From: Solimonas sp. SE-A11
Lineage (GTDB): Bacteria; Pseudomonadota; Gammaproteobacteria; Nevskiales; Nevskiaceae
Length of the DNA: 64,000 bases
Reading direction: 5' to 3'
Assembly (NCBI RefSeq): GCF_030345715.1
Contig: NZ_JAUASX010000003.1
Location: 62,001 to 126,000, forward strand
Shown: in pieces, positions 1 through 64,000 of the stretch
How positions within the stretch are numbered: the first letter of the stretch is position 1
Layout of the letters: each line of letters starts with the position of its first letter
Translations under genes and position numbers: made by a program
Notes under the pieces: model-generated
What the model saw: the letters and a program-made list of their open reading frames with translations, nothing else
The model's database searches: none
What the model was told of the DNA's origin: nothing

Positions 1-2
1 GG

Positions 3-86
3 CTCTCCCACGATCGCTCGATCAAGGGTTTATCGGGCGCGCACGCCGGGCTCTCGACACCAGATTACGAAAAGACCAAGAGATAA
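3..86 (+). CDS. possible C-terminal end of a gene entering from the left
   Basis: One frame is open from the window edge to a TAA at 84-86 (last residues STPDYEKTKR). Another frame is also open to a TAG at 91-93, so the reading frame is not certain. The piece is too short to assign a family. The hairpin at 284-313 further on could be this gene's terminator. Weak call. Confidence 0.2.
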   Translation, partial: LSHDRSIKGLSGAHAGLSTPDYEKTKR

Positions 87-283
87 GGGCTAGGGTGAGG
101 GGCGGCGGAGTTTCGCCAGAAGTAGGCGGCTCTAGGCAAAGCGCAGCGCACTCAGCCGTGCTGGCATTTCCCAAGGCGGGATGCGCTGCGCTTTCCCGCC
201 CTGCTGCGTGCTACATGCCGCTGATCCAGAAGGAAGGGGAGACGCGGTCGAAGCTGGCCTGGGAGCAACGATCTCTAGCGGGA

Positions 284-313
284 GACAAAGGCCGCCTCAT
301 GGCGGCCTTTGTC
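284..313. terminator. strong perfect hairpin, probable terminator
   Basis: Perfect 13-bp inverted repeat, GACAAAGGCCGCC and its complement, around a TCAT loop. The only T-rich part is the TTTGTCTT at the 3' foot, so it is an atypical rho-independent terminator. It most likely ends transcription from the left edge. The stretch 87-452 otherwise shows no convincing gene. Confidence 0.5.
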
Positions 314-452
314 TTGAAGGTGCACTCTGAAAACCTGATTCGCTCGTCACTTTGACACTGAGATGCCGCCGCTGAAACCATCCTGCAAAGTAGCCAGGTC
401 CTGCTCTTCGTTTCGCGGAGGCGCCCGGTTGCTTTTTATCCAAAGGAGAGAA

Positions 453-767
453 ATGAAAACGTTCGGTCTTACTGCAGTCCTTGTTGGTGCGGCTCTGCTT
501 TCCGGCTGCGCCGCCGCCCCCTTCCAGCCTGGCCTGCTGTTCTCGCAGCAGAAGATTCCGGTTGTCGCTCCGAATCAGGCGACTACCTGCGCCAAGACGG
601 GTACCGGCCAGGCCACCAACATCCTGGGATTGTTCGCTTTCGGTGACGCCAGCATTGCTACCGCCAAGAGCAGCGCCGGCATCTCGAAGGTCGACTCGGT
701 GGATATCTCGCACACTGGCATCTTGGGCCTGTATAGCTCGACCACGATCCAGGTCTGCGGCGAGTAA
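453..767 (+). CDS. TRL-like family lipoprotein
   Basis: Small 104-aa predicted lipoprotein. The start at 453 is chosen because AAAGGAGAG lies just upstream and the first residues form a lipoprotein signal peptide with lipobox LLSGC (Cys19). The mature part has a TG(T)GQATNILGLFAFGDAS block and a later repeat-like HTGILGLYSSTTIQVCGE end, the glycine/threonine-rich signature of TRL (tRNA-associated locus) proteins, a family of unknown function. A strong terminator follows immediately, so it is monocistronic. Upstream in-frame codons back to 363 lack a ribosome binding site and would bury the signal peptide. Confidence 0.75.
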   Translation: MKTFGLTAVLVGAALLSGCAAAPFQPGLLFSQQKIPVVAPNQATTCAKTGTGQATNILGLFAFGDASIATAKSSAGISKVDSVDISHTGILGLYSSTTIQVCGE

Positions 768-775
768 GCCTGTGC

Positions 776-804
776 AGAAGGCCAGCCTAGCTGGCCTTCT
801 TTTC
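776..804 (+). terminator. rho-independent terminator after the TRL-like gene
   Basis: 11-bp perfect stem (AGAAGGCCAGC / GCTGGCCTTCT) with a CTA loop followed by TTTC. It lies 8 bases after the TRL-like stop codon. Confidence 0.8.
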
Positions 805-886
805 TTGCGGCACTGGTCGCGGAGAGGGGTGAACCTTTACCCCGCATGGGGCGAATGCAGCGGGCCGGGAATCGCTGCCAGTCACA

Positions 887-1699
887 CTACCTGAACAACC
901 GCGCCCCTCTCTGTTTCACTCGCCGCTCCAGGGCGACGGCGGGCGCATGCGTTGCGCTTACCAGCCACTCCCGCTGCGGCTTCGACAAGCCCGTCAACTG
1001 CGGCAATACATGCAGGTCGTGATGCAGGCCGAGCAGGTCGCTGAGTTCCGCCAGCGACTTCGCGTCCACGGCGTGCTCGTCCAGCAGGGGATCGAGCAGG
1101 GTCTGGATGGCTTCCAGGCGCTTGGCTCGCTTGCGCCATTCGTGCAGGGCTTCGGCGTCCGCGACGATGCTGTCGCGGAAGGCCTGGCGGGCGCGTTTGT
1201 AGCTCTTGCGCAAGCCGCGGTGCAGGTCAGTGGGTTTGAGCTTTTTCTCGGGCAGGGCGGCGATCAGCGTGCGTGCCTGCTTCAGCAGCTTGCCGGCGGT
1301 GAGCAGGGCGCGCGGGGAGGGCTTCTGCCGGGCTTGCGCCAGTTGCCGCAGGCGTTGGCCCAGGGCTCGCCAGTCGGCGGCGCGGATGTCGATGGGGCGT
1401 TTCAGGCGCTTGAAGGTGTCCAGCGCCACGGCGGCTTCGCGTGAGCCTTCCAGGGCGTGGGCGGCGGTGCGCAGTTGCGGGTTCAGTTCCTGCGCGGAGC
1501 GCTTGACGGTGCGGCCGACGGGCAGGTCGCGCAGCAGGCGGCCGTAGGCGCGCAGGCGCTTGATGCTCTTGCGGGACTGGTGCACGCCGCGGGCGTCGCG
1601 GCGGCCCAGCGCGGCCTGCGCCCGTTCCAGTTCCTGCAGGGCCGCGATGCGCAGGGCGCTGGCGGGTGGCAGGGCCGGATCGGGCGCGGTGCGCTTCAT
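887..1699 (-). CDS. CHAD domain-containing protein
   Basis: 270-aa all-helical protein that is essentially one CHAD domain. The two hallmark basic histidine motifs are present: VHQSRKSIKRLRAYGRLLR near residue 40 and LHEWRKRAKRLEAI near residue 190. CHAD domains bind polyphosphate through such conserved His/Arg/Lys patches and often target proteins to polyphosphate granules. No CYTH domain is fused, so no triphosphatase activity is implied. Its start codon overlaps the stop of the upstream GST-like gene by 4 bp (ATGA), so the two are translationally coupled. Function beyond polyphosphate binding is unknown. Confidence 0.85.
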   Translation of the reverse strand: MKRTAPDPALPPASALRIAALQELERAQAALGRRDARGVHQSRKSIKRLRAYGRLLRDLPVGRTVKRSAQELNPQLRTAAHALEGSREAAVALDTFKRLKRPIDIRAADWRALGQRLRQLAQARQKPSPRALLTAGKLLKQARTLIAALPEKKLKPTDLHRGLRKSYKRARQAFRDSIVADAEALHEWRKRAKRLEAIQTLLDPLLDEHAVDAKSLAELSDLLGLHHDLHVLPQLTGLSKPQREWLVSATHAPAVALERRVKQRGARLFR

Positions 1700-2469
1700 C
1701 CGGCGTAGGTCCGGTCCAGGTACTTCACGATGGCAGCGGATTCGTACATCTCGGTGCCGGTGTTGGGATCGATCAGGTACGGCACCTGCACTTGGCCGGT
1801 GCGCTCCAGCAGGGCCTTGCGGTTGCGGCTGGTGTCCTTGGGGCCCTTGAACAGCTTGTCGCGGAAGGACGGCGGGCCCATGTCACTCATGCGGGCCTTG
1901 CCGGTGCTGCGCAGCAGGTAGGGCAGCTCCAGCTCGCACAGCGCCTCGCGCGCCAGGCGCGAGTAGGGGCTGGACTCGAAGCTGTACAGCTCCAGCGGCT
2001 TCTTCGGCGGCTTGGACACGCGCATGCGCAGGCCGCGCGGGCCGCGCCAGGAGCGGGCGGCGGTGGCGGCCATGGAGCCGGCCAGTACCAGCTGGCGGCG
2101 CAGGCCCTGCGGCTTGCGCACCGGGCCGCCGTAGGTCTTGCCGAGGTAGGCGACGATGTCGGCGGCCTCGTAGAGGCGCGCGCCGGTGTTGGGGTCCACC
2201 AGGAAGGGGTACTGCTGCTTGCCCCCCAGGGTCTGCACCTTGGAGCGGAAGCGCCTGCCGTCCTTGGGGCAGGGGTAGATCATGGCGTCCAGGTCCAGCT
2301 CGGTCAGCGCCTCGCGCACCAGGCGGCAATGCGGGCAGGCCTCGAATTCGTAGAGCTCCAGCGGCTTGAGCGGCAGGCGCTCCGCCGGGCGCTGGGTCAT
2401 GCTGCCGCGCCAGGCGGCGAAGGTGCTGGCGAGGACCGAGGTGCCGACTTCGAGGGTGCGCTGGATCAT
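1696..2469 (-). CDS. tandem glutaredoxin/GST N-terminal domain protein
   Basis: 257-aa protein built from two thioredoxin-fold GST_N-like domains. The first (about residues 36-115) carries ACPHCRLVREAL, a CPHC redox-type motif; the second (about 158-257) has SSPYSRLAREAL, with both cysteines replaced by serines. Each domain ends with a DPNTG...YESAAI/YEAADI VxYL block, the glutathione-recognition segment of GSTs. No alpha-helical GST C-terminal domain follows either copy. One domain looks redox-competent and the other probably only binds. Coupled to the CHAD gene by a 4-bp overlap. Substrate unknown. Confidence 0.75.
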   Translation of the reverse strand: MIQRTLEVGTSVLASTFAAWRGSMTQRPAERLPLKPLELYEFEACPHCRLVREALTELDLDAMIYPCPKDGRRFRSKVQTLGGKQQYPFLVDPNTGARLYEAADIVAYLGKTYGGPVRKPQGLRRQLVLAGSMAATAARSWRGPRGLRMRVSKPPKKPLELYSFESSPYSRLAREALCELELPYLLRSTGKARMSDMGPPSFRDKLFKGPKDTSRNRKALLERTGQVQVPYLIDPNTGTEMYESAAIVKYLDRTYAG

Positions 2470-2478
2470 GGGGCGGGC

Positions 2479-3465
2479 TTAAGGGGTCGTGGCCTTGCGG
2501 CGGAATACCGAGAGGCGATTTCCGATGGGTGAGACGTTGTCGCCGAGGATACCTTTCTCGGTGACGAGGATGTCGGTAGGCGCGAACAGCGGCGGCTGGC
2601 CCAGCCGCACCTGGGAGGGGAAGCTGAAGCTCAGCAGCGAGGTGCTGGAGACCACGCTGCCGTCGGGGCCCACCAGGCTGATCTGGCTGGTGCCGAAGCC
2701 GGCCACCAGGAAGGAGTCGCGCACGAGGCTGAAGTCGTCCGGCACCGTCAGCAGGCTCGCCACCTGCCGGCCGGCGCTGGCGCTGCCGTCGGGCTGGATG
2801 TCATAGGCGCGGATCTCGGCCAGGCCGCCGAGGCCGGTGTTGCTGACGTAGATCGTGTTTCCGCTGCGCTGCACGCCGTTGGGGCCGAGCAGCCCCTGGC
2901 GGGTCCAGACCTCGTCGGTCACCACTTTCATGGGGTCGAGCGGATCCAGCTTCAGGCGGCGCACCTGGGGGTTGGGCAGCGCATTGGTGGCCAGCGGGCC
3001 GTTGGCCAGGAACAGGGTGTTGTCCGGGCCGTCGGCCAGGCCGTTGGGCGCGGCGATGTCGTACTGGTGGATCGGCTGCAGCCGGGGCTGCGCGGTGAGG
3101 CGGGCCGCATAGAGCTGCTTGTCGAAGCAGTTGGCGTAGAGCGTGTTGCGCTGGATGGCCAGGCCGGTGAAGTTGCAGCTGCCCTCCAGCAGCGGCGTGG
3201 CGACCCACTCCGTGCCGTTGCGCGTGATCTCGAAGACGTTGGTGCCGCCGGAAACGAACAGGCGGCCGTCGGGGGAGAACAGCAGGTTCTCGGCATCGGG
3301 AATGGTCAGCAGCACGGTCTTCTCGCCGCAGCTGTTGGCGACGCAGAGCGTGGCGGGGTCCACGGTGCTGTTGCGGCCGTCGTCGCCGCTGCCGTCACCG
3401 CCGTCGCTGCTGCAGCCGGCCAGCAGCAGGGCGGCTGCCAGGGCTGCCCAGGTCTTCGTCCTCAT
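2479..3465 (-). CDS. lipoprotein with NHL/SMP-30-like propeller
   Basis: 328-aa predicted lipoprotein. The start at 3465 follows GGAGAG and gives a signal peptide with lipobox LLAGC (Cys18), followed by a Ser/Asp/Gly-rich tether. The rest contains repeated short beta motifs (ENLLFSPDGRLFVSGG, NGLADGPDNTLFLANG, GPNGVQRSGNTIYVSN) typical of six-bladed NHL/SMP-30-like propellers. Family members include lactonases and binding scaffolds; the metal ligands of true SMP-30 lactonases cannot be confirmed by eye. Probably anchored in the outer membrane facing the periplasm. Confidence 0.65.
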   Translation of the reverse strand: MRTKTWAALAAALLLAGCSSDGGDGSGDDGRNSTVDPATLCVANSCGEKTVLLTIPDAENLLFSPDGRLFVSGGTNVFEITRNGTEWVATPLLEGSCNFTGLAIQRNTLYANCFDKQLYAARLTAQPRLQPIHQYDIAAPNGLADGPDNTLFLANGPLATNALPNPQVRRLKLDPLDPMKVVTDEVWTRQGLLGPNGVQRSGNTIYVSNTGLGGLAEIRAYDIQPDGSASAGRQVASLLTVPDDFSLVRDSFLVAGFGTSQISLVGPDGSVVSSTSLLSFSFPSQVRLGQPPLFAPTDILVTEKGILGDNVSPIGNRLSVFRRKATTP

Positions 3466-3501
3466 CCTGCTCTCCTCGAAAGTCTTATGTTTTTCCAACG
3501 C

Positions 3502-3531
3502 AAAAGGGGCGGCCTCGCGGCCGCCCCTTTT
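3502..3531 (-). terminator. terminator after the thiolase gene
   Basis: 13-bp perfect stem AAAAGGGGCGGCC / GGCCGCCCCTTTT with a 4-base loop, 20 bases beyond the thiolase stop. A/T tracts are built into the stem so it could work in both directions. Confidence 0.75.
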
Positions 3532-3550
3532 CAAGCCGCAGCTGCGGTTT

Positions 3551-4735
<1,185 letters not shown>

Positions 4736-4884
4736 CGGAAGGAAATCCTGCGCTGGGTGTCTGGTTTATGGGGCGCGCATTATCGCATTGCCGCCGCTGG
4801 CCTGACTCACCCTCCCGGGTAGTTGCCCGTGACTGCGGGCGCGATGCCGAAAAAATCCTGTGGAATCCTTAGAATGGAGATCGG

Positions 4885-5391
4885 TTGATTGGTGCTCCCA
4901 TGTCCAGGCTCGTCGAACAGATTGCGGAACTCCTGCTGCGCCGCGGCGAGATGCTGGCCTGCGCCGAATCCTGCACCGGCGGGCTGATCGCCAAGACCCT
5001 GACCGACCTGGCCGGCTCCTCCGCCTGGTTCGAGCGTGGCCTGGTTACCTATTCCAACCTCTCCAAGACCGAACTGCTGGGCGTGCCGCAGGCCGTGCTG
5101 GACGAGCATGGCGCGGTCAGCGGTCCCACCGTGGAGGCGATGGGGCAGGGGTTGATCCAGCGCACCCCGGCGCAGTGGGGCATCTCGGTGAGCGGTGTCG
5201 CCGGCCCCTCCGGTGGCAGCCCCGCCAAGCCGGTCGGCACGGTCTGGATCGGCTGGTCGCGCCGCCAACCGGGTGGAGCGGTGGCCGAGGCGCAGCATAA
5301 CCTGTTTGCCGGGGACCGCGAGGGCATCCGCGAGCAGGCCCTGCAGGTGGCCCTGGAAGGGCTGCGGCAGCGGCTGGAGTCGGCGTCATGA
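4885..5391 (+). CDS. pncC: nicotinamide-nucleotide amidohydrolase (CinA C-terminal)
   Basis: 168-aa stand-alone CinA C-terminal domain, which deamidates NMN to nicotinate mononucleotide in pyridine nucleotide salvage. Motifs seen: AESCTGGLIAKTLTDLAGSS (catalytic Ser/Lys region), ERGLVTYSN, SVSGVAGPSGGS and KPVGTVWIGW. The start is uncertain: TTG at 4885 has GGAG five bases upstream and aligns in length with the Escherichia coli protein, while ATG at 4900 lacks a well-placed ribosome site. It precedes recA as in most gammaproteobacteria, but two genes are inserted between. Its stop overlaps the thpR start by 4 bp. Confidence 0.9.
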   Translation: MIGAPMSRLVEQIAELLLRRGEMLACAESCTGGLIAKTLTDLAGSSAWFERGLVTYSNLSKTELLGVPQAVLDEHGAVSGPTVEAMGQGLIQRTPAQWGISVSGVAGPSGGSPAKPVGTVWIGWSRRQPGGAVAEAQHNLFAGDREGIREQALQVALEGLRQRLESAS

Positions 5392-5981
5392 TGCTCAAGC
5401 TCAACCGCCTGTTCTTCGCGCTGTGGCCGGGCGAGGCCCAGCGCCGCGCCTGCGACGAGGCGGCCCGCGAGCTGCGCCTGAAGATGCAGCCGGGCGGCTA
5501 CCTGTCCAGCCCGGATCGCTACCACATCACCCTGCTGTTCCTCGGCGACACCGTCTCGCCGGAGTCGGAGGCGGCGGCGCTGAAGGCCGCGGCCAAGGTC
5601 CGGGCGGCGCCGTTCGCCCTGAACCTGGAGCTGGCGAGCAGCTTCCGCGCCAACAAGAAGATTCCCTGGTGGCTGGGACCGCGCGAGACCCCGGCGGGGT
5701 TGACGCAGCTCTACGACCGCCTCAACGAGGCCATGCTGTCGGCGCGCGTGCTGCCGGAGCGTATGAAGTTCGTGCCGCACCTGACGATCCTGCGCGACGC
5801 CCACTTACCGCTGCCGGTGACGCCGATCAGGCCCGTGGCCTGGAACGTGGACGAGTTCGTGCTGCTGCGCAGCCGCCTGGACCAGAAGCCGATGAACTAT
5901 GAGATTCTGGGTCGCTGGTCACTGGATGGCAGCGCGCCGCCGCCCCCGCCGCCGTCGCAGGAGCAGCTGGGGCTGTTCTAG
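5388..5981 (+). CDS. thpR: RNA 2',3'-cyclic phosphodiesterase
   Basis: 197-aa 2H phosphoesterase of the ThpR/LigT family, which opens 2',3'-cyclic phosphates at RNA ends to 2'-phosphates. Both catalytic HxTx motifs are visible: RYHITLLFLG near residue 45 and VPHLTILRD near residue 128. A proline run (PPPPPP) and QLGLF tail form a disordered C-terminus. Translationally coupled to pncC through an ATGA overlap; a second ATG one codon later is an alternative start. Confidence 0.88.
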   Translation: MMLKLNRLFFALWPGEAQRRACDEAARELRLKMQPGGYLSSPDRYHITLLFLGDTVSPESEAAALKAAAKVRAAPFALNLELASSFRANKKIPWWLGPRETPAGLTQLYDRLNEAMLSARVLPERMKFVPHLTILRDAHLPLPVTPIRPVAWNVDEFVLLRSRLDQKPMNYEILGRWSLDGSAPPPPPPSQEQLGLF

Positions 5982-6007
5982 GCGCTGCCTTCAAGCGCCG
6001 CAAATGC

Positions 6008-6045
6008 AAAAGGCCCGGGCGAACATCTCCGCCCGGGCCTTTTTT
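6008..6045. terminator. bidirectional terminator between convergent genes
   Basis: 10-bp GC stem (GGCCCGGGCG / CGCCCGGGCC) flanked by AAAA on the left and TTTTTT on the right. It sits between thpR (plus) and the esterase gene (minus) and can serve both. Confidence 0.88.
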
Positions 6046-6054
6046 CGTGATGCC

Positions 6055-7119
6055 TCAGGGCAGCGAGTACTGCTCGAAGAAGCTCCAGGCGGCCAGCGTG
6101 CCGCTGAAGTCGCGCGAGGTGCGGCCCAGGCCCACGGCGTAGGCGTCGTTGCCGTTCGGCCAGGTGTGGCCGCCGTCCTTGATCACGTACATCTCCACCG
6201 CGCCGCCCGAGGCGCAGCTGTCGTTGCGCAGCAGGGTAGTGGTGGTCTTGTCCTGGGTGCTGATGTCCGGCAGCGCCAGGCTGGTGACCTTGCTGGTGTC
6301 GCAGTTGTGGATGCCCATCCAGCGGTTCAGCGTGTCCGGGCCGGACAGCAGGGCCCAGGCGCTGGTGCGGGAGTAGGACACGCGGCTGTCGCTGGTGCCC
6401 AGCATGAAGGTCATCGGCACGGCGCGCGAGGGGCTGCAGGCGCGGCTCTGGCCCTGCCACATGGTCGCGACGACCGAGGCGCCAGCGGCGATCAGGTCCG
6501 GGCGCTCGCAGGCGAAGCGGGTGGTCATGAAGCCGCCGTTGGACATGCCGGCCATGTAGACGCGCTTGGCGTTGAGGCCGTGCTTGGCCACGCTGGACTG
6601 GATCACCGTCGCCAGGAATCCGACGTCGTCGGTCTTGCTGCTGCTGGTGGGGTCGGCGTTCCACTTCTTGCTGATGCCCTCGGGCACGATCACCCAGGCG
6701 CCCTGGTCGCGGGCCAGCTCGCCGGCATAGGCCATGTTGGCGATGTCGGTGCGGCTGCCGCCGTTGAAGTGCAGCAGCACCACCACCGGCGCCGGGGTCA
6801 CCGAGGCGACCTTGGGCTTGATGAACAGCACGGTGCGCGCCTTGCCCTGGTGGGTGAAGGTCTCTTCAAAGCTCTCCGTGCCCTCGGTCGGCGCCAGGTA
6901 CTGGCGCGACAGGTGCAGGAAGGACAGGCCCAGGCCGCGGCCGAGGCCGCCGATCAGGCCGGAACCCAGGTTGCCGAAGCCCTCGCCCAGGCCGTCGCCC
7001 AGGCGGCCGAGGCCGTCGGCCCAGCCGTCATAGATCGCGCCCAGGTCGAGCGCGGCGGAGCTCACGCCCGGCGCAACGGCGACACAACAGGCCAGCAAAG
7101 CGGCAGAAATCCGGCGCAT
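6055..7119 (-). CDS. secreted PHB depolymerase/feruloyl-esterase-like hydrolase
   Basis: 354-aa alpha/beta hydrolase of the LpqC/PHB-depolymerase-like family. The start at 7119 is preferred because AGGGG lies nine bases upstream and it opens with a signal peptide (MRRISAALLACCVAVAPGVSSA). Nucleophile elbow GMSNGGF fits GxSxG; VVLLHFNGG forms the oxyanion-hole strand; GGHTWP near the C-terminus supplies the catalytic His. Between the signal peptide and the catalytic domain is a Gly/Leu-rich amphipathic stretch (LGRLGDGLGEGFGNLGSG) that may contact membrane. A second family member lies at 30150-31058. Substrate (polyester or feruloyl ester) cannot be told. Confidence 0.82.
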   Translation of the reverse strand: MRRISAALLACCVAVAPGVSSAALDLGAIYDGWADGLGRLGDGLGEGFGNLGSGLIGGLGRGLGLSFLHLSRQYLAPTEGTESFEETFTHQGKARTVLFIKPKVASVTPAPVVVLLHFNGGSRTDIANMAYAGELARDQGAWVIVPEGISKKWNADPTSSSKTDDVGFLATVIQSSVAKHGLNAKRVYMAGMSNGGFMTTRFACERPDLIAAGASVVATMWQGQSRACSPSRAVPMTFMLGTSDSRVSYSRTSAWALLSGPDTLNRWMGIHNCDTSKVTSLALPDISTQDKTTTTLLRNDSCASGGAVEMYVIKDGGHTWPNGNDAYAVGLGRTSRDFSGTLAAWSFFEQYSLP

Positions 7120-7280
7120 GAACCCCATCCCCTGAAAACACGAACAATGGGACATAGTGTAGCCCCTGGCGGCGATCGCCGCCGTGACGTGGTATACGGT
7201 CCCCTGTCGTCCCACGCCGCCGGTCGCTGTGGGATAATTGCCTACGCTGAATTCTCTACATTCCCCGAGCCCCGAACGCC

Positions 7281-8339
7281 ATGGATCCGAACCGCCAGAA
7301 AGCACTAGAAGCCGCCCTATCCCAGATCGAGAAGCAGTTCGGAAAAGGCGCCATCATGAAGATGACGCCGGGCGAAGGCCCCAAGGACGTCGAGGTCATT
7401 TCCACCGGTTCGCTGACCCTGGACATGGCGCTGGGTATCGGCGGCCTGCCGCGCGGCCGCGTCGTGGAGATCTACGGCCCTGAATCCTCGGGCAAGACCA
7501 CCCTGACCCTGCACGCCGTGGCCGAGTGCCAGAAGGCTGGCGGCGTCGCCGCCTTCATCGACGCCGAGCACGCCCTGGACGTGAACTACGCCCAGAAGCT
7601 GGGCGTGAAGATCGACGAACTGGTGATCTCGCAGCCGGACACCGGCGAGCAGGCGCTGGAAATCTGCGACATGCTGGTGCGCTCCAACAGCGTCGACATC
7701 ATCATCATCGACTCCGTGGCGGCCCTGGTGCCCAAGGCGGAAATCGAGGGCGAGATGGGCGACTCCAGCGTCGGCGTGCAGGCCCGCCTGATGTCGCAGG
7801 CGCTGCGCAAGCTCACCGGCAACATCTCGCGCTCCAAGTGCATGGTGATCTTCATCAACCAGATCCGCATGAAGATCGGCGTGATGTACGGCTCGCCGGA
7901 AACCACCACGGGCGGCAACGCGCTGAAGTTCTACTCCTCGGTGCGCCTGGACATCCGCCGCACCGGCGCGATCAAGAAGGGCGAAGAGGTCATCGGCAAC
8001 GAGACCCGCGTCAAGATCGTCAAGAACAAGATGGCGCCCCCGTTCCGCGAGGCCCACTTCGAGATCCTCTACAACGAGGGCATCTCCAAGCTCGGTGAGC
8101 TGATCGACCTGGGCGTGGACAACGGCCTGGTGGAGAAGTCCGGCGCCTGGTTCGCCTATGACGGCAACAAGATCGGCCAGGGCAAGGACAACGCGCGCAC
8201 CTACCTGCGTGAGAATCCCGAGATCGCCGCCAAGCTGGAAGCCTCCATCCGCGAGAAGCTGAACCCGAAGGCGGCTGCGGCAGCCCCTGCCGCCGCGCCG
8301 GCCCCGGCCAGTGGCAAGGCCGCTTCGGTCAGCAAGTAA
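7281..8339 (+). CDS. recA: recombinase RecA
   Basis: 352-aa RecA, the ATP-dependent strand-exchange protein that also activates LexA self-cleavage. Walker A GPESSGKT at residues 66-73, the MAW region, loop L2 with [18 protein letters not shown], and a C-terminal Ala/Pro tail are all present. It is followed after 11 bases by recX. I could not recognise a canonical CTGT-N8-ACAG SOS box in 7190-7280, so the LexA site may be of another type. Confidence 0.98.
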
Positions 8340-8350
8340 GTCCCTGAGGC

Positions 8351-8845
8351 ATGCGCGGAGGCAACAAGCCGCGCAAGCCGCTCGACGCCGCTGGCGCCCG
8401 CGACTCCGCGTTGCGGGCGCTCGGCCGGCGCGAGCATTCCGCCGCCGAGCTCAAGGCCAAGCTGCAGCGCCGAGGCCTGGAGACCGATGTCGCCGCCGAG
8501 GTGGTGGGCGACCTGTCGGAACGCGGCTGGCAGTCCGATACCCGTTACGCCGAGATGCTGGTGCGCAATCGCGTGCGGCAGGGTTACGGCCGCCTGCGGA
8601 TCGTGGCGGAGCTGGAGGCGGCGCGGGTGCCGCGCGAGGAGATCACCGCCGCCCTGGCGGCGGCAGCCTGTGACTGGACGGAACTGGCCTGCGCGCTGCA
8701 GCGCCGGCGCTTCGGCGGCCCGCCCGCGGGGGCGGCCGAGTGGCAGAAGCAGTACCGCTTCCTGGCTGGGCGCGGGTTCGAGTCCGGCCCGGCACGCGCC
8801 GCCCTCAAGGGCGGGGCGCAGGAACCGGAGACAGACCCGGAATAA
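8351..8845 (+). CDS. recX: regulatory protein RecX
   Basis: 164-aa RecX, which caps RecA filaments and inhibits RecA activities. Three three-helix repeats are visible, with ALRALGRREHSAAELKAKLQRRG first and QGYGRLRIVAELEAARV in the middle repeat. Directly downstream of recA and presumably transcribed by read-through. Its last 41 bases overlap the end of the convergent patatin gene. Confidence 0.93.
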   Translation: MRGGNKPRKPLDAAGARDSALRALGRREHSAAELKAKLQRRGLETDVAAEVVGDLSERGWQSDTRYAEMLVRNRVRQGYGRLRIVAELEAARVPREEITAALAAAACDWTELACALQRRRFGGPPAGAAEWQKQYRFLAGRGFESGPARAALKGGAQEPETDPE

Positions 8846-9791
8846 CCGCGGGGTTCACCGCCGGCACCGGGGCCGGCACCACCGGCGGCGCCATGCGCGC
8901 TGCCAGCTTGTCGCGAATCTGCGGCATCGCCGCCAGTGCGGCGCGCTCGCCCTGCAGGATCGCCATCTGCTTGCTCTCGAAATCGGTGGCCGTGATGCGG
9001 CCCAGGTCCGGCTTGATGATGATGTCGGCCTGCGGCAGTTCGGCGGCGCGGATCGACTGGCCCATGATGTCGAAGGTGCGCATCAGTACGTCGAACTTGC
9101 CCTCGCTGGCAGTGCCGGCGGGCGGGGTGGAGACGTCCACCGCGATAATGAAGGTAGCGCCCATCTGGCGGGCGTAGCGGATCGGTACCGGGCTCACAAG
9201 GCCGCCGTCGACGTATTCGTGCCCGCCAATCTGCACCGGCTGGAAAACGCCCGGCACAGAGGACGAGGCGCGCACCGCCTGGCCCAGGTTGCCGCGCTGG
9301 AACAGCACGCCCTCGCCGCTGTCGAGCCGAGCCGCCACGCAGGCGAAGGGAATCTGCAGCTTCTCGATCGGCTTCTGCTTGACCGCGTTGTTGATGAAGT
9401 TCTGCAGCGCCTCACCGCGGATCAGGCCCTTGCCGAACATGGACCAGTCGGCCACCGTGGCGCGGTCCAGAGCGAAGGCCATCTCCTGCAGGTCAAAGCC
9501 GTTGAAGCCGGCGGCATACAGCGCGCCGGCCACGCTGCCGGCGCTGGTGCCCACCACCATGTCTGGCTTCAGGCCCTGGGCGTCCAGCATCTTCAGCACG
9601 CCCACGTGGGCGAAGCCCCGCGCGCCGCCACCGCCGAGCACCAGCGCCACCTTGGTCGGCGGGGGCGGGGGAGGCGGCGGAGGGGGCTGCTCCACGACCG
9701 GGGGCGGGACCGGCGCGGGCGTGGAGCAGCCGGCCAGCGACAGCAGCAGGGCGAGGCCGAGGCCGCGCAGCAGGAAGGGCATGGAGTTCAT
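8805..9791 (-). CDS. patatin-like phospholipase lipoprotein (RssA-like)
   Basis: 328-aa predicted lipoprotein with a patatin phospholipase domain. Lipobox LLSLAGC (Cys22) is followed by a striking polyproline tether (PPPPPPPPPP, about residues 36-46). The catalytic core has the oxyanion loop GGGGARGFAHVG, nucleophile elbow GTSAGS and the Asp motif YVDGGLVSPVP, so the Ser-Asp dyad is intact. Closest to the RssA/YchK type. Converges on recX with a 41-bp overlap of coding ends. Substrate probably phospholipid or lysophospholipid on the periplasmic side. Confidence 0.85.
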   Translation of the reverse strand: MNSMPFLLRGLGLALLLSLAGCSTPAPVPPPVVEQPPPPPPPPPPTKVALVLGGGGARGFAHVGVLKMLDAQGLKPDMVVGTSAGSVAGALYAAGFNGFDLQEMAFALDRATVADWSMFGKGLIRGEALQNFINNAVKQKPIEKLQIPFACVAARLDSGEGVLFQRGNLGQAVRASSSVPGVFQPVQIGGHEYVDGGLVSPVPIRYARQMGATFIIAVDVSTPPAGTASEGKFDVLMRTFDIMGQSIRAAELPQADIIIKPDLGRITATDFESKQMAILQGERAALAAMPQIRDKLAARMAPPVVPAPVPAVNPAVIPGLSPVPAPRP

Positions 9792-9832
9792 GGGGGCATT
9801 TTAGGCAAGACGGCGTGAAGTTGCCGTGGCGG

Positions 9833-9949
9833 GTGCTCCGCCGCGCCTTGGCGATGCCTGAATGGCATCGCCTGCGGCGGAGCACGGGCGGCCAAGGATG
9901 GCCGCCCCGGGGGTTGTTATGGGTAGCAGACGTCCCGCCATGGATGGCG
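9833..9949. repeat. cluster of three intergenic hairpins
   Basis: Three consecutive perfect dyads: 9833-9885 (outer arms GTGCTCCGCCGC/GCGGCGGAGCAC enclosing inner arms GGCGATGCC/GGCATCGCC), 9886-9907 (GGGCGGCCA, loop AGGA, TGGCCGCCC) and 9936-9949 (CGCCA, loop TGGA, TGGCG). The last two share the CA-loop-TG apex with hairpins at 16455-16631. REP-like intergenic element; no coding potential seen in 9792-10029. Confidence 0.6.
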
Positions 9950-9995
9950 TCACGGCTGTACGTTACTTCGTGGGGAAAGCGGCCCCTTACCCTAA

Positions 9996-10021
9996 CCCTC
10001 TCCCCGCAAGCGGGGAGAGGG
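9996..10021. repeat. CCCTCTCCCCG palindrome, terminator-like
   Basis: Perfect inverted repeat of CCCTCTCCCCG around CAAG, preceded by CTTACCCTAA. This type of palindrome is widely dispersed in proteobacterial intergenic regions. It lies 9 bases past the end of the minus-strand kinase gene and may terminate it. Confidence 0.6.
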
Positions 10022-10029
10022 AGAACAGC

Positions 10030-11361
10030 TCAAGGCAATATGAAATCCAGCGCCAGGTCCGATTTCGGCAGCAGTTGCGAGGCCTTCTCGGTGGTGGCGG
10101 TCAGCCGCAGGATCAGGTTCTCGCAGAAGATGCGGTAGTAACGCAGCTGGCACTCGTCGGACATGCTGTCCAGTAGGGCCGCGTTGACCTGCAGCACCAG
10201 CACGTCGGTGGCGGCCACCACGCTGGCGGTGCGCTGCACGGCGTACAGGAAGCCGATCTCGCCGAAGCAGTCGCCCTTCTCCAGAAGGGCGATCATCTGC
10301 CCGTTCTTGCGCACCTCGGCGATGCCCATCAGCAGGATGTACAGGGCATTGTCGGTCTCGCCCTCGCGGATGATGGTGTCGCCGGCGCGGTAGCTGACGC
10401 TGGTGCTGGCATCCATCAGCTCCGCCAGCTCCGGGCTGCGGAAGGCGCGGAAGAACTGCAGGCGGCGCAGGGAGTCGTGGCTCATTTTCAGCGCCTTGCG
10501 GCGCGGCCCGCGGTCCTGCGACAGCGGCGCCAAGTCCTCGGCCAGCTTGCGGCCGCTGACGTGGCGAGTGTCCGGGTCCTTGGCCAGCAGGCGGTTGACG
10601 ATCTCGCAGAGCGCATCGGGAAGGTCATCGCGCTTGCTCTGAACCGGCGGCGCCGGCTCCCGCATGATCCGCTCGAACAGGGCCTGGGTGCTGCGTGCCA
10701 TGAACGGCGGTTCGCCGGTCAGCAGCAGGTACATGACCATGCCCAGGGAGTAGAGGTCGCTGGCCGGGCTCAGCTCTCGGCCCTCGATCTGCTCGGGGGA
10801 CATGAACAGCGGCGAGCCGCTGATGCCGCCGGAGCGGTCGGCGCCCAGCAGGGCGGCGATGCCGAAATCCATGATCTTGGGCTGGCCGTCCTCGGTGACC
10901 ATAATGTTGCCGGGCTTGATGTCCTTGTGCAGCACGCCGTTGCGGTGGACGTAGTCCAGGGCCAGGGCGCACTTGAGCATCAGGTCGGCCACCCGTTCGG
11001 TCCGGGGGCGGGGGGCGTCGCGCTGGCAGGGGCGCTTGAGCGTCTCGCCGGCCACGAACTCCATGACCAGGTAGTTCAGCGGGCCCTCGGTGCCGGCGTC
11101 GAACAGGGTGACGATGCCGGGGTGGTGCAGGCGGCCGGCGGCCCGGGCCTCGGCGAAGAAGGCCTTCTGCAGCGCCTCCGCGGCCCCGTCCAGGCTTTCG
11201 GCCACCTTGATGGCCACCTCGCGCTGCACGAAGGGGTCGAATCCGCGGTAGACCCGGCCGTAGCTGCCCCGGCCCAGTTCGCCCCGGATCTCGTATTTTC
11301 CCAGCTGGCGCAGGGCGGCATCGCCGTCCTGCCGTGGTGCCCCGCCTGCCGAAATGGCCAT
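10030..11361 (-). CDS. Ser/Thr protein kinase with cyclic nucleotide-binding domain
   Basis: 443-aa Hanks-type kinase fused to a cNMP-binding domain. Kinase (about residues 20-285): glycine loop GELGRGSYGRVY, ATP lysine in EVAIKVAE, catalytic HKDIKPGN, DFG and the SPLFMSPEQIEG activation segment, all intact. The C-terminal part (about 300-430) has FRSPELAELMDASTSVSYRAGDTIIREGE and GDCFGEIGFLYAVQRTASVVA, a CAP_ED/cNMP fold with the phosphate-binding cassette. No transmembrane helix, so cytosolic. Suggests cAMP- or cGMP-gated phosphorylation; ligand and target unknown. ATG at 11361 is preferred to GTG 11367 because of spacing to AGGGGG. Confidence 0.88.
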   Translation of the reverse strand: MAISAGGAPRQDGDAALRQLGKYEIRGELGRGSYGRVYRGFDPFVQREVAIKVAESLDGAAEALQKAFFAEARAAGRLHHPGIVTLFDAGTEGPLNYLVMEFVAGETLKRPCQRDAPRPRTERVADLMLKCALALDYVHRNGVLHKDIKPGNIMVTEDGQPKIMDFGIAALLGADRSGGISGSPLFMSPEQIEGRELSPASDLYSLGMVMYLLLTGEPPFMARSTQALFERIMREPAPPVQSKRDDLPDALCEIVNRLLAKDPDTRHVSGRKLAEDLAPLSQDRGPRRKALKMSHDSLRRLQFFRAFRSPELAELMDASTSVSYRAGDTIIREGETDNALYILLMGIAEVRKNGQMIALLEKGDCFGEIGFLYAVQRTASVVAATDVLVLQVNAALLDSMSDECQLRYYRIFCENLILRLTATTEKASQLLPKSDLALDFILP

Positions 11362-11486
11362 GCCCACCCCCTGTCCGGGCCATTATGGGCCAAGAAACGG
11401 CTGCCGGACGGCCCCCATTTGTGGCGGCAGGTCAACAGCTTGGCTAACATATCGCCCCTTTTTGTCCGCCGTCCCGCGCAGGTCCC

Positions 11487-14111
<2,625 letters not shown>

Positions 14112-14134
14112 CCCACTCCAACCTACGAAGAGTC

Positions 14135-15355
14135 ATGGCACTGATCGTTCAGAAGTACGGTGGCACCTCGATGGGCTCGGTCGAGCGCATCGAGCATGTC
14201 GCCAACAAGGTGGCGTCCTTCCGCAAGCAGGGGCACCAGGTCGTGGTCGTGGTGTCGGCGATGTCTGGCGAGACCGACCGCCTGCTCAAGCTGGCCAAGG
14301 CCATCGATCCCAAGGGCAGCCAGCGCGAGTTCGACCAGATCGCCGCGACCGGCGAGCAGGTGACGATCGGCCTGCTGGCCATCGCGCTGCAGAAGGCCGG
14401 CGTGGCGAGCCGTTCCTTCACCGGCTGGCAGGTGCCGATCCGCACCGACGGCGCGCACATGAAGGCGCGCATCCAGTCGATCGAGCCCGAGGCGCTGCTG
14501 GCGGCCTGCAATGCCGGCATCGTGCCGGTGGTGGCCGGCTTCCAGGGCATCACCGACGACGGCAGCGTCAGCACGCTGGGCCGCGGCGGCTCCGACACCA
14601 CCGGCGTGGCGCTGGCCGCGGCCCTGAAGGCCGACGAATGCCAGATCTACACCGACGTGGATGGTGTCTACACCACCGACCCGCGCGTCGAGCCCAAGGC
14701 CCGTCGCCTGGACAAGATCACCTTCGAGGAAATGCTGGAGATGGCGAGCCTCGGCTCCAAGGTCCTGCAGATCCGTTCCGTTGAATTCGCGGGCAAGTAC
14801 AAGGTCCCGCTGCGCGTGCTGTCCACCTTCACGGACGGCCCGGGCACCCTGATCACGCTTGAGGACAACAGCATGGAAGACCCCCTGATCTCCGGCATCG
14901 CTTTCAGCCGGGACGAATCCCAGATCACCGTTACCGGCGTGCCGGACAAGCCCGGCGTGGCCGCGGCCATCCTGGGCCCGGTGGGCGATGCGAATGTCGA
15001 AGTCGACATGATCGTGCAGAACATCGGCGCCGACGGCAGCACCGACTTCACCTTCACCGTGTCGCGCGGCGACCACGACAAGGCGCTGGAGATCATCAAG
15101 CGCGTGGCGGGTGAGTTGGGCGCCAAGGGCGTCGCCGGCGCCACCGACATCGTCAAGGTCTCTGTGGTGGGCGTGGGCATGCGCAGCCATGCCGGCATCG
15201 CCTCGCAGATGTTCAAGGCGCTGGCCGTGGCCGGCATCAACATCCGCATGATCTCCACCTCCGAGATCAAGATCTCCGTGGTGATCGACCAGGACTACCT
15301 GGAGCTCGCCGTGCGAACTCTTCACAAGGCTTTCGGTCTGGAAGAGAAGAAGTAG
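14135..15355 (+). CDS. lysC: aspartate kinase
   Basis: 406-aa monofunctional aspartokinase, first step of the aspartate family (Lys, Thr, Met, diaminopimelate). Seen: KYGGTS at residues 7-12, FTGWQVPI, GRGGSDTTGVALA, YTDVDGVYTTDPR, then two ACT domains from about residue 260 (ITVTGVPDKPGVAAAILG, VSVVGVGMRSHAGIA), the lysine/threonine feedback sites. The length and sequence match the alpha-beta type of aspartokinase. An internal in-frame ATG at 14873 (codon 247) has GAGGA seven bases upstream and could give a separate 160-aa regulatory beta subunit. Confidence 0.95.
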   Translation: MALIVQKYGGTSMGSVERIEHVANKVASFRKQGHQVVVVVSAMSGETDRLLKLAKAIDPKGSQREFDQIAATGEQVTIGLLAIALQKAGVASRSFTGWQVPIRTDGAHMKARIQSIEPEALLAACNAGIVPVVAGFQGITDDGSVSTLGRGGSDTTGVALAAALKADECQIYTDVDGVYTTDPRVEPKARRLDKITFEEMLEMASLGSKVLQIRSVEFAGKYKVPLRVLSTFTDGPGTLITLEDNSMEDPLISGIAFSRDESQITVTGVPDKPGVAAAILGPVGDANVEVDMIVQNIGADGSTDFTFTVSRGDHDKALEIIKRVAGELGAKGVAGATDIVKVSVVGVGMRSHAGIASQMFKALAVAGINIRMISTSEIKISVVIDQDYLELAVRTLHKAFGLEEKK

Positions 15356-15362
15356 TGAATCC

Positions 15363-15401
15363 GGGCCCTGTTCAATGCCGTATGGGGATTGAACAGGGCC
15401 C
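15363..15401 (+). terminator. 14-bp perfect hairpin between lysC and csrA
   Basis: Perfect inverted repeat GGGCCCTGTTCAAT / ATTGAACAGGGCCC with an 11-base loop, 7 bases after the lysC stop. No U-run follows (AAACGG instead), so it may be a weak or factor-dependent terminator, or an mRNA 3' stabiliser. Confidence 0.55.
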
Positions 15402-15495
15402 AAACGGCAGGATAACGCCGCCAAAAGGCCTTATCCACAGGCGGCTGCGATTTTTTGGGGGCTACCGCGCCCCCGGCCGGCGCCCGAGACTGCTC

Positions 15496-15509
15496 GTACA
15501 GGACACGGA
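15496..15509 (+). promoter_or_regulatory. candidate CsrA-binding GGA sites in the csrA leader
   Basis: GTACAGGACACGGA carries two GGA motifs just upstream of the csrA start, the second overlapping the ribosome binding region. The first resembles the CsrA consensus RUACARGGAUGU. Autoregulation of csrA translation is known in E. coli; here it is inferred. Confidence 0.45.
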
Positions 15510-15518
15510 GAGAGCGGG

Positions 15519-15728
15519 ATGCTCATTTTGACCCGGCGCGTAGGTGAAACCGTTGTGATCGGCGAGGACATCGTCGTCACGGTTTTGGGTATCAAGGGCA
15601 ATCAGGTGCGGATCGGCGTGCAGGCGCCGAAGAACGTCGCGGTGCATCGCGAGGAACTCCTCAAGCGCATCAACGAGGGTGAAGCGGCTCCGCCGCACGC
15701 CGAGCGGCCCGCGCGCGTCGGTTCCTGA
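15519..15728 (+). CDS. csrA: carbon storage regulator CsrA
   Basis: 69-aa CsrA/RsmA, a homodimeric RNA-binding translational regulator. The N-terminal LILTRRVGE and the VHREEI-like VAVHREEL strand, which make the two RNA-binding surfaces, are intact. The C-terminus is about eight residues longer than in E. coli and rich in Ala/Pro/Glu. The position between alaS-lysC and the tRNA-Ser/tRNA-Arg cluster matches the gammaproteobacterial order. Confidence 0.97.
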
Positions 15729-15836
15729 ACCCGCATCACCCGTTACCGGGCGATTTCTGCCAGTTTTTCTTTACCTTGGCTCCACAGGCCGTTAGAATCC
15801 CGCCCCTCTCGAGGGTGAGAATCCTCGCTTCGTCAT

Positions 15837-15913
15837 GCGCCCGTAGCTCAGCTGGATAGAGCACTTGGCTACGAACTAAGGGGTCGGAGGTTCGAATCCT
15901 TCCGGGCGCACCA
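15837..15913 (+). tRNA. tRNA-Arg (anticodon ACG)
   Basis: 77 bases including encoded CCA. Acceptor GCGCCCG pairs with CGGGCGC; D-loop AGCTCAGCTGGATAGAGC; anticodon loop CTACGAA gives ACG (inosine at position 34 expected, reading CGU/CGC/CGA); T-loop GTTCGAATC. Identical to the copy at 16293-16369. Confidence 0.98.
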
Positions 15914-15942
15914 TTCGAAGCAAGAGAGAAAGCAGCAGTCCC

Positions 15943-16035
15943 GGACAGATGGCCGAGTGGACGAAGGCGCGCCCCTGCTAAGGGCGTATATGGTTTATAG
16001 CCGTATCGAGGGTTCGAATCCCTCTCTGTCCGCCA
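15943..16035 (+). tRNA. tRNA-Ser (anticodon GCT)
   Basis: 93 bases with encoded CCA. Acceptor GGACAGA pairs with TCTGTCC, discriminator G; anticodon loop CTGCTAA gives GCT for AGC/AGU codons; a long variable arm (TATGGTTTATAGCCGTA region) as expected for class II tRNA-Ser. Follows csrA as serV does in E. coli. Confidence 0.97.
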
Positions 16036-16086
16036 ATTGAAATCCGGCGGTTCATTGTGGGAACGGTGGCCTGATCGGGTAACGAA

Positions 16087-16217
16087 AGGGATTCGAGCCC
16101 TCGATAGACAAATGATGGGTTCGACCGATCCGCGAAGCGGATCGGCGTCGCTCCGCAAGGAGCGACCCCGAGCGTAGCGAGGGGCAAGCGCCGCAGGCGC
16201 GCAGCCATCCCTCTCTG
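16087..16217. repeat. tRNA-Ser fragments flanking a block of hairpins
   Basis: 16087-16106 is a 19/20 match to the reverse complement of the tRNA-Ser T-arm region (16004-16023). 16207-16217 repeats 11 bases of the tRNA-Ser 3' half in direct orientation. Between them are perfect hairpins: CCGATCCGC/GCGGATCGG (16125-16145), GTCGCTCC/GGAGCGAC with GCAA loop (16147-16166) and GCGCC/GGCGC (16188-16200). No gene seen in 16036-16292; open frames here are antisense to tRNA-like sequence. Confidence 0.6.
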
Positions 16218-16292
16218 GGCGAGGGTCGTCGGTAGTAACCGCCAGTTTCCTGGGGCGGGCTGTAGAAGGTGGATGCAGTAACAAGGTTTTAT

Positions 16293-16369
16293 GCGCCCGT
16301 AGCTCAGCTGGATAGAGCACTTGGCTACGAACTAAGGGGTCGGAGGTTCGAATCCTTCCGGGCGCACCA
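16293..16369 (+). tRNA. tRNA-Arg (anticodon ACG), second copy
   Basis: Base-for-base copy of the tRNA-Arg(ACG) at 15837-15913, with encoded CCA and followed directly by a strong terminator. Tandem tRNA-Arg(ACG) copies after tRNA-Ser parallel the serV-argVYZQ cluster of E. coli. Confidence 0.98.
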
Positions 16370-16374
16370 TTGTT

Positions 16375-16417
16375 GGAAACAAAAAAGCCTCCGCTGCGCG
16401 GGGGCTTTTTTGTTTCC
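16375..16417. terminator. terminator of the tRNA operon
   Basis: Long hairpin with 15-bp arms GGAAACAAAAAAGCC / GGCTTTTTTGTTTCC and a GC-rich inner part. Built-in T tract; ends the csrA-tRNA transcription unit. Confidence 0.9.
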
Positions 16418-16454
16418 AAAGGGGCGGGCCTGCAGGTTCACTCCGACGGAGGTT

Positions 16455-16631
16455 GGAAGGTCCATCCATGGACCTTCCTCTCGCTTTGCTCGGGCTACGC
16501 TACGCTCGCTCCATTTGCGCATCCTGCGCAATTGTGGCCGGGCCATCCATGGCCCGCACCCTTCGGCGCCTGGCGCCGAGGGGCTACGCGGCCCTTGGCC
16601 GCTCGCTCAATTCGGCAATCCTGCCGAATTG
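16455..16631. repeat. array of short hairpins with a shared apex
   Basis: The stretch 16418-16751 has no gene. It holds a run of perfect dyads: 16455-16478 (arm GGAAGGTCCA, loop TCCA), 16515-16531 (TTGCGCA, loop TCC), 16540-16555 (GGGCCA, loop TCCA), 16563-16579 (TCGGCGCC), 16588-16602 (GCGGCC) and 16608-16631 (CAATTCGGCA, loop ATCC). Four of six have an apex of CA, a TCC-containing loop, then TG, while stem sequences differ completely. Confidence 0.65.
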
Positions 16632-16751
16632 TCGCATCCTGCTCAGCTGCCGTGGCCAGCCTTCTTTTGGGGGAGGCAACCGTGCGGATTGAACTGTTCC
16701 TGGGTAGCCCGGTCGTTAGCTTGGGCAAGGACGCCCGATGGAGAACAACAA

Positions 16752-17510
16752 ATGGACTTTTCAGGGATTCGCCGCGCCGGCATGGCGCTGGTGTTGCTGC
16801 CGTGGGCCGTGCTGGCGGCGGATAACGAGGTGGGGGTGGGGTTCAGCCCGTCCAGCCTCAGCGACGGGTACAGCAGCTGGCAGGATATCCGGGCGCACTG
16901 GAAACACCGGCTGGAGAAGGGCTCGGTGGAGCTGTCGATGCTGCAGGCTCATCGCTTCGATGAGCACGACACCCAGCTCCTGCTCGGCGGGTCCTATCCG
17001 CTCAGCGAGGACTGGTCGGTCAACGGCCAGGTGGGCTACACCCCCGATGCCGACGTGCTGGCCGAGCAGACCTATGACATCGGACTCAGTCGTTTCATCG
17101 GCGAGCAGTGGGCGGTGTCGGCGGCGGCCAACATGGCAACCTATCCCGGCGACAAGGTCTATGGCGGCGAGGTGTCGGTGGAGTGGATGCCCAAGCCCTT
17201 TCGCGTCACGGCGGGGTTGCTGTACGGCAGCCTGGAGGATGCGGGGCATGCCTGGTCGCAGCTGGTCCTGCTCGACTATGTCTATGGCGCGGACGACGAG
17301 GGCGCCATCGGTATCGGCGTCATCACCGGCGAGCAGCCGGAGCGCATCACCGCGAACCAGGTGGCGGTGTCGGACGCCGATGCGATGTTCGTCGGCGGCT
17401 CGCACTGGGTAACGCCGCGCTGGGGCTTCGACTACCGCTTCACCCAGTATCGCCGCGAGCTGTTCTACAACCGCCAGGAGCTCAGCCTGGGCGTGATGAT
17501 GCGCTTCTGA
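16752..17510 (+). CDS. YaiO-like outer membrane beta-barrel protein
   Basis: 252-aa predicted outer membrane protein. The start at 16752 follows GGAGAA and opens with a signal peptide ending near PWAVLA. The mature chain is a series of alternating beta strands with aromatic girdles (YSSWQDIRAHWKHRL, GSYPLSEDWSVNGQVGYTPDADV, YDIGLSRFIGEQWAVSAAANMATYPGD) and ends in GVMMRF, a typical barrel-closing C-terminal Phe. Length and pattern match YaiO-family barrels, which have no known substrate. It stands alone. Confidence 0.75.
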   Translation: MDFSGIRRAGMALVLLPWAVLAADNEVGVGFSPSSLSDGYSSWQDIRAHWKHRLEKGSVELSMLQAHRFDEHDTQLLLGGSYPLSEDWSVNGQVGYTPDADVLAEQTYDIGLSRFIGEQWAVSAAANMATYPGDKVYGGEVSVEWMPKPFRVTAGLLYGSLEDAGHAWSQLVLLDYVYGADDEGAIGIGVITGEQPERITANQVAVSDADAMFVGGSHWVTPRWGFDYRFTQYRRELFYNRQELSLGVMMRF

Positions 17511-17559
17511 AGCCATGGCGCAGGCAGGCGCTGCCGTGGCCTGCCTGCGCCTTCAAAGC

Positions 17560-18333
17560 TCAGAGGAACATGCCGCCGGACACCTCGATGCGCTGGGCAT
17601 TGATCCAGCCGCTCTGCGGGGCCAGCAGCTGCGCGATGGCGCCGCCGATGTCGTCGGGCAGGCCGACGCGGCCCAGGGCGGTCTGCGAGGCGACGAAGGC
17701 GTTGAGCTGGGCGTTGTCGCGTACCGCGCCGCCGCCGAAGTCGGTCTCGATGGCGCCGGGGGCGATGATGTTCACGGCGATGCCGCGCGTGCCCAGCTCC
17801 TTCGCCTGGTAGCGGGTCAGGACTTCCATGGCGCCCTTCATCGAGGCATAGGCCGCGTAGCCGGGCAGGGCGAAGCGCGCGAGGCCCGAGGAGACGTTGA
17901 GGATGCGGCCGCCGTCGCGGATCAGGGGCAGCAGCGCCTGCGTCAGGAAGAACGGGCCCTTGAAGTGGATCTTCACCAGCTCGTCGAACTGCGCCTCGGT
18001 GGTGTCGGCGAAGCCGGCGTGGATGCCGATGCCGGCGTTGTTCAGCAGGTAGTCGAACCGCTCGCGCTGCCAGTGCTGGCGCAGGGCGGCGCGGACCTGC
18101 CCGGCGAAGGCGGGGAAGCCGGCGCTGTCGGCCACGTCCAGCGGCAGGGCGACGGCGCGGCGCCCCAGGGCGACGATCTCGGCGACCACGGCTTCGGCTT
18201 CGTCGCGGCGGCTGCGGTAGGTCAGGATCACGTCGTTGCCCTTGTCGGCCAGGGCCAGGGCGGCGTTGCGCCCCAGGCCGCGGCTGCCGCCGGTGATCAG
18301 GGCGATGCGGGAGGACGCGGGGGTGGTGCTCAT
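17560..18333 (-). CDS. SDR family oxidoreductase
   Basis: 257-aa classical short-chain dehydrogenase/reductase. NADP-type glycine motif TGGSRGLG near the N-terminus, NNAG, catalytic Ser in LNVSSGLARF and the catalytic pair YAAYASMKGA (Y..xxxK). Start at 18333 is chosen because GGAG lies six bases upstream; ATG 18345 is an alternative. Divergent from a LysR gene with a shared promoter region, a layout usual for a regulated oxidoreductase and its activator/repressor. Substrate unknown. Confidence 0.87.
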   Translation of the reverse strand: MSTTPASSRIALITGGSRGLGRNAALALADKGNDVILTYRSRRDEAEAVVAEIVALGRRAVALPLDVADSAGFPAFAGQVRAALRQHWQRERFDYLLNNAGIGIHAGFADTTEAQFDELVKIHFKGPFFLTQALLPLIRDGGRILNVSSGLARFALPGYAAYASMKGAMEVLTRYQAKELGTRGIAVNIIAPGAIETDFGGGAVRDNAQLNAFVASQTALGRVGLPDDIGGAIAQLLAPQSGWINAQRIEVSGGMFL

Positions 18334-18375
18334 CGGAGTCTCCATTGGGCCGGGTGCTCCCGGATGGACTCCACT

Positions 18376-18394
18376 TTATTGGGCGATCCAATAA
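18376..18394. promoter_or_regulatory. candidate LysR-type operator
   Basis: Perfect dyad TTATTGG-N5-CCAATAA in the divergent SDR/LysR spacer. It contains the T-N11-A feature of LysR-family sites. Likely binding site of the adjacent regulator. Confidence 0.6.
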
Positions 18395-18452
18395 GGATAA
18401 ATTTCCTCGAAATGATTTCTGTGTTCGTTTAAAGCGAACAATGGGACTGATG

Positions 18453-19361
18453 ATGAACCGCCTGGATGCCATGCAGACCTTCGTGCGGGTGGCCGAACTG
18501 GGCAGCTTCACGCGCGCCGCCGAGGGGCTGGACCTGCCCAAGGCCAGCGCTTCCACCGCCGTCCAGCAGCTGGAGGCGGCCCTGGGGGTGCGCCTGCTGC
18601 ACCGGACCACGCGGCGCGTGGAGCTGACCCAGGACGGCCGTGCCTTCTACGAGCGTGCCAAGGACCTGCTGGCCGACATGGACGAGCTGCAGGCGCTGTT
18701 TCAGCAAGGCGCCCAGGCCCTGCGCGGGCGCCTGCGGGTGGACATGCCCAGCGGGGTGGCGCGCAATTTCATCCTGCCGCGCCTGCCGCAGTTCCTGGAG
18801 GCGCATCCGCAGCTGGAGTTGGAGCTGAGCAGCACCGACCGCCGCGTGGACCTGGTGCGCGAGGGCTTCGACTGCGTGCTGCGGGTGGGCACTTTGGGCG
18901 ACAGCAGCCTGATCGCCCGGCCGCTGGGGGCCTTCCGCATCGCCAATGTCGCCAGTCCGGCCTACCTGCGGCGGCATGGCGTGCCGCAAACCCTGGAGGA
19001 CCTGGCCGGGCACCGTTTGATCCACTACGTGCACACCCTGGGCGCCCGGCCGGACGGCTTCGAGTTCCGGGAGGGGCAGGGGTACCGCAGCCTGCCGATG
19101 GCCGGTGCGCTGACCGTGAACAATGCCGAGGCCTACCAGGGGGCTTGCCTGGCGGGCCTGGGCATCATCCAGGCGCCGGCGATGGGGCTGCGGCATCTGC
19201 TGGCCGAGGGCACCCTGGTGGAAGTGCTACCGCAGTTCCGCGCCGAACCCATGCCGGCAACCTTGCTTTATGCACACCGGCGCAACCTGCCGCGGCGAGT
19301 GCAGGCCTTCATGTCATGGATGGCGGGTACCCTGGCTCCCCACCTGGACCCGATAATGTGA
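18453..19361 (+). CDS. LysR family transcriptional regulator
   Basis: 302-aa LysR regulator. N-terminal winged helix-turn-helix: MNRLDAMQTFVRVAELGSF followed by the recognition region KASASTAVQQLEAALGVRLLHRTTR. The C-terminal effector domain (about 90-300) is complete, including STDRRVDLVREGFDCVLRVG. The CrgA/AaeR-like subfamily often controls a divergent SDR or oxidoreductase, as here. Upstream ATGs at 18441 and 18450 are alternatives. Confidence 0.9.
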   Translation: MNRLDAMQTFVRVAELGSFTRAAEGLDLPKASASTAVQQLEAALGVRLLHRTTRRVELTQDGRAFYERAKDLLADMDELQALFQQGAQALRGRLRVDMPSGVARNFILPRLPQFLEAHPQLELELSSTDRRVDLVREGFDCVLRVGTLGDSSLIARPLGAFRIANVASPAYLRRHGVPQTLEDLAGHRLIHYVHTLGARPDGFEFREGQGYRSLPMAGALTVNNAEAYQGACLAGLGIIQAPAMGLRHLLAEGTLVEVLPQFRAEPMPATLLYAHRRNLPRRVQAFMSWMAGTLAPHLDPIM

Positions 19362-19507
19362 ACGTGAATTCGGCCGATTGTCTCCCCCAACTTGAATTGG
19401 GTTGGCTATGCTATTGACGGGGCTGCACAAATAATGAGAAACAAGCGCCTCATAAAAACAGATCATCACGAGACCGCGACACGGTCCGCACGACAACGAG
19501 GACTCAC

Positions 19508-20890
19508 ATGCGTTTGAGGAAGACACCCGGCGCGGGGGGAATTGCGCGGGCTGTCCTGGGGGCGTGGCTGGCGGTGGGCCTGCAGGGGACGGCTTCGGCG
19601 CAGGGACAGACGGATCTGCTGGCGGTGTACAGCGATGCGCTGGAGCGCAATCCGCAGTATCGTGCGGACGCAGCGCAGTACCACGCGGCCCAGCAACTCG
19701 TGCCGGCGGCCTTCGGCAAGCTGCTGCCGCAGATCGGCCTGCGCGCACGCTACGAACACATCTGGGAAAAGATCGACGGGCAGTACTACAACGTCCAGAA
19801 CTTTTCCTATGACGACGACTACGACCGCCATGGCTATGGCGGCGTGCTGCAGCAGGTGATCTTCAACGGTGCCACCTTCGCCGATCTCGACGCCGCCAAG
19901 CTGCGCGTCGCGCAGGCCGGCTTCGCGCTCGAGGCGCGGCAGGATGCGCTCGGCGTGGACGTGGTGGAGAGCTACTTCGCCGCGCTGGGTTCCGAGGAGG
20001 GCCTGCGCTACGCCAACGCCGAGGTCGAGACGCTGCGCCAGGAGTCCGAACAGGCCAGCGCGCGCGCTGATGCGGGCCTGGCGCTGGAGGCCGACAAGCA
20101 GGTGGCGCTGGCGGCCTACGAGCTGGCCCTGGCCAGCCAGGCGGAGGCGAAGTCCCTGGTCGAGAGCACCAAGTTCCGCCTGGAGAGCCTCACCGGCAAG
20201 CGTTACGGCCCGCTCAAGCTGCTGCCCACGGACGTGGCGCTGGACCTGCCGCAGCCGATGGACGAGAACGCCTGGATCGAGCGCGCACGCACGCACAACG
20301 CCTTCGTGCTGGCGCGTACCGCCGGCCTGGAAGTGGCGCGCAAGGAACTGACCAGTGCCAAGCGCGAGCGCTGGCCGCGGCTCAATGCCCAGGGCACCGC
20401 GTTCTGGGACAACTACGGCGGCGGCGTGGTTGGCCAGCGCGACGAGGAAGAGCAGCGCGTCGGCCTGGTGCTGGACCTGCCGATCTATTCCGGTGGCCAG
20501 GTCAGCGCCAAGATCGAAGCCAACAAGTCGGGCGTGGTGGCGGCCGAGGCCCTGCTGGAGCAGGCTCGCGCCGAGGCCGTGCAGGCGACGCGCCAGGCTT
20601 ATCTCACGATCAGCACCGGCCTGATCAAGGCTCAGGGCCTGAAGCGTGCAGTGGAGGCCGCCAATGCGGCGGAACAGGCCACGCGCTCGGCCTATGAGGC
20701 TGGCACCCGCACCAATGCGGACCTGCTGCAGGCCATCGGCACGCGCTACGACGCCGAGCGCAACTATGCGCTCATGCGCTATCGCATCCTGCATGCGAGC
20801 GTGCAGTTGCGCGCCGCCTCGGGAACGCTGGTGACGGCGGACCTGATCGGACTCAATCGCCTGCTGCAAGCCGGTGAGCTGACGCCCTGA
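19508..20890 (+). CDS. TolC family outer membrane channel protein
   Basis: 460-aa TolC-family protein, the outer membrane tunnel for type I secretion or efflux. Signal peptide to about residue 31 (LQGTASA-QG). Two pseudo-repeats with long Ala/Glu-rich helices (ALEARQDALGVDVVESYFAALGSEEGL; AEAVQATRQAYLTISTGLIKA) and the typical L-x-x-A and DLPIYSGGQV strand of the second repeat. First gene of a four-gene operon with an M50/HlyD fusion, a propeller and a sulfotransferase; 11 bases separate it from the next gene. Presumably the exit duct for whatever the HlyD part hands over. Confidence 0.9.
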   Translation: MRLRKTPGAGGIARAVLGAWLAVGLQGTASAQGQTDLLAVYSDALERNPQYRADAAQYHAAQQLVPAAFGKLLPQIGLRARYEHIWEKIDGQYYNVQNFSYDDDYDRHGYGGVLQQVIFNGATFADLDAAKLRVAQAGFALEARQDALGVDVVESYFAALGSEEGLRYANAEVETLRQESEQASARADAGLALEADKQVALAAYELALASQAEAKSLVESTKFRLESLTGKRYGPLKLLPTDVALDLPQPMDENAWIERARTHNAFVLARTAGLEVARKELTSAKRERWPRLNAQGTAFWDNYGGGVVGQRDEEEQRVGLVLDLPIYSGGQVSAKIEANKSGVVAAEALLEQARAEAVQATRQAYLTISTGLIKAQGLKRAVEAANAAEQATRSAYEAGTRTNADLLQAIGTRYDAERNYALMRYRILHASVQLRAASGTLVTADLIGLNRLLQAGELTP

Positions 20891-20901
20891 GGGAAGCGCC
20901 C

Positions 20902-23250
20902 ATGTCGTCCGGCCATCCGTTCCGTCGCTACGGCACGACCGAACCCGTCGAGGTTACGGGAGAGCTGCGCGCGCCGCGGCGTCCGCCACCCACGGTGACG
21001 GATGAAGCCTTTACCCCGGTGGAGCTGGCGCTGGCGCGCCTGTATGACGGCCAACGCGACGCGGCTGCCATCCTGGCGCTGGCGCGCAGTGACCTGCAGC
21101 TGGAGCTGGACCGCCAGGAGCTCGAAGCCTTCGCGGCGCGCCTGGCCATCGCCGGGCAGTTGCAGGCCGGCGAGTGGGAGCCGCTACCGTCGCCGGCCAT
21201 CAGCGATTCCGCACAGGGCGAGCGGCTGCGTCCGCCAGGACCCTGGGCGATGCCGCCTTCGACCATGCCCGGCTCGCTGGCCGGCCCGGGCACCTTTGGC
21301 GGCCTGCTGGGCCTGATCACCGACCGCCGCGGCATCGCGCGCCGGCCCTGGACGCAGATCGATCCGCAGCCCTGGCTGCGTCTCGGCCACCTCCTGAACT
21401 GGCCGCTGACCGGCCGTACCGGCGCGCTGGCCTTCGTAACCTTGTTGGCCTTCGTCTTCTTCGGCCTCTGGCAGCTGCGGCTGGAAGCGGCGGTGGACCT
21501 GCTGCGCATCCGCTCCTGGGTGGGGCTGGCCGGCACGCTGTGGCTGGCGCTGACGCTGATCCACGTCTTCGGCCAGGCGGCGCGTGCCGCGGCCATTCAA
21601 TACTTCACCGGCGTGCGGCCCGAGATCGGCCTGATGCGGGGGCCCTTCGTATTGCCGCTGGCCTACATCGACACGGCAGGACCTGCCGAGCGCGCCAACC
21701 GCTCCGAGCGCAGCCGCATCGTCGCCTCGGCGATCACCGGGCTGGCGCTGCTGTTCAGCGTCTCTGCGATCTTCTGGATGATCAGCCGGGGTAGCCAGAC
21801 CTCGGTGCCGTCGGTGGCCTTGTGGGTGGCGGTGATCTCGCTGTTCACGCTGCTTCTGCGCCTCAACCCGCTGGCGCGGCGCGACGGTTATTACCTGCTG
21901 GCCCAGCATCTCAACCTGCCGGACCTGCGCGAGCAGGCCATGGCGGCGCTGCTGGGCTACATGCGTACCGGTTGGGTGATGCAGCAGCGCCGTCTCGACC
22001 TGCGCACGCTGATGATCTATCTGGTGTTGTGCGCGATCAGCCTGATCGTTCTGATGACTTTGTTCCTTGCCTTTGCCGGTCGCTGGGTGATCGAGAGGCA
22101 GGGTGGTATCGGTTTTCTTCTTGTAGTCGCGTTCATGGGGGTTCTTGTGAGTCAGTCATACCGCAACTCGCGCGGCGGTGCCGCCAACACCGGCCTGGGG
22201 GTCCCCGGACACCCGTGGTGGAAGTTCTGGGCCGACTTCTCCCGCAAGCAATGGATCATCGTCGGCATCGTGGGCCTGATCCTGCTGCTGCCCTATCGCT
22301 ACAGCGCCAGCGGAGACTTCGTGGTGCTGCCGAGTGCGCGCGCCGATGTCCGCGCGCTGACCGCCGGCGATGTGCGCGAGGTGCTGGTCAAGGAAGGCGA
22401 CGTGGTCAAGGCGGGGCAGGTGATCGCCCGCATCTCCGACTACGAGCAGCGCGCCCTGGTGGCCGCCGCCGAGGCGCGCCTGGCCCAGCTCGAAGCCGAT
22501 ATGTCGATCGCCAAGAAAGGCGGCAAGCCGGAAGAAGTGGTGGTGGCCGAGAGCGCGGTGCAGACCGCGCAGACGCGCGCCGATGTGTCGGCGGCGCAGG
22601 CCAAGCGCCTGCTGGGCGCTTACCAGAAGAAGTCGGTCACCGCGCAGGACTACGATCGCGCCAAGGGTATCGCCGACGTGGACGCCAAGGCCCTGGAAGA
22701 AGCCAAGAGCCGCCTGGGCCTGGTGCGCAGCCCGGCGGTGGGTGATCGTCTGAAGGCCATCGAGGCGCAGCTGCGCGAGGCGCAGGCCGAGCTGGCCTAC
22801 CAGCAGGAACGCCTGAGCTATACCAAGATCACCGCGCCGATCGCCGGCCGTGTGGTCAGCGGCTCGCTGATGTTCTCGCGCGGCAGCTTCCTCAACCGCG
22901 GCGACCAGCTCGCCACCATCGAGGACGCCGGCCAGCGCATCGCGGAGGTGAAGCTGCCGGAAAACACCATCGGCGAGATCGAGCTCGACAACACGGTCAC
23001 CGCCAAGGCCTGGGCCTTCCCGGCCACCGGCTTCGACGGCAAGGTGACCAGCATCGCCCCGGTCGCGGAGGACGGCGAGTACGGCAAGATCGTGCGCGTG
23101 CAGGTGGCACTGGAAGATCCGAAGAACAAGCTGCTGCCGGGCCTCACCGGCAACGCCAAGGTCTCGGGTGGCTGGTCGCCGCTGTTCATGGCCTTCACCC
23201 GCGCCATCGGCCGCTTCCTGTTCGTCGAAGTCTGGTCCTGGATCCCGTGA
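20902..23250 (+). CDS. PqqD-like/M50-like membrane protein fused to HlyD adaptor
   Basis: 782-aa fusion. Residues about 35-105 look like a PqqD-type peptide-binding domain (ALARLYDGQRDAAAIL). Residues about 175-420 form six or seven membrane helices homologous to M50 metallopeptidases: PEIGLM...PLAYIDT and NPLARRDGYYLLAQ are family landmarks. The zinc motif HExxH is degenerate, reading H221-V-F-G-Q225, while Asp328 is kept, so proteolysis is unlikely. After another helix near 450-465, residues 475-782 are an HlyD periplasmic adaptor with lipoyl halves (EVLVKEGDVVKAGQVIARI; YTKITAPIAGRVVSG) around a coiled coil. It probably binds an intracellular ligand and connects it to the TolC protein. No ABC ATPase is encoded nearby. 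Its stop overlaps the next start. Confidence 0.85.
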   Translation: MSSGHPFRRYGTTEPVEVTGELRAPRRPPPTVTDEAFTPVELALARLYDGQRDAAAILALARSDLQLELDRQELEAFAARLAIAGQLQAGEWEPLPSPAISDSAQGERLRPPGPWAMPPSTMPGSLAGPGTFGGLLGLITDRRGIARRPWTQIDPQPWLRLGHLLNWPLTGRTGALAFVTLLAFVFFGLWQLRLEAAVDLLRIRSWVGLAGTLWLALTLIHVFGQAARAAAIQYFTGVRPEIGLMRGPFVLPLAYIDTAGPAERANRSERSRIVASAITGLALLFSVSAIFWMISRGSQTSVPSVALWVAVISLFTLLLRLNPLARRDGYYLLAQHLNLPDLREQAMAALLGYMRTGWVMQQRRLDLRTLMIYLVLCAISLIVLMTLFLAFAGRWVIERQGGIGFLLVVAFMGVLVSQSYRNSRGGAANTGLGVPGHPWWKFWADFSRKQWIIVGIVGLILLLPYRYSASGDFVVLPSARADVRALTAGDVREVLVKEGDVVKAGQVIARISDYEQRALVAAAEARLAQLEADMSIAKKGGKPEEVVVAESAVQTAQTRADVSAAQAKRLLGAYQKKSVTAQDYDRAKGIADVDAKALEEAKSRLGLVRSPAVGDRLKAIEAQLREAQAELAYQQERLSYTKITAPIAGRVVSGSLMFSRGSFLNRGDQLATIEDAGQRIAEVKLPENTIGEIELDNTVTAKAWAFPATGFDGKVTSIAPVAEDGEYGKIVRVQVALEDPKNKLLPGLTGNAKVSGGWSPLFMAFTRAIGRFLFVEVWSWIP

Positions 23251-24722
23251 TCGAACTGCCGCCGGCGCCCAGCGAGGCCGACTTCCGCCTGACCGCTCCC
23301 AGCGGTTTCGGCGACGGCTGGAACCACTATGCGCACAGCATGGCGGTTTTCCAGGGCCGCGTGTACGTCGGCACCACGCGCGGCGCCTTCGCGGGCCTGA
23401 AGTTCGGCATCACAGTGCCGGCGCTGAACCCCTGGCCGATCGAGACGCCGCCGGGGCTCTACAACATCGACCGTCGCGCGGAGATCTGGGAGTACGACCC
23501 GGTCACCGCGGTGTGGCGCCTGGCGTTCCGCTCGCCCACCGTCACCGGCGTGAACGGGCGGCCCAATGTGCCGAGCTACATCGGCTACCGTGGCATGAAC
23601 GTCTTCCAGGACGTCAACGACAGCAAGCCCTGCCTCTACATCTCCACCTGGTCGCCGCACCTGGCGCATTCGCCCGACGTGCTGCGCACCGAGGACGGCG
23701 TCAACTTCACCAAGATCCCGCGCCCGCCCTGGAGCCCGGCGGTGCGCGCCTGCCGCACCTTCCAGCCTTTCAAGGGGCGCGTGCACATGAGCCCCACGGC
23801 GTCCGGCACGGCCAAGGGCTACAACCAGGACGTGGGTTCCGAGGCGGTGATCTACGCCAACGGCGATCTGCAGAACGGCAAGTGGACGCCAGCCAACGAC
23901 GAGGGCTTCGGCGACAAGAACAACGTCACGATCTTCGAGATGGGCGTCTACGACGACCACCTCTACGCCGGCGTGATGAATCCGGTCACCGGCGGCGAGT
24001 TGTGGAAGACGCCGGGCGGTGATCTGCCGTACAAGTGGACCCGCGTGTTCGACCGCGGTGCCGGCCGTGGCCCGCAGAACGAAGGCCCGGGTGCGATGTG
24101 CGAGTTCAAGGGCGCGTTCTACGTCGCCTGCGCCATCGTCAACGGTGGCTTCCACCGCGAATACAAGATTGGCCCCGCCGCAGCCGAGATGCTGCGTATC
24201 TGGCCCGACGATTCCTGGGACCTGATCGTGGGCGAGCCGCGCATCACCGAGCAGGGCCTCAAGGTGCCGCTGTCCGGTTACTCGCCGGGCTTCGACAATA
24301 TCTTCAACGGCTACATCTGGCGCATGGAAGTGCATGAAGGCTGGCTCTACGCCAGCACCATGTCCTGGGCCATGCTGATGCCCTACCTGCCGCTGCATGC
24401 CTGGCCGGCCGACGTGCATGGCGTGATCCGCCGCCTGGGCGTGGACCGACTCGCCGAGACCGGCGGCTGCCAGCTGTGGCGCACGCATGACGGCATCCAC
24501 TGGGAGCCGGTGACGCGCAATGGTTTCGGCAACAAGTACAACTGGGGCATCCGCACGCTGGCCTCCACGCCGCAGGGCCTGATGGTGGGCACGGCGAACC
24601 CCTTCGGCCCCCGCGTGGCGGTGGAGCGCGATGGTGCCTGGGGCTACGTGGACAATCCGCGTGGCGGCTGCGAGCTGTGGATCGGCAAGACCGGTGCGCG
24701 CGAGGCGGCGACACGTGGCTGA
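23247..24722 (+). CDS. beta-propeller protein of unknown function
   Basis: 491-aa protein starting at GTG 23247, inside the previous stop (GTGA overlap). No signal peptide, so probably cytosolic. Repeated blades are visible: FQGRVYVGTTRGAF, RAEIWEYDPVTAVWRL, CLYISTWSPH...VLRTEDGVNFTKI, DDHLYAGVMNP...GELWKTPGG, GWLYASTMSW and CQLWRTHDGIHWEPV. The W/F..RT.DG..W pattern resembles BNR/sialidase-like or Kelch-type propellers, but the catalytic residues of sialidases are not evident. Tight coupling on both sides ties it to the exporter and the sulfotransferase. Function unknown. Confidence 0.7.
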   Translation: MIELPPAPSEADFRLTAPSGFGDGWNHYAHSMAVFQGRVYVGTTRGAFAGLKFGITVPALNPWPIETPPGLYNIDRRAEIWEYDPVTAVWRLAFRSPTVTGVNGRPNVPSYIGYRGMNVFQDVNDSKPCLYISTWSPHLAHSPDVLRTEDGVNFTKIPRPPWSPAVRACRTFQPFKGRVHMSPTASGTAKGYNQDVGSEAVIYANGDLQNGKWTPANDEGFGDKNNVTIFEMGVYDDHLYAGVMNPVTGGELWKTPGGDLPYKWTRVFDRGAGRGPQNEGPGAMCEFKGAFYVACAIVNGGFHREYKIGPAAAEMLRIWPDDSWDLIVGEPRITEQGLKVPLSGYSPGFDNIFNGYIWRMEVHEGWLYASTMSWAMLMPYLPLHAWPADVHGVIRRLGVDRLAETGGCQLWRTHDGIHWEPVTRNGFGNKYNWGIRTLASTPQGLMVGTANPFGPRVAVERDGAWGYVDNPRGGCELWIGKTGAREAATRG

Positions 24723-25614
24723 AACGCAATCTCCGATCTGGTTGCTTGGCGCGCCGTTCTCCGGCGTCACCTGGCTGGCCGGCGTGCTGGGCACGCATCC
24801 GCAGCTCTACGCCACGCCGCAACTGCACTTGTCGCTGGCTGACGATGTCAGCAACCTGCTGGAAGTCTTTGGCGCGAGCCAAGGGGAGCATGGACACGGC
24901 CTGCTGCGTACCGTGGCCGAGATCGCCTGCGGTGGCCAGGACGACAGCGGCATCGCTGCCGCGAAGCGATGGCTGGAGCAGCGCCGCCAGCTCAGCACCG
25001 CTGCCTTGCTGCAGGAACTGGCCGCGCGTGTGGCGCCGCGGCGCCTGGTCATCCCCGATGCCGAGACCGCGCTGCGTGCCTATGAGTTGCTGCGCCTGAC
25101 GCGGATGGCGCCGGGCGCGCCGATCGTCCACCTGCTGCGGCACCCGTGGACGCAGGGGCGCCTGATGAGCAGTTGGTGCAAGGAGCGGCTGTTCGTGCCG
25201 GTGGACTACAAGGATTACTCGCAGGATCCGCCGCAGCCGGAGCCGCAGGTGCCCTGGCTGCGCGCGCAGATCAACCTGGATCGCGCGGCCGCGCACACGC
25301 AGATGCACCGCGTCAGCACCGAGGCACTGGACCGTGATTTCAACACCACGCTGGCCGGCCTCTGCCAGTGGCTGGGCGTGGATGCAGACCCGTCCGCGCT
25401 GGCGCTGATGGCCGATCCCGGACGCTGGCCCTATGCCGGACTTGGCCCGGCCGAAGCGCCGGGCGGGCTGGAGCCCGACGTGCTGATGGACTGGCCGGCG
25501 GACCTGTCGGCCCAGGCACCGGCAGGCAGCCTCGAAGCCTCCTTGCCCTGGCGCGAGGACGGCATGGGCTTCGATGCCCAGGTGCGCCAGCGCGCGCGGG
25601 ATTACGGCTACTAG
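24715..25614 (+). CDS. sulfotransferase family protein
   Basis: 299-aa PAPS-dependent sulfotransferase-like protein, starting at GTG 24715 and overlapping the propeller gene by 8 bases. The 5'-phosphosulfate loop appears as LLGAPFSGVTWLAGVLGTHP near residue 10; the 3'-phosphate-binding segment as IVHLLRHPWTQGRLMSSW near residue 137. The catalytic residues are less clear than in well-studied enzymes. It could sulfate a peptide, glycan or lipid that is then exported by the upstream genes. Last gene of the operon. Confidence 0.75.
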   Translation: MAETQSPIWLLGAPFSGVTWLAGVLGTHPQLYATPQLHLSLADDVSNLLEVFGASQGEHGHGLLRTVAEIACGGQDDSGIAAAKRWLEQRRQLSTAALLQELAARVAPRRLVIPDAETALRAYELLRLTRMAPGAPIVHLLRHPWTQGRLMSSWCKERLFVPVDYKDYSQDPPQPEPQVPWLRAQINLDRAAAHTQMHRVSTEALDRDFNTTLAGLCQWLGVDADPSALALMADPGRWPYAGLGPAEAPGGLEPDVLMDWPADLSAQAPAGSLEASLPWREDGMGFDAQVRQRARDYGY

Positions 25615-25632
25615 TTCCGGCAGCGTCGCGCC

Positions 25633-26145
25633 TCAGCGCTCGCGCGTCTCCACCACGACGCCGTTGCGCAGCTTTACCACGAAGGGGAAGTTCTCCATGC
25701 GCCGCGAGAACACCCACAGCTCGTAGCGGCCATCCGCATCCAGGCCTTGCTCGGTGTTGTGGTCGGTATGGTTGCCGGCGGCCGCCAGGACTTCCTCCGC
25801 CTTCATGCCGGGCAGCACGCGGTTGCCCTGGATGGCCGTGCGGACTTCGGCGGATGTCGGTGCGGGTGGCAGCGCGGCATTGGTGGCTGGCGGCTTGGTG
25901 GCCGGAGCCGGAGCCGGGGCCTCGGCTGGCGGTGCGGTGGGCGCGGCCTCCCGCAGAGCCGGAACCACCGACAGCGGCGGCAGCGCCACCGGCCCGCCCC
26001 CGCGGCCGGCGCAGGGCTTGTCCTGGTAGGTGGGTGGCTTTCCCGGGACTTCGCAGCGGTAGACCTGCGCGCTCGCGGGCGCGGCGACCAGCAGCAGGGA
26101 AAGCAGCCAGGTATGGTGCAATGGGCGCAAGATGGAGCCTGCCAT
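25633..26145 (-). CDS. DUF4124 domain-containing secreted protein
   Basis: 170-aa protein with a signal peptide (LLSLLLVAAPASA) and an N-terminal DUF4124 segment (QVYRCEVPGKPPTYQDKPC), a small Cys-paired fold common in gammaproteobacteria. A Pro/Ala-rich linker leads to a C-terminal SmpA/OmlA-like half (GMKAEEVLAAAGN ... ELWVFSRRMENFPFVVKLRNGVVVE). Convergent with the sulfotransferase gene, 18 bases apart. Similar proteins are at 29556-30065 and 54481-55098. Function unknown. Confidence 0.7.
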   Translation of the reverse strand: MAGSILRPLHHTWLLSLLLVAAPASAQVYRCEVPGKPPTYQDKPCAGRGGGPVALPPLSVVPALREAAPTAPPAEAPAPAPATKPPATNAALPPAPTSAEVRTAIQGNRVLPGMKAEEVLAAAGNHTDHNTEQGLDADGRYELWVFSRRMENFPFVVKLRNGVVVETRER

Positions 26146-26206
26146 TCGAACTCTCGTGGACTTGCCGGTGTCAGTCGGCGGTGACCATGCAAGGGAGTGT
26201 ACGCCG

Positions 26207-26422
26207 ATGAACATCAGGATGACCGGGCTGGGACTGTTGATGGCGCTGGCGGCTGCGGGCTGCTCCTCGCGGCAGGTCTACGACAGTACCTCGGAACTGC
26301 GCGCGCAGGAGTGCAACAAGCTGGAGCCGCGCGAGCGGGCGGATTGCCAGCAGCGTGCGCGCACGCCGTATCCGGAGGTCCGCGCGGCGCAGCAGGACGC
26401 TGCGGGCAGCGCCGCACCCTGA
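26207..26422 (+). CDS. small lipoprotein
   Basis: 71-aa predicted lipoprotein. Start follows AAGGGAG; lipobox ALAAAGC puts the lipidated Cys at residue 19. The mature 52 residues are charged and Cys-containing (QECNKLEPRERADCQQRARTPYPE), with the DCxxR/C pattern of small gammaproteobacterial envelope proteins. Divergent from the DUF4124 gene. No further family recognised. Confidence 0.65.
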   Translation: MNIRMTGLGLLMALAAAGCSSRQVYDSTSELRAQECNKLEPRERADCQQRARTPYPEVRAAQQDAAGSAAP

Positions 26423-26491
26423 CGGCCAGGTACTTGCCGGCCCCCGGGATTCCGGGGCAGCATCCGGGTGGGATCGGATACGGGGTGAACG

Positions 26492-27196
26492 ATGAGAGTG
26501 CTGCTGCTGGCCGCGGTGCTGCTGTCCGGCTGTGCCTCTTACGTGACACCCGGAGGCCCGGTGCGGCTGCAGGACATCGACCGTGCGGATATCGCGGAGG
26601 CCGCGGCACGCAAGCCCTCGCCCAACTTCCCGGCGCGCCTGGCGGTGGCGCGGGTGCAGGCCACTGGCTACAAGTCCTATTCCGCGGAGGCCTACGGCGC
26701 CGGGGTCTTCAGTGTGGTCACCACCCAGGAGCTGATGACGGACGGGCAGATGCAGGCCCTCTCCGGCTGGCCGTCGGTGGCGGGCGTGGCGCCCGTGAGC
26801 CGCTTGTTGCTGCCCGCCAGCCTGAAGTCGCTGGATGACCTGCGGCTGTCCGCCGCCAAGCTGCAGGCCGACGTGCTCTTGGTCTATACGCTGGACACGG
26901 CCTTCCGCATCAATGGGCGCGGCTATGGCCCGCTGACGGCGATCTCCCTGGGGATCGTGCCGGATCGGGACGCCCATGTGACGGCCACGGCCTCGGCCCT
27001 GTTCATCGACGTGCGCACCGGCTTCATCTACGGCGTGGCGGAGGCCACCGCCAAGGCCAGCGAACTGACCAATATCTGGAACTCCAGCGATACCGTGGAC
27101 CGCAAGCGCCTGGAAGCCGAGCGCGAGGCCGTCGGGCTGCTGCTGGCGGAGGCGGGCAAGACCTGGTCGGGGATCGCCGGGCAGTACGCACGCTAG
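26492..27196 (+). CDS. predicted lipoprotein of unknown function
   Basis: 234-aa lipoprotein with a very short signal peptide and lipobox LLSGC (Cys14). The mature part is a mixed alpha/beta domain: ARLAVARVQATGYKS, DLRLSAAKLQADVLLVYTLDT, then FIDVRTGFIYGVAEATA and a C-terminal helix. The layout resembles lipoproteins that report on envelope state, but I do not recognise the family. It is the second lipoprotein gene in a row, 69 bases after the first, possibly cotranscribed. Confidence 0.65.
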   Translation: MRVLLLAAVLLSGCASYVTPGGPVRLQDIDRADIAEAAARKPSPNFPARLAVARVQATGYKSYSAEAYGAGVFSVVTTQELMTDGQMQALSGWPSVAGVAPVSRLLLPASLKSLDDLRLSAAKLQADVLLVYTLDTAFRINGRGYGPLTAISLGIVPDRDAHVTATASALFIDVRTGFIYGVAEATAKASELTNIWNSSDTVDRKRLEAEREAVGLLLAEAGKTWSGIAGQYAR

Positions 27197-27408
27197 CGGA
27201 AGCCGGGGGCAGACTAGCCGCTGGCCGAAAGCGATCCTTCCGCTCCGGAATCGACGTAGGCAAATTCTCCCACCCCGCTTGTATGGTTGCTGTAAAGGAC
27301 GGCTGGTAGGCTCCGGCGTCCAAAGATGTCTGACCCATCCACGGCAGGCACGGTGCAACCAACAAGATTCCCTGGCGGGGCAGGACGCCCCGACGCAAAG
27401 AACCGTTC

Positions 27409-27879
27409 ATGAGTCATAAGCTCGTCGATTACCGCTTCGATCGCATACCCGCCTTCCTGGGTCAGGAATTGGGTGTCAGCGAGTGGATGACCCTCGAGCA
27501 ATGGCGCATCGACGAGTTTGCCCACTGCACCGGCGACGACCAGTGGATCCATACCGATCCGGAACGCTGCGCCCGCGAGAGCCCCTATGGCGTGCCCATC
27601 GCCCATGGCTTCCTGACGCTGTCGCTGCTGGCGCAGTTGATGAACGATCTCAAGCTGATGCCGGAGGGCACCACCCTGGCCTTGAACGCCGGCATCAACA
27701 ACGTGCGTTTCAAGAGCGTGGTGAGGGTGGGCAGCCGCATCCGTGTCCGCGTTAAACTGGCCGCGGTGACGCCCAACGGACCGGACCGCCTGCTGACCAT
27801 TTCCGCCTGCGCGCTGGAGGTGGAGGGCGAGAAAGACCCGGCCTTGCTGGCGGATATTGTCGTGCTGCTGTGCCGCTGA
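27409..27879 (+). CDS. MaoC family dehydratase (NodN-like)
   Basis: 156-aa hot-dog fold protein of the MaoC/R-specific enoyl-CoA hydratase group. The catalytic Asp/His hydratase motif is visible as FAHCTGDDQWIHTDPERC followed by PIAHGFLTLSLLAQL, typical of NodN-like members. Soluble. The stretch 27197-27408 before it holds only a small CGGGGC/GCCCCG hairpin at 27376-27392. It could supply hydratase activity for fatty acyl-CoA or polyketide-like intermediates; substrate unknown. Confidence 0.85.
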   Translation: MSHKLVDYRFDRIPAFLGQELGVSEWMTLEQWRIDEFAHCTGDDQWIHTDPERCARESPYGVPIAHGFLTLSLLAQLMNDLKLMPEGTTLALNAGINNVRFKSVVRVGSRIRVRVKLAAVTPNGPDRLLTISACALEVEGEKDPALLADIVVLLCR

Positions 27880-27919
27880 GCGGCCGGCGGCGCGGCCGCC
27901 CATAACGAGGAGATTGCGG

Positions 27920-29437
27920 ATGCTTTCGCGTGCCAAGCCTGCGGTAGTGCTGTTTGCGGCCCTACTCTGCGCCTGTGGCGGTGGGGGAGGCGGCTCCTCC
28001 TCGGTGGTCGGTGGCCCGGTGGGTGAGCCCGGGGTCGAGACCGAGGCCGCGATGCAGTCCTATCTCGAAGTGATCCGCGGCTCCTCCCGCTTCAACGAAT
28101 GCTTCGGCACCTCGCTGCTGGCCAAGTGCGAGCGCGGCGCCCGCGCCGGCAGCAACCTGTCCGAGGCGGTCTACGACTGGGCCGAGGGGCAGTTCCGCGC
28201 CATCCCGGGGCTGACCGCGGTGCAGCGCCAGAACTTCGGCTTCCCGGTGTTCCAGCTGCGCGGCTACGGGCTGGAGGTGGAGGCTGCTGACGGCCGCAAG
28301 ACGCCGGTGCCGGCCTTCCCCTGGTACTTCCAGGGCACCACGCCCGCCGAGGGCGTGTCCGGCGAGATTGTCTACGTCAACAAGGGCGGCGCGCTGGACC
28401 TGCTGGGCAAGAACCTGCAGGGCAAGATCGCGCTGCTGCGCATCACCCTGGTGCTCAACGGCGAATCCGGCAGCGCGCAGGATGTGCTGAAGACCCTGGC
28501 CGAGCGTGGCGCCATCGGCGCCATCGTGGCCACCGATGCGCCGGGCAACGAGATCGCCGCGCAGAACCGCGACTTGCCGACCTACGGCCTGGGAACCTTG
28601 CCCACCGTGATCGTCGGCAAGCAGGCCGCCGCCGCGATCCGCGAGCAGGGCGCGCGCGCCCGCATCATCGTGGACGCGGCCTACAGCGCCTCCGGCACCG
28701 AGAGCAACGTCGCCGCGCTGCTGCCGGGTCGCGACCCGGACAACATCATCGTCGTCGGCACGCCGGTCAACGGCTGGTTCCTCAGCGCGGGCGAGCGCGG
28801 GCCCGGCGTGGGCATGCTGGTCTACCTGGCGCGATACTTCGCCGAGAAGGCGCAGAAGGAAGGCCCGCTGCCATATTCGCTCTACTTCGTCGCCACCGGT
28901 GGCCACCAGGTCTATGCCTACGGCCTGAACCGCTTCATGTCCTGCATCCAGAAGGACCAGACCGTGGCCTATGTGCACCTGGGGTCCGGCCTGGTCTACA
29001 AGGGCTACCGTGACGTGGGCGGCGAACCCGAAGCCACCGGCGGCCTGTCGCAGGTGCGCACGCTGTCGGTGTCGGAAAACGCGATGCTCAGCGCGATCAC
29101 CCGCCCAGCCTTCAGCAGTTCGGCGATCAAGCCCTTCTACCAGTTTCCGCCGTCGGTGCTCGCCCCGGGCGAGAACCAGGGGCCCTATGCCAAGGGCATC
29201 CCCAGCGTGGGCATGAACGGCACCAACCAGTACTTCCATACGCTGAAGGACGACGAGAGCCAGATCGTCACCGCCGCGCTGGGGCCGATGGCCGTGGCCT
29301 TCCGCGATACCGTGCAGGGCCTGCTGGAGACCAATGCCAACGGCTTGCGCTCCGCCAATGCCGTGGCGGCTGCGCTGGGTGCGCGCTATGACGCTCCGAA
29401 CTGGAGCTGCGCGGCGCCGCTGGTGGGCCTGCAGTAG
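27920..29437 (+). CDS. PA-domain/M28-peptidase-like lipoprotein, metal site degenerate
   Basis: 505-aa predicted lipoprotein (lipobox LLCAC, Cys19, then a Gly/Ser tether); GAGGAG precedes the start. Residues about 130-270 look like a protease-associated domain. The following part follows the M28 aminopeptidase scaffold: IIVVGTPVNGWFLSAGERGPGVGMLVYLARYFAEKA, then SLYFVATGGHQ. In active M28 enzymes these positions carry the zinc ligands and catalytic glutamates (VGAHYD, GAxDxxSG, xxEE). Here His, Asp and Glu are replaced, so it is probably a non-peptidase homologue. Confidence 0.65.
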   Translation: MLSRAKPAVVLFAALLCACGGGGGGSSSVVGGPVGEPGVETEAAMQSYLEVIRGSSRFNECFGTSLLAKCERGARAGSNLSEAVYDWAEGQFRAIPGLTAVQRQNFGFPVFQLRGYGLEVEAADGRKTPVPAFPWYFQGTTPAEGVSGEIVYVNKGGALDLLGKNLQGKIALLRITLVLNGESGSAQDVLKTLAERGAIGAIVATDAPGNEIAAQNRDLPTYGLGTLPTVIVGKQAAAAIREQGARARIIVDAAYSASGTESNVAALLPGRDPDNIIVVGTPVNGWFLSAGERGPGVGMLVYLARYFAEKAQKEGPLPYSLYFVATGGHQVYAYGLNRFMSCIQKDQTVAYVHLGSGLVYKGYRDVGGEPEATGGLSQVRTLSVSENAMLSAITRPAFSSSAIKPFYQFPPSVLAPGENQGPYAKGIPSVGMNGTNQYFHTLKDDESQIVTAALGPMAVAFRDTVQGLLETNANGLRSANAVAAALGARYDAPNWSCAAPLVGLQ

Positions 29438-29555
29438 CCGCTTATAGCTTCCGGCTTGCCGGCTGGCAGGGGCTTTGATCAGGATTGAAACACGGCGGGA
29501 TTCGCGGGGGCGGATTCCAAGCCGCTTGCTGTTCCGTAATTGGGGGATGCTGCAG

Positions 29556-30065
29556 ATGATGTCGTTCAGGAATCTCGCCGGCCTGCTGCTGGGAGTTGCT
29601 CTGCTCCATCCGGCGCAGGACGCGACGGCCCAGGTCTTCAAGTGCAAGACCCCCAGCGGGGCCATCGAATTCCAGGCCTATCCCTGCACGGCGGGCACCT
29701 CCGCCGACGGCAAGGGCCGGAACAAGATCAACGGGCCCAGCTGCATGGGTGGTGACGGCGAGTGGTATCCGTATGGCGACGCCCGTTGCATGCCTACCGC
29801 CTCCCAAGGCGGCAGCGCTGCGAACCAGCAAGAGGAGAAGGCCCAGGCGGAGCGCTACCTGCGTTGCCTGAACGTGCGTGGCAAGCCGGAGAAGCTGCCG
29901 GGCACGGTGTTCTCGACCTTCCGCCAGCTCTGCGATGCCGAGCCGGAAGCCCAGTTCGCGGAGAAGGGGCCCGACGGAGCCCGCACGCGCTGGGTGTTCC
30001 GCAGTTATGACCTGGACATCTATACCCAGGGTGACCGGATCGTCGACGTGCGCAAGCAGCGCTGA
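29556..30065 (+). CDS. DUF4124 domain-containing secreted protein
   Basis: 169-aa protein with a signal peptide (LLLGVALLHPAQDATA) followed by a DUF4124 segment (QVFKCKTPSGAIEFQAYPC). A middle Cys-containing stretch and a SmpA/OmlA-like end (RTRWVFRSYDLDIYTQGDRIVDV) complete it. The start at 29556 is set by GGGGG eight bases upstream. Domain order parallels the protein at 25633-26145, so the two are probably distant paralogues. Confidence 0.7.
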   Translation: MMSFRNLAGLLLGVALLHPAQDATAQVFKCKTPSGAIEFQAYPCTAGTSADGKGRNKINGPSCMGGDGEWYPYGDARCMPTASQGGSAANQQEEKAQAERYLRCLNVRGKPEKLPGTVFSTFRQLCDAEPEAQFAEKGPDGARTRWVFRSYDLDIYTQGDRIVDVRKQR

Positions 30066-30102
30066 AGCCGGATACCGCGATCGATCGTTTCTCGGCACAT
30101 TG

Positions 30103-30138
30103 AAAAAGCCCGGCCTCGCCATGCGAAGCCGGGCTTTT
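30103..30138. terminator. bidirectional terminator between convergent genes
   Basis: Arms AAAAGCCCGGC and GCCGGGCTTTT with a 13-base loop that itself contains TCGC/GCGA. It separates the DUF4124 gene (plus) from the esterase gene (minus). Confidence 0.88.
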
Positions 30139-30149
30139 CTCTTGAAGCC

Positions 30150-31058
30150 TTACGGATGCTGCTGGAAGAACTGCACGACCTTCTGCGAGGCGTTGTAGTT
30201 GTTGGTGCCCTTGCCGAGCAGGCGCGGCAGCAGTTCCTTGGCACCGGCCCACTGGTGGCCCATGCCGTCGATGCCGCAGAGCTTCACCTCGGCGCCGCCG
30301 GCGCAGCCGCGGCGGGTGACGCAGCTGGCGGAGCCGTCCTGGTCGGTCGATTCCTGGGCGGCGCACTGGTTGCGGCCGGCCAGGCGGGTGAAGATGTCGC
30401 GCACCGGCGGGCGGTAGTTGCCCTCGAAATCGCCGCCGTTCCAGGGAATGCGCGGATCGGCGCGGCCCTGGATCAGAAGGGTGGCAATGCCTTTTTTCGT
30501 CGCGGCGCAATTCTGCACCATGATGCCGCCGGAGGCGGCGGCGATGGCCTTGAACAGGTCGGGCGCCTCGCAGGACACGCGGTGCACCATCATGGCGCCG
30601 TTGGAGAAGCCGGTGCCGTAGACGCGCTCGGTGTTGATCGGCGTACGACGGCCGATGTCGGCGACCATGGCCTTGAGGAAGCCGACGTCGTCGATGCTCT
30701 TCTTCAGCGCCGGGCCACAGCAGCTGCCGGCGTTCCAGGAGCGACCCACGCCGTCCGGGTAGGCGATGACGAAGCCGGCATTGCCGCCAACCAGGTCCAG
30801 GCCGGTCAGTTCTTCCATGTTCTTGCCGGTGCCGAAACCGCCGTGCAGGGCGACGATCAGCGGGCGGGGCTGGTTGCCGCCGCCGTCGGGTACGTAGAGG
30901 CGATAGCTGCGGTCCACGCCCTGGAAGCTGATTTCGTATTCCTGGGAGGCGGCGGCTTGTGCGGAGGGGATGCCGCCGCTGGTGCCGCAGGCGGCGAGCG
31001 CGGCGAGCAGGGCAATGCCCAGGCTGCGCAGCGGGCGGGAGAGGCGCGAGGCGACCAT
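30150..31058 (-). CDS. PHB depolymerase-like esterase lipoprotein
   Basis: 302-aa alpha/beta hydrolase with lipobox ALAAC (Cys24), so probably membrane-anchored. AGGAG precedes the ATG. Landmarks: LIVALHGGFGTG (oxyanion strand), nucleophile elbow YGTGFSNGAMM, LLIQGRADPRIPW with the catalytic Asp region, and GMGHQWAG with the catalytic His. This matches the type 1 short-chain-length PHB depolymerase/LpqC family. Related to, but distinct from, the non-lipoprotein copy at 6055-7119. Confidence 0.85.
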   Translation of the reverse strand: MVASRLSRPLRSLGIALLAALAACGTSGGIPSAQAAASQEYEISFQGVDRSYRLYVPDGGGNQPRPLIVALHGGFGTGKNMEELTGLDLVGGNAGFVIAYPDGVGRSWNAGSCCGPALKKSIDDVGFLKAMVADIGRRTPINTERVYGTGFSNGAMMVHRVSCEAPDLFKAIAAASGGIMVQNCAATKKGIATLLIQGRADPRIPWNGGDFEGNYRPPVRDIFTRLAGRNQCAAQESTDQDGSASCVTRRGCAGGAEVKLCGIDGMGHQWAGAKELLPRLLGKGTNNYNASQKVVQFFQQHP

Positions 31059-31106
31059 GGAACGGCTCCTTGTTCGTGGATACGGCAGACGCTACCGGAT
31101 CGAAGC

Positions 31107-33401
31107 TTAATACAGAGCGTACGCGGTGCCGAGAACTTCCGGTGACAGGTCGGGCTCGGTCCCGGAGACCCCGGCGGCGGCGAAGAATCCGGCGTTGTCC
31201 GCGCCCAGGTCGGGGCCGCGCCGCGCAATACGAGGCGTGAAGCCGTCGATCCGGAACGGCAGGCCGGGCAGGGGTGTGCCGGCGGCGTCCTGGAACCAGA
31301 CGCGGGCGGCCAGCTGCGGGTCGGCGGCCAGGTCGGCGGAGCTGGCGACGAAGCCGGCCGGCACGCCGGCCGCCTGCAGTTCGGCCGCGGCGGCCTCCAC
31401 GCTGCGCGTGGCGCTCCAGGCGCCGATCAGGGCGTCGATGGCGTCATGGTGTCGGCGGCGGCCCTCGGCGCTGGCGTAGCGCGCGTCCTGCGCGCTTGCG
31501 CCCAGCAGGCCGGCCAATGCCTGCCATTCGCTGTCGTTGCGCACGCTGAGCAGCAGCCAGCGGTCCTGGCCCTGGCCGGCGTAGCAGCCCTGCGGGGCGT
31601 ACTCGGCATGGCGGTTGCCGACCGGGGGCGGCTGCCGGCCGCTGCGGGCCACCTCGGCGAAGAACTCGCCGACGAACCAGGCCGTGGTCTCGCATTCGGA
31701 GAGGTCGATCCACTGGCCGCCACCGCCACGTTGACGCTGCCACAGCGCGGTGAAGCCGGCGCAGATGCCCATGATGCCGTTCATCACGTCCATCTCGCGC
31801 ACGCGGTAGGCAGGGCTCTGTTCGTCGTAGGCGGTCAGCGACTGCAGGCCGCTGATGGCCTCCAGGGTGCCGCCGTAGCCGCAGTAGCTGGCGTAAGGGC
31901 CAGTGGCGCCGAAGGCGGACATGGCGACCATGACGATGCCAGGGTTCAGCTCGCGCACACGCTCGTAGCCGTAGCCCTTGGCTTCCATGATGCCGGCGCG
32001 GGAGTTCTCCAGGATCAGGTCGGTGCCGCGCACGAGTTCGTCCAGCACGGCGCGGTGCTCGGGGCGCTTGAGGTCCAGGGTCACCGACTTCTTGCCACGA
32101 TGCAGTTGCCAGAAGCGCGGGTGCTCGTTGACCTTGCCAACGTAGCCGCCGCGCATGCCGTCGAGGCGTTGCGGGTATTCGATCTTGATGACCTCGGCGC
32201 CGTAGTCGGCGAAGAAGCGGGCGGCATGCGGGCCGGCCCAGTCATGAGTGAAGTCCAGCACGCGCAGGCCGGCCAGGGGGGCGGCGCCGTGCTTGGCGGC
32301 GGTGGCGCGGCGCGGCTCCCAGCCCGGGGCGACCGTGGCTTTCGACGGGGCGGGGCGGTTGCTCCAGTGCGCCTTGCCGGGCAGGAAGGGTGCCCCCGGC
32401 ATCGTCGCCGGCTGGCCGTCAGGCCGGGGCTGCTCGATGAAGAACTGCCGGGCGGCATGCACCGGCTCGGCCAGGGCTTCGGGCATGCTGGCGAGGTAGG
32501 ACCAGGCCAGACGGTGCTTCTGTCCCATGTGGAACAGCTCGCGCTTGCCGTGGCGCGCCAGGAAGGGGCGCATCAGGTCCTGCGTCTCGGCCCGGTTGGC
32601 CATGCGCCCGCCCATGGTCTGCAGCTTTTCCGACAGCAACTCCGGCGCTTCGAACAAGGGGGCGGCGCGCAGCCAGTGGCGGATGGGGCCGCCGATGATG
32701 GCGGCCTCGCCGTCGGCGCAGGGATAGGTGCGCCAGGGCACCATGTTGTGCTCGTCGCCGTTGCGGCGCGCGACCTTGCCGATGTTGAGGAACTCGGCGA
32801 TGGCCGCCTCATAGTTCTCCATCGCGGCTTCGCGGATCGACAGGTCCACGGTGGCGCCGCAGCCGTCGCGCTCGCGGCGCAGCAGGCCGATGATGGCGGC
32901 GCAGTAGGCGTTCATGCCGGCGGTGAGCTCGGCCATGCGTGGGCGGGCGTTGAGCGGCTCGCGGGCGCCGCTGCCGGTGCTCTGCATCAGGCCGGAGAGT
33001 CCATAGAGCGTCAGGTCGCTGGCCTTCCAGGCGGCCTGGGGGCCGTCCTGCCCGAAGGGCGTGACCTGCACCAGCACCAGGGCCGGGTTCAGCGCGCGCA
33101 GGCGCGCGGCGTCGAAGCCGGTGCCGGCCAGTACACCCAGGCCCCAGCCGTCGAGCAGCACGTCGGCGCCGCGGACCAGGGCGGCAAAGGTCTCCGGGTC
33201 CAGCGCCGGGTCCAGCGCCAGGCGCTGCTTGGCGGTGTGGTACCAGGCCTGCTCGTCGGCGCCGAGCGCGAAGCCGGGCAGGGTTGCCGGCGCGGGCAGG
33301 TGCAGGACCTCGGCGCCGAAGCCGGACATCAGCTTGCCGCAGAAGGCGGCGGCGACGTGGCCGCTGAGTTCGATCACCCGGATCTGGTCGAGGCTGGACA
33401 T
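31107..33401 (-). CDS. tandem CaiB/BaiF (family III) CoA-transferase
   Basis: 764-aa protein made of two complete family III CoA-transferase halves. Each half starts with the characteristic strand and CoA region: IRVIELSGHVAAAFCGKLMSGFGAEV (residue 5 on) and LRVLDFTHDWAGPHAARFFADYGAEVIKIE (about 380 on). The second half also has NSRAGIMEAKGYGYERVRELNPGIV and FGATGPYASYCGYGG, the area around the acyl-aspartate. The first half is more divergent. Such fused proteins move CoA between carboxylic acids, often in steroid, bile acid or carnitine-type catabolism; the substrate here is unknown. It lies 17 bases after a hydrolase gene on the same strand. Confidence 0.87.
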   Translation of the reverse strand: MSSLDQIRVIELSGHVAAAFCGKLMSGFGAEVLHLPAPATLPGFALGADEQAWYHTAKQRLALDPALDPETFAALVRGADVLLDGWGLGVLAGTGFDAARLRALNPALVLVQVTPFGQDGPQAAWKASDLTLYGLSGLMQSTGSGAREPLNARPRMAELTAGMNAYCAAIIGLLRRERDGCGATVDLSIREAAMENYEAAIAEFLNIGKVARRNGDEHNMVPWRTYPCADGEAAIIGGPIRHWLRAAPLFEAPELLSEKLQTMGGRMANRAETQDLMRPFLARHGKRELFHMGQKHRLAWSYLASMPEALAEPVHAARQFFIEQPRPDGQPATMPGAPFLPGKAHWSNRPAPSKATVAPGWEPRRATAAKHGAAPLAGLRVLDFTHDWAGPHAARFFADYGAEVIKIEYPQRLDGMRGGYVGKVNEHPRFWQLHRGKKSVTLDLKRPEHRAVLDELVRGTDLILENSRAGIMEAKGYGYERVRELNPGIVMVAMSAFGATGPYASYCGYGGTLEAISGLQSLTAYDEQSPAYRVREMDVMNGIMGICAGFTALWQRQRGGGGQWIDLSECETTAWFVGEFFAEVARSGRQPPPVGNRHAEYAPQGCYAGQGQDRWLLLSVRNDSEWQALAGLLGASAQDARYASAEGRRRHHDAIDALIGAWSATRSVEAAAAELQAAGVPAGFVASSADLAADPQLAARVWFQDAAGTPLPGLPFRIDGFTPRIARRGPDLGADNAGFFAAAGVSGTEPDLSPEVLGTAYALY

Positions 33402-33418
33402 GTGCGTTCCTGTGGCGT

Positions 33419-34282
33419 TTACGAAGCGCGCAGCAGCGCCTCGACCTCGGCGCGGACCTGCGCCGGGTGGGTGACCGGGAAGAAATGGCCGGCCTGGGGC
33501 AGGCTGACCAGCCGTGAATTAGGGAGCAGTGCCTGCAGGCGGCTGGACGTGGCGCCCGAGCGTGAATGGCTGGGGTACATCAGCAGCGTCGGCTGGCGCA
33601 GCGAGGCATAGGCCTCGGCCTCGGCGCCGGGCACCCGGAAGTCCTGGCGCAGGCTGGTGTCGTCGAGCAGGCCCAGCCATTGCTTGGCCGCGCGCAGAGC
33701 GCCGCGGCCCTCGCCGAAAGGAACGAACTCTCCACCCGCGTCCAGTTCGACGCCGGCGACCTTGTTGCGCGCCGCCACTTCCAGGAAGCGGAAGCCGACC
33801 TCTGGCTCGCTGGCCCAGTCGCCGCCGTCCTGGCGGGCGGCGGCCTGTTCGAAGGCGGTGAGCTGGCCCACGTCGTGCAGGCGCAGTTCCGACTGCAGGC
33901 GCTGGATGCGGGTGTCCATCAGGGCCAGGTGGCTGAAGCGCTGCGGCTGCAGCAGCACGGCTTCGAGCGCGGCGGCACCACCGTAGCTGTGACCGATGAC
34001 GGCGGCCTCTTCCAGGGCCAGTTCGTCCATCAGGTGCAGCAGGTCCTGCCCTTGGTCGGCTGCCGTATAGCCGCTGGTCGGTCGTTCGCTGTAGCCGTGC
34101 CCGCGCAGGTCATAGATTGTGACGCGGTACTGCGACGACAAGGCCGTCGCCAGGGGGTACCAGAACGCGCGATTGGCAGCCAGGCCGTGGACTAGCACGA
34201 CGTCGGGACCGCTACCGAATTGCTGATGCGCCAGTTTGGGTCGGGTGGTCAATTGGGATTCCGGTGAGCAGGCGTTCTTCAC
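33419..34282 (-). CDS. alpha/beta fold hydrolase
   Basis: 287-aa alpha/beta hydrolase. VVLVHGLAANRAFW (oxyanion), YDLRGHGYSERP, nucleophile elbow VIGHSYGGAAALE and the C-terminal PQAGHFFPVTHP with the catalytic His are all present. The sequence is typical of epoxide hydrolase/haloperoxidase/lactonase-like members and does not fix a substrate. Probably cotranscribed with the CoA-transferase. Its start overlaps the 5' leader of the divergent methyltransferase gene. Confidence 0.83.
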   Translation of the reverse strand: MKNACSPESQLTTRPKLAHQQFGSGPDVVLVHGLAANRAFWYPLATALSSQYRVTIYDLRGHGYSERPTSGYTAADQGQDLLHLMDELALEEAAVIGHSYGGAAALEAVLLQPQRFSHLALMDTRIQRLQSELRLHDVGQLTAFEQAAARQDGGDWASEPEVGFRFLEVAARNKVAGVELDAGGEFVPFGEGRGALRAAKQWLGLLDDTSLRQDFRVPGAEAEAYASLRQPTLLMYPSHSRSGATSSRLQALLPNSRLVSLPQAGHFFPVTHPAQVRAEVEALLRAS

Positions 34283-34335
34283 GAAACCAACGTGAAGCCG
34301 GGATGAGACTCGGGATTCAACGCGGACAGGAAGTC

Positions 34336-35157
34336 ATGCAGACGACGCATACACAGGACGTGGCGCGGCACTACACGCGACGTCACGAGCAGCGGGGCGA
34401 GCTGTTCGGCAAGCAGCCCTTTGCCAATTACGGCTACTGGACGCGCCCGGACATGAGCATGGAGCAGGCGGCCGAGGCGCTGACGCTGCTGGTGGCGTCC
34501 GCCGCGGGGCTTTCTGCGCAAGACCGGGTGCTCGATGTCGGCTGCGGCTACGGTGCCGGCGCGGTGGCCTGCCTGCGGCATTTCCAGCCCGCGTCCATCG
34601 TCGGTATCGACGTCACCGCGCTGCGCCTCGAATACGGTCGGGGCTATGTGCGGGAGCAGGGCTTCGCCGAGCGCATCGACCTGCGCCTGGGCGACGCCAC
34701 GCGGATGGAATTCGAGGATGCCAGCTTCGACAAGCTGCTGTCGGTGGAGTGCGCCTTCCATTTCGATACCCGCGCGGATTTCCTGCGCGAGGCGGCGCGC
34801 GTGCTGCGCCCGGGCGGCACGCTCGCGCTGACCGACCTGATCCCGCGGCGCGGGGTGGATCCCTCGGCCTATCTGCAGGGGGCGACGGCGGTGGGCACCG
34901 GGGTGTGCCTCGACAATCGTGACAACGCCTACGACGCCGACGTCTACGCCGCGCATTTGCGGGTGGCGGGCTTCACGGCCCTGCGCATCGAATCGATCGT
35001 GGACTGGACGCGCATTCCATTCATCGACGCCTTCGAGCGTGCCGGGCTGCAGTTGCAGGGCGAGCGCGCGGCCGAGGTGAGCCGGTCGGTGGCGCGCCTG
35101 CGCGGCCTGGTGGCCGCAGGCGAGGACTACGTGCTGGTGGTGGCGCGCAAGGCCTGA
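34336..35157 (+). CDS. class I SAM-dependent methyltransferase
   Basis: 273-aa methyltransferase. The SAM-binding motif I is VLDVGCGYGAGAVACL, followed by the acidic IVGIDVTALRLEYGR and DLRLGDATRMEFEDASFDKLLSVECAFHF. It looks like the small-molecule/lipid branch (UbiE, sterol and mycolic-type cyclopropane-like enzymes). Start 34336 follows AGGA; an earlier ATG at 34303 is possible. It converges on the free ACP gene at the end of the fatty-acid-synthase operon, so it may tailor that product; that link is positional only. Confidence 0.83.
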   Translation: MQTTHTQDVARHYTRRHEQRGELFGKQPFANYGYWTRPDMSMEQAAEALTLLVASAAGLSAQDRVLDVGCGYGAGAVACLRHFQPASIVGIDVTALRLEYGRGYVREQGFAERIDLRLGDATRMEFEDASFDKLLSVECAFHFDTRADFLREAARVLRPGGTLALTDLIPRRGVDPSAYLQGATAVGTGVCLDNRDNAYDADVYAAHLRVAGFTALRIESIVDWTRIPFIDAFERAGLQLQGERAAEVSRSVARLRGLVAAGEDYVLVVARKA

Positions 35158-35181
35158 CTGCGCCGCCGGCATGGCTGGTGC

Positions 35182-35466
35182 TCAGCCCGGAATGTTCGCG
35201 GCCAGGAAGTCGGCGATCTGGCCGATGGACAGGTCGTCGACGTAGCGGCCGTCCTTCATCAGCAGCTTCTCGAATGGCAGCTTGCCGCCGACGATGTCTT
35301 CCTGGATCGCCACGATCAGCTGGATGATGTCGATGGATTCGAAGCTGAGATCGCCCAGCAGCTTGCTGCTACGGTCCATTTCACCGTCGAATTCGTTGTC
35401 CCAGTCCTGGGTGAAATCCTTCAGCAGCGTGATCAGCTTGGTGACGTAGACGTCGGAGTTGCTCAT
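35182..35466 (-). CDS. stand-alone acyl carrier protein
   Basis: 94-aa acyl carrier protein, last gene of the synthase operon. The phosphopantetheine site is LLGDLSFESIDIIQLIVAIQ with Ser44; the usual G-x-D-S-L is changed to S-F-E-S-I. Acidic helices flank it, and the length fits a type II ACP. It is distinct in sequence from the five tandem ACPs in the large synthase (GIDSIKRVEIL), so it probably serves a different step, such as priming, release or transfer to the hexapeptide acyltransferase encoded just upstream. Confidence 0.87.
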   Translation of the reverse strand: MSNSDVYVTKLITLLKDFTQDWDNEFDGEMDRSSKLLGDLSFESIDIIQLIVAIQEDIVGGKLPFEKLLMKDGRYVDDLSIGQIADFLAANIPG

Positions 35467-35518
35467 GGCTCGTGGCGTATTGTCGTAAGGATGAATGACC
35501 CGTATTCCCGGCGGGGAA

Positions 35519-36319
35519 TCAGGGCCAGGTGTACAGGGGCTGCGGCAGGCGCTCGGGGCGGAAGCGGACCTTGTAGCGAACCTTGTGCAGGCGCCAGGCC
35601 TCGGGTTGCAGCAGATCCAGCTTGCCGTCCGCGAGGCGTTGCTCCAGGCCGTCCAGCGAGGCTTCGATGCGGCTGTAGTCCAGCTCGTTCTTGTGTGGTG
35701 CCAGATTGTAGCGCCACCACTGCAGCTTCAGCAGGCGCTCGACGGTCTTCTCGTCGAAGCGCAGGCGGGCGACCTTGGCCGGCTGGCCGACCACGATGGA
35801 GTAGGGCGGCACGTCGCGCGTGACCAGGGCATGCGCCGCCACCACGGCACCGTCGCCGATCTTCACGCCGCGCTTGATGAAGGCGCCGGCACCGATCCAG
35901 ACGTCGTGGCCGATCTCGGTGAACTCGCGGTTGACATCGCGCTTGGACACCGTGGTCAGGTCCTTGAAGTCCTGGAACACGGCGAAGGGCGGAAAGTCCT
36001 CCGGCGAGCAGAAGGCGAAGGTGTGCGTCGACAGGCCGTCGGTCGGGTGCTCGTAGGGCCCGACGATGGCGGCCTCCGCGATGGAGCAGTAACGCCCCAC
36101 GCGGGTATCGTACAGGCTGCTGGTGTACATGCCGTTGACGTAGGTGAACGCGCCGAAGCTGCAGTTCTTGATCCGCCGCGGCGCGAACAGGTAGCTCGGC
36201 CGCTCGAAGTCGATCACCCCATAGAGGCCAGTGGCCCCCATGGCTTCCATGCCGAGATCGAGCAACTGCTCCGACGTCAGGGTTCCTTCGTCGGCGGGCT
36301 TGGCGGCTTCAGCACTCAC
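35519..36319 (-). CDS. left-handed beta-helix (hexapeptide) O-acyltransferase
   Basis: 266-aa acyltransferase of the CatB/XAT-like hexapeptide-repeat family. The repeats run from about residue 50 to 190 (RVGRYCSIAEAAIVGPYEHP; EIGHDVWIGAGAFIKRGVKIGDGAVVAAHALV) and contain the catalytic-type His in PYEHPTDGLSTHTF. A C-terminal helical part follows (RLLKLQWWRYNLAPHKNELDY). The start is set at GTG 36319, which overlaps the upstream stop by 4 bp (GTGA), indicating coupling. Adjacent to the free ACP, it may transfer an acyl group from ACP or CoA to a hydroxyl acceptor. Confidence 0.83.
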   Translation of the reverse strand: MSAEAAKPADEGTLTSEQLLDLGMEAMGATGLYGVIDFERPSYLFAPRRIKNCSFGAFTYVNGMYTSSLYDTRVGRYCSIAEAAIVGPYEHPTDGLSTHTFAFCSPEDFPPFAVFQDFKDLTTVSKRDVNREFTEIGHDVWIGAGAFIKRGVKIGDGAVVAAHALVTRDVPPYSIVVGQPAKVARLRFDEKTVERLLKLQWWRYNLAPHKNELDYSRIEASLDGLEQRLADGKLDLLQPEAWRLHKVRYKVRFRPERLPQPLYTWP

Positions 36320-37917
36320 TCCATGTAGCCCAGCATCTGCAGCTGTTCGATGATCTGCTGCTTCTCGCCCTGGTCCATCTCTTCCTTGAGTTCCTTCTTG
36401 GCGGGCGGCTTGGTGCGGGCGCCCTTCTTGATCGGGTGCGCAGCGAGCCATTCGGCCTCGAAGAAAGTCTCGGCCGGCTTGCCCTCGAAGTCCGCCGGGA
36501 TCGGCAGGCCCAGGCTGTGCAGCAGGGTCGGGGCCACGTCCACGATCAGGCGGCGGTCGACCATGCCGCTGGCGGCGATGCCGGGGCCGCAGGCCATGAA
36601 GATGCCATCCGGGTGATGCGTGCCGATCGCGGCGGGGCGGTGGGCCACCACCGGCTCGAAGTTGCGGATGGAGACGAAGCCGTGGTCGCTCAGCACCAGG
36701 GTCAGGTCTGGCGCGCGCTTCATGTGCTGGCCGGCGAACCAGTCCTCGCGCTTGAGCACGTCGATCACCACCGGCTTGCCGGTCTTGGGATCGGTGATGG
36801 TGTAGAGGTCGGCGATCAGCTTCTCGCGGAAGGACTCGTAGTCCTCGGGCCTGATGCCGGCATCGCCCGGCTTCTCGGCCACGCGGATGACGATGCCGTT
36901 GGACGACGGCGTCTGGCAGTAGGCCAGGGTCTTGGACCAGTCGAGGTTGGCGAAGTCGGAGGCATCGCGGCGCACGGCCTGCTCGCTACCGTCGTTCTTA
37001 CCCCAGGTGAGATAGCCCTTCTCGCCCAGGAAGGTGTTGATGCGCAGCACGAAGTTGCTGGCGGTGAAGCCGTGGTCGGAGGCGAAGAACACCTGCGTGT
37101 CCGGGCCGGCCATGGTCACCAGCTTCTCGATGTAGCCGTCGAGGTTGTTGAAGTACTCGAGGCAGACCTCGCGCATCTCCTTGTCATGGCCCTGCGGGTC
37201 CTTGGGCAGCAGGTCCTTGTCCAGCCAGGGCCAGGCCTGGTGCTGGATCTTGTCGGTGCCGTCGAACATCACCGCCATCAGGTCCGGCTTGTCGCTGCCG
37301 AGGATGTACTCGGCAACCTTGAACCACTGTTCCTCGCGCGGCAGGTGGTAGCGCACCCACTTGGCGGTCTCGGTGGCCGAGAGCGATTCCATGGCCTGCT
37401 TTTCCTTGTCGAAGTCCCAGGCCAGTTCCTTGGGATCGAAGCCCGGCACGTCGGTCTTGATGCGCTCGAACAGCTCGCGCGGATGCGTGTTGCGGCGCAG
37501 GTGCTTGGCGGGGATGAAGCCCGGCACGATCGAGCCGTTGATGCCCTCCGGTGCCGGCGCGGTCAGCGGGAAGTTCAGCGCGGCGATCTTCTTGTCCTTG
37601 CGCGAGGCGATCGACCAGATCGTCTCGGCGTCGACGTCACGCGCGTCGTACAGCGTCCAGTAGACCTCGGCGCCATGGTCTTCGGCGCGGATGAACTCGA
37701 ACACGCCGTGCTCACCCGGGCCCTTGCCGGTCATGATGCTGGTCCAGGCCGGCGGGGTCAGCGGGTTGGGCGTGGAGCGCAGCTTGGCGCGCACGCCCTT
37801 CTTCATCAGCGAGGCCAGGAAGGGCATGGTCACGCCTTCTCCCGGCAGGTCGCGGGTCATTTCATCCAGCACGGTGAAGGTGCAGCCATCGAGGCCAATG
37901 AACAGGGTCGTCGTCAT
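36316..37917 (-). CDS. alkaline phosphatase superfamily hydrolase/phosphodiesterase
   Basis: 533-aa protein of the type I phosphodiesterase/nucleotide pyrophosphatase branch. The metal site is complete: LFIGLDGCTF (first Asp), TPPAWTSIMTGKGPGEHG (Thr/Ser nucleophile region), MFDGTDKIQHQAWPW, FASDHGF (Asp-His) and GTHHPDG (last His). No signal peptide or membrane helix, so cytosolic. It follows the two synthases in the same operon and is coupled to the acyltransferase gene. It could hydrolyse or transfer a phospho or sulfo ester on the lipid product or release it from a carrier; this is inference. Confidence 0.83.
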   Translation of the reverse strand: MTTTLFIGLDGCTFTVLDEMTRDLPGEGVTMPFLASLMKKGVRAKLRSTPNPLTPPAWTSIMTGKGPGEHGVFEFIRAEDHGAEVYWTLYDARDVDAETIWSIASRKDKKIAALNFPLTAPAPEGINGSIVPGFIPAKHLRRNTHPRELFERIKTDVPGFDPKELAWDFDKEKQAMESLSATETAKWVRYHLPREEQWFKVAEYILGSDKPDLMAVMFDGTDKIQHQAWPWLDKDLLPKDPQGHDKEMREVCLEYFNNLDGYIEKLVTMAGPDTQVFFASDHGFTASNFVLRINTFLGEKGYLTWGKNDGSEQAVRRDASDFANLDWSKTLAYCQTPSSNGIVIRVAEKPGDAGIRPEDYESFREKLIADLYTITDPKTGKPVVIDVLKREDWFAGQHMKRAPDLTLVLSDHGFVSIRNFEPVVAHRPAAIGTHHPDGIFMACGPGIAASGMVDRRLIVDVAPTLLHSLGLPIPADFEGKPAETFFEAEWLAAHPIKKGARTKPPAKKELKEEMDQGEKQQIIEQLQMLGYME

Positions 37918-37954
37918 GATCGTGTCTTCGGAGAAGGAAGTTCTGTAGGAATGT

Positions 37955-40900
37955 TCAGGCTGCTGGCCATGTTGCTGCCCGTGGCGCTGCGGTGACGCAG
38001 AGCGCCAGCATGGCCTGACCGGCTTCGGCATGCAGGGCGATATCGTAATCCTGACCGTTGTAGCGCACGCGCGCCATCTGCGGACCACCCAGGCGGTTGT
38101 CCAGGTGCGCGGCGACCACCTGCCAGTCCTGTGGACGGCCGTTCAGTCCGGTGCCGGCTGCCTTGGCGGCAGCCTCCTTGGCGCACCACAGGGCCAGCAC
38201 GATGCGGCTGCGCTCGGCCCCGTCGACGCCCTGGAACCAGACCTGCTCGGCGGCGGAGAAACCGCCGACGGCCACGTCCTCGGTGCGCAGGTTGTCGGCG
38301 CGCTGGTAGTCCAGGCCCAGTGCCACGCTCGGGTCGCTGGCCACGGCATAGGCCCAGCGCTGACTGTGCGCGATGGACAGTGCCGGTGCGGCCATCTGCG
38401 GCAGGGCGGGGCAGCGCACCAGCGGCCGGCCGTTGGCGTCGGCGTCGATCTCGACGTCGGCCGGCGACAGCTCGGTGCCGCTGCGCAGGCGGTACCAGTC
38501 GCGCGCGGCGTCCTTGGCGGCCAGGCGGCCCATCAGCCATTCCTCGCGGCGCGGGCCCTGCTGTGGCAGGGCGTTGAAGATCGCGCGCTCGCGGCGGCTT
38601 AGCACCATGTGGGCCAGCATGCGCTTCCAGATCGTGCCGCCCTCGTCGAGCGTGCCTTCCGGCAGCGGCTCGATGCGGCGCAGGCACAGCTCGGCCGGCA
38701 ACTGGCCGGCCATGGGCGTTTCCGACAGGCGCGCATGGCCCGGGTCGAGGCGGAAGCCGAAGAAGCGCTCGTCGCCGCTGAACACGCGGTCGTCCCAGCC
38801 CTCGGCGCGCAGCAGCAGGCGGCCGTCGGCACCGATCACGTCCCAGCGCGCTTCCAGCACCGTGGGGCTGGGCAGCGTGATGGCGCCATGGCAGGCGTAG
38901 CGCAGGCCTGGGGCTGGCGGCGGGGCGTAGAGCGACAGGCGCCGCACGCGGAAGGGGAAGCAGTTGGGCACGCCCGGGTTGCGCTCGCGCAGCCAGAAGC
39001 CGGCAAGCTGGCCCGCGGCGTCGAGCATGGCGGCGTCGAGCTGGAAGCGCGGCGTGGTGGTGCCGGCGAAGTAGTCGTGCACCGGGATGGTGGTCAGCTC
39101 GGCGACGATGCCCTGCTCGCCGTAGCTGTCCAGGCGCGTCACGCCCTGCAGGCGCGGGCCGTGGAACATGCCGTGCTGGTAGAGCTGGCCCGGCAGGTGG
39201 ATGTGCGGCGGCTTGAGCCCTGCGGACGGCAGCGGCTGCGGTGCCGGCGCGGCGGGGTAGGCGGGCGCCAGCAGCACCGTGCCTTCGAACACCAGCAGGC
39301 CTCCGGGCGTGCTGCCCTCGCCGAGCAGGAACACGCGACAGGCGATGGCGTCGGGGTTGCCCGGTGCCGCCTCGGCCAGCACCCGCAACGTGATGGCGCC
39401 GTCGTCGAGCGACAGCCAGCGGCTGCCGCGGGCGTTCTCGATGGCCGACACCACGCGGTCGCTGCGACCGCTGAGGCGCATGGCGGCCTCGGCGATCAGC
39501 TCCATGCTGTAGGTGAAGGGGATCACCGGCAGGCCGGTCAGCGCCGGGTCGGCGGCGCTGGGCGCGTCGCCCAGCGTGTGGTCACGCAGGAACAGGTCCT
39601 GCTCGATGGTGTAGCGGCGTTCCGATGTCAGCTTGCCGGCCGAGAGCTGCACCGGGCCCAGCAGCGGGAAGGCCGGATCGAAGCCAGCCGGCATCGCTAC
39701 CGCCGAGGCAGTGACCGGCGCCGGCATCGCGGGCGTGGCACTGCTGGCCAGTCCCAGTACGCGGGCCTGGCTGTCGAGGAAGTCCTGCATCAGCGAGAAG
39801 TGCGCGTTGAGCGCCGTCATGCGCGGATCGCTGGATACGGCGGCTGCGGGCATGGCGGCCGGCATCGGCGCTGCCACGGCAGCGGGCGCCGCGGCGGGTG
39901 CCGGGGTGCCGGCCGGCATCGCGGGCGCGGCGGCCTGCGGCAGCGGCTTCTTCCACTCCTCCGGCAGTTGCCAGACCGGGTTCAGCAGCTTCATGCGTGG
40001 CGGTAGCTTGGCAGCCGGCTTGGGCTCGCCCATCAGGTCGAGGTCGGCGATCCTGCGGTGGGCGAACAGGCGCGAGGGGTCGAAGCTCACGCCAGCGGCG
40101 AACAGCTGTGCCAGGGTCTGGTGCAGATGCGCCATGCCCGGCTTGCGACGGCTGTTGCTGGACACGGCCAGCACGTCGTCCTTGCCGCGCAGGGTATCGC
40201 CGACGAAGGAGGTCAGGTTTCCGCTGGGGCCCACTTCGAGGAATACACGGTAGCCGTCCTCGTAAAGCCGCTGGATGGTCTCGGTGAAGCGTACCGGGTG
40301 TTCCCACTGGCGCGCGGCCAGCTCGCGGATGCCGTCGGCATCGGTGGGGAACGGCGCGCAGGTCGAGGCACTGTAGACCGTGGTCGTGCCGGGGCCGAGT
40401 TCCAGGGTCTTGAAGTAGCCGCGGAAGGCATCGGCCAGCGGCTTGAACAGCGCAGTGTGGTAGGCGCGGCCGAAGGGCAGCTCCTGGCAGATCGCGCCTT
40501 CGGCACTGAGTTGCTCGTGCAGCTTGTGCGCGGCCTCGGGCGGCCCGAACAGCACCAGCTGGTTCGGGCAGTTGTCCATCGCCAGGTGCATCTCGCCCAG
40601 GTCCGACAGCAGCGCGCTGCGTAGTGTTGGCGTCAGTCCGCCGATGGTCAGCAGCGAGCCCTCGGCAATCTTCCCGGCTGCATCCAGCTCGTTGAAGATG
40701 CGGTTGAACACCTGCACGGCGTCGGCCGTCTCGGCGCGGTGGCGCACGCGATTCATGCCGGCGGCAGTCAGCACGGTGTTCTCGCCGGTGCTGTGGCCGA
40801 GCATGGCGTCGGGCGCAAAGCCGAGATCCTGCAACAGCGCATGCAGTCCGAGGCTGGCGGCGAACACGCCTTCCGCGGCCACGTCCATTTCGTACAGGCG

Positions 40901-42802
40901 GTCTTCCAGCAGCTTGCGGGCTTCGTCGCTGATGACCGTCGGCGGTGGCAGCAGGGCCGGCACGCGCGAGGGACTGCCGCGCCGGTTGGCGTTCTCCTCG
41001 ATGAAGTCGAACCAGTCTCGTACCTGCGGGAACTGCACGCAAAGGTCGGCCAGCATGTTCGGATACTGCGAGCCCTCGCCCGGGAACACCAGGCAGAGCT
41101 TGCCGGCGACGTCACCGGCGCCGTAGTTGATGCCGGCGCGGGTCTTGAACGGCTTGACGTCGGGCCGCTCGATCTTCTCGATGGCCTGGTGCAGCTTGCG
41201 TTCCAGCTCGGAGGCATCGGCACAGACGATGGCCAGGCGGAACGGACCGCGGCCATAGGTGCTGCAGGCCTTGGCGACCTCTGCGAGCGTGGCGGTCTTC
41301 AGGTGCGCCAGCGCTGCATGGATACGCTGCAGCAGCTCCTCGCGGGACTCGGCGGCCAGCGCCACCAGCTCGGAATCGCTGGGGGTGTGCAGTACCTGCA
41401 CCTGCACGGGGCGGTGCTCGCGGTACTCCTCGAGGATGACGTGCGAGTTGATGCCGCCGAAGCCGAAGGCGTTGACACCGGCGCGGCGCGGGTGCGCCTT
41501 GCCGTGCAGCCAGGGGCGGGTTTCGGTGTTGAGGTAGAACGGCGTCTTGTCCAGGCCCAGGTCCGGGTCCGGCTCGGTGCACAGCATCGGCGGGAGCACC
41601 TTGTGGTGCAGCGCCAGTGCGGTCTTGATCAGCGCGGCGCCACCGGAGGCGGGCATGCAGTGGCCGATCATCGACTTGACCGCGGTGATGGCGATCTGCT
41701 GGTCGCGGCCGCGCGAGCCGAAGATGCTGGTCAGCGACTCGATCTCGGTCTTGTCGCCAACCGCGGTGCCGGTGCCGTGCGCCTCGATCAGGTCGATCGT
41801 CATCGGGTCGATGCCGCTGCTCTGGTAGGCGCGGCGCATGGCCAGGATCTCGCCTTCCAGGCGCGGTGCCAGCAGGCCCTTGGCGCGGCCGTCGCTGGCG
41901 GTGCCGATGCCGCGGATCACCGCATAGATCTTGTCGCCGTCACGCTCGGCGTCGGCGCGGCGCTTGAGCACCAGCATGCCGATGCCCTCGCCCAGCAGGG
42001 TGCCGTCCGAGTCCTTCTGGAAGGGGCGGATGCGGTCGCGCGACAGCGCGCCGATGCGGCAGAACTGGATGAACAGCTGTGGCGGCGTGTGCACCTGTGC
42101 GCCACCGGTGATGATCAGGTCGCAGCGCCCGCTGTTGAGCTCCGCGGCGGCCTGTTCCACTGCGATCAGCGTCGAGGCGCAGGCGGCATCGACGATGTAG
42201 CTCGGCCCCATCAGGTTGAGGCGGTTGGCGATCAGGCCGGCGATGACGTTGGGCGTCAGCACGCCGATGTGCTCGGCGTTGAACGGCGGCAACTGCGCCT
42301 TCAGCGCGTTCTGCAGCTTCAGGATGTCGCCTTCGTTGAAGTCGGGACGCAGGCCGCGCACCAGGTCCATGGCCTGGTCCAGGAAGCAGTTGCGCGACAT
42401 CAGGCCCGCCATGCCGCGGTTGCCGTAGGTGCCGCGCGCGATGATCACGCCGGCACGTTCACGGTCGAAGGGCTTGTGCAGGTAGCCGGCATCGTCCAGC
42501 GCCTCGTGAGCCACCTTCAGCGCCAGCATGTGGTCCGGGTCGCTGCCCGCGGCCACGTTCGGCATCACGCCGTAGTCCTGCGGGTTGACGCGTGCGTGCT
42601 CGCCCAGGAAGCCGCCGCGCGTGGTGTAGATGCGATCCTCGCGCGTGCTGTTGGGCTCGAAGTAGGGGCCGACCCATTCCGGGTCGCCCTCGCTGGTGGC
42701 GTCGACCTTGTCGAGGATGTTCTGCCAGTACTGCCGGGCGTTGGACGCGCCCGGGTAGATGCCTGCCAGGCCGACGATCGCGATGTCGAGGGGTTGGGTC
42801 AT
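37955..42802 (-). CDS. type I fatty acid/polyketide synthase: KS-AT-DH-PPTase
   Basis: 1615-aa second subunit. KS (about 5-455) with active-site Cys208 in VDAACASTL, EAHGTGTAVGD and GHCMPASGG, so it is a condensing KS and not an obvious chain-length factor. AT (about 565-880) with FPGEGSQYP and Ser671 in GHSTGE. A Pro/Ala-rich linker near 940-1040 carries no ACP. A hot-dog dehydratase follows (about 1040-1370; His1075 in LRDHTLG, second half with YQHGMFHGPRLQG). The C-terminus (about 1420-1600) is a Sfp-type phosphopantetheinyl transferase (GLDYQ near 1497, WCAKEAAAKAAG near 1541). It must act on ACPs in trans, and its PPTase probably activates them. Starts 7 bases after the 3105-aa synthase. 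Confidence 0.9.
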   Translation of the reverse strand: MTQPLDIAIVGLAGIYPGASNARQYWQNILDKVDATSEGDPEWVGPYFEPNSTREDRIYTTRGGFLGEHARVNPQDYGVMPNVAAGSDPDHMLALKVAHEALDDAGYLHKPFDRERAGVIIARGTYGNRGMAGLMSRNCFLDQAMDLVRGLRPDFNEGDILKLQNALKAQLPPFNAEHIGVLTPNVIAGLIANRLNLMGPSYIVDAACASTLIAVEQAAAELNSGRCDLIITGGAQVHTPPQLFIQFCRIGALSRDRIRPFQKDSDGTLLGEGIGMLVLKRRADAERDGDKIYAVIRGIGTASDGRAKGLLAPRLEGEILAMRRAYQSSGIDPMTIDLIEAHGTGTAVGDKTEIESLTSIFGSRGRDQQIAITAVKSMIGHCMPASGGAALIKTALALHHKVLPPMLCTEPDPDLGLDKTPFYLNTETRPWLHGKAHPRRAGVNAFGFGGINSHVILEEYREHRPVQVQVLHTPSDSELVALAAESREELLQRIHAALAHLKTATLAEVAKACSTYGRGPFRLAIVCADASELERKLHQAIEKIERPDVKPFKTRAGINYGAGDVAGKLCLVFPGEGSQYPNMLADLCVQFPQVRDWFDFIEENANRRGSPSRVPALLPPPTVISDEARKLLEDRLYEMDVAAEGVFAASLGLHALLQDLGFAPDAMLGHSTGENTVLTAAGMNRVRHRAETADAVQVFNRIFNELDAAGKIAEGSLLTIGGLTPTLRSALLSDLGEMHLAMDNCPNQLVLFGPPEAAHKLHEQLSAEGAICQELPFGRAYHTALFKPLADAFRGYFKTLELGPGTTTVYSASTCAPFPTDADGIRELAARQWEHPVRFTETIQRLYEDGYRVFLEVGPSGNLTSFVGDTLRGKDDVLAVSSNSRRKPGMAHLHQTLAQLFAAGVSFDPSRLFAHRRIADLDLMGEPKPAAKLPPRMKLLNPVWQLPEEWKKPLPQAAAPAMPAGTPAPAAAPAAVAAPMPAAMPAAAVSSDPRMTALNAHFSLMQDFLDSQARVLGLASSATPAMPAPVTASAVAMPAGFDPAFPLLGPVQLSAGKLTSERRYTIEQDLFLRDHTLGDAPSAADPALTGLPVIPFTYSMELIAEAAMRLSGRSDRVVSAIENARGSRWLSLDDGAITLRVLAEAAPGNPDAIACRVFLLGEGSTPGGLLVFEGTVLLAPAYPAAPAPQPLPSAGLKPPHIHLPGQLYQHGMFHGPRLQGVTRLDSYGEQGIVAELTTIPVHDYFAGTTTPRFQLDAAMLDAAGQLAGFWLRERNPGVPNCFPFRVRRLSLYAPPPAPGLRYACHGAITLPSPTVLEARWDVIGADGRLLLRAEGWDDRVFSGDERFFGFRLDPGHARLSETPMAGQLPAELCLRRIEPLPEGTLDEGGTIWKRMLAHMVLSRRERAIFNALPQQGPRREEWLMGRLAAKDAARDWYRLRSGTELSPADVEIDADANGRPLVRCPALPQMAAPALSIAHSQRWAYAVASDPSVALGLDYQRADNLRTEDVAVGGFSAAEQVWFQGVDGAERSRIVLALWCAKEAAAKAAGTGLNGRPQDWQVVAAHLDNRLGGPQMARVRYNGQDYDIALHAEAGQAMLALCVTAAPRAATWPAA

Positions 42803-42809
42803 CGTGAAA

Positions 42810-45800
42810 TCACGCCCGGTCCGACGGCTGGTTCTTGATGGTCGCCGCCTGGCCGCCGAGGCGGTTCAGGGCCGCGCTCATGGTGGCCTCGCAGTGACGC
42901 ATCTCCAGCCGTACGCGGCCGGCATCGTCGAGGTACAGCGCGTCGTAGACCATGGCCGATTCGTGCGGAGCCGGCAGCAGGCGCAGCGCCAGGCGCAGCG
43001 TCTTGGGCAGCGGCTCGCTGCCGTAGCGGCGCACCGAGGCGAAGGCCGACGGCAGGGCGGTCATGTTGCGGTTGAGGCGCGACCAGACGATGGCCATCTG
43101 CGGTGCCACGTCGCACAGCGCCGGGTCGAACAGCCAGCTGCCCTGCGCCTCCGGCAGCCATTCGGTCGGCAGGGTCGGACGCACGCGGGCGTCGAGACCA
43201 CCCTCGGCTACCGCCGGGATGTCCGAGGCAAGCTGGAAGCGCGGGCCGTGGAACAGGAAGTGCGCGTAGGCATCCGTGGCGGCGAAGGGCTTGGCACCCG
43301 CCAGCGCCTCGACGTTCATCACCGGCGGTTCCGGCATCTTCTGCGCCAGCACCGCGGTGGCGCGGTACAGCGGCAGCTTCTTGGCCGGGTCGATGATCTC
43401 CACGGTGATGGTCTGGCCGTTGAGGTCGGAGTGCGAGGAGGCGCGGGCGCGGATCTGCACGCTGCGCTTGCCGCCGTTGACCTCGGGGTCGAGCATCACG
43501 CTGTTGAGCACACGGTGGTCGCGCATCTCCACCACCTGCCAGCCCGGCCAGGCCGCGGTGACGAATTCCGCCATCCACTCCAGCGCGCCGGTGGCGGGCA
43601 GCACGCCCTTGCTGTCCAGGCGGTGATCGAGCAGGTAGGGATCGGACGTTACGCAGAACTGGTGGTCCATCATCATGTTGCCGCCAGGCCCCATGCGCGG
43701 CGCCACCTGCATCAGCGGCAGGCCGCTGGGCTGCGCGGCCGGGGCAGCCGCTGGGGCTTCTGCAGGCTCCTGCTCGGGCTTGTACCAGGGACCGGCGCCG
43801 GCCACGATCTCCACGTCGTTGCGCGGGCCGTAGGCGATCTCGTCCAGGAAGAAGCGGCGGCCCGAAGGCACCGGGATGGCCTCGATGCCACGCTCCTTGA
43901 AGGCGCGGCGCACGCCCTCGCTGGCCATGCCGGCGTCCCAGGGACCCCAGTTGACGGCGATCACGCGGGTCTGCGGCCATTCGCGATGCAGCTGCCAGGC
44001 AAGGCGGTTGAGCGTCTCGTTGGCGGCGGCATAGTCGCTCTGGCCGCGGTTGCCGTAACGGCCGGCTACCGAGGTGAAGAAGGCCAGCAGCTTGAGGTTC
44101 TGCGGCTTCAGGCGCTGCGACAACAGGAAGGCGGCGTCGAGCTTGGTGCCGAGCACGCGCTCGAAGGATTCCGCCGTCTTGTCGACGAACAGCTTGTCCT
44201 CGATCACGCCGGCACCGTGCAGCACGGCGTCAATGTTGCCGTGCTTGGCGTAGAGGCTGTCGATCAGGCCGCCGAAGGCGGCTTCGTCGCGCACGTCGCA
44301 GGCCAGGTACTCGACCTTGGCGCCAGCGGCGGTGAGCTTGGCCAGGTTGGCGCGGATCTCGCGGTCCACCAGGATGCGCGAGACCTCGCGGTCGATCTCC
44401 ACCGGCTTGGGCTTCTCGCCGCGGGCCATGCGGGCCTTCAGCAATGCGGCCTTGAGCTGCGCGGCGTCGGCATGGCCGCTGGTCTCGGCGGATTCCGGCG
44501 CCGGGGCCGCGGTACGGCCCAGCAGCACCAGGCGCATGCCCGGACGCACCAGTTCCTCGACGATCTCGGCGGTGATGCCACGCGCGCCGCCGGTGACCAG
44601 AACCACCCAGTCGCCGCTCGGGACGACCGAGGCGGGGAAGGGGCTGGCGGTCAGCGGCTGGCTGGAAGTGACGCTGCCGTGGCGCACCGTGCCGACATAA
44701 CCCACCTCGGGTTCACGGCAATCGGAAGCCAGCTCGTCCACCAGCAGGCGGGCGATGTCCTCGTCGGACTGGCCGTCGAAGTCCACCGCGCGCATCAGCG
44801 ACTGCGGGTATTCATAACGCAGGCAGTTGAAGACGCCGTTGGCGGCGCCACCGGAGGCCGCACCCTTGCCCACGGAATCGCGGCCGAAGGTGCCGCCGAA
44901 GCGGCTGGCACCGACGATGCGAGCCCTCTCTAGGTCGCTCTCCAGGGCCTTGAGGCCGTGGTAGAGGCTCAGGGCATCCAGCGAATAGCGCGCCTTCCAG
45001 TCGGCGAGATTGCCGATCTTGCGGCGATCCAGCCCGTTGATCTGCAGCAGGGCCTTGGCCGGGCCGTGCTTGGCGCGGGCCGCGGCGATGGCCGCACGCA
45101 GCTTGGCCGGATCGTTGTCGCTGACGTGTACCGGCGTCATGCCGCGCGACTTCAGCTCGGCGGACAGCAGCTTGGCCACCGGCATCGAATCGCCGAGCAC
45201 GATCGCCAGGCCGCCGAGCTTGCTGCTCGCGGCCGGCAGCGGCGCGGGCCGCGACTTGATCACGTAGCGCGGCGTCGGGGCAGCCGGCGCCGCAGGCGCA
45301 GCGGCCTTGGCAGCGGGTGCGGCGGCGACACTCACGGTGACGGCGGCAGGCGCTGCGGCCGGAGCCTGCAGGCTGTCGAGGGCCTGCAGGATCGCGCTCA
45401 GCGTCTTGGCCTTGGTGTAGCGCTCCATGCTGGCCTGCATCTGCGCGCCGAGTTCGGCGGGCAGGGCCTTCTGGAAGGCGCCGAGGATCTCCACGCGCTT
45501 GATCGAGTCGATGCCGAGGTCGGCTTCGAGATCGGCGTCCATGCCCAGCATCTCCGGCGGGTAGCCGGTGCGCTCGGCGACGATGCCGGTGAGCAGCGCG
45601 GCGAAGTCGATGCGTGCGGCGGGTGCGGCGACGCTGACGTTCACCGCCACCGGTGCCGGGGCGGCCGCAGGGGCCAGGCGCTGCATTTCGGCGACGATGG
45701 CGGCCAGGGTCTTGGCCTTGGTGAAGCGCTCCATGGCGGACTGCATCTGCGCGCCGAGTTCGGCGGGCAGGGCCTTCTGGAAGGCACCGAGGATTTCTAC

Positions 45801-48800
45801 GCGCTTGATCGAGTCGATGCCCAGGTCCGCTTCGAGGTCGGCCTGCATGCCGAGCATCTCGGTGGGATAGCCGGTACGCTCGGCGACGATCGAGGTCAGC
45901 AGCGCCGTGGTGTCGATGGCCGGCGCGGCCGCGACCGGCGCGGCGACGGCGACCGTCACCGTGGCGGCCGGGACCGCCGCTGGGACCAGGCGGCGCAGTT
46001 CGGCGAGGATCGCCGACAGCGTCTTGGCCTTGGTGTAGCGCTCCATCGAACCCTGCATCTGCGCGCCGGCATCGGCGGGCAGCGACTGCTGGAGGGCGCC
46101 GAGGATCTCCACCCGCTTGATCGAGTCGATGCCGAGATCGGCTTCGAGATCGGCGTCCATCCCGAGCATCTCGGTTGGGTAGCCGGTGCGTTCGGCGACG
46201 ATCGAGGTCAGCAAGGCGGTGTAGTCGACCGCGGCGGCCGGTGCGGCGACGGCGACGGTGACCGTGGCGGCCGGCGCCGCGACGGCGGCGGACGGCGCCA
46301 GGCGCTGCAGTTCGGCGAGGATCGCCGACAGCGTCTTGGCCTTGGTGTAGCGCTCCATGGAGCCCTGCATCTGCGCGCCGGTATCGGCGGGCAGGGACTG
46401 CTGCAGGGCGCCGAGGATTTCCACGCGCTTGATCGAGTCGATGCCGAGGTCGGCCTCGAGGTCCGCATCCATCCCGAGCATCTCGGTCGGGTAGCCGGTG
46501 CGCTCGGCGACGATCGAGGTCAGCAGGGCGGTGTAGTCGACCGCGGCGACCGGTGCGGACACCATCTGCACCGACACCTGTGCCCCCTGCGTCGGCAGCA
46601 GCGGCTGCACCTGGGCGAGGATGGCGTTGAGGGTCTTGGCCTTGGTGAAGCGTTCCATCACCGCCTGCATCTGGGCGCCGGTCTGGCCGGGCAGCGCCTT
46701 CTGCAGGGCGCCGAGGATCTCCACGCGCTTGATCGAGTCGATGCCGAGGTCGGCTTCGAGGTCGGCGTCCATCCCGAGCATGTCGGTGGGGTAGCCGGTG
46801 CGTTCGGCGACGATCGCCAGCAGCGCTTCTCGGGCGTCGAAGGACGGCACGGCGGCCGGCGTGGCCACCGGGGCCGCGGCCACCGGCAGCGCGCGCGGCA
46901 CCGGCATGGCCGTCGGCTGTGCCGGGGCGACCGGCGCGGCAGCGACTGGCATCGCCGACATCTGGGGCAACGTCAGCGGCATCGGGGCCGGCATGGCGGG
47001 CATCGAGGGCATCGCGCCGGGCGCGCCGCCACCGAGGAACTGTTGCACCACGCGCTCCTGCAGGCTCAGGAACTGGCGCATGGTCTGCTGGTAGGCCACC
47101 AGCGCTTCGTTGCCGAGTGCCGGCGCGGCGGGCATCGACGGCATCGCCATCGGTGCGCCGGCGACCGGCTGATGCACCACCACAGGCGCCGGGCGCGGCA
47201 GGGATGCGGCGATCTTGTCGAGCTGTGCCTGGCGGGCGGCGGCCGAACTGGCCTGCGTCAGCGCCGGCTGGCTGCCGGTGCGCATCAGCGGGTCGTCGAT
47301 CGGGCGGGCGCAGCCGCCGCTGAGCAGCCACATGTGCTTGGGCACCACGCGCGGCTTGGACAGGTCCGCGAGCTGGGTGTTGTCGAGCAAGGCGAGGTCA
47401 CGGTTGGCGAACAGCGCCGAGGGCTGCCAGGCCACGCCGGCGGCGAACAGCTCGGCCAGGCCCAGCAGCAGGCCGCGCAGGCCGCCGCCGTTGCCGTCCA
47501 GCGCGATCGCTTGGGCGTCCTTGCCGGCCAGCGTCTGCTTGGCCATGTTGGAGCAGATGCCCTTGGGGCCCAGCTCCAGGAACACGCGGCTGCCGGCGGC
47601 ATGCATCGCCTCGACCTCGGCGACGAACTCGACGCTGCTGAGCATGTGCTCGTCGAGCAGAGCCTGCATCGCAGTCGGCTTGGCCGGATAGGGCTTGGCG
47701 GTCTGGTTGGAGAAGACGGTGAGCTGCGGCGCGGCGAACTTGGTGGCACGGATCGCGGCGGACAGCGCAGCCTTGGCACTGGCGACCAGCGGCGTGTGGA
47801 AGGCACCGGAGACCGGCAGCAGCGTGGCGCGCAGCCCGGCGGCGCCGAGCTTCTGCGCGGCCGCCTCGACCTGGGCACGGGGGCCGGAGATCACGCACTG
47901 CTCGGGCGCGTTGTGGTTGGCGATGGTGACGCCGGCGTATTCGGTGATCTGCGCCGCGACCATCTCGCGCCGGCCTTGCACGGCGGCCATGCCGCCGGGC
48001 TCGGAGGTGCTCGAGGCTTCGGCCATGGCCCGGCCGCGCACGGCGGACAAGTGCAGGAACTCGGCCTCGGTGATGGTGCCGGCGGCCAGCAGCGCGGTGT
48101 ATTCGCCGTAGGAGTGGCCGGCGGCCGCGGTGGCTTCCAGGCCCAGGCGCTTGGCCAGGCGCAGGTAGCCCATGGACAGCGTGCCGATGGCCGGCTGCGC
48201 CACGCGCGTGTCGGTCAGGGCGCGGGTCTGCGCGGTCTCGGTGGCGTCGTCGAAGGCGGCCGGCGGCAGGATGCGGCTGGACAGTGCCTGCGGCAGCGCC
48301 GCCTGCAGTTCGCGATCGGCGAACTCCATGGCTTCGCGCAGTTCGTCGACGAACAGCGCGACCTCGCGGCCCATGTTGAGGTGCTGCGCACCCTGGCCCG
48401 GGAACAGGAAGGCCAGCGATGGTGCGGTGGCGGGCAGCGCGGCGTTGTAGCGGATCGACGGCGTCAGCGGCTTGCCTTCGCGCAGATGCGCCAGGGCGGC
48501 GTCGATGTCCTTCGCCAGATTGGAGAGATCGGTGGCCACGATGGCCAGCGCGGTGCCGCCGGAGCGGGACTCCGCCTGCTTGGCCAGCGTGAAGGCCAAC
48601 TCCGACAGGCCGACGCGGCTGCCGGCTTCGAGCCGGGGCCGCAGCGTTTCCAGTTCCTTGACCAGCGCGGCCTTGTCGGCGGCTCGGAACAGGCATAGCT
48701 CCACCGGCCAGCGCTGCGCGCCGGCGATGCCGCCGTGCGGGCTGTACTCCTCGAGCACGGCGTGGAAGTTGGTGCCACCGAAGCCGAAGGCCGAGGCCGC

Positions 48801-51800
48801 GGCGCGGCGCGGATGCTCGGCATGGGCGACCCAGGGACGCGGGTCCTTGAGCAGGTAGGCGGCGGAATTCGGATCGGCCAGCGTGTCGATCGGCTTCTCG
48901 ACGCCGACATGGGCCGGCAGCACGCGGTGGTGCAGGGCCAGGGCGACCTTGACCATGCCCGCGACACCGGCGGCGGCCTTGGTGTGGCCCAGCAGGGTCT
49001 TGACCGAGCCCAGCGCCACGGAGCGCGGTGCGGCTTCCTCGGCGGCCAGGGCACGGGTGATGGTGGCGGCCTCGGCGCGGTCGCCCACGGCGGTGCCGGT
49101 GCCATGCGCCTCGATCAGCCCCAGCGTGGCCGGCGAGAAGCCGGCCTTGGCGTAGGCGCGGTGCAGCGCGCGCACCTGGCCTTCGCTGCGCGGGGCGGTC
49201 AGGCCCAGGGCCTTGCCGTCAGACGAGCCGGCGGTGGACTTGATGACGGCATAGATGCGGTCGCCGTCGCGCTCGGCATCGGCCAGGCGCTTGAGCACGG
49301 TGATGACCACGCCCTCGGAGATGGCGATGCCGTCGGCGTTCTCGTCGAAGGTCTTGGGCTTGCCGCTGGGCGACAGCGCCTGGGTCTTGGCGAAGGTGGT
49401 GAAGCCGTAGGCGGACTGCGTGGTGTCGAAGCCGCCGGCCAGCACCAGCGAACTGCGGCCGGACTCCAGTTCGTTCACGGCCATGCTGATCGCGGCCAGC
49501 GATGAGGCGCAGGCGGCATCCACGGTGAGGTTCACGCCGCCGAAGTCCATGCGGTTGGCGACGCGGCCCGCGGCCACGTTGGGCAGCACACCGGCGAAGG
49601 ACTCTTCCGTCCACTCCGGCAGGCGCTCCCAGACGTCGTCAGTGAGGTTCTCGACGAAGCGCGGCAGTTCGGCGCGCACGCCGTACTGCAGGCCCAATTC
49701 GCCCGCGCCGCCGCTGCTGCCGAGGATCACCGATGTGCTTTCGCGGTCGAAGCCGCCCTTGGAATAGCCGGCGTCGTCCAGCGCGCGGCTGGCGGCCTCC
49801 AGCGTCAGCAGCTGCATCGGGTCGATCGATTTCATCGAGCGCGGCGGGATGCCGAAGCGCGTCGGATCGAAGTGGATCTCCTCGAGGAAGCCGCCCCAGC
49901 GCGAGTAGATCTTGTCGCGGGTCTTGCGGTTCTCGTCGAAGAACAGCTTCCAGTCCCAACGCGATTCCGGTGCCTCGCGGATCACGCTGACCTTGTGCAA
50001 TACGTTGTTCCAGTATTCGTTGGCGTCGTTGGCCTTGGGCAGCACCACGCCGATGCCGACGATGGCGATGTCGGAGGGCTTCTCCACCGGCTTGGCGACG
50101 GAAGGCACGGGAGCGGCCTTCTCCAGCAGCACGTGCGAACCCTGGCAGACGTCCTGGTGCAGGTCGGCGATGGAGACGGCGGCATCGCGCAGCGTCGCCA
50201 CCTGGCCGATCATGTACATGCCGTCGGCCAGCTGCTTGTCCGGCGCCACGCTGACGACCTTGCCCGACTCGTCGCGGTTGACGCCCTTGGAGGCGACACG
50301 CAGGCGGCCTAGGTTGAGGTCCTCGAGGATGTCGCGGATTTCCTCCGCACTCTTGCCCTCGCGGATCAGTTCGCGGCGCTGGTTGAAGAAGTCGTCGGCG
50401 AACTGCGTCGCCGCGCAGCGCGTGGAGTGGCCGGGGCCGGTCTCCAGGTTGCGCGTGCGTTCGCAGGCCACGGCCTGTTCCTGGAAGCCCTCGACGATGG
50501 CGCCCGAGCGCACGATCTCCTGGCTGAACAGGTAGGCCGTGCCCATCAGGGCGCCCACCTTCATGCCACGCGCCGCGAGCGGCGAGGTCATCGCCGCCAC
50601 CATGGCGCCGGAGCGGGCATCGTGGATGCCGCCGGCGAACAGGACGTGCACGTCCTTCTCCTCGCCCGGCTTCACGTGCTCCAGCAGCACGTCGATCATC
50701 TCTTCCCACAGCACGAAGCTGGAGAGGGGGCCGATGTGGCCGCCGCACTCGCGGCCCTCGAACACGAAGCGACGCGCGCCTTGCTCGAGGTACATCTTCA
50801 GCAGCGCCGGGGCCGGCGCGTGGATATAGGTCTTGATGCCGCGCTTCTCGAACTCCGCGGCCTGGTCCGGACGGCCACCCGCGATCAGAGCGTAGGGCGG
50901 CTTGCAGTTCCAGATCTCGGCGCACTGCTCCTCGCGCAGCGCATGCGGGATGAAGCCCAGCATGCCTACGCCCCAGGGCAGGTTGCCGGCGAGGTCGCGG
51001 GTCTTTTCCAGCATCTCCTTGACCTGCGGGCCGCGCATCAGTGCCAGCGCCAGGAAGGGCAGGGCGCCGCCCTTGGCGACGTCCACGGCGAACTCGGGAC
51101 TGTCGGAGACGCGGGTCATCGGGCCCTGCGCCAGCGGGTAGCGCGTGCCGTGCGACTCGGCCAGCGGGCCGCCGGCATCCAGGAAGCGCAGCTGCGCGGC
51201 CTGCTCGATGTGCTTGAGGCTGGAACGGCGGATGGCCTGCACCAGCTTGGCGACCGTGCGGAAACGGTCGCGAAAGGTCGCGGCCAGGCCGATACCCTGG
51301 CCCAGCGGGATCAGCTGGCTGCCGTCGCCGGCCCAGCCGATCTGGCCGGTGATGCGCTCACGCCACTGTTCGAGCGTCAGCAGGGCGCCTTCGACCTGGC
51401 GATTGTCCTCCTCGGCCTGCTTGAGTGCGGCCGAACCCGGGCGGGCATAGACGCGGCAGGACTGGTCCACCAGTTCGCCGAACAGCTTGGTCTCGGCGCC
51501 GTTGAGGCGGGCGAACTCGGCCTGCTGCTGCGGCGGCAGCGGCGATTCGGCCAGCAGAAGTAACTGGTCGTCCAGTACGACGCCAGCGGCACCGGCCGCG
51601 CGGCAGGCGGCGGCGGAGTGCACGCCGATGCCGCCCTGCACGAACAGCGGCAGCTTGCTGCGCTCGCCCAGCTTCTGCAGCAGGATGTAGCTGGTGTACT
51701 CGCCGACCCAGCCGCCCGATTCATGTCCACGGACCACCAGGCCCTGGAAGCGGTTGCCCAGCTCCGGCAATGCCGAGGCGTCGGAAATCTCCGCCAGCAC

Positions 51801-52127
51801 ACGGTCCTGCTTGCGTGCGCCGATGGCCTTGGCCAGGTGCACGAGGCCGGCGGCGGGGCCGCCCAGGACCAGCGTCAGCGCGCGGTCGCCGGCACGTGCC
51901 AGCAGGCTTTTGCCCAGCTCCGCCTGTGCTGCGGTGAGCCGCAGGCCGACACGGCCGCGGCCGCCTTCCTGCAGCAGGCGCTGGAACTGCGCGGTCGCGG
52001 CCGCGGTGTCGGCGCAGAATTCGAGGTTGAGCAGGCCGGCGCCGCCGGCGCGGGCCATCGCGGTGGCCAGTGCCGGGGTCGGCAGGCCGGCCGGGCTCAG
52101 GCCCAGGATTTCAAAGGAGCTGGTCAT
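42810..52127 (-). CDS. giant iterative synthase: NMO-NMO-KS-AT-ACPx5-KR-DH
   Basis: 3105-aa PfaA-like synthase. Residues 1-260: a nitronate-monooxygenase-type TIM barrel in which the usual His is Trp140 (ESGGWVG). About 330-660: a second such barrel with His464 in ECGGHIG, like PfaD enoyl reductases. KS about 682-1128 with Cys873 (DAACASS), EAHGTGT and GHTKAAAG. AT about 1235-1535 with Ser1339 (GHSYGE). Five ACPs with phosphopantetheine Ser near 1798, 1898, 2002, 2106 and 2208. KR about 2500-2760 (TGGARGIT, QSDYAAANE). Hot-dog DH about 2810-3090 (LLDHRLDSKGVLPATG, FLFHGPRFQ). The set suffices for full reductive chain extension apart from PPTase, which the next gene supplies. The fused ER and two-protein layout differ from marine pfaABCDE systems. 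Confidence 0.92.
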   Translation of the reverse strand: MTSSFEILGLSPAGLPTPALATAMARAGGAGLLNLEFCADTAAATAQFQRLLQEGGRGRVGLRLTAAQAELGKSLLARAGDRALTLVLGGPAAGLVHLAKAIGARKQDRVLAEISDASALPELGNRFQGLVVRGHESGGWVGEYTSYILLQKLGERSKLPLFVQGGIGVHSAAACRAAGAAGVVLDDQLLLLAESPLPPQQQAEFARLNGAETKLFGELVDQSCRVYARPGSAALKQAEEDNRQVEGALLTLEQWRERITGQIGWAGDGSQLIPLGQGIGLAATFRDRFRTVAKLVQAIRRSSLKHIEQAAQLRFLDAGGPLAESHGTRYPLAQGPMTRVSDSPEFAVDVAKGGALPFLALALMRGPQVKEMLEKTRDLAGNLPWGVGMLGFIPHALREEQCAEIWNCKPPYALIAGGRPDQAAEFEKRGIKTYIHAPAPALLKMYLEQGARRFVFEGRECGGHIGPLSSFVLWEEMIDVLLEHVKPGEEKDVHVLFAGGIHDARSGAMVAAMTSPLAARGMKVGALMGTAYLFSQEIVRSGAIVEGFQEQAVACERTRNLETGPGHSTRCAATQFADDFFNQRRELIREGKSAEEIRDILEDLNLGRLRVASKGVNRDESGKVVSVAPDKQLADGMYMIGQVATLRDAAVSIADLHQDVCQGSHVLLEKAAPVPSVAKPVEKPSDIAIVGIGVVLPKANDANEYWNNVLHKVSVIREAPESRWDWKLFFDENRKTRDKIYSRWGGFLEEIHFDPTRFGIPPRSMKSIDPMQLLTLEAASRALDDAGYSKGGFDRESTSVILGSSGGAGELGLQYGVRAELPRFVENLTDDVWERLPEWTEESFAGVLPNVAAGRVANRMDFGGVNLTVDAACASSLAAISMAVNELESGRSSLVLAGGFDTTQSAYGFTTFAKTQALSPSGKPKTFDENADGIAISEGVVITVLKRLADAERDGDRIYAVIKSTAGSSDGKALGLTAPRSEGQVRALHRAYAKAGFSPATLGLIEAHGTGTAVGDRAEAATITRALAAEEAAPRSVALGSVKTLLGHTKAAAGVAGMVKVALALHHRVLPAHVGVEKPIDTLADPNSAAYLLKDPRPWVAHAEHPRRAAASAFGFGGTNFHAVLEEYSPHGGIAGAQRWPVELCLFRAADKAALVKELETLRPRLEAGSRVGLSELAFTLAKQAESRSGGTALAIVATDLSNLAKDIDAALAHLREGKPLTPSIRYNAALPATAPSLAFLFPGQGAQHLNMGREVALFVDELREAMEFADRELQAALPQALSSRILPPAAFDDATETAQTRALTDTRVAQPAIGTLSMGYLRLAKRLGLEATAAAGHSYGEYTALLAAGTITEAEFLHLSAVRGRAMAEASSTSEPGGMAAVQGRREMVAAQITEYAGVTIANHNAPEQCVISGPRAQVEAAAQKLGAAGLRATLLPVSGAFHTPLVASAKAALSAAIRATKFAAPQLTVFSNQTAKPYPAKPTAMQALLDEHMLSSVEFVAEVEAMHAAGSRVFLELGPKGICSNMAKQTLAGKDAQAIALDGNGGGLRGLLLGLAELFAAGVAWQPSALFANRDLALLDNTQLADLSKPRVVPKHMWLLSGGCARPIDDPLMRTGSQPALTQASSAAARQAQLDKIAASLPRPAPVVVHQPVAGAPMAMPSMPAAPALGNEALVAYQQTMRQFLSLQERVVQQFLGGGAPGAMPSMPAMPAPMPLTLPQMSAMPVAAAPVAPAQPTAMPVPRALPVAAAPVATPAAVPSFDAREALLAIVAERTGYPTDMLGMDADLEADLGIDSIKRVEILGALQKALPGQTGAQMQAVMERFTKAKTLNAILAQVQPLLPTQGAQVSVQMVSAPVAAVDYTALLTSIVAERTGYPTEMLGMDADLEADLGIDSIKRVEILGALQQSLPADTGAQMQGSMERYTKAKTLSAILAELQRLAPSAAVAAPAATVTVAVAAPAAAVDYTALLTSIVAERTGYPTEMLGMDADLEADLGIDSIKRVEILGALQQSLPADAGAQMQGSMERYTKAKTLSAILAELRRLVPAAVPAATVTVAVAAPVAAAPAIDTTALLTSIVAERTGYPTEMLGMQADLEADLGIDSIKRVEILGAFQKALPAELGAQMQSAMERFTKAKTLAAIVAEMQRLAPAAAPAPVAVNVSVAAPAARIDFAALLTGIVAERTGYPPEMLGMDADLEADLGIDSIKRVEILGAFQKALPAELGAQMQASMERYTKAKTLSAILQALDSLQAPAAAPAAVTVSVAAAPAAKAAAPAAPAAPTPRYVIKSRPAPLPAASSKLGGLAIVLGDSMPVAKLLSAELKSRGMTPVHVSDNDPAKLRAAIAAARAKHGPAKALLQINGLDRRKIGNLADWKARYSLDALSLYHGLKALESDLERARIVGASRFGGTFGRDSVGKGAASGGAANGVFNCLRYEYPQSLMRAVDFDGQSDEDIARLLVDELASDCREPEVGYVGTVRHGSVTSSQPLTASPFPASVVPSGDWVVLVTGGARGITAEIVEELVRPGMRLVLLGRTAAPAPESAETSGHADAAQLKAALLKARMARGEKPKPVEIDREVSRILVDREIRANLAKLTAAGAKVEYLACDVRDEAAFGGLIDSLYAKHGNIDAVLHGAGVIEDKLFVDKTAESFERVLGTKLDAAFLLSQRLKPQNLKLLAFFTSVAGRYGNRGQSDYAAANETLNRLAWQLHREWPQTRVIAVNWGPWDAGMASEGVRRAFKERGIEAIPVPSGRRFFLDEIAYGPRNDVEIVAGAGPWYKPEQEPAEAPAAAPAAQPSGLPLMQVAPRMGPGGNMMMDHQFCVTSDPYLLDHRLDSKGVLPATGALEWMAEFVTAAWPGWQVVEMRDHRVLNSVMLDPEVNGGKRSVQIRARASSHSDLNGQTITVEIIDPAKKLPLYRATAVLAQKMPEPPVMNVEALAGAKPFAATDAYAHFLFHGPRFQLASDIPAVAEGGLDARVRPTLPTEWLPEAQGSWLFDPALCDVAPQMAIVWSRLNRNMTALPSAFASVRRYGSEPLPKTLRLALRLLPAPHESAMVYDALYLDDAGRVRLEMRHCEATMSAALNRLGGQAATIKNQPSDRA
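45375..46840 (-). repeat. five tandem ACP-coding repeats inside the giant synthase
   Basis: DNA repeats of about 300-312 bases, each coding an ACP with AERTGYP...MLGM.ADLEADLGIDSIKRVEIL. The aligned ATCGAGTCGATGCC-type segments lie at 45500, 45806, 46118, 46430 and 46730. Repeats two and three (counting from the N-terminus) are nearly identical in protein sequence, pointing to a recent duplication or gene conversion. Pro/Ala/Val linkers separate them. Confidence 0.88.
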
Positions 52128-52148
52128 GGGAATACCCTGCCTCGCGAA

Positions 52149-52964
52149 TTAACGCTTCTTGCCTTCCAGAAAAGGAATTTCCATGACCTTTTCGTGGACG
52201 ATGGGACCGTGGCCGAAGAACCCGCCTTCGCCGAAGCATTCGCCGTGGTCCGCGGTGATGATGAAGTGGGTCCCGACCGGGGCCTTTTCAATCAGGCCCT
52301 CCAGCACCGTGTCCACGTACTCCACCGTCTTGATCTGCTGCTTGTGCAGCGACTTCATTTGCTCGTCGTCGAAGAACTTGTCTTCGGAGCCCTCGCCCAG
52401 GTTGTCATCCATGTGCTTGAACACCCCGTGCACGCCGGAGATGTGCGGCAGGTCCTTGCCGTCCAGCATGTACGGATAATGGGTCTCGCCCAGGTTCAGG
52501 AAGTAGAACTGCGGCTCGTCATCGTAGAAATCGATCTCGCGCACCATGCCGGCGAAATCATTGTGATTCGTCATCAGCTTGTATTCGTCGAAGTGCTTGT
52601 TCATGTGCGAGGTCGGGTTCAGCACCGGCATCGACACCTTGGCGTTGGTGCGGTAGCCGTGCTGCTTCAGCACATTGGGCAGCGACAGCTGCGGCACGAA
52701 GGACTTGAACGACAGGCCGTCCACGCCCAGCCGGTCCACCCACTTGGAGAACTCCTTCTTGTAGACCTCCGAGGCGAACACCCCCTGCGGGTTGTCGTGC
52801 GGGGTCATGCCCATCAGGTAGGTGTAATGGGAGGGCGAGGTCCAGGACGCGTAGGAGTAGCGCTTCTGGCCTTCTCCGAAGTAATCCATGTTCTTGGTGC
52901 GAGCCTGCTTGTAGCTGTCGAAACGGCAGCTATCCATGACAATGAAGACGAGGTTGTTGCTCAT
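52149..52964 (-). CDS. sulfatase-like hydrolase
   Basis: 271-aa single-domain member of the sulfatase/phosphoethanolamine-transferase fold. Start LVFIVMDSCRFDS gives the first metal Asp; TSPSHYTYLMG supplies a Thr/Ser nucleophile region rather than the C-x-P-S-R formylglycine motif of sulfatases; HFIITADHGECFGEGGFFGHG is the classic C-terminal metal motif. Shorter than most sulfatases and without signal peptide or membrane helices. First gene of the synthase operon, 21 bases before the 3105-aa synthase. It may act as a phospho-transferase or hydrolase on a lipid intermediate. Confidence 0.8.
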   Translation of the reverse strand: MSNNLVFIVMDSCRFDSYKQARTKNMDYFGEGQKRYSYASWTSPSHYTYLMGMTPHDNPQGVFASEVYKKEFSKWVDRLGVDGLSFKSFVPQLSLPNVLKQHGYRTNAKVSMPVLNPTSHMNKHFDEYKLMTNHNDFAGMVREIDFYDDEPQFYFLNLGETHYPYMLDGKDLPHISGVHGVFKHMDDNLGEGSEDKFFDDEQMKSLHKQQIKTVEYVDTVLEGLIEKAPVGTHFIITADHGECFGEGGFFGHGPIVHEKVMEIPFLEGKKR

Positions 52965-53112
52965 TGGGGGTAGGGAAGGCGCGGAAAGGTGGGACCGGGA
53001 AAAGGGACTGGCGGCTATGGCCACTCTGCATTTACGAAAGATGACTCTAGGCTTGCTGGCTCAAGGCTGCTGTAAGAGGAACATGACAAGTGTCGAGCGG
53101 TAATGTCGATAA

Positions 53113-53434
53113 GGCATACCGATATGCCGTTTTGCCGACGGCGCTGTAAGTAAAACCCGACACTCGAATCAGGGGTGACTGACCAAAATTGTCACTGCCT
53201 AACAAGTCCTGCCGTGCATATTGACGGCATAGCGGTGAATTCGAGTGCGATACGGGGCTGATCCGGGCCAAAGCCGGCATCTTGCGGAGGAATCTCGGTG
53301 CATGAGTAAAGATTGATCGATCAGGCGACAAGATGTCGCGATCTGTCCCAACGATGGCATGATCGTCGGCTATCGTCGCCGATAACGGCATGGTCCTCAT
53401 CCTCCGCCAACATATGCAGCTATATAGTTATAGC
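53113..53434. promoter_or_regulatory. dyad-rich leader upstream of the synthase operon
   Basis: The 673-base stretch 52965-53637 has no convincing gene and visibly lower GC than its surroundings. It holds several perfect dyads: GGCATA-CCGA-TATGCC at 53113-53128, GCGACA-AGA-TGTCGC at 53325-53339, GCTATA-TAGT-TATAGC at 53419-53434, plus a widely spaced pair CACTCGAAT (53161-53169) and ATTCGAGTG (53239-53247). These are candidate operators or RNA hairpins for the operon; I could not fix a promoter. Confidence 0.45.
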
Positions 53435-53584
53435 CCGCAGTATTGCAGGCTTTTGTCTCAGTTTCATTGATGCATCGCACCAATCTGGCCCTTTTGGAGC
53501 CAGGGCTTTCCATAGCTTCCAGCAAGGCTCGCGCCAGCATGGCGGAGGTCTGGCCATTACCCCTCTTGACCCGGCGGACAAACA

Positions 53585-53617
53585 AAAAAGCGCGCAGCGG
53601 ACGGGCCGCTACGCGCT
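53585..53617 (-). terminator. terminator after the TetR gene
   Basis: Imperfect 12-bp stem (AGCGCGCAGCGG against CCGCTACGCGCT, one mismatch), 21 bases beyond the TetR stop. It is followed on the minus strand by a run of T (AAAAAA on plus at 53584-53589). Confidence 0.75.
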
Positions 53618-53637
53618 GGGTTCATGCGACAGGAGGG

Positions 53638-54288
53638 TCAGGCCGCGATGGCGCGTGCCGCCGGTTGGCCGCGGGCGGCGGTGACGCCACCGAGTGCCAT
53701 CAACAGGCTGACCCGCGTGGCTTCCTCGGCATTGGGCTCGCCGGTCAGCAACTGGCGGTTGATGAGGGACAGCAGCAGGCCGACGAGGCCCTGGGCCAGG
53801 GAGTTGCGGGTCTGGTCATCCAGGCCGGTAGCCGTGGCGAGTTCCTCGGCGATGGCCTGCTCCAAGTAGCTGTAGTAGGCCATGACCAGGCGGTCGGCGT
53901 TCTCGCTGACATCGTGGCCGTGGCGATACCAGGTCAGGAAACCGTCGCGGTCCTGCAGGGACTGCTGCAGGATGAAGCCGACGACGCTGCGCAGGGAGCT
54001 GGCGAGCTCGCGGCTGCGCTCAGCCTTGAGGCGAACCTTGAGGGCCTGCAGGCCTTCGCGAACCGGCTCGAAGTGGCCCTTGAGAACCGTCAGCAGGGCC
54101 TCTTCCTTGTCGGTGAAGTGGACATAGAAGGTGCCGACCGCGACGCCCGCCTCACGGGTCACGTCGCTGACCTGGGTGCGGCCGTAGCCCACTGCGGCGA
54201 AGCACTTGGCGGAAGCCCGCATCAACTGTGCACGTGTCTCCTCCGGAGCATGCTTGCGACGCTTCTTGGTTTCGATCGGCTGCAGCAT
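53638..54288 (-). CDS. TetR/AcrR family transcriptional regulator
   Basis: 216-aa TetR regulator. N-terminal helix-turn-helix (about 15-65): RAQLMRASAKCFAAVGYGRTQVSDVTREAGVAVGTFYVHFTDKEE split over two helices. The larger C-terminal ligand domain is all-helical and Leu/Ala-rich. Dyads just upstream suggest autoregulation. It lies about 670 bases from the start of the synthase operon on the same strand, with a terminator between, so it is transcribed separately but may control that operon or nearby lipid genes. Confidence 0.88.
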   Translation of the reverse strand: MLQPIETKKRRKHAPEETRAQLMRASAKCFAAVGYGRTQVSDVTREAGVAVGTFYVHFTDKEEALLTVLKGHFEPVREGLQALKVRLKAERSRELASSLRSVVGFILQQSLQDRDGFLTWYRHGHDVSENADRLVMAYYSYLEQAIAEELATATGLDDQTRNSLAQGLVGLLLSLINRQLLTGEPNAEEATRVSLLMALGGVTAARGQPAARAIAA

Positions 54289-54319
54289 CAGAAAACCCCC
54301 TTCAAGGTCAGATCATGAC

Positions 54320-54367
54320 GACTGAGTCAGTATATCAAGCGACCCCCTAAAAATGACTCGTTAGTCA
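54320..54367. promoter_or_regulatory. two operator-like dyads upstream of tetR
   Basis: ACTGA-G-TCAGT (54321-54331) and TGACT-CGTT-AGTCA (54354-54367) are perfect dyads sharing the TGACT/AGTCA half-site, centred about 35 bases apart between tetR and the divergent DUF4124 gene. This is the usual layout of TetR-family operators. Confidence 0.6.
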
Positions 54368-54480
54368 GATTTTCCCAGCCTAGCGTTCAATTCCAGCAGC
54401 CACGCGGCCGGGAAATGGTGCGAACTGCACGATTCCCGGTGCGGCGCTAGACTTCGCGAGTTGTCCCGCGGAAGCATTCC

Positions 54481-55098
54481 ATGCGTCTTTTCGCCATATC
54501 ATCCGTTGTCCTGATGGGCTTGGTCTGCACGGCCGTCCAGGCCCAATCGGCCTATCGCTGCAACACCCCGGACGGCACGGTGTTCCAGGACCGTCCCTGC
54601 AGCAGCGGGGCATCGGTGCGAGTCCACAAGGCGGCTCCGCCGCCGGCCCCGGCCGCCGAGGAGGCGCCCCGCGCCCAAACCCAGCAGGAATTGCAGCTAC
54701 AACTCCTGCAGTTGCAGACCCAGCAGAAGATCCTGGAGCAGGAGCGCCTGGCGGCCGAGGGGCCGGGCTCGGCCACGCCGCCGGCGCGGCCGCCTGCCAA
54801 GACCGGGCAGCAGAACATGGAGGAATACCTGGATGCGCGGGATCGCCAGCGCGAGCAGCTGCGCTCGGAGCAGCGCAGGGCTTTCGACGGCGAAGATGCC
54901 CGTACGGCGCCCGGCAGCGCCCTGGCCCGGGTCGATAACCGGCTGCGAGACCTGCGGATGCGGCGCGACAGCATGGCGGCCACGCCGCAGGAGCGGAGAC
55001 GCGCGTCCTACCAGGAGGAACGCCTGCTGCGGCTGCGCCCCCGGATTGCGGAAGGAAGCTCCCGGGCCATGCAGGAAGCGGAAGACTACATGTACTGA
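54481..55098 (+). CDS. DUF4124 domain-containing secreted protein
   Basis: 205-aa protein with a signal peptide (LMGLVCTAVQA) and an N-terminal DUF4124 segment (YRCNTPDGTVFQDRPC). The rest is a Gln/Glu/Arg-rich likely coiled coil (QTQQELQLQLLQLQTQQK; DNRLRDLRMRRDS). Third DUF4124 protein in the window, with a different C-terminal part from the other two. Divergent from tetR. Function unknown. Confidence 0.7.
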   Translation: MRLFAISSVVLMGLVCTAVQAQSAYRCNTPDGTVFQDRPCSSGASVRVHKAAPPPAPAAEEAPRAQTQQELQLQLLQLQTQQKILEQERLAAEGPGSATPPARPPAKTGQQNMEEYLDARDRQREQLRSEQRRAFDGEDARTAPGSALARVDNRLRDLRMRRDSMAATPQERRRASYQEERLLRLRPRIAEGSSRAMQEAEDYMY

Positions 55099-55112
55099 CG
55101 CACCCGGACGGC

Positions 55113-55949
55113 TCAGCCGCCCTGGTCCGAGCGTAGCTTCTCCTGGGCTTTTTCCAGGCGGCGCTTGTAGAACTCGGCGAACAGCTTGAGCGCCGGGCCC
55201 GGCACCGCCGAGGTGGCCAGCAGGAAGCCGGTGGCCAGCGGGGTGGTGCGGCGTGCCGGGCGGCGCGCGATGGCGTCCAGGATCCAGCCGGCGGCGTCCG
55301 CCACTTCCATCTGCGGCAGGTACTTGTAGACCTTGGTCGGCTCGGTCATGGCCGTCTTGACCAGGGGGTAGTTGATCGTGGTGGCGTCGATGCCATGCTC
55401 GGCCAGCTCGATGCGCATGGAGCGGGTGAAGGCGTCCAGGGCGGCCTTGCTGGCCAGGTAGGCGGCAAAGCGCGGCGTGCTCATCAGGGCCGCCACGCTG
55501 GACACGTTGACGACGTGGCCATGGCCCTGCTGGCGGAAGCGCGGCAGCAGGTTCAACGTCATGCGCACGGCGGCGAAGTAGTTGATCTGCATGGTCCGCT
55601 CGAAGTCGTGCATGCGCCCGACCGACTCGATCAGCGGGCGGCGGATCGAGCGCCCGGCGTTGTTGACCAGCACGTCGATGCGCTCGTGCTCGGCCATCAG
55701 CTTCTCGCAGCAGGCGTCCACCGACTTCGGGTCCGCCAGGTCGGTGGGGTAGATGTGCGCCTCGCCGCCCTCGGCCTGGATTTCGGCCTGCACCGCGCGC
55801 AGTTCCTCCTCGCGGCGGGCGATCAGGCAGACCACGGCGTCACGGCGGGCCAGTTGACGGGCGGCCTCCGCGCCGATGCCGCTGGAGGCGCCGGTGATGA
55901 CGACGGTCTTGCCGATGAAGCTTTGAATGGGAGAGGTGGCGGCGCTCAT
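55113..55949 (-). CDS. SDR family oxidoreductase
   Basis: 278-aa short-chain dehydrogenase. Cofactor motif [14 protein letters not shown], catalytic Ser in [11 protein letters not shown] and the YLASKAAL Tyr-Lys pair. The C-terminus ([17 protein letters not shown]) is longer than usual and amphipathic, as in SDRs acting on acyl or steroid substrates at membranes. Start 55949 is chosen over upstream ATGs because it places the Rossmann fold at a normal distance. A perfect 14-bp palindrome lies about 60 bases upstream. Confidence 0.87.
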
Positions 55950-56011
55950 GACGGCTGAAATCCCTGTGGAAACGCTGAAAACATAGTGCAGACCTGACTT
56001 GTACGGCATGT

Positions 56012-56025
56012 CCCTGACGTCAGGG
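56012..56025. promoter_or_regulatory. palindromic operator candidate before the SDR gene
   Basis: Perfect palindrome CCCTGACGTCAGGG, about 62 bases upstream of the SDR start at 55949. It contains TGACGTCA, the symmetric core bound by several regulators. A further 7-bp stem GCACGGC/GCCGTGC (56036-56059) lies nearby. Confidence 0.4.
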
Positions 56026-56164
56026 GTCGCTGTCCGCACGGCACTGGTCAAGGCCGTGCCGACGCCAGCCCTCAGGGGCGGCCGGGCGGCGGGCGGGGAT
56101 TCTAAGGCCGAAGCGTGACGGCCGGGTTGGTAGATTCATCCCGGCCAGCCGCTGGTGGCCCACT

Positions 56165-57253
56165 CTACGGCAGGTGCGGCCGGGCCAGGTATTCTTCGGA
56201 CTGCATCTCCGTGAGCCGGCTCTGGGTGCGCTGGAACTCGAACTTCAGCTTCTCGCCGGCATACAGCTCCGCCTGGGGCACCTCGGCGGCGATGATCAGC
56301 TTGACCGCGCGGTCGTAGAACTCGTCCACCAGGTTGATGAAGCGTCGGGCGGCGTCCTCGTGAAACACGGTCAGCTTCGGGACACGCGACAGCAGCACGG
56401 CGTGGTGGGTGCGGGCCAGCTCGATGTAGTCGGCGGCGCCCCGCGGCCCTTCGCAGAGTGCGGCGAAGTCGAACCAGGCGACGCCGTCGGCCAGGCGCCG
56501 GGCGTGGATGGTGCGGCCATGCACCTGCATGTCCACGTCCTTGCGGCACTTGTCCGGCGCCAGTTCGTCGAACCAGCACTTGAGGTTGGCCTCGGCGGCG
56601 ACGTCGCAGGGGTGGTGGTAGATCTCGGCGTGGGTCAGCGTGCGCAGGCGGTAGTCGATGCCGCCGTCCACGTTCAGTACGCCGACATGGCGCTTGAGGA
56701 TGTCGATGAAGGGCAGGAAGTTGGCGCGCTGCAGGCCGTTCTCGTAGAGCCGCTCGGGCGGGATGTTGCTGGTGGCCACCAGCGTCACGCCGGCCTCGAA
56801 CAATGATTCGAACAGGCGGCCCAGGATCATCGCGTCGGCGATGTCGGACACGTAGAACTCGTCGAAGCACAGCACCCGCGTTTCCTCGGCCAGTTCGGCG
56901 GCCACCAGCTTCAGGGGGTCCTGCTCGTTGGGATACTTGCGGCGCCGCTCATGCACCTCGAGCATGAAGCGGTGGAAGTGCGTGCGACGCTTGCCGCTGA
57001 ACGGCAGCGAGTCGAAGAACGCATCCATCAGGTAGGTCTTGCCGCGGCCGACGCCGCCCCAGAAGTACAGGCCCGGGACGGCGGTCCAGCGCTTCCTCGA
57101 CAGGCCGAAGCGGCGCTTGGGCGGATTGGCGACCAGGGTCTCGTAGACGGACTGCAGGGCGTCTACGGCCTGCGCCTGGGAGGCGTCGCGGCTGAAGTCT
57201 GCGCGCTGCAGGTCGCGGTCGTAGCGCTGGCGGGGGTTGAGGGGCTTCGTCAC
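56165..57253 (-). CDS. zapE: cell division ATPase ZapE (AFG1-like)
   Basis: 362-aa AAA-type ATPase of the AFG1/ZapE family, which modulates Z-ring assembly. Walker A GGVGRGKTYLMD near residue 70, Walker B LCFDEFYVSDIADA, sensor ATSNIPPERLYENGLQR and the family signature THFHRFMLEVH. Full length. Start GTG 57253 is preferred to TTG 57259, since the latter begins one base after the previous stop. Third gene of a minus-strand series plsC-like, aldonolactone-oxidase-like, zapE. Confidence 0.92.
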   Translation of the reverse strand: MTKPLNPRQRYDRDLQRADFSRDASQAQAVDALQSVYETLVANPPKRRFGLSRKRWTAVPGLYFWGGVGRGKTYLMDAFFDSLPFSGKRRTHFHRFMLEVHERRRKYPNEQDPLKLVAAELAEETRVLCFDEFYVSDIADAMILGRLFESLFEAGVTLVATSNIPPERLYENGLQRANFLPFIDILKRHVGVLNVDGGIDYRLRTLTHAEIYHHPCDVAAEANLKCWFDELAPDKCRKDVDMQVHGRTIHARRLADGVAWFDFAALCEGPRGAADYIELARTHHAVLLSRVPKLTVFHEDAARRFINLVDEFYDRAVKLIIAAEVPQAELYAGEKLKFEFQRTQSRLTEMQSEEYLARPHLP

Positions 57254-57260
57254 GGGCAAG

Positions 57261-58577
57261 CTACCGGCGCTGGATGTCGAACAGGTCCGCCAGATGCGGG
57301 TTCAGGAACAGGCCGCGCGGATCCATCTCCTGGCGCAGCTGCCGGAAGTCGTCGAAGCGCGGGTACAGGGTGCGCAGTTCATGCGCGGTCTTGTCGTGCT
57401 GCTTGCCCCAGTGCGGGCGGCCGTCGTTGCGGTCGAAGATGTCGGTGACCGCGGCGAAGTAATCCTCGTAGGGCATGCCGCGGTACATGTGCACGGCAAT
57501 GTAGGCCGACTCGCGCTGGTAGCTGGGCGACAGCCACAGCGAGTCGGCCTTGACGAAGCTGATGTGCAGCGGGAAATGCACGCGGAAGCGCAACGCGCTG
57601 ATCAGCCGGTCGATTTGGCGCAGCGCCATCGGCAGGCGATCCAGCGGGATGCTGTACTCGGCCTGGTGGTAGCGCAGCAGGCGGCGCGTGGCGAGACCCT
57701 GGTGCGCGTCGCGGACGCTCTGCGAGGTCGGCATGCGCTGCGAGGCGAAGCGGCTGATGCGCTCGCTGAGCGAGGGCACGCGGCGCGCGGCTTCCGACAG
57801 CGCCCACATCAGGCCGTTCTCCACCGCCAGGTCGCTGGCCAGCTTGGCCGGCTGCCACAGGGTGGCCGGACGGCGCGTGCTGTCCATGCACTTGATCTGG
57901 GCGGTCTCGCTGTAGGGGAACCAGAAGAACTCGAAATTGCGGTAGCCGTGCAGGTACTCGTCCAGACGCACCAGCGTTTCTTCCAGCGGGGCCTGGAAGG
58001 TTTGGCAGTGCAGGCGGTAGGCGTCTACGCACTGCAGTTCCACGTGCGTGATCACACCCAGCGCTCCCAGCGACAGCGCCGCGGCATCCAGCAGTTCGCC
58101 GCTGGCGTCGCGCGTGAGGGTCTTGACCGTGCCGTCGGCCACCACCAGCTTGAGGCCGGTGACCTGCGAGGACAGGCTGCCGAACGAGAGTCCCGAGCCG
58201 TGGGTGCCGGTGCTGATGGCGCCGGCCACGGTCTGCGCGTCGATGTCGCCGAGGCATTCCAGCGCCAGGCCGCGCTCGAACAGCAGGCTGCCCAGTTCCT
58301 TCAGGGTGGTGCCGGCACGTACCCAGACGCGGCGGCGCTCCAGGTCGGCGGCCTCGATGCCGGTGAAATCGTCCAGCGACATCTGGTTCTCATCGCTGTA
58401 GCACAGCGGCGAGAAGGAGTGGCCGCTGCCGATGACGCGCAGGCGCTCGCCCTCTTCGGCACAGCGCAGGACCTCGGACTGGATTTCCTCGATGCCAAGC
58501 GGGCGGCTGCGGTGGTGCGGCTCGCAGCTTACGGAGCCGGACCAGTTCTGCCAGCGGTAGGTTCGTTTCAGCGCCAT
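57261..58577 (-). CDS. FAD-binding D-arabinono-1,4-lactone oxidase-like protein
   Basis: 438-aa flavoprotein of the VAO/PCMH fold with an aldonolactone-oxidase C-terminal domain. RVIGSGHSFSPL, GDIDAQTVAGAISTGTHGSG and SLGALGVITHVEL form the FAD-binding PCMH domain (about 15-190). The C-terminal domain ends with the conserved GRPHWGKQHD motif near residue 390 and DPRGLFLNPHL. Bacterial relatives oxidise L-gulono-, D-arabinono- or xylitol-type substrates. It precedes zapE with eight bases between. Substrate not predictable. Confidence 0.87.
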   Translation of the reverse strand: MALKRTYRWQNWSGSVSCEPHHRSRPLGIEEIQSEVLRCAEEGERLRVIGSGHSFSPLCYSDENQMSLDDFTGIEAADLERRRVWVRAGTTLKELGSLLFERGLALECLGDIDAQTVAGAISTGTHGSGLSFGSLSSQVTGLKLVVADGTVKTLTRDASGELLDAAALSLGALGVITHVELQCVDAYRLHCQTFQAPLEETLVRLDEYLHGYRNFEFFWFPYSETAQIKCMDSTRRPATLWQPAKLASDLAVENGLMWALSEAARRVPSLSERISRFASQRMPTSQSVRDAHQGLATRRLLRYHQAEYSIPLDRLPMALRQIDRLISALRFRVHFPLHISFVKADSLWLSPSYQRESAYIAVHMYRGMPYEDYFAAVTDIFDRNDGRPHWGKQHDKTAHELRTLYPRFDDFRQLRQEMDPRGLFLNPHLADLFDIQRR

Positions 58578-58647
58578 CGGTTCTGGGGGGAGGCGAGGGC
58601 CGGGTCGCGCAGGGCGCGGGCGGGGCGCAAGGATAGCGGATCGCTGC

Positions 58648-59418
58648 TCAGATCGCCGCCTCGGAGGCGGCGTCGCCCGGGGGCTCTGCCGGGGCATGGG
58701 CGGGGGCGCTGTCGGGTTCGCGGCACAGCCGCAGGACCACGGCGCGGGCCTTGTCGCGCAGCTGCTGGGCGGCCTGGGCCGAGCCGTCCGGCTGGATCGG
58801 CGCTTCCAGCTCGACCATCACGGGATTCCAGCGGGGCAGCCGGTTGCCACCGCCATAGAGCCGGCGGGTGCCGCGGATGCCGGCCGGGACCACCGGTACG
58901 CCGGCACGGGCGGCGATCATGAAGGCGCCGTTCTTGAAGGGCAGCAGGCCAGGGGGCGCCTTGAAGGTGCCCTCCGGGAAGATCACGAAGCTTTCGCCCT
59001 CGGCCATGCGCCGGATCAGGGTGCGAGTCAGGGCCGCGGCGCTGCGGGCATTGCCGCGATTGACGAACTCCACGCCCATGCGCTTCAGCGTCCAGCCGGC
59101 GAGCGGCCAGCTGGCGGCGCCGTCCTGCACCATGAAAGTGAAGCGGCGGGGCAGGGCGGCGGTCAGCACCAGGCCGTCGAGATAGCTGGCGTGGTTGCAG
59201 ACCACCAGCGCCGGGGTGGCCGGCAGGTGCCGGCGCCCCTGCACGAACAGCGGTACGCCAATGCAGCCCAGCAGCAGGCGCACGCCAAAGCGGCCGACCT
59301 CGCGCCGCAGGGCGGCGCCGGGGGTGGCGATCACGGTCAGGCAGACCAGCGGCAGTACCAGCATGAAGACCAGGAAGGCCAGCGGCGGGTAGACCAGGTC
59401 GAGGAGTCGTCGGAGCAT
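58648..59418 (-). CDS. 1-acylglycerol-3-phosphate O-acyltransferase family protein
   Basis: 256-aa PlsC-family acyltransferase. Two N-terminal hydrophobic segments (PPLAFLVFMLVLPLVCLTVIA) anchor it to the inner membrane. Catalytic motif NHASYLD (HX4D) and substrate motif FPEGTF are intact, with GVPVVPAGI as the last family motif. It adds a second acyl chain to lysophosphatidate or transfers acyl groups to a related acceptor. Its ATG at 59416-59418 overlaps the plus-strand frame of xerD. Confidence 0.9.
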   Translation of the reverse strand: MLRRLLDLVYPPLAFLVFMLVLPLVCLTVIATPGAALRREVGRFGVRLLLGCIGVPLFVQGRRHLPATPALVVCNHASYLDGLVLTAALPRRFTFMVQDGAASWPLAGWTLKRMGVEFVNRGNARSAAALTRTLIRRMAEGESFVIFPEGTFKAPPGLLPFKNGAFMIAARAGVPVVPAGIRGTRRLYGGGNRLPRWNPVMVELEAPIQPDGSAQAAQQLRDKARAVVLRLCREPDSAPAHAPAEPPGDAASEAAI

Positions 59419-59437
59419 GGGCGGCTATTATAGAAGG

Positions 59438-60364
59438 GTGAACGACGCCGACTTCGAACAGGGTCTCGCCGAGGCCGCCGGCTTCGAGGACGAGGCTGCC
59501 ATCGCCCGCTTCCTGGACCGGCTGTGGCTGGAGCGGGGGCTGTCCAGGAACACCCAGTCCAGCTACCGCTCGGACCTGGCCCTGTTTGCGCGCTGGCTGT
59601 TGCCGCGCGGCGGCGCGCTGACCGCCGCCGGGGAGGCCGACATCAAGGAATACATGGCGGAGCGGCGGCTCAAGGCGCGCTCGCAGGCGCGGCTGCTGTC
59701 GGCCCTGCGCCAGTTCTACCGCCATCTGCATGCCGACCGGCAGCGTCCGGACGACCCGACCGCGCGGCTGGAATCGCCCAAGCTGGGCCTGCGCCTGCCC
59801 AAGACCCTGGGCGAATCGGACGTGGAGAAGCTGCTGGAGGCGCCGGATGTGGAAACCGACCTGGGCCTGCGCGACCGCGCCATGCTGGAGCTGCTGTATG
59901 CCAGCGGCCTGCGCGTGTCGGAGCTGGTAGGGCTGCCGCTGCCGCGGGTGGATCTGCGACAGGGAGTGGTGCAGGTGCTGGGCAAGGGTGGCAAGGAGCG
60001 GCTGGTGCCGATGGGCGATCCGGCGATCGACTGGGTGGGGCGCTACGTCGACAGTGCCCGCAAGACACTCCAGGAGGGGCAGGCCAGTGACTGGCTATTC
60101 GTCACCCGCCGCGGCGGGCCGATGAGCCGGCAGAATTTCTGGATGCTGATCAAGCGCTACGCCGAGCAGGCCGGAATCCGAGCCAGCCTGTCGCCCCACG
60201 GCCTGCGCCACGCTTTTGCCACCCATTTGCTGGAACATGGGGCGGACCTGCGCATCCTGCAGTCCCTGCTGGGCCATGCGGACCTGTCCACCACCCAGAT
60301 CTACACCCACGTGGCCAAGGCGCGCCTGCGTGACCTGCATCGGACGCATCACCCGCGAGGTTGA
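59438..60364 (+). CDS. xerD: tyrosine recombinase XerD
   Basis: About 308-aa tyrosine recombinase that, with XerC, resolves chromosome dimers at dif under FtsK control. The catalytic residues are Arg159 (GLRVSELVG), Lys in GKGGKERLVPMG, His254-x-x-Arg257 (SPHGLRHAF), His280 and nucleophile Tyr289 (STTQIYTHV). The N-terminal core-binding domain is complete. The start is unclear: GTG 59438 gives a normal N-terminus but has no spaced ribosome site; ATG 59417 would overlap the divergent acyltransferase start. XerD versus XerC is decided by LPKTLGESDVEKLLEAP and the downstream dsbC, as in E. coli. Confidence 0.93.
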   Translation: MNDADFEQGLAEAAGFEDEAAIARFLDRLWLERGLSRNTQSSYRSDLALFARWLLPRGGALTAAGEADIKEYMAERRLKARSQARLLSALRQFYRHLHADRQRPDDPTARLESPKLGLRLPKTLGESDVEKLLEAPDVETDLGLRDRAMLELLYASGLRVSELVGLPLPRVDLRQGVVQVLGKGGKERLVPMGDPAIDWVGRYVDSARKTLQEGQASDWLFVTRRGGPMSRQNFWMLIKRYAEQAGIRASLSPHGLRHAFATHLLEHGADLRILQSLLGHADLSTTQIYTHVAKARLRDLHRTHHPRG

Positions 60365-60419
60365 ACGCCGCCGGGCGGTCTTTGTCATAATGCCCATACC
60401 CCCGCTGTCCGGACCCTCC

Positions 60420-61166
60420 ATGAAACATCTGCTCACTCTCCTCGCCAGCGCCCTGGTTCTCGGCGCCTGCACCGCCTGCGCCCAGGACACCCAGATCGAG
60501 CGCGTCCAGAAGGCCCTGGCGCAGTACATCCCCGAGATCAAGAAAGAAGACATTCGCCAGACCAGCGCCCCGGGCCTCTACGAGGTCCAGGCCGGCCCGG
60601 TCTACGCCTACGTCACCGCCGACGGCAAGTTCCTGGTGCAGGGCGACCTGATGAACATCGAGACCGGCGAGGAGATCACCGAGAACCGCCGCCGCGAGTT
60701 CCGCCTGACCCGCCTGGCCTCGTTGGGTCCGGACAGCACCATCGAGTTCGCGCCGGCCAAGCCGCGGCATGTCGTCACCGTGTTCACCGACATCGACTGC
60801 GGCTACTGCCGCAAGCTGCACTCCGAGATCGGGGAGTACAACGACGCCGGCATCGCGATCCGCTATGTGTTCTACCCGCGCGCCGGCCTGGGCTCGGATT
60901 CCTACCGCAAGGCGGAGGCGGTCTGGTGCTCGGCCGACCGCAAGGCAGCGTTGACCAATGCCAAGGCCGGTTCGCCGATGACCGGCGACCGTCATGACTG
61001 CGCCAACCCGGTGACGCGTGACTGGCAGCTGGGCCAGGAGCTGGGCCTGCGCGGCACGCCGATGATGATCCTGCCCGACGGCGAGGTGGTCAACGGCTAC
61101 GTGCCGGCGCAGCAGTTGGCGATGCGCCTGGACAACCCGCCGCGCCAGGACAGCCTGCCCAGGTAA
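60420..61166 (+). CDS. dsbC: thiol:disulfide interchange protein DsbC
   Basis: 248-aa periplasmic disulfide isomerase. N-terminal dimerisation domain (about 25-90), then a thioredoxin domain with CGYC (Cys127-Cys130) in FTDIDCGYCRKLH and the cis-Pro loop GTPMMILPDG. A second Cys pair is present in the catalytic domain. It reshuffles wrong disulfides and is kept reduced by DsbD. The signal peptide ends LVLGAC, which also fits a lipobox (Cys17), so it may be a lipoprotein. It follows xerD, as in E. coli. Confidence 0.93.
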   Translation: MKHLLTLLASALVLGACTACAQDTQIERVQKALAQYIPEIKKEDIRQTSAPGLYEVQAGPVYAYVTADGKFLVQGDLMNIETGEEITENRRREFRLTRLASLGPDSTIEFAPAKPRHVVTVFTDIDCGYCRKLHSEIGEYNDAGIAIRYVFYPRAGLGSDSYRKAEAVWCSADRKAALTNAKAGSPMTGDRHDCANPVTRDWQLGQELGLRGTPMMILPDGEVVNGYVPAQQLAMRLDNPPRQDSLPR

Positions 61167-61187
61167 GCCGACGCGAGTCGATGGAAA

Positions 61188-61209
61188 GGCCCGCCTCGGC
61201 GGGCTTTTT
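61188..61209 (+). terminator. terminator after dsbC
   Basis: Stem GCCCGCC/GGCGGGC with a TC turn followed by TTTTT, 22 bases after the dsbC stop. Confidence 0.82.
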
Positions 61210-61241
61210 CGTTGGCGCGCCAAGGCATACTTCCGCCACCC

Positions 61242-63989
61242 ATGACCGCCCACGGCCCCGAATACCCGGATGTCCTGCCGCGCATCGCCGCGCCGGAGCT
61301 GTTCGCCCGCATGCTGCGTGCGCCCGGAGCGGCACCGGCGCTGCTTTGCGTCAGCAGCCGCCTGGCGCAGCACCTGTTCGAGGCGCATGCCCGCGCGGCG
61401 CAGGCCCAGGGCCTGTCGGCCTGGGAAACGCCGGTGATCCTGACGCTGGAGGCCTTCCTGCAGTCCGCGGCAGAGACCGTGCGCCTGGACCTGCGCCGGC
61501 AGGGCCGGCCGCTGCCGCAGGCGCTGCGCCCGCAGCAGCGGCGCCTGCTGTGGCGGCTGACCATCGACGAGACGCGACAGGAACAGCCGCTGCTGCGCGA
61601 GGCCGAGGCGGCACAGCTCGCCGCGGAAGCCTGGGACCTGGTCCACGAATACGACCTGCCGCTGCCGCTGCCGGCGACCACGCCGGACGTGGAGCGCTTC
61701 AACCACTGGGCGCAGCAGTACCGCAAGCGCTGCCAGGCGCTGGAGCGCGTCGATGCGCAGGGCTGGCGTACCGCCCTGCTGCGGGCGATTGCGGAGGGAC
61801 GGGTGCCGGTGCCGACCGACGTGGTGCTGGCCGGCTTCCACGAGCACACGCCGTCGCTGCGGCGCCTGGTGTCGGCGCTGCATGTGGCGGGCAGCACGCT
61901 GCAGGAACTGCAGCCGCCGGCGCGCGAAGCCCGTGTCCGGCTGGTCGGCGCCGCCGATGCCGAGCAGGAGCTGCGGGCCGCGGCGAGCTGGGCCGCCGCG
62001 CGCCTGCGCGAACAGCCGCTGCAGCGCATCGGCGTGATCGTGCCGGACATCGGCAGCCGCCGCGGCGCGGTGCAGCGCCTGTTCGACGAGCAGCTCTGCC
62101 CGCAGGCCGAGGCGGTGGACGCGCACAGCCTGGCACGACCCTACAACCTGACGCTGGGCGAGCCGCTGTCCGACACCGCGCTGCCGCAGGCCGCGCTGCG
62201 CCTGCTGCGCTGGCTACACGAGCCCTTGCCCTACGCGGACGCCACCGCCCTGCTGTGCTCGCCGGCCTGGGGCGGTGGCGAGGACGAGCGCCTGCAGCGT
62301 GCGGCGATCGATGCCCGCCTGCGGCGTGAAGGACATACCGAGGTCAGCCTGGAATCGCTGCGCCACTATGCGCGCTCCGAATCGCTGCGCGGGCGTTGCG
62401 AGGCGCTGATGGCGTTGCGGCAGCCGCAGCGCCGTGCGCAGGCGGGTGAGTGGGTGGACGTGGTCGGCGAGGTCCTGGAGGCGGCCGGCTGGCCGGGCGC
62501 CCGCGCGCTCGATAGCGAGGAGTACCAGGCGCACCAGGCCTGGAGTGCCTGCCTGGCCGAGCTGGGCCGGCTGGAATCGCTGCTGGGCCGCGTGCCCTGG
62601 TCCGCCGCCGTCGCGCAGCTGCGCGAGATCGCCGAGCAGACCTTGTTCCAGCCGCAGTCGCTGGCCACCGGCGTGCAGGTGATGGGTGCGCTGGAGGCCG
62701 AGGGCCTGGAGTTCGACGCGCTGTGGATCGCCGGCTTCGACGACGAGCACTGGCCGGCCGCGGTGAAGCCGCATCCCTTCATCCCGTATGCGCTGCAGCG
62801 CGAGCGTGGCCTGCCGCATGCCTCGGCGGCGCAGGAATTGGACTATGCACGGCGCCTGACGGCGCGCTGGCTCGCCGCCGCGCCGGAAGTGGTGCTGTCC
62901 TGGCCGCGCCAGGAGCAGGATCGGCCGCTCGCGCCCAGCCCGCTGCTGGCGCCCTGGCTGGAGCAGGCAGAACTGCTGCCACCGCAACCCCTGCCGTGCA
63001 GCTGGCAGGCGCAGCCGCCTCAGGCGCTGGACATACTGCTGGATGCCCAGGCGCCGCCGCTGCCGCCGGAGAGCCGTGCGCCGGGTGGCGTGCGCCTGCT
63101 CGGCGACCAGGCGCTGTGTCCCTTCCGCGGCTTCGCCACCCACCGGCTTGGAGCGCATCGGCTGGAAGTGCCGCGCCCCGGCATCAACGCGGCGGACCGC
63201 GGCAACCTCGTGCACCGCGTGCTGGAGTCGATCTGGCGTGAGCTGCGCGACCAGCAGGGATTGATGTCGCTGGATGCGGCGCAACTGGAGGAACACATCG
63301 GCACCGCCGTGGATGCGGCGCTGACGCGATTGCTGCGCGAGGCGCCTCAGCGCCTGCGCGCGGGCATGCGCCGCCTGGAGGATGAGCGTCTGCGGCGCCT
63401 GGTCGCCGCCTGGCTGGAACAGGAGAAGCTGCGCCTGCCGTTCCGCGTGATCGAGCTGGAAGGGCGCGCGCCGGAACTGGGGCCCGAGCTGGCTCCGGGC
63501 AGCGATGGCGAGGTGGAGTTCGAGGGCTTGCGCCTGCGCCTGCGGCGCGACCGCGTGGACGAGTTGGAGGACGGCGGTCGGCTGGTGCTGGACTACAAGA
63601 GCGGCGGGCGGCGCAAGGCGCCCTGGACCGATGAGCGCCCGGAGGAGCCGCAGTTGCTGATCTACGCGCTCACCGGCGGTGGCGTGCAGGCTATCGCCTA
63701 CGGACGCCTGGTTGCCGGGGCCATCGGCTTCGAAGGCATTGCCGTGGCGCCGGAACTCGCGCCGGGCATCGCGTCCTGGGACAGCGTCAAGCAGACCGCC
63801 GATGCCGACGGGTGGCAGGCCCTGCTGGGTCGCTGGCGTGGCCAGCTGCACACCGTGGCCACCGAGGTGCGTGAGGGCTGGGCGGCGGTGACGCCCAAGC
63901 ATGCACGCCAGACCTGCCGCGACTGCGACCTGCATGCGCTGTGCCGTGTGCGCGAGAGCGTGGCGGAAGTGGCGGAGGGCGAGCCATGA
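61242..63989 (+). CDS. AddB-like PD-(D/E)XK nuclease, probable DNA repair protein
   Basis: 915-aa protein of the proteobacterial AddB-like repair family. The N-terminal two thirds are helicase-like but lack an obvious Walker A, as in inactivated AddB helicase domains. The C-terminal part has the nuclease motifs GNLVHRVLESIW and VLDYKSG (PD-(D/E)XK). A Cys in CPFRGF together with CRDCDLHALC forms the four-Cys iron-sulfur staple of AddB nucleases. With an AddA-like helicase it would process double-strand breaks. Its stop overlaps the next start by 4 bp, and that next gene is probably the partner. Confidence 0.87.
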   Translation: MTAHGPEYPDVLPRIAAPELFARMLRAPGAAPALLCVSSRLAQHLFEAHARAAQAQGLSAWETPVILTLEAFLQSAAETVRLDLRRQGRPLPQALRPQQRRLLWRLTIDETRQEQPLLREAEAAQLAAEAWDLVHEYDLPLPLPATTPDVERFNHWAQQYRKRCQALERVDAQGWRTALLRAIAEGRVPVPTDVVLAGFHEHTPSLRRLVSALHVAGSTLQELQPPAREARVRLVGAADAEQELRAAASWAAARLREQPLQRIGVIVPDIGSRRGAVQRLFDEQLCPQAEAVDAHSLARPYNLTLGEPLSDTALPQAALRLLRWLHEPLPYADATALLCSPAWGGGEDERLQRAAIDARLRREGHTEVSLESLRHYARSESLRGRCEALMALRQPQRRAQAGEWVDVVGEVLEAAGWPGARALDSEEYQAHQAWSACLAELGRLESLLGRVPWSAAVAQLREIAEQTLFQPQSLATGVQVMGALEAEGLEFDALWIAGFDDEHWPAAVKPHPFIPYALQRERGLPHASAAQELDYARRLTARWLAAAPEVVLSWPRQEQDRPLAPSPLLAPWLEQAELLPPQPLPCSWQAQPPQALDILLDAQAPPLPPESRAPGGVRLLGDQALCPFRGFATHRLGAHRLEVPRPGINAADRGNLVHRVLESIWRELRDQQGLMSLDAAQLEEHIGTAVDAALTRLLREAPQRLRAGMRRLEDERLRRLVAAWLEQEKLRLPFRVIELEGRAPELGPELAPGSDGEVEFEGLRLRLRRDRVDELEDGGRLVLDYKSGGRRKAPWTDERPEEPQLLIYALTGGGVQAIAYGRLVAGAIGFEGIAVAPELAPGIASWDSVKQTADADGWQALLGRWRGQLHTVATEVREGWAAVTPKHARQTCRDCDLHALCRVRESVAEVAEGEP

Positions 63990-64000
63990 CGAACATCGCC
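63986..64000 (+). CDS. start of a gene running off the right edge
   Basis: ATG overlapping the AddB-like stop (ATGA), then codons for MTNIA up to the window end. In this family context the expected gene is an AddA-like UvrD/REP helicase-nuclease, but only five codons are visible, so that is inference from position. Confidence 0.5.

Follow-up and report, generated by a model that had tools for sequence, protein, structure and literature searches.

What does a bacterium make with two giant multidomain synthases encoded beside a handful of small tailoring genes, and do these genes belong together? The question is raised by a locus in Solimonas sp. SE-A11, within a stretch of 64,000 nucleotides that we refer to as the window. 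A preliminary description, made from the sequence of the window, proposed a six-gene operon for a specialised lipid, with an unusual gene and domain set. The six genes, from the hydrolase to the ACP, are:

52149-52964, minus strand: Hyd, a 271-aa hydrolase of the alkaline-phosphatase superfamily (Pfam, NCBIfam, residue alignment)
42810-52127, minus strand: synthase A, 3105 aa, NMO-NMO-KS-AT-5xACP-KR-DH (Pfam, NCBIfam, alignment with 13 relatives)
37955-42802, minus strand: synthase B, 1615 aa, KS-AT-DH-PPTase (Pfam, NCBIfam, motifs)
36316-37917, minus strand: PDE, 533 aa, a putative NPP-type phosphodiesterase (Pfam PF01663, 145 bits; residues; structure model)
35519-36319, minus strand: Hex, a hexapeptide (XAT-like) acyltransferase (PF00132; TIGR03308, 132 bits, below the cut-off of 202)
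35182-35466, minus strand: a free ACP, 94 aa (by eye, the usual attachment position is a serine)

Sizes, order and spacing are as first described: all six genes lie on one strand, separated by 21, 7, 37, -4 and 52 bases in the order hydrolase to ACP, that is, by gaps of 7-52 bases or a 4-bp overlap. Homologues of all six are present in each of the 14 other Nevskiaceae regions fetched, all of which were chosen for holding Hyd, and their order is the same except in one region (G004), where Hex is downstream on the other strand. Hyd also lies directly upstream of A in all 24 Nevskiaceae loci that were picked by synthase (among 80 loci kept), partly from the same genomes as the 14 Hyd-picked regions. 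Of 58 genomes of the family, the window's own included, 46 carry Hyd, and beyond the family 42 genomes gave only two weak matches; like all of our co-occurrence counts, these rest on homology matches, and related genomes are not independent. The six genes form a real unit, with the 14 of 14 family regions and the adjacency of Hyd and A exceeding what would be expected by chance. Moreover, the gene-neighbourhood comparison agrees with the expectation that the tailoring genes co-occur with the synthases in relatives, for most of those genes. Separately, a second Hex-like ORF is present in G005 and G013, and synthase A is split in G048.

The operon stands as a unit, but its six-gene boundary was drawn too narrowly: the co-conserved locus is larger, spanning about 19.5-53.0 kb. 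Further genes of this locus, or beside it, are:

34264-35157, plus strand: SAM methyltransferase, CMAS-like, convergent with the operon (PF08241, 76 bits; PF02353, 54 bits)
33419-34282, minus strand: TE, an alpha/beta hydrolase and candidate chain-release enzyme (PF00561, 103 bits; triad alignment)
31107-33401, minus strand: family III CoA-transferase, 764 aa (PF02515, 501 bits, two stretches)
30150-31058, minus strand: PHB-depolymerase-like esterase (PF10503, 34 bits)
24631-25614, plus strand: ST-like protein, a homologue of OLS/CurM sulfotransferases (PF13469, 44 bits; PDB matches)
23247-24722, plus strand: P491, a probable beta-propeller protein (model with pLDDT 86.5; propeller-type fold matches)
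20902-23250, plus strand: HlyD-type membrane-fusion protein with an N-terminal membrane part, seen by eye (PF16576, 62 bits; PF13437, 60 bits)
19508-20890, plus strand: TolC-type outer-membrane efflux protein (OEP; PF02321, 162 bits)
18345-19361, plus strand: LysR regulator, upstream of the export genes (PF03466, PF00126)

Because 899 bases and a convergent gene intervene between the ACP gene and those for TE, the CoA-transferase and the esterase, the latter three are probably not in one transcript with the six genes. The convergent methyltransferase, with homologues also in G001, G003, G013 and G041, may or may not be part of the locus; a gene called on the minus strand at 34279-35172 was rejected as its shadow. 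P491 has no match in Pfam; its best PDB folds are propeller-type, with TM-scores by query length of 0.26-0.46, and it is fused to TE in two Pseudomonas relatives.

Much of this locus recurs far outside the family. A, B, ACP, PDE, TE and P491 occur together in single regions from Proteobacteria, Cyanobacteria, Planctomycetota, Chloroflexota and Actinomycetota. Among 14 non-family regions, all picked for holding PDE, 13 have ACP, 13 TE, 12 P491, 7 ST, 7 the esterase (one partial), 6 Hyd, one the CoA-transferase and none Hex; HlyD homologues are found in several non-family regions. Against this, PDE is present in only one (G392) of four 38-kb regions that were found via the synthase rather than PDE, and not in the other three (G060, G219 and G097). 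A whole-genome search for PDE that disregarded neighbourhood gave matches at E 0.001 in 22 of 27 genomes, with at least 37% identity in 18 of the 27; placement on the synthase contig is established for 14 of these 18, whose regions were fetched, and not for the other four. In a gene-order comparison of 33 regions (7 from Nevskiaceae and 26 others), the CoA-transferase occurs outside Nevskiaceae only in the G392 and Haliea regions. Hex is present in all 7 Nevskiaceae regions and in none of the 26 others, several of which stop shortly past the synthases. Hex, on which the acylated product first suggested hinges, therefore seems to have been added in the Nevskiaceae lineage.

The domain sets first read in the two synthases are confirmed by Pfam, NCBIfam, motifs and alignment. 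The two NMO/FabK-like barrels of A, for which Pfam gives no NMO match at 0.001, are recognised by the NCBIfam FabK model in two stretches (the best at 327-668), and the NMO-NMO region aligns with 13 relatives; two PF03060 stretches in an ArsA-like homologue of A are a further basis for this assignment. A has five LGIDSIKRV motifs, the ACP serine motifs, and both A and B keep the DAACAS[S/T] cysteine in their KS domains and the GHSxGE motif in their AT domains. With 1446 bits against the PfaA model TIGR02813 (cut-off 1010.1) and its five ACP motifs, A belongs to the Pfa/secondary-lipid synthase type, as proposed. The proposal that no chain-length factor is present likewise holds, because both KS domains keep the cysteine; according to PMC3098273, this factor marks Pfa types A/B and is absent from some secondary lipid types. 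The nearest row to the window's A in a 78-row FastTree is synthase A of S. fluminis. Synthases of the NMO-NMO kind are scattered, not common: of 369 genomes from the class, 8 (the window's own included) have the region, as do 7 of 119 Pseudomonadaceae genomes, and the front-fused reductase pair is also present in relatives scattered over many phyla.

Four Pseudomonadaceae genomes encode ORFs of 2508-2521 aa with an NMO-NMO region. In one of them (G676), Pfam reads an ArsA-like protein (2503 aa from its ATG) as NMO (two stretches)-KS-AT-ACP-KR, with two Chal_sti_synt_C proteins and then a 636-aa DH-PPTase protein encoded downstream; the other three have the same layout by BLAST. This is the arsABCD plan, and from the gene order we infer an Azotobacter host. 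The roles of the ars genes are described in PMC4824345, and the ars type I FAS is the Type P of Shulse and Allen, with a single ACP (PMC3098273). A fused reductase and a fused PPTase, first taken to make the Solimonas set unusual, are therefore features of a known kind, since the ArsA-like and ArsD-like proteins have both. The ars pair, named earlier as a possible relative, is indeed the nearest characterised relative found (ArsA/ArsD of Azotobacter vinelandii): like A, the ArsA-like protein of G676 joins NMO-NMO-KS-AT-ACP-KR in one chain, with 41% identity over NMO-KS-AT-ACP, and the 636-aa ArsD-like chain parallels the DH-PPTase end of B. By contrast, ars has one ACP, no DH found on its A protein, a PPTase chain without KS-AT and two type III PKS genes, whereas Solimonas has five ACPs, a DH on A, a second KS-AT on B, no type III PKS, and its own PDE, ACP, TE and export genes.

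We propose, with a probability of roughly 0.55, that the locus makes and exports a single specialised long-chain lipid, with A and B forming an NMO-fused iterative fatty acid synthase and a discrete hydrolase releasing the chain. Gene and domain content, active-site residues and co-inheritance are the demonstrated part of this proposal. The co-inheritance includes the ST-like gene: among Nevskiaceae, 20 of the 25 genomes with Hyd have a strong match to it, against 0 of the 12 without Hyd (Fisher 3e-6, ignoring relatedness; one further Hyd-positive genome with weak matches only was scored absent). A and B would work iteratively, as a type I fatty acid synthase that is NMO-fused like that of ars, and all five ACPs would be loaded by the PPTase of B. 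Both KS-AT pairs would add malonyl units to the chain, from which KR, both DHs and the fused NMO reductase would strip oxygen to leave it largely reduced. Where ars has a type III PKS step, the free ACP would instead handle the chain and TE (33419-34282) would release it. PDE and Hyd may act on a phosphoester, which could belong to the intermediate, to its carrier or to a phospholipid that donates the head group. Hex would then acylate the product in Nevskiaceae, probably by acetylation, and the HlyD/TolC pair would export it. We infer the order of these steps, together with the chain length, the substrates of both phosphoesterases and the exported species.

The preliminary description called the first gene sulfatase-like. 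Formylglycine sulfatases carry a C/S-x-P-x-R motif, the Cys or Ser of which is converted to formylglycine. At this position, Hyd has T42-x-P-S-H, invariant in 10 of 10 homologues, with no Cys or Ser, and so it is not a formylglycine sulfatase; because the nucleophile is Thr, the idea that this gene removes a sulfo group from the product is unsupported. Hyd matches PF00884 (38 bits) and PF01663 (24 bits), and its sole NCBIfam match, to NF038075 of the STM4013 family, is at 61 bits against a cut-off of 250, so that by this model it is no member of the STM4013/SEN3800 family. A sequence search of the PDB with Hyd gave no match at E up to 0.01. D11, T42, D239, H240 and H252 are invariant in all 10 aligned homologues.

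NPP-type phosphodiesterases have a Thr nucleophile and six metal ligands. The corresponding residues of PDE (D10, T54, D219, H226, D281, H282 and H434) are invariant in 14 of 14 homologues. A phmmer search of the PDB gave no match at E up to 0.001; in a structure model with pLDDT 87, the nearest solved folds are the Xac NPP 7mw8 and phosphonoacetate hydrolase 1ei6, and neighbours include the phospholipid-active ENPP6 and ENPP7. PDE shares its fold and the full metal and nucleophile set with these enzymes, at only 13-17% identity to the chains listed. We therefore regard the product of the fourth gene as a putative NPP-type phosphodiesterase, and both Hyd and PDE look active, given their complete metal and nucleophile sets.

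NPP-like and LtaS/EptA-like enzymes act as phosphotransferases or hydrolases on phosphodiester head groups, and it is possible, at rather low odds, that the product is a phosphorylated lipid: a chain with a phosphodiester head group on which PDE and Hyd work in this way. The complete NPP active site of PDE, its ENPP6 and ENPP7 fold neighbours and the Thr of Hyd are consistent with this. However, the locus genes typed, which are not every ORF, include no kinase, CDP-transferase or glycerophosphate acyltransferase, and neither a membrane anchor nor an export signal was seen by eye in PDE or Hyd. A role for PDE is suggested by the free ACP, which has no Pfam match at 0.001 and scores 20 bits against NF003757 (cut-off 65), and homologues of which lie beside PDE in other phyla. 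The ACP gene directly precedes that of PDE in Westiellopsis, Pseudomonas, Micromonospora, Haliea, Phycisphaerae, Caldilineae and others, and not in Rubrivivax, Bosea or the Competibacteraceae genome UBA2792. Because this adjacency recurs in several phyla, our guess is that PDE acts on a carrier-bound intermediate.

The ST-like protein points to another alternative. Among PDB entries, with E up to 1, it matches only 4gox (OLS ST, 1e-9) and 4gbm (CurM ST, 9e-9), and the best PDB match of the Pseudomonas ST is the CurM ST (1.3e-20). OLS chemistry, as described in PMC3903477, is beta-sulfonation followed by decarboxylation by the TE. In release of this kind in trans, ST would sulfonate the beta-hydroxyl of the finished acyl-ACP, and hydrolysis by TE would be coupled to decarboxylation and the departure of sulfate, so that a long terminal alkene is formed; the Solimonas ST-like protein would then be a remnant or use another donor. 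We consider this unlikely, despite evidence that ties ST to these synthases. Of 145 cyanobacterial genomes searched with an ST profile, 10 contain free STs (1e-71 or better); the next tier of matches (1e-23 to 1e-38) consists of ST regions in 12 long ORFs of 1213-3020 aa, which we take to be OLS. An NMO-NMO synthase is present in 10 of the 10 free-ST genomes and in 0 of 30 others, namely 10 with an OLS-like ST and 20 without (Fisher 1e-9, ignoring relatedness); ST and synthase are far apart on one contig in 4 of the 10. Five genomes have a divergent ST pair, of which one copy has the PAPS motifs and one lacks them in G489, G509, G523 and G548, and both keep them in G570. Near the ST of Pseudomonas alcaligenes there are genes resembling CysNC and CysD. 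The motifs themselves argue against sulfonation in Solimonas: the PAPS-loop (PRSxxS/T) and [D/E]KSP are gone in all 20 Nevskiaceae ST copies shown, as well as in G041 and in G060, G064 and G070 of the same order, and are kept in Pseudomonas, Westiellopsis, Tectomicrobia, Rubrivivax and others. Owing to this loss we abandoned a sulfated product for Solimonas, and with it the earlier suggestion that a sulfo group is added. ST is, in addition, absent from half (7 of 14) of the PDE-picked regions.

The CurM TE has a Ser-His pair with a displaced acid after beta-6. In the triad alignment, the window's TE has its Ser with a displaced acid, D at +24, and in all 20 system TEs an acid lies 24 residues past the serine, with Ser or Thr at the usual acid position. 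Nine of the 12 OLS-like loci reached the TE and were used; the displaced acid is present in 9 of 9 readable OLS TEs, and Ser or Thr at the usual position in 8 of 8 readable. As a control, 30 of 42 matching hydrolase loci of the window's genome were fetched, one being TE itself; 10 others were readable at the second acid position, and 2 of these 10 alpha/beta hydrolases share the layout. The displaced acid is therefore support for, and not proof of, an OLS-type TE, and as proof of decarboxylation a CurM-like TE is weakened. The 60 best of 170 PDB matches for TE include no CurM entry. Furthermore, compared with OLS/CurM, whose ST-TE pair provides the nearest solved relatives of the ST-like protein and shares the triad layout of TE, the Solimonas ST and TE are free proteins, and no FAAL is present among the genes typed. 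A more elaborate and quite doubtful scheme is that a free OLS/CurM-type ST and a discrete hydrolase off-load the chain as a terminal alkene or beta-sulfated acid in several phyla, while in Nevskiaceae TE is kept, ST is a PAPS-less pseudoenzyme, and an ACP-coupled NPP phosphodiesterase acts instead, perhaps freeing acyl-phosphopantetheine. If true, secondary-lipid synthases would have a way of releasing their chains that has not been described before.

A polyunsaturated fatty acid synthase of Pfa type A/B is decidedly improbable. A passes the PfaA model and shares the KS-AT-tandem ACP-KR core of the omega-3 synthases (pfaABCDE), but the second KS keeps its cysteine and so is no chain-length factor, each chain has one DH rather than a tandem pair, and reductase and PPTase are fused, with no separate pfaD or pfaE among the genes typed. 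Alkylresorcinols or alkylpyrones, the ars-type phenolic lipids of Azotobacter cysts, are very unlikely and were rejected in spite of the shared front-fused reductase-KS-AT-ACP-KR plan, because the ars synthases lie in a distant clade (a branch with local support 100 splits the four ars-like from the 25 Nevskiaceae rows of the 78-row FastTree) and no type III PKS (PF02797) is found in the window's whole genome of 4,937,450 bases in 41 contigs, in line with the earlier statement that none is adjacent.

Taken together, this is a conserved family-wide biosynthesis-and-export locus that belongs with the NMO-fused secondary-lipid systems and differs from ars, and our best guess for its product is a long reduced chain that is released by a discrete hydrolase and, in Nevskiaceae, acetylated. 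In the accessible parts of the open-licence PMC literature we found no printed product for the ars-distant synthase branch, and the titles and opening lines of the abstracts listed for Nevskia/Solimonas and for hglE-KS/polyketide synthases mention no relevant product. The locus marks out a branch of type I fatty acid synthases distant from ars, one that has a carrier, a phosphodiesterase, a hydrolase and a propeller protein of its own and spans Nevskiaceae to cyanobacteria and planctomycetes. Solimonas, Pseudomonas alcaligenes and Westiellopsis are cultured hosts in which its lipid class could be found, and the branch has a testable link with the olefin-synthase sulfotransferases. Its release and finishing genes differ from those of Azotobacter and are a little-studied set in several bacterial phyla.

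Genes flanking the Solimonas locus also occur in relatives whose regions were compared by gene order:

window 27857-29437, PA-domain protein adjoining the locus; homologues in the G001 and G006 regions
window 53638-54288, TetR regulator upstream of the six-gene operon; present in G001 and G003 too

The PA-domain protein may be an aminopeptidase, and it is possible that the TetR protein regulates the operon.

No strong match to the sulfotransferase (ST)-like gene was found in any of the four genomes searched (G010, G021, G029 and G033) of one operon-bearing Nevskiaceae genus, which we take to be Hydrocarboniphaga; G029 has two weak ST-like matches. In the synthase tree, the synthase of L079, from a metagenome-assembled genome (MAG) labelled Lysobacteraceae, falls within the Nevskiaceae clade, and this MAG has probably been wrongly labelled or binned. 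The synthase of L101, from a MAG labelled Tatlockia (Legionellaceae), adjoins that of Chroococcus in the tree, and L101 is probably a misbinned cyanobacterial contig.

Divergent ST pairs spaced ~1.5 kb apart occur in five cyanobacterial genomes (loci L185-L188 and L205-L209), with the PAPS motifs lost from one copy of the pair in four of the five.

Tailoring gene sets vary between phyla (loci L169-L178): Caldilineae have a glycosyltransferase and a methyltransferase, Synechococcus has TauD and condensation-like genes, and Chroococcus has a class-V aminotransferase. The ST-containing cluster of Pseudomonas alcaligenes (L152) includes the following:

L152:5673-8473, CysNC-like (GTPase and APS kinase) and CysD-like genes

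These genes could represent a dedicated source of PAPS.
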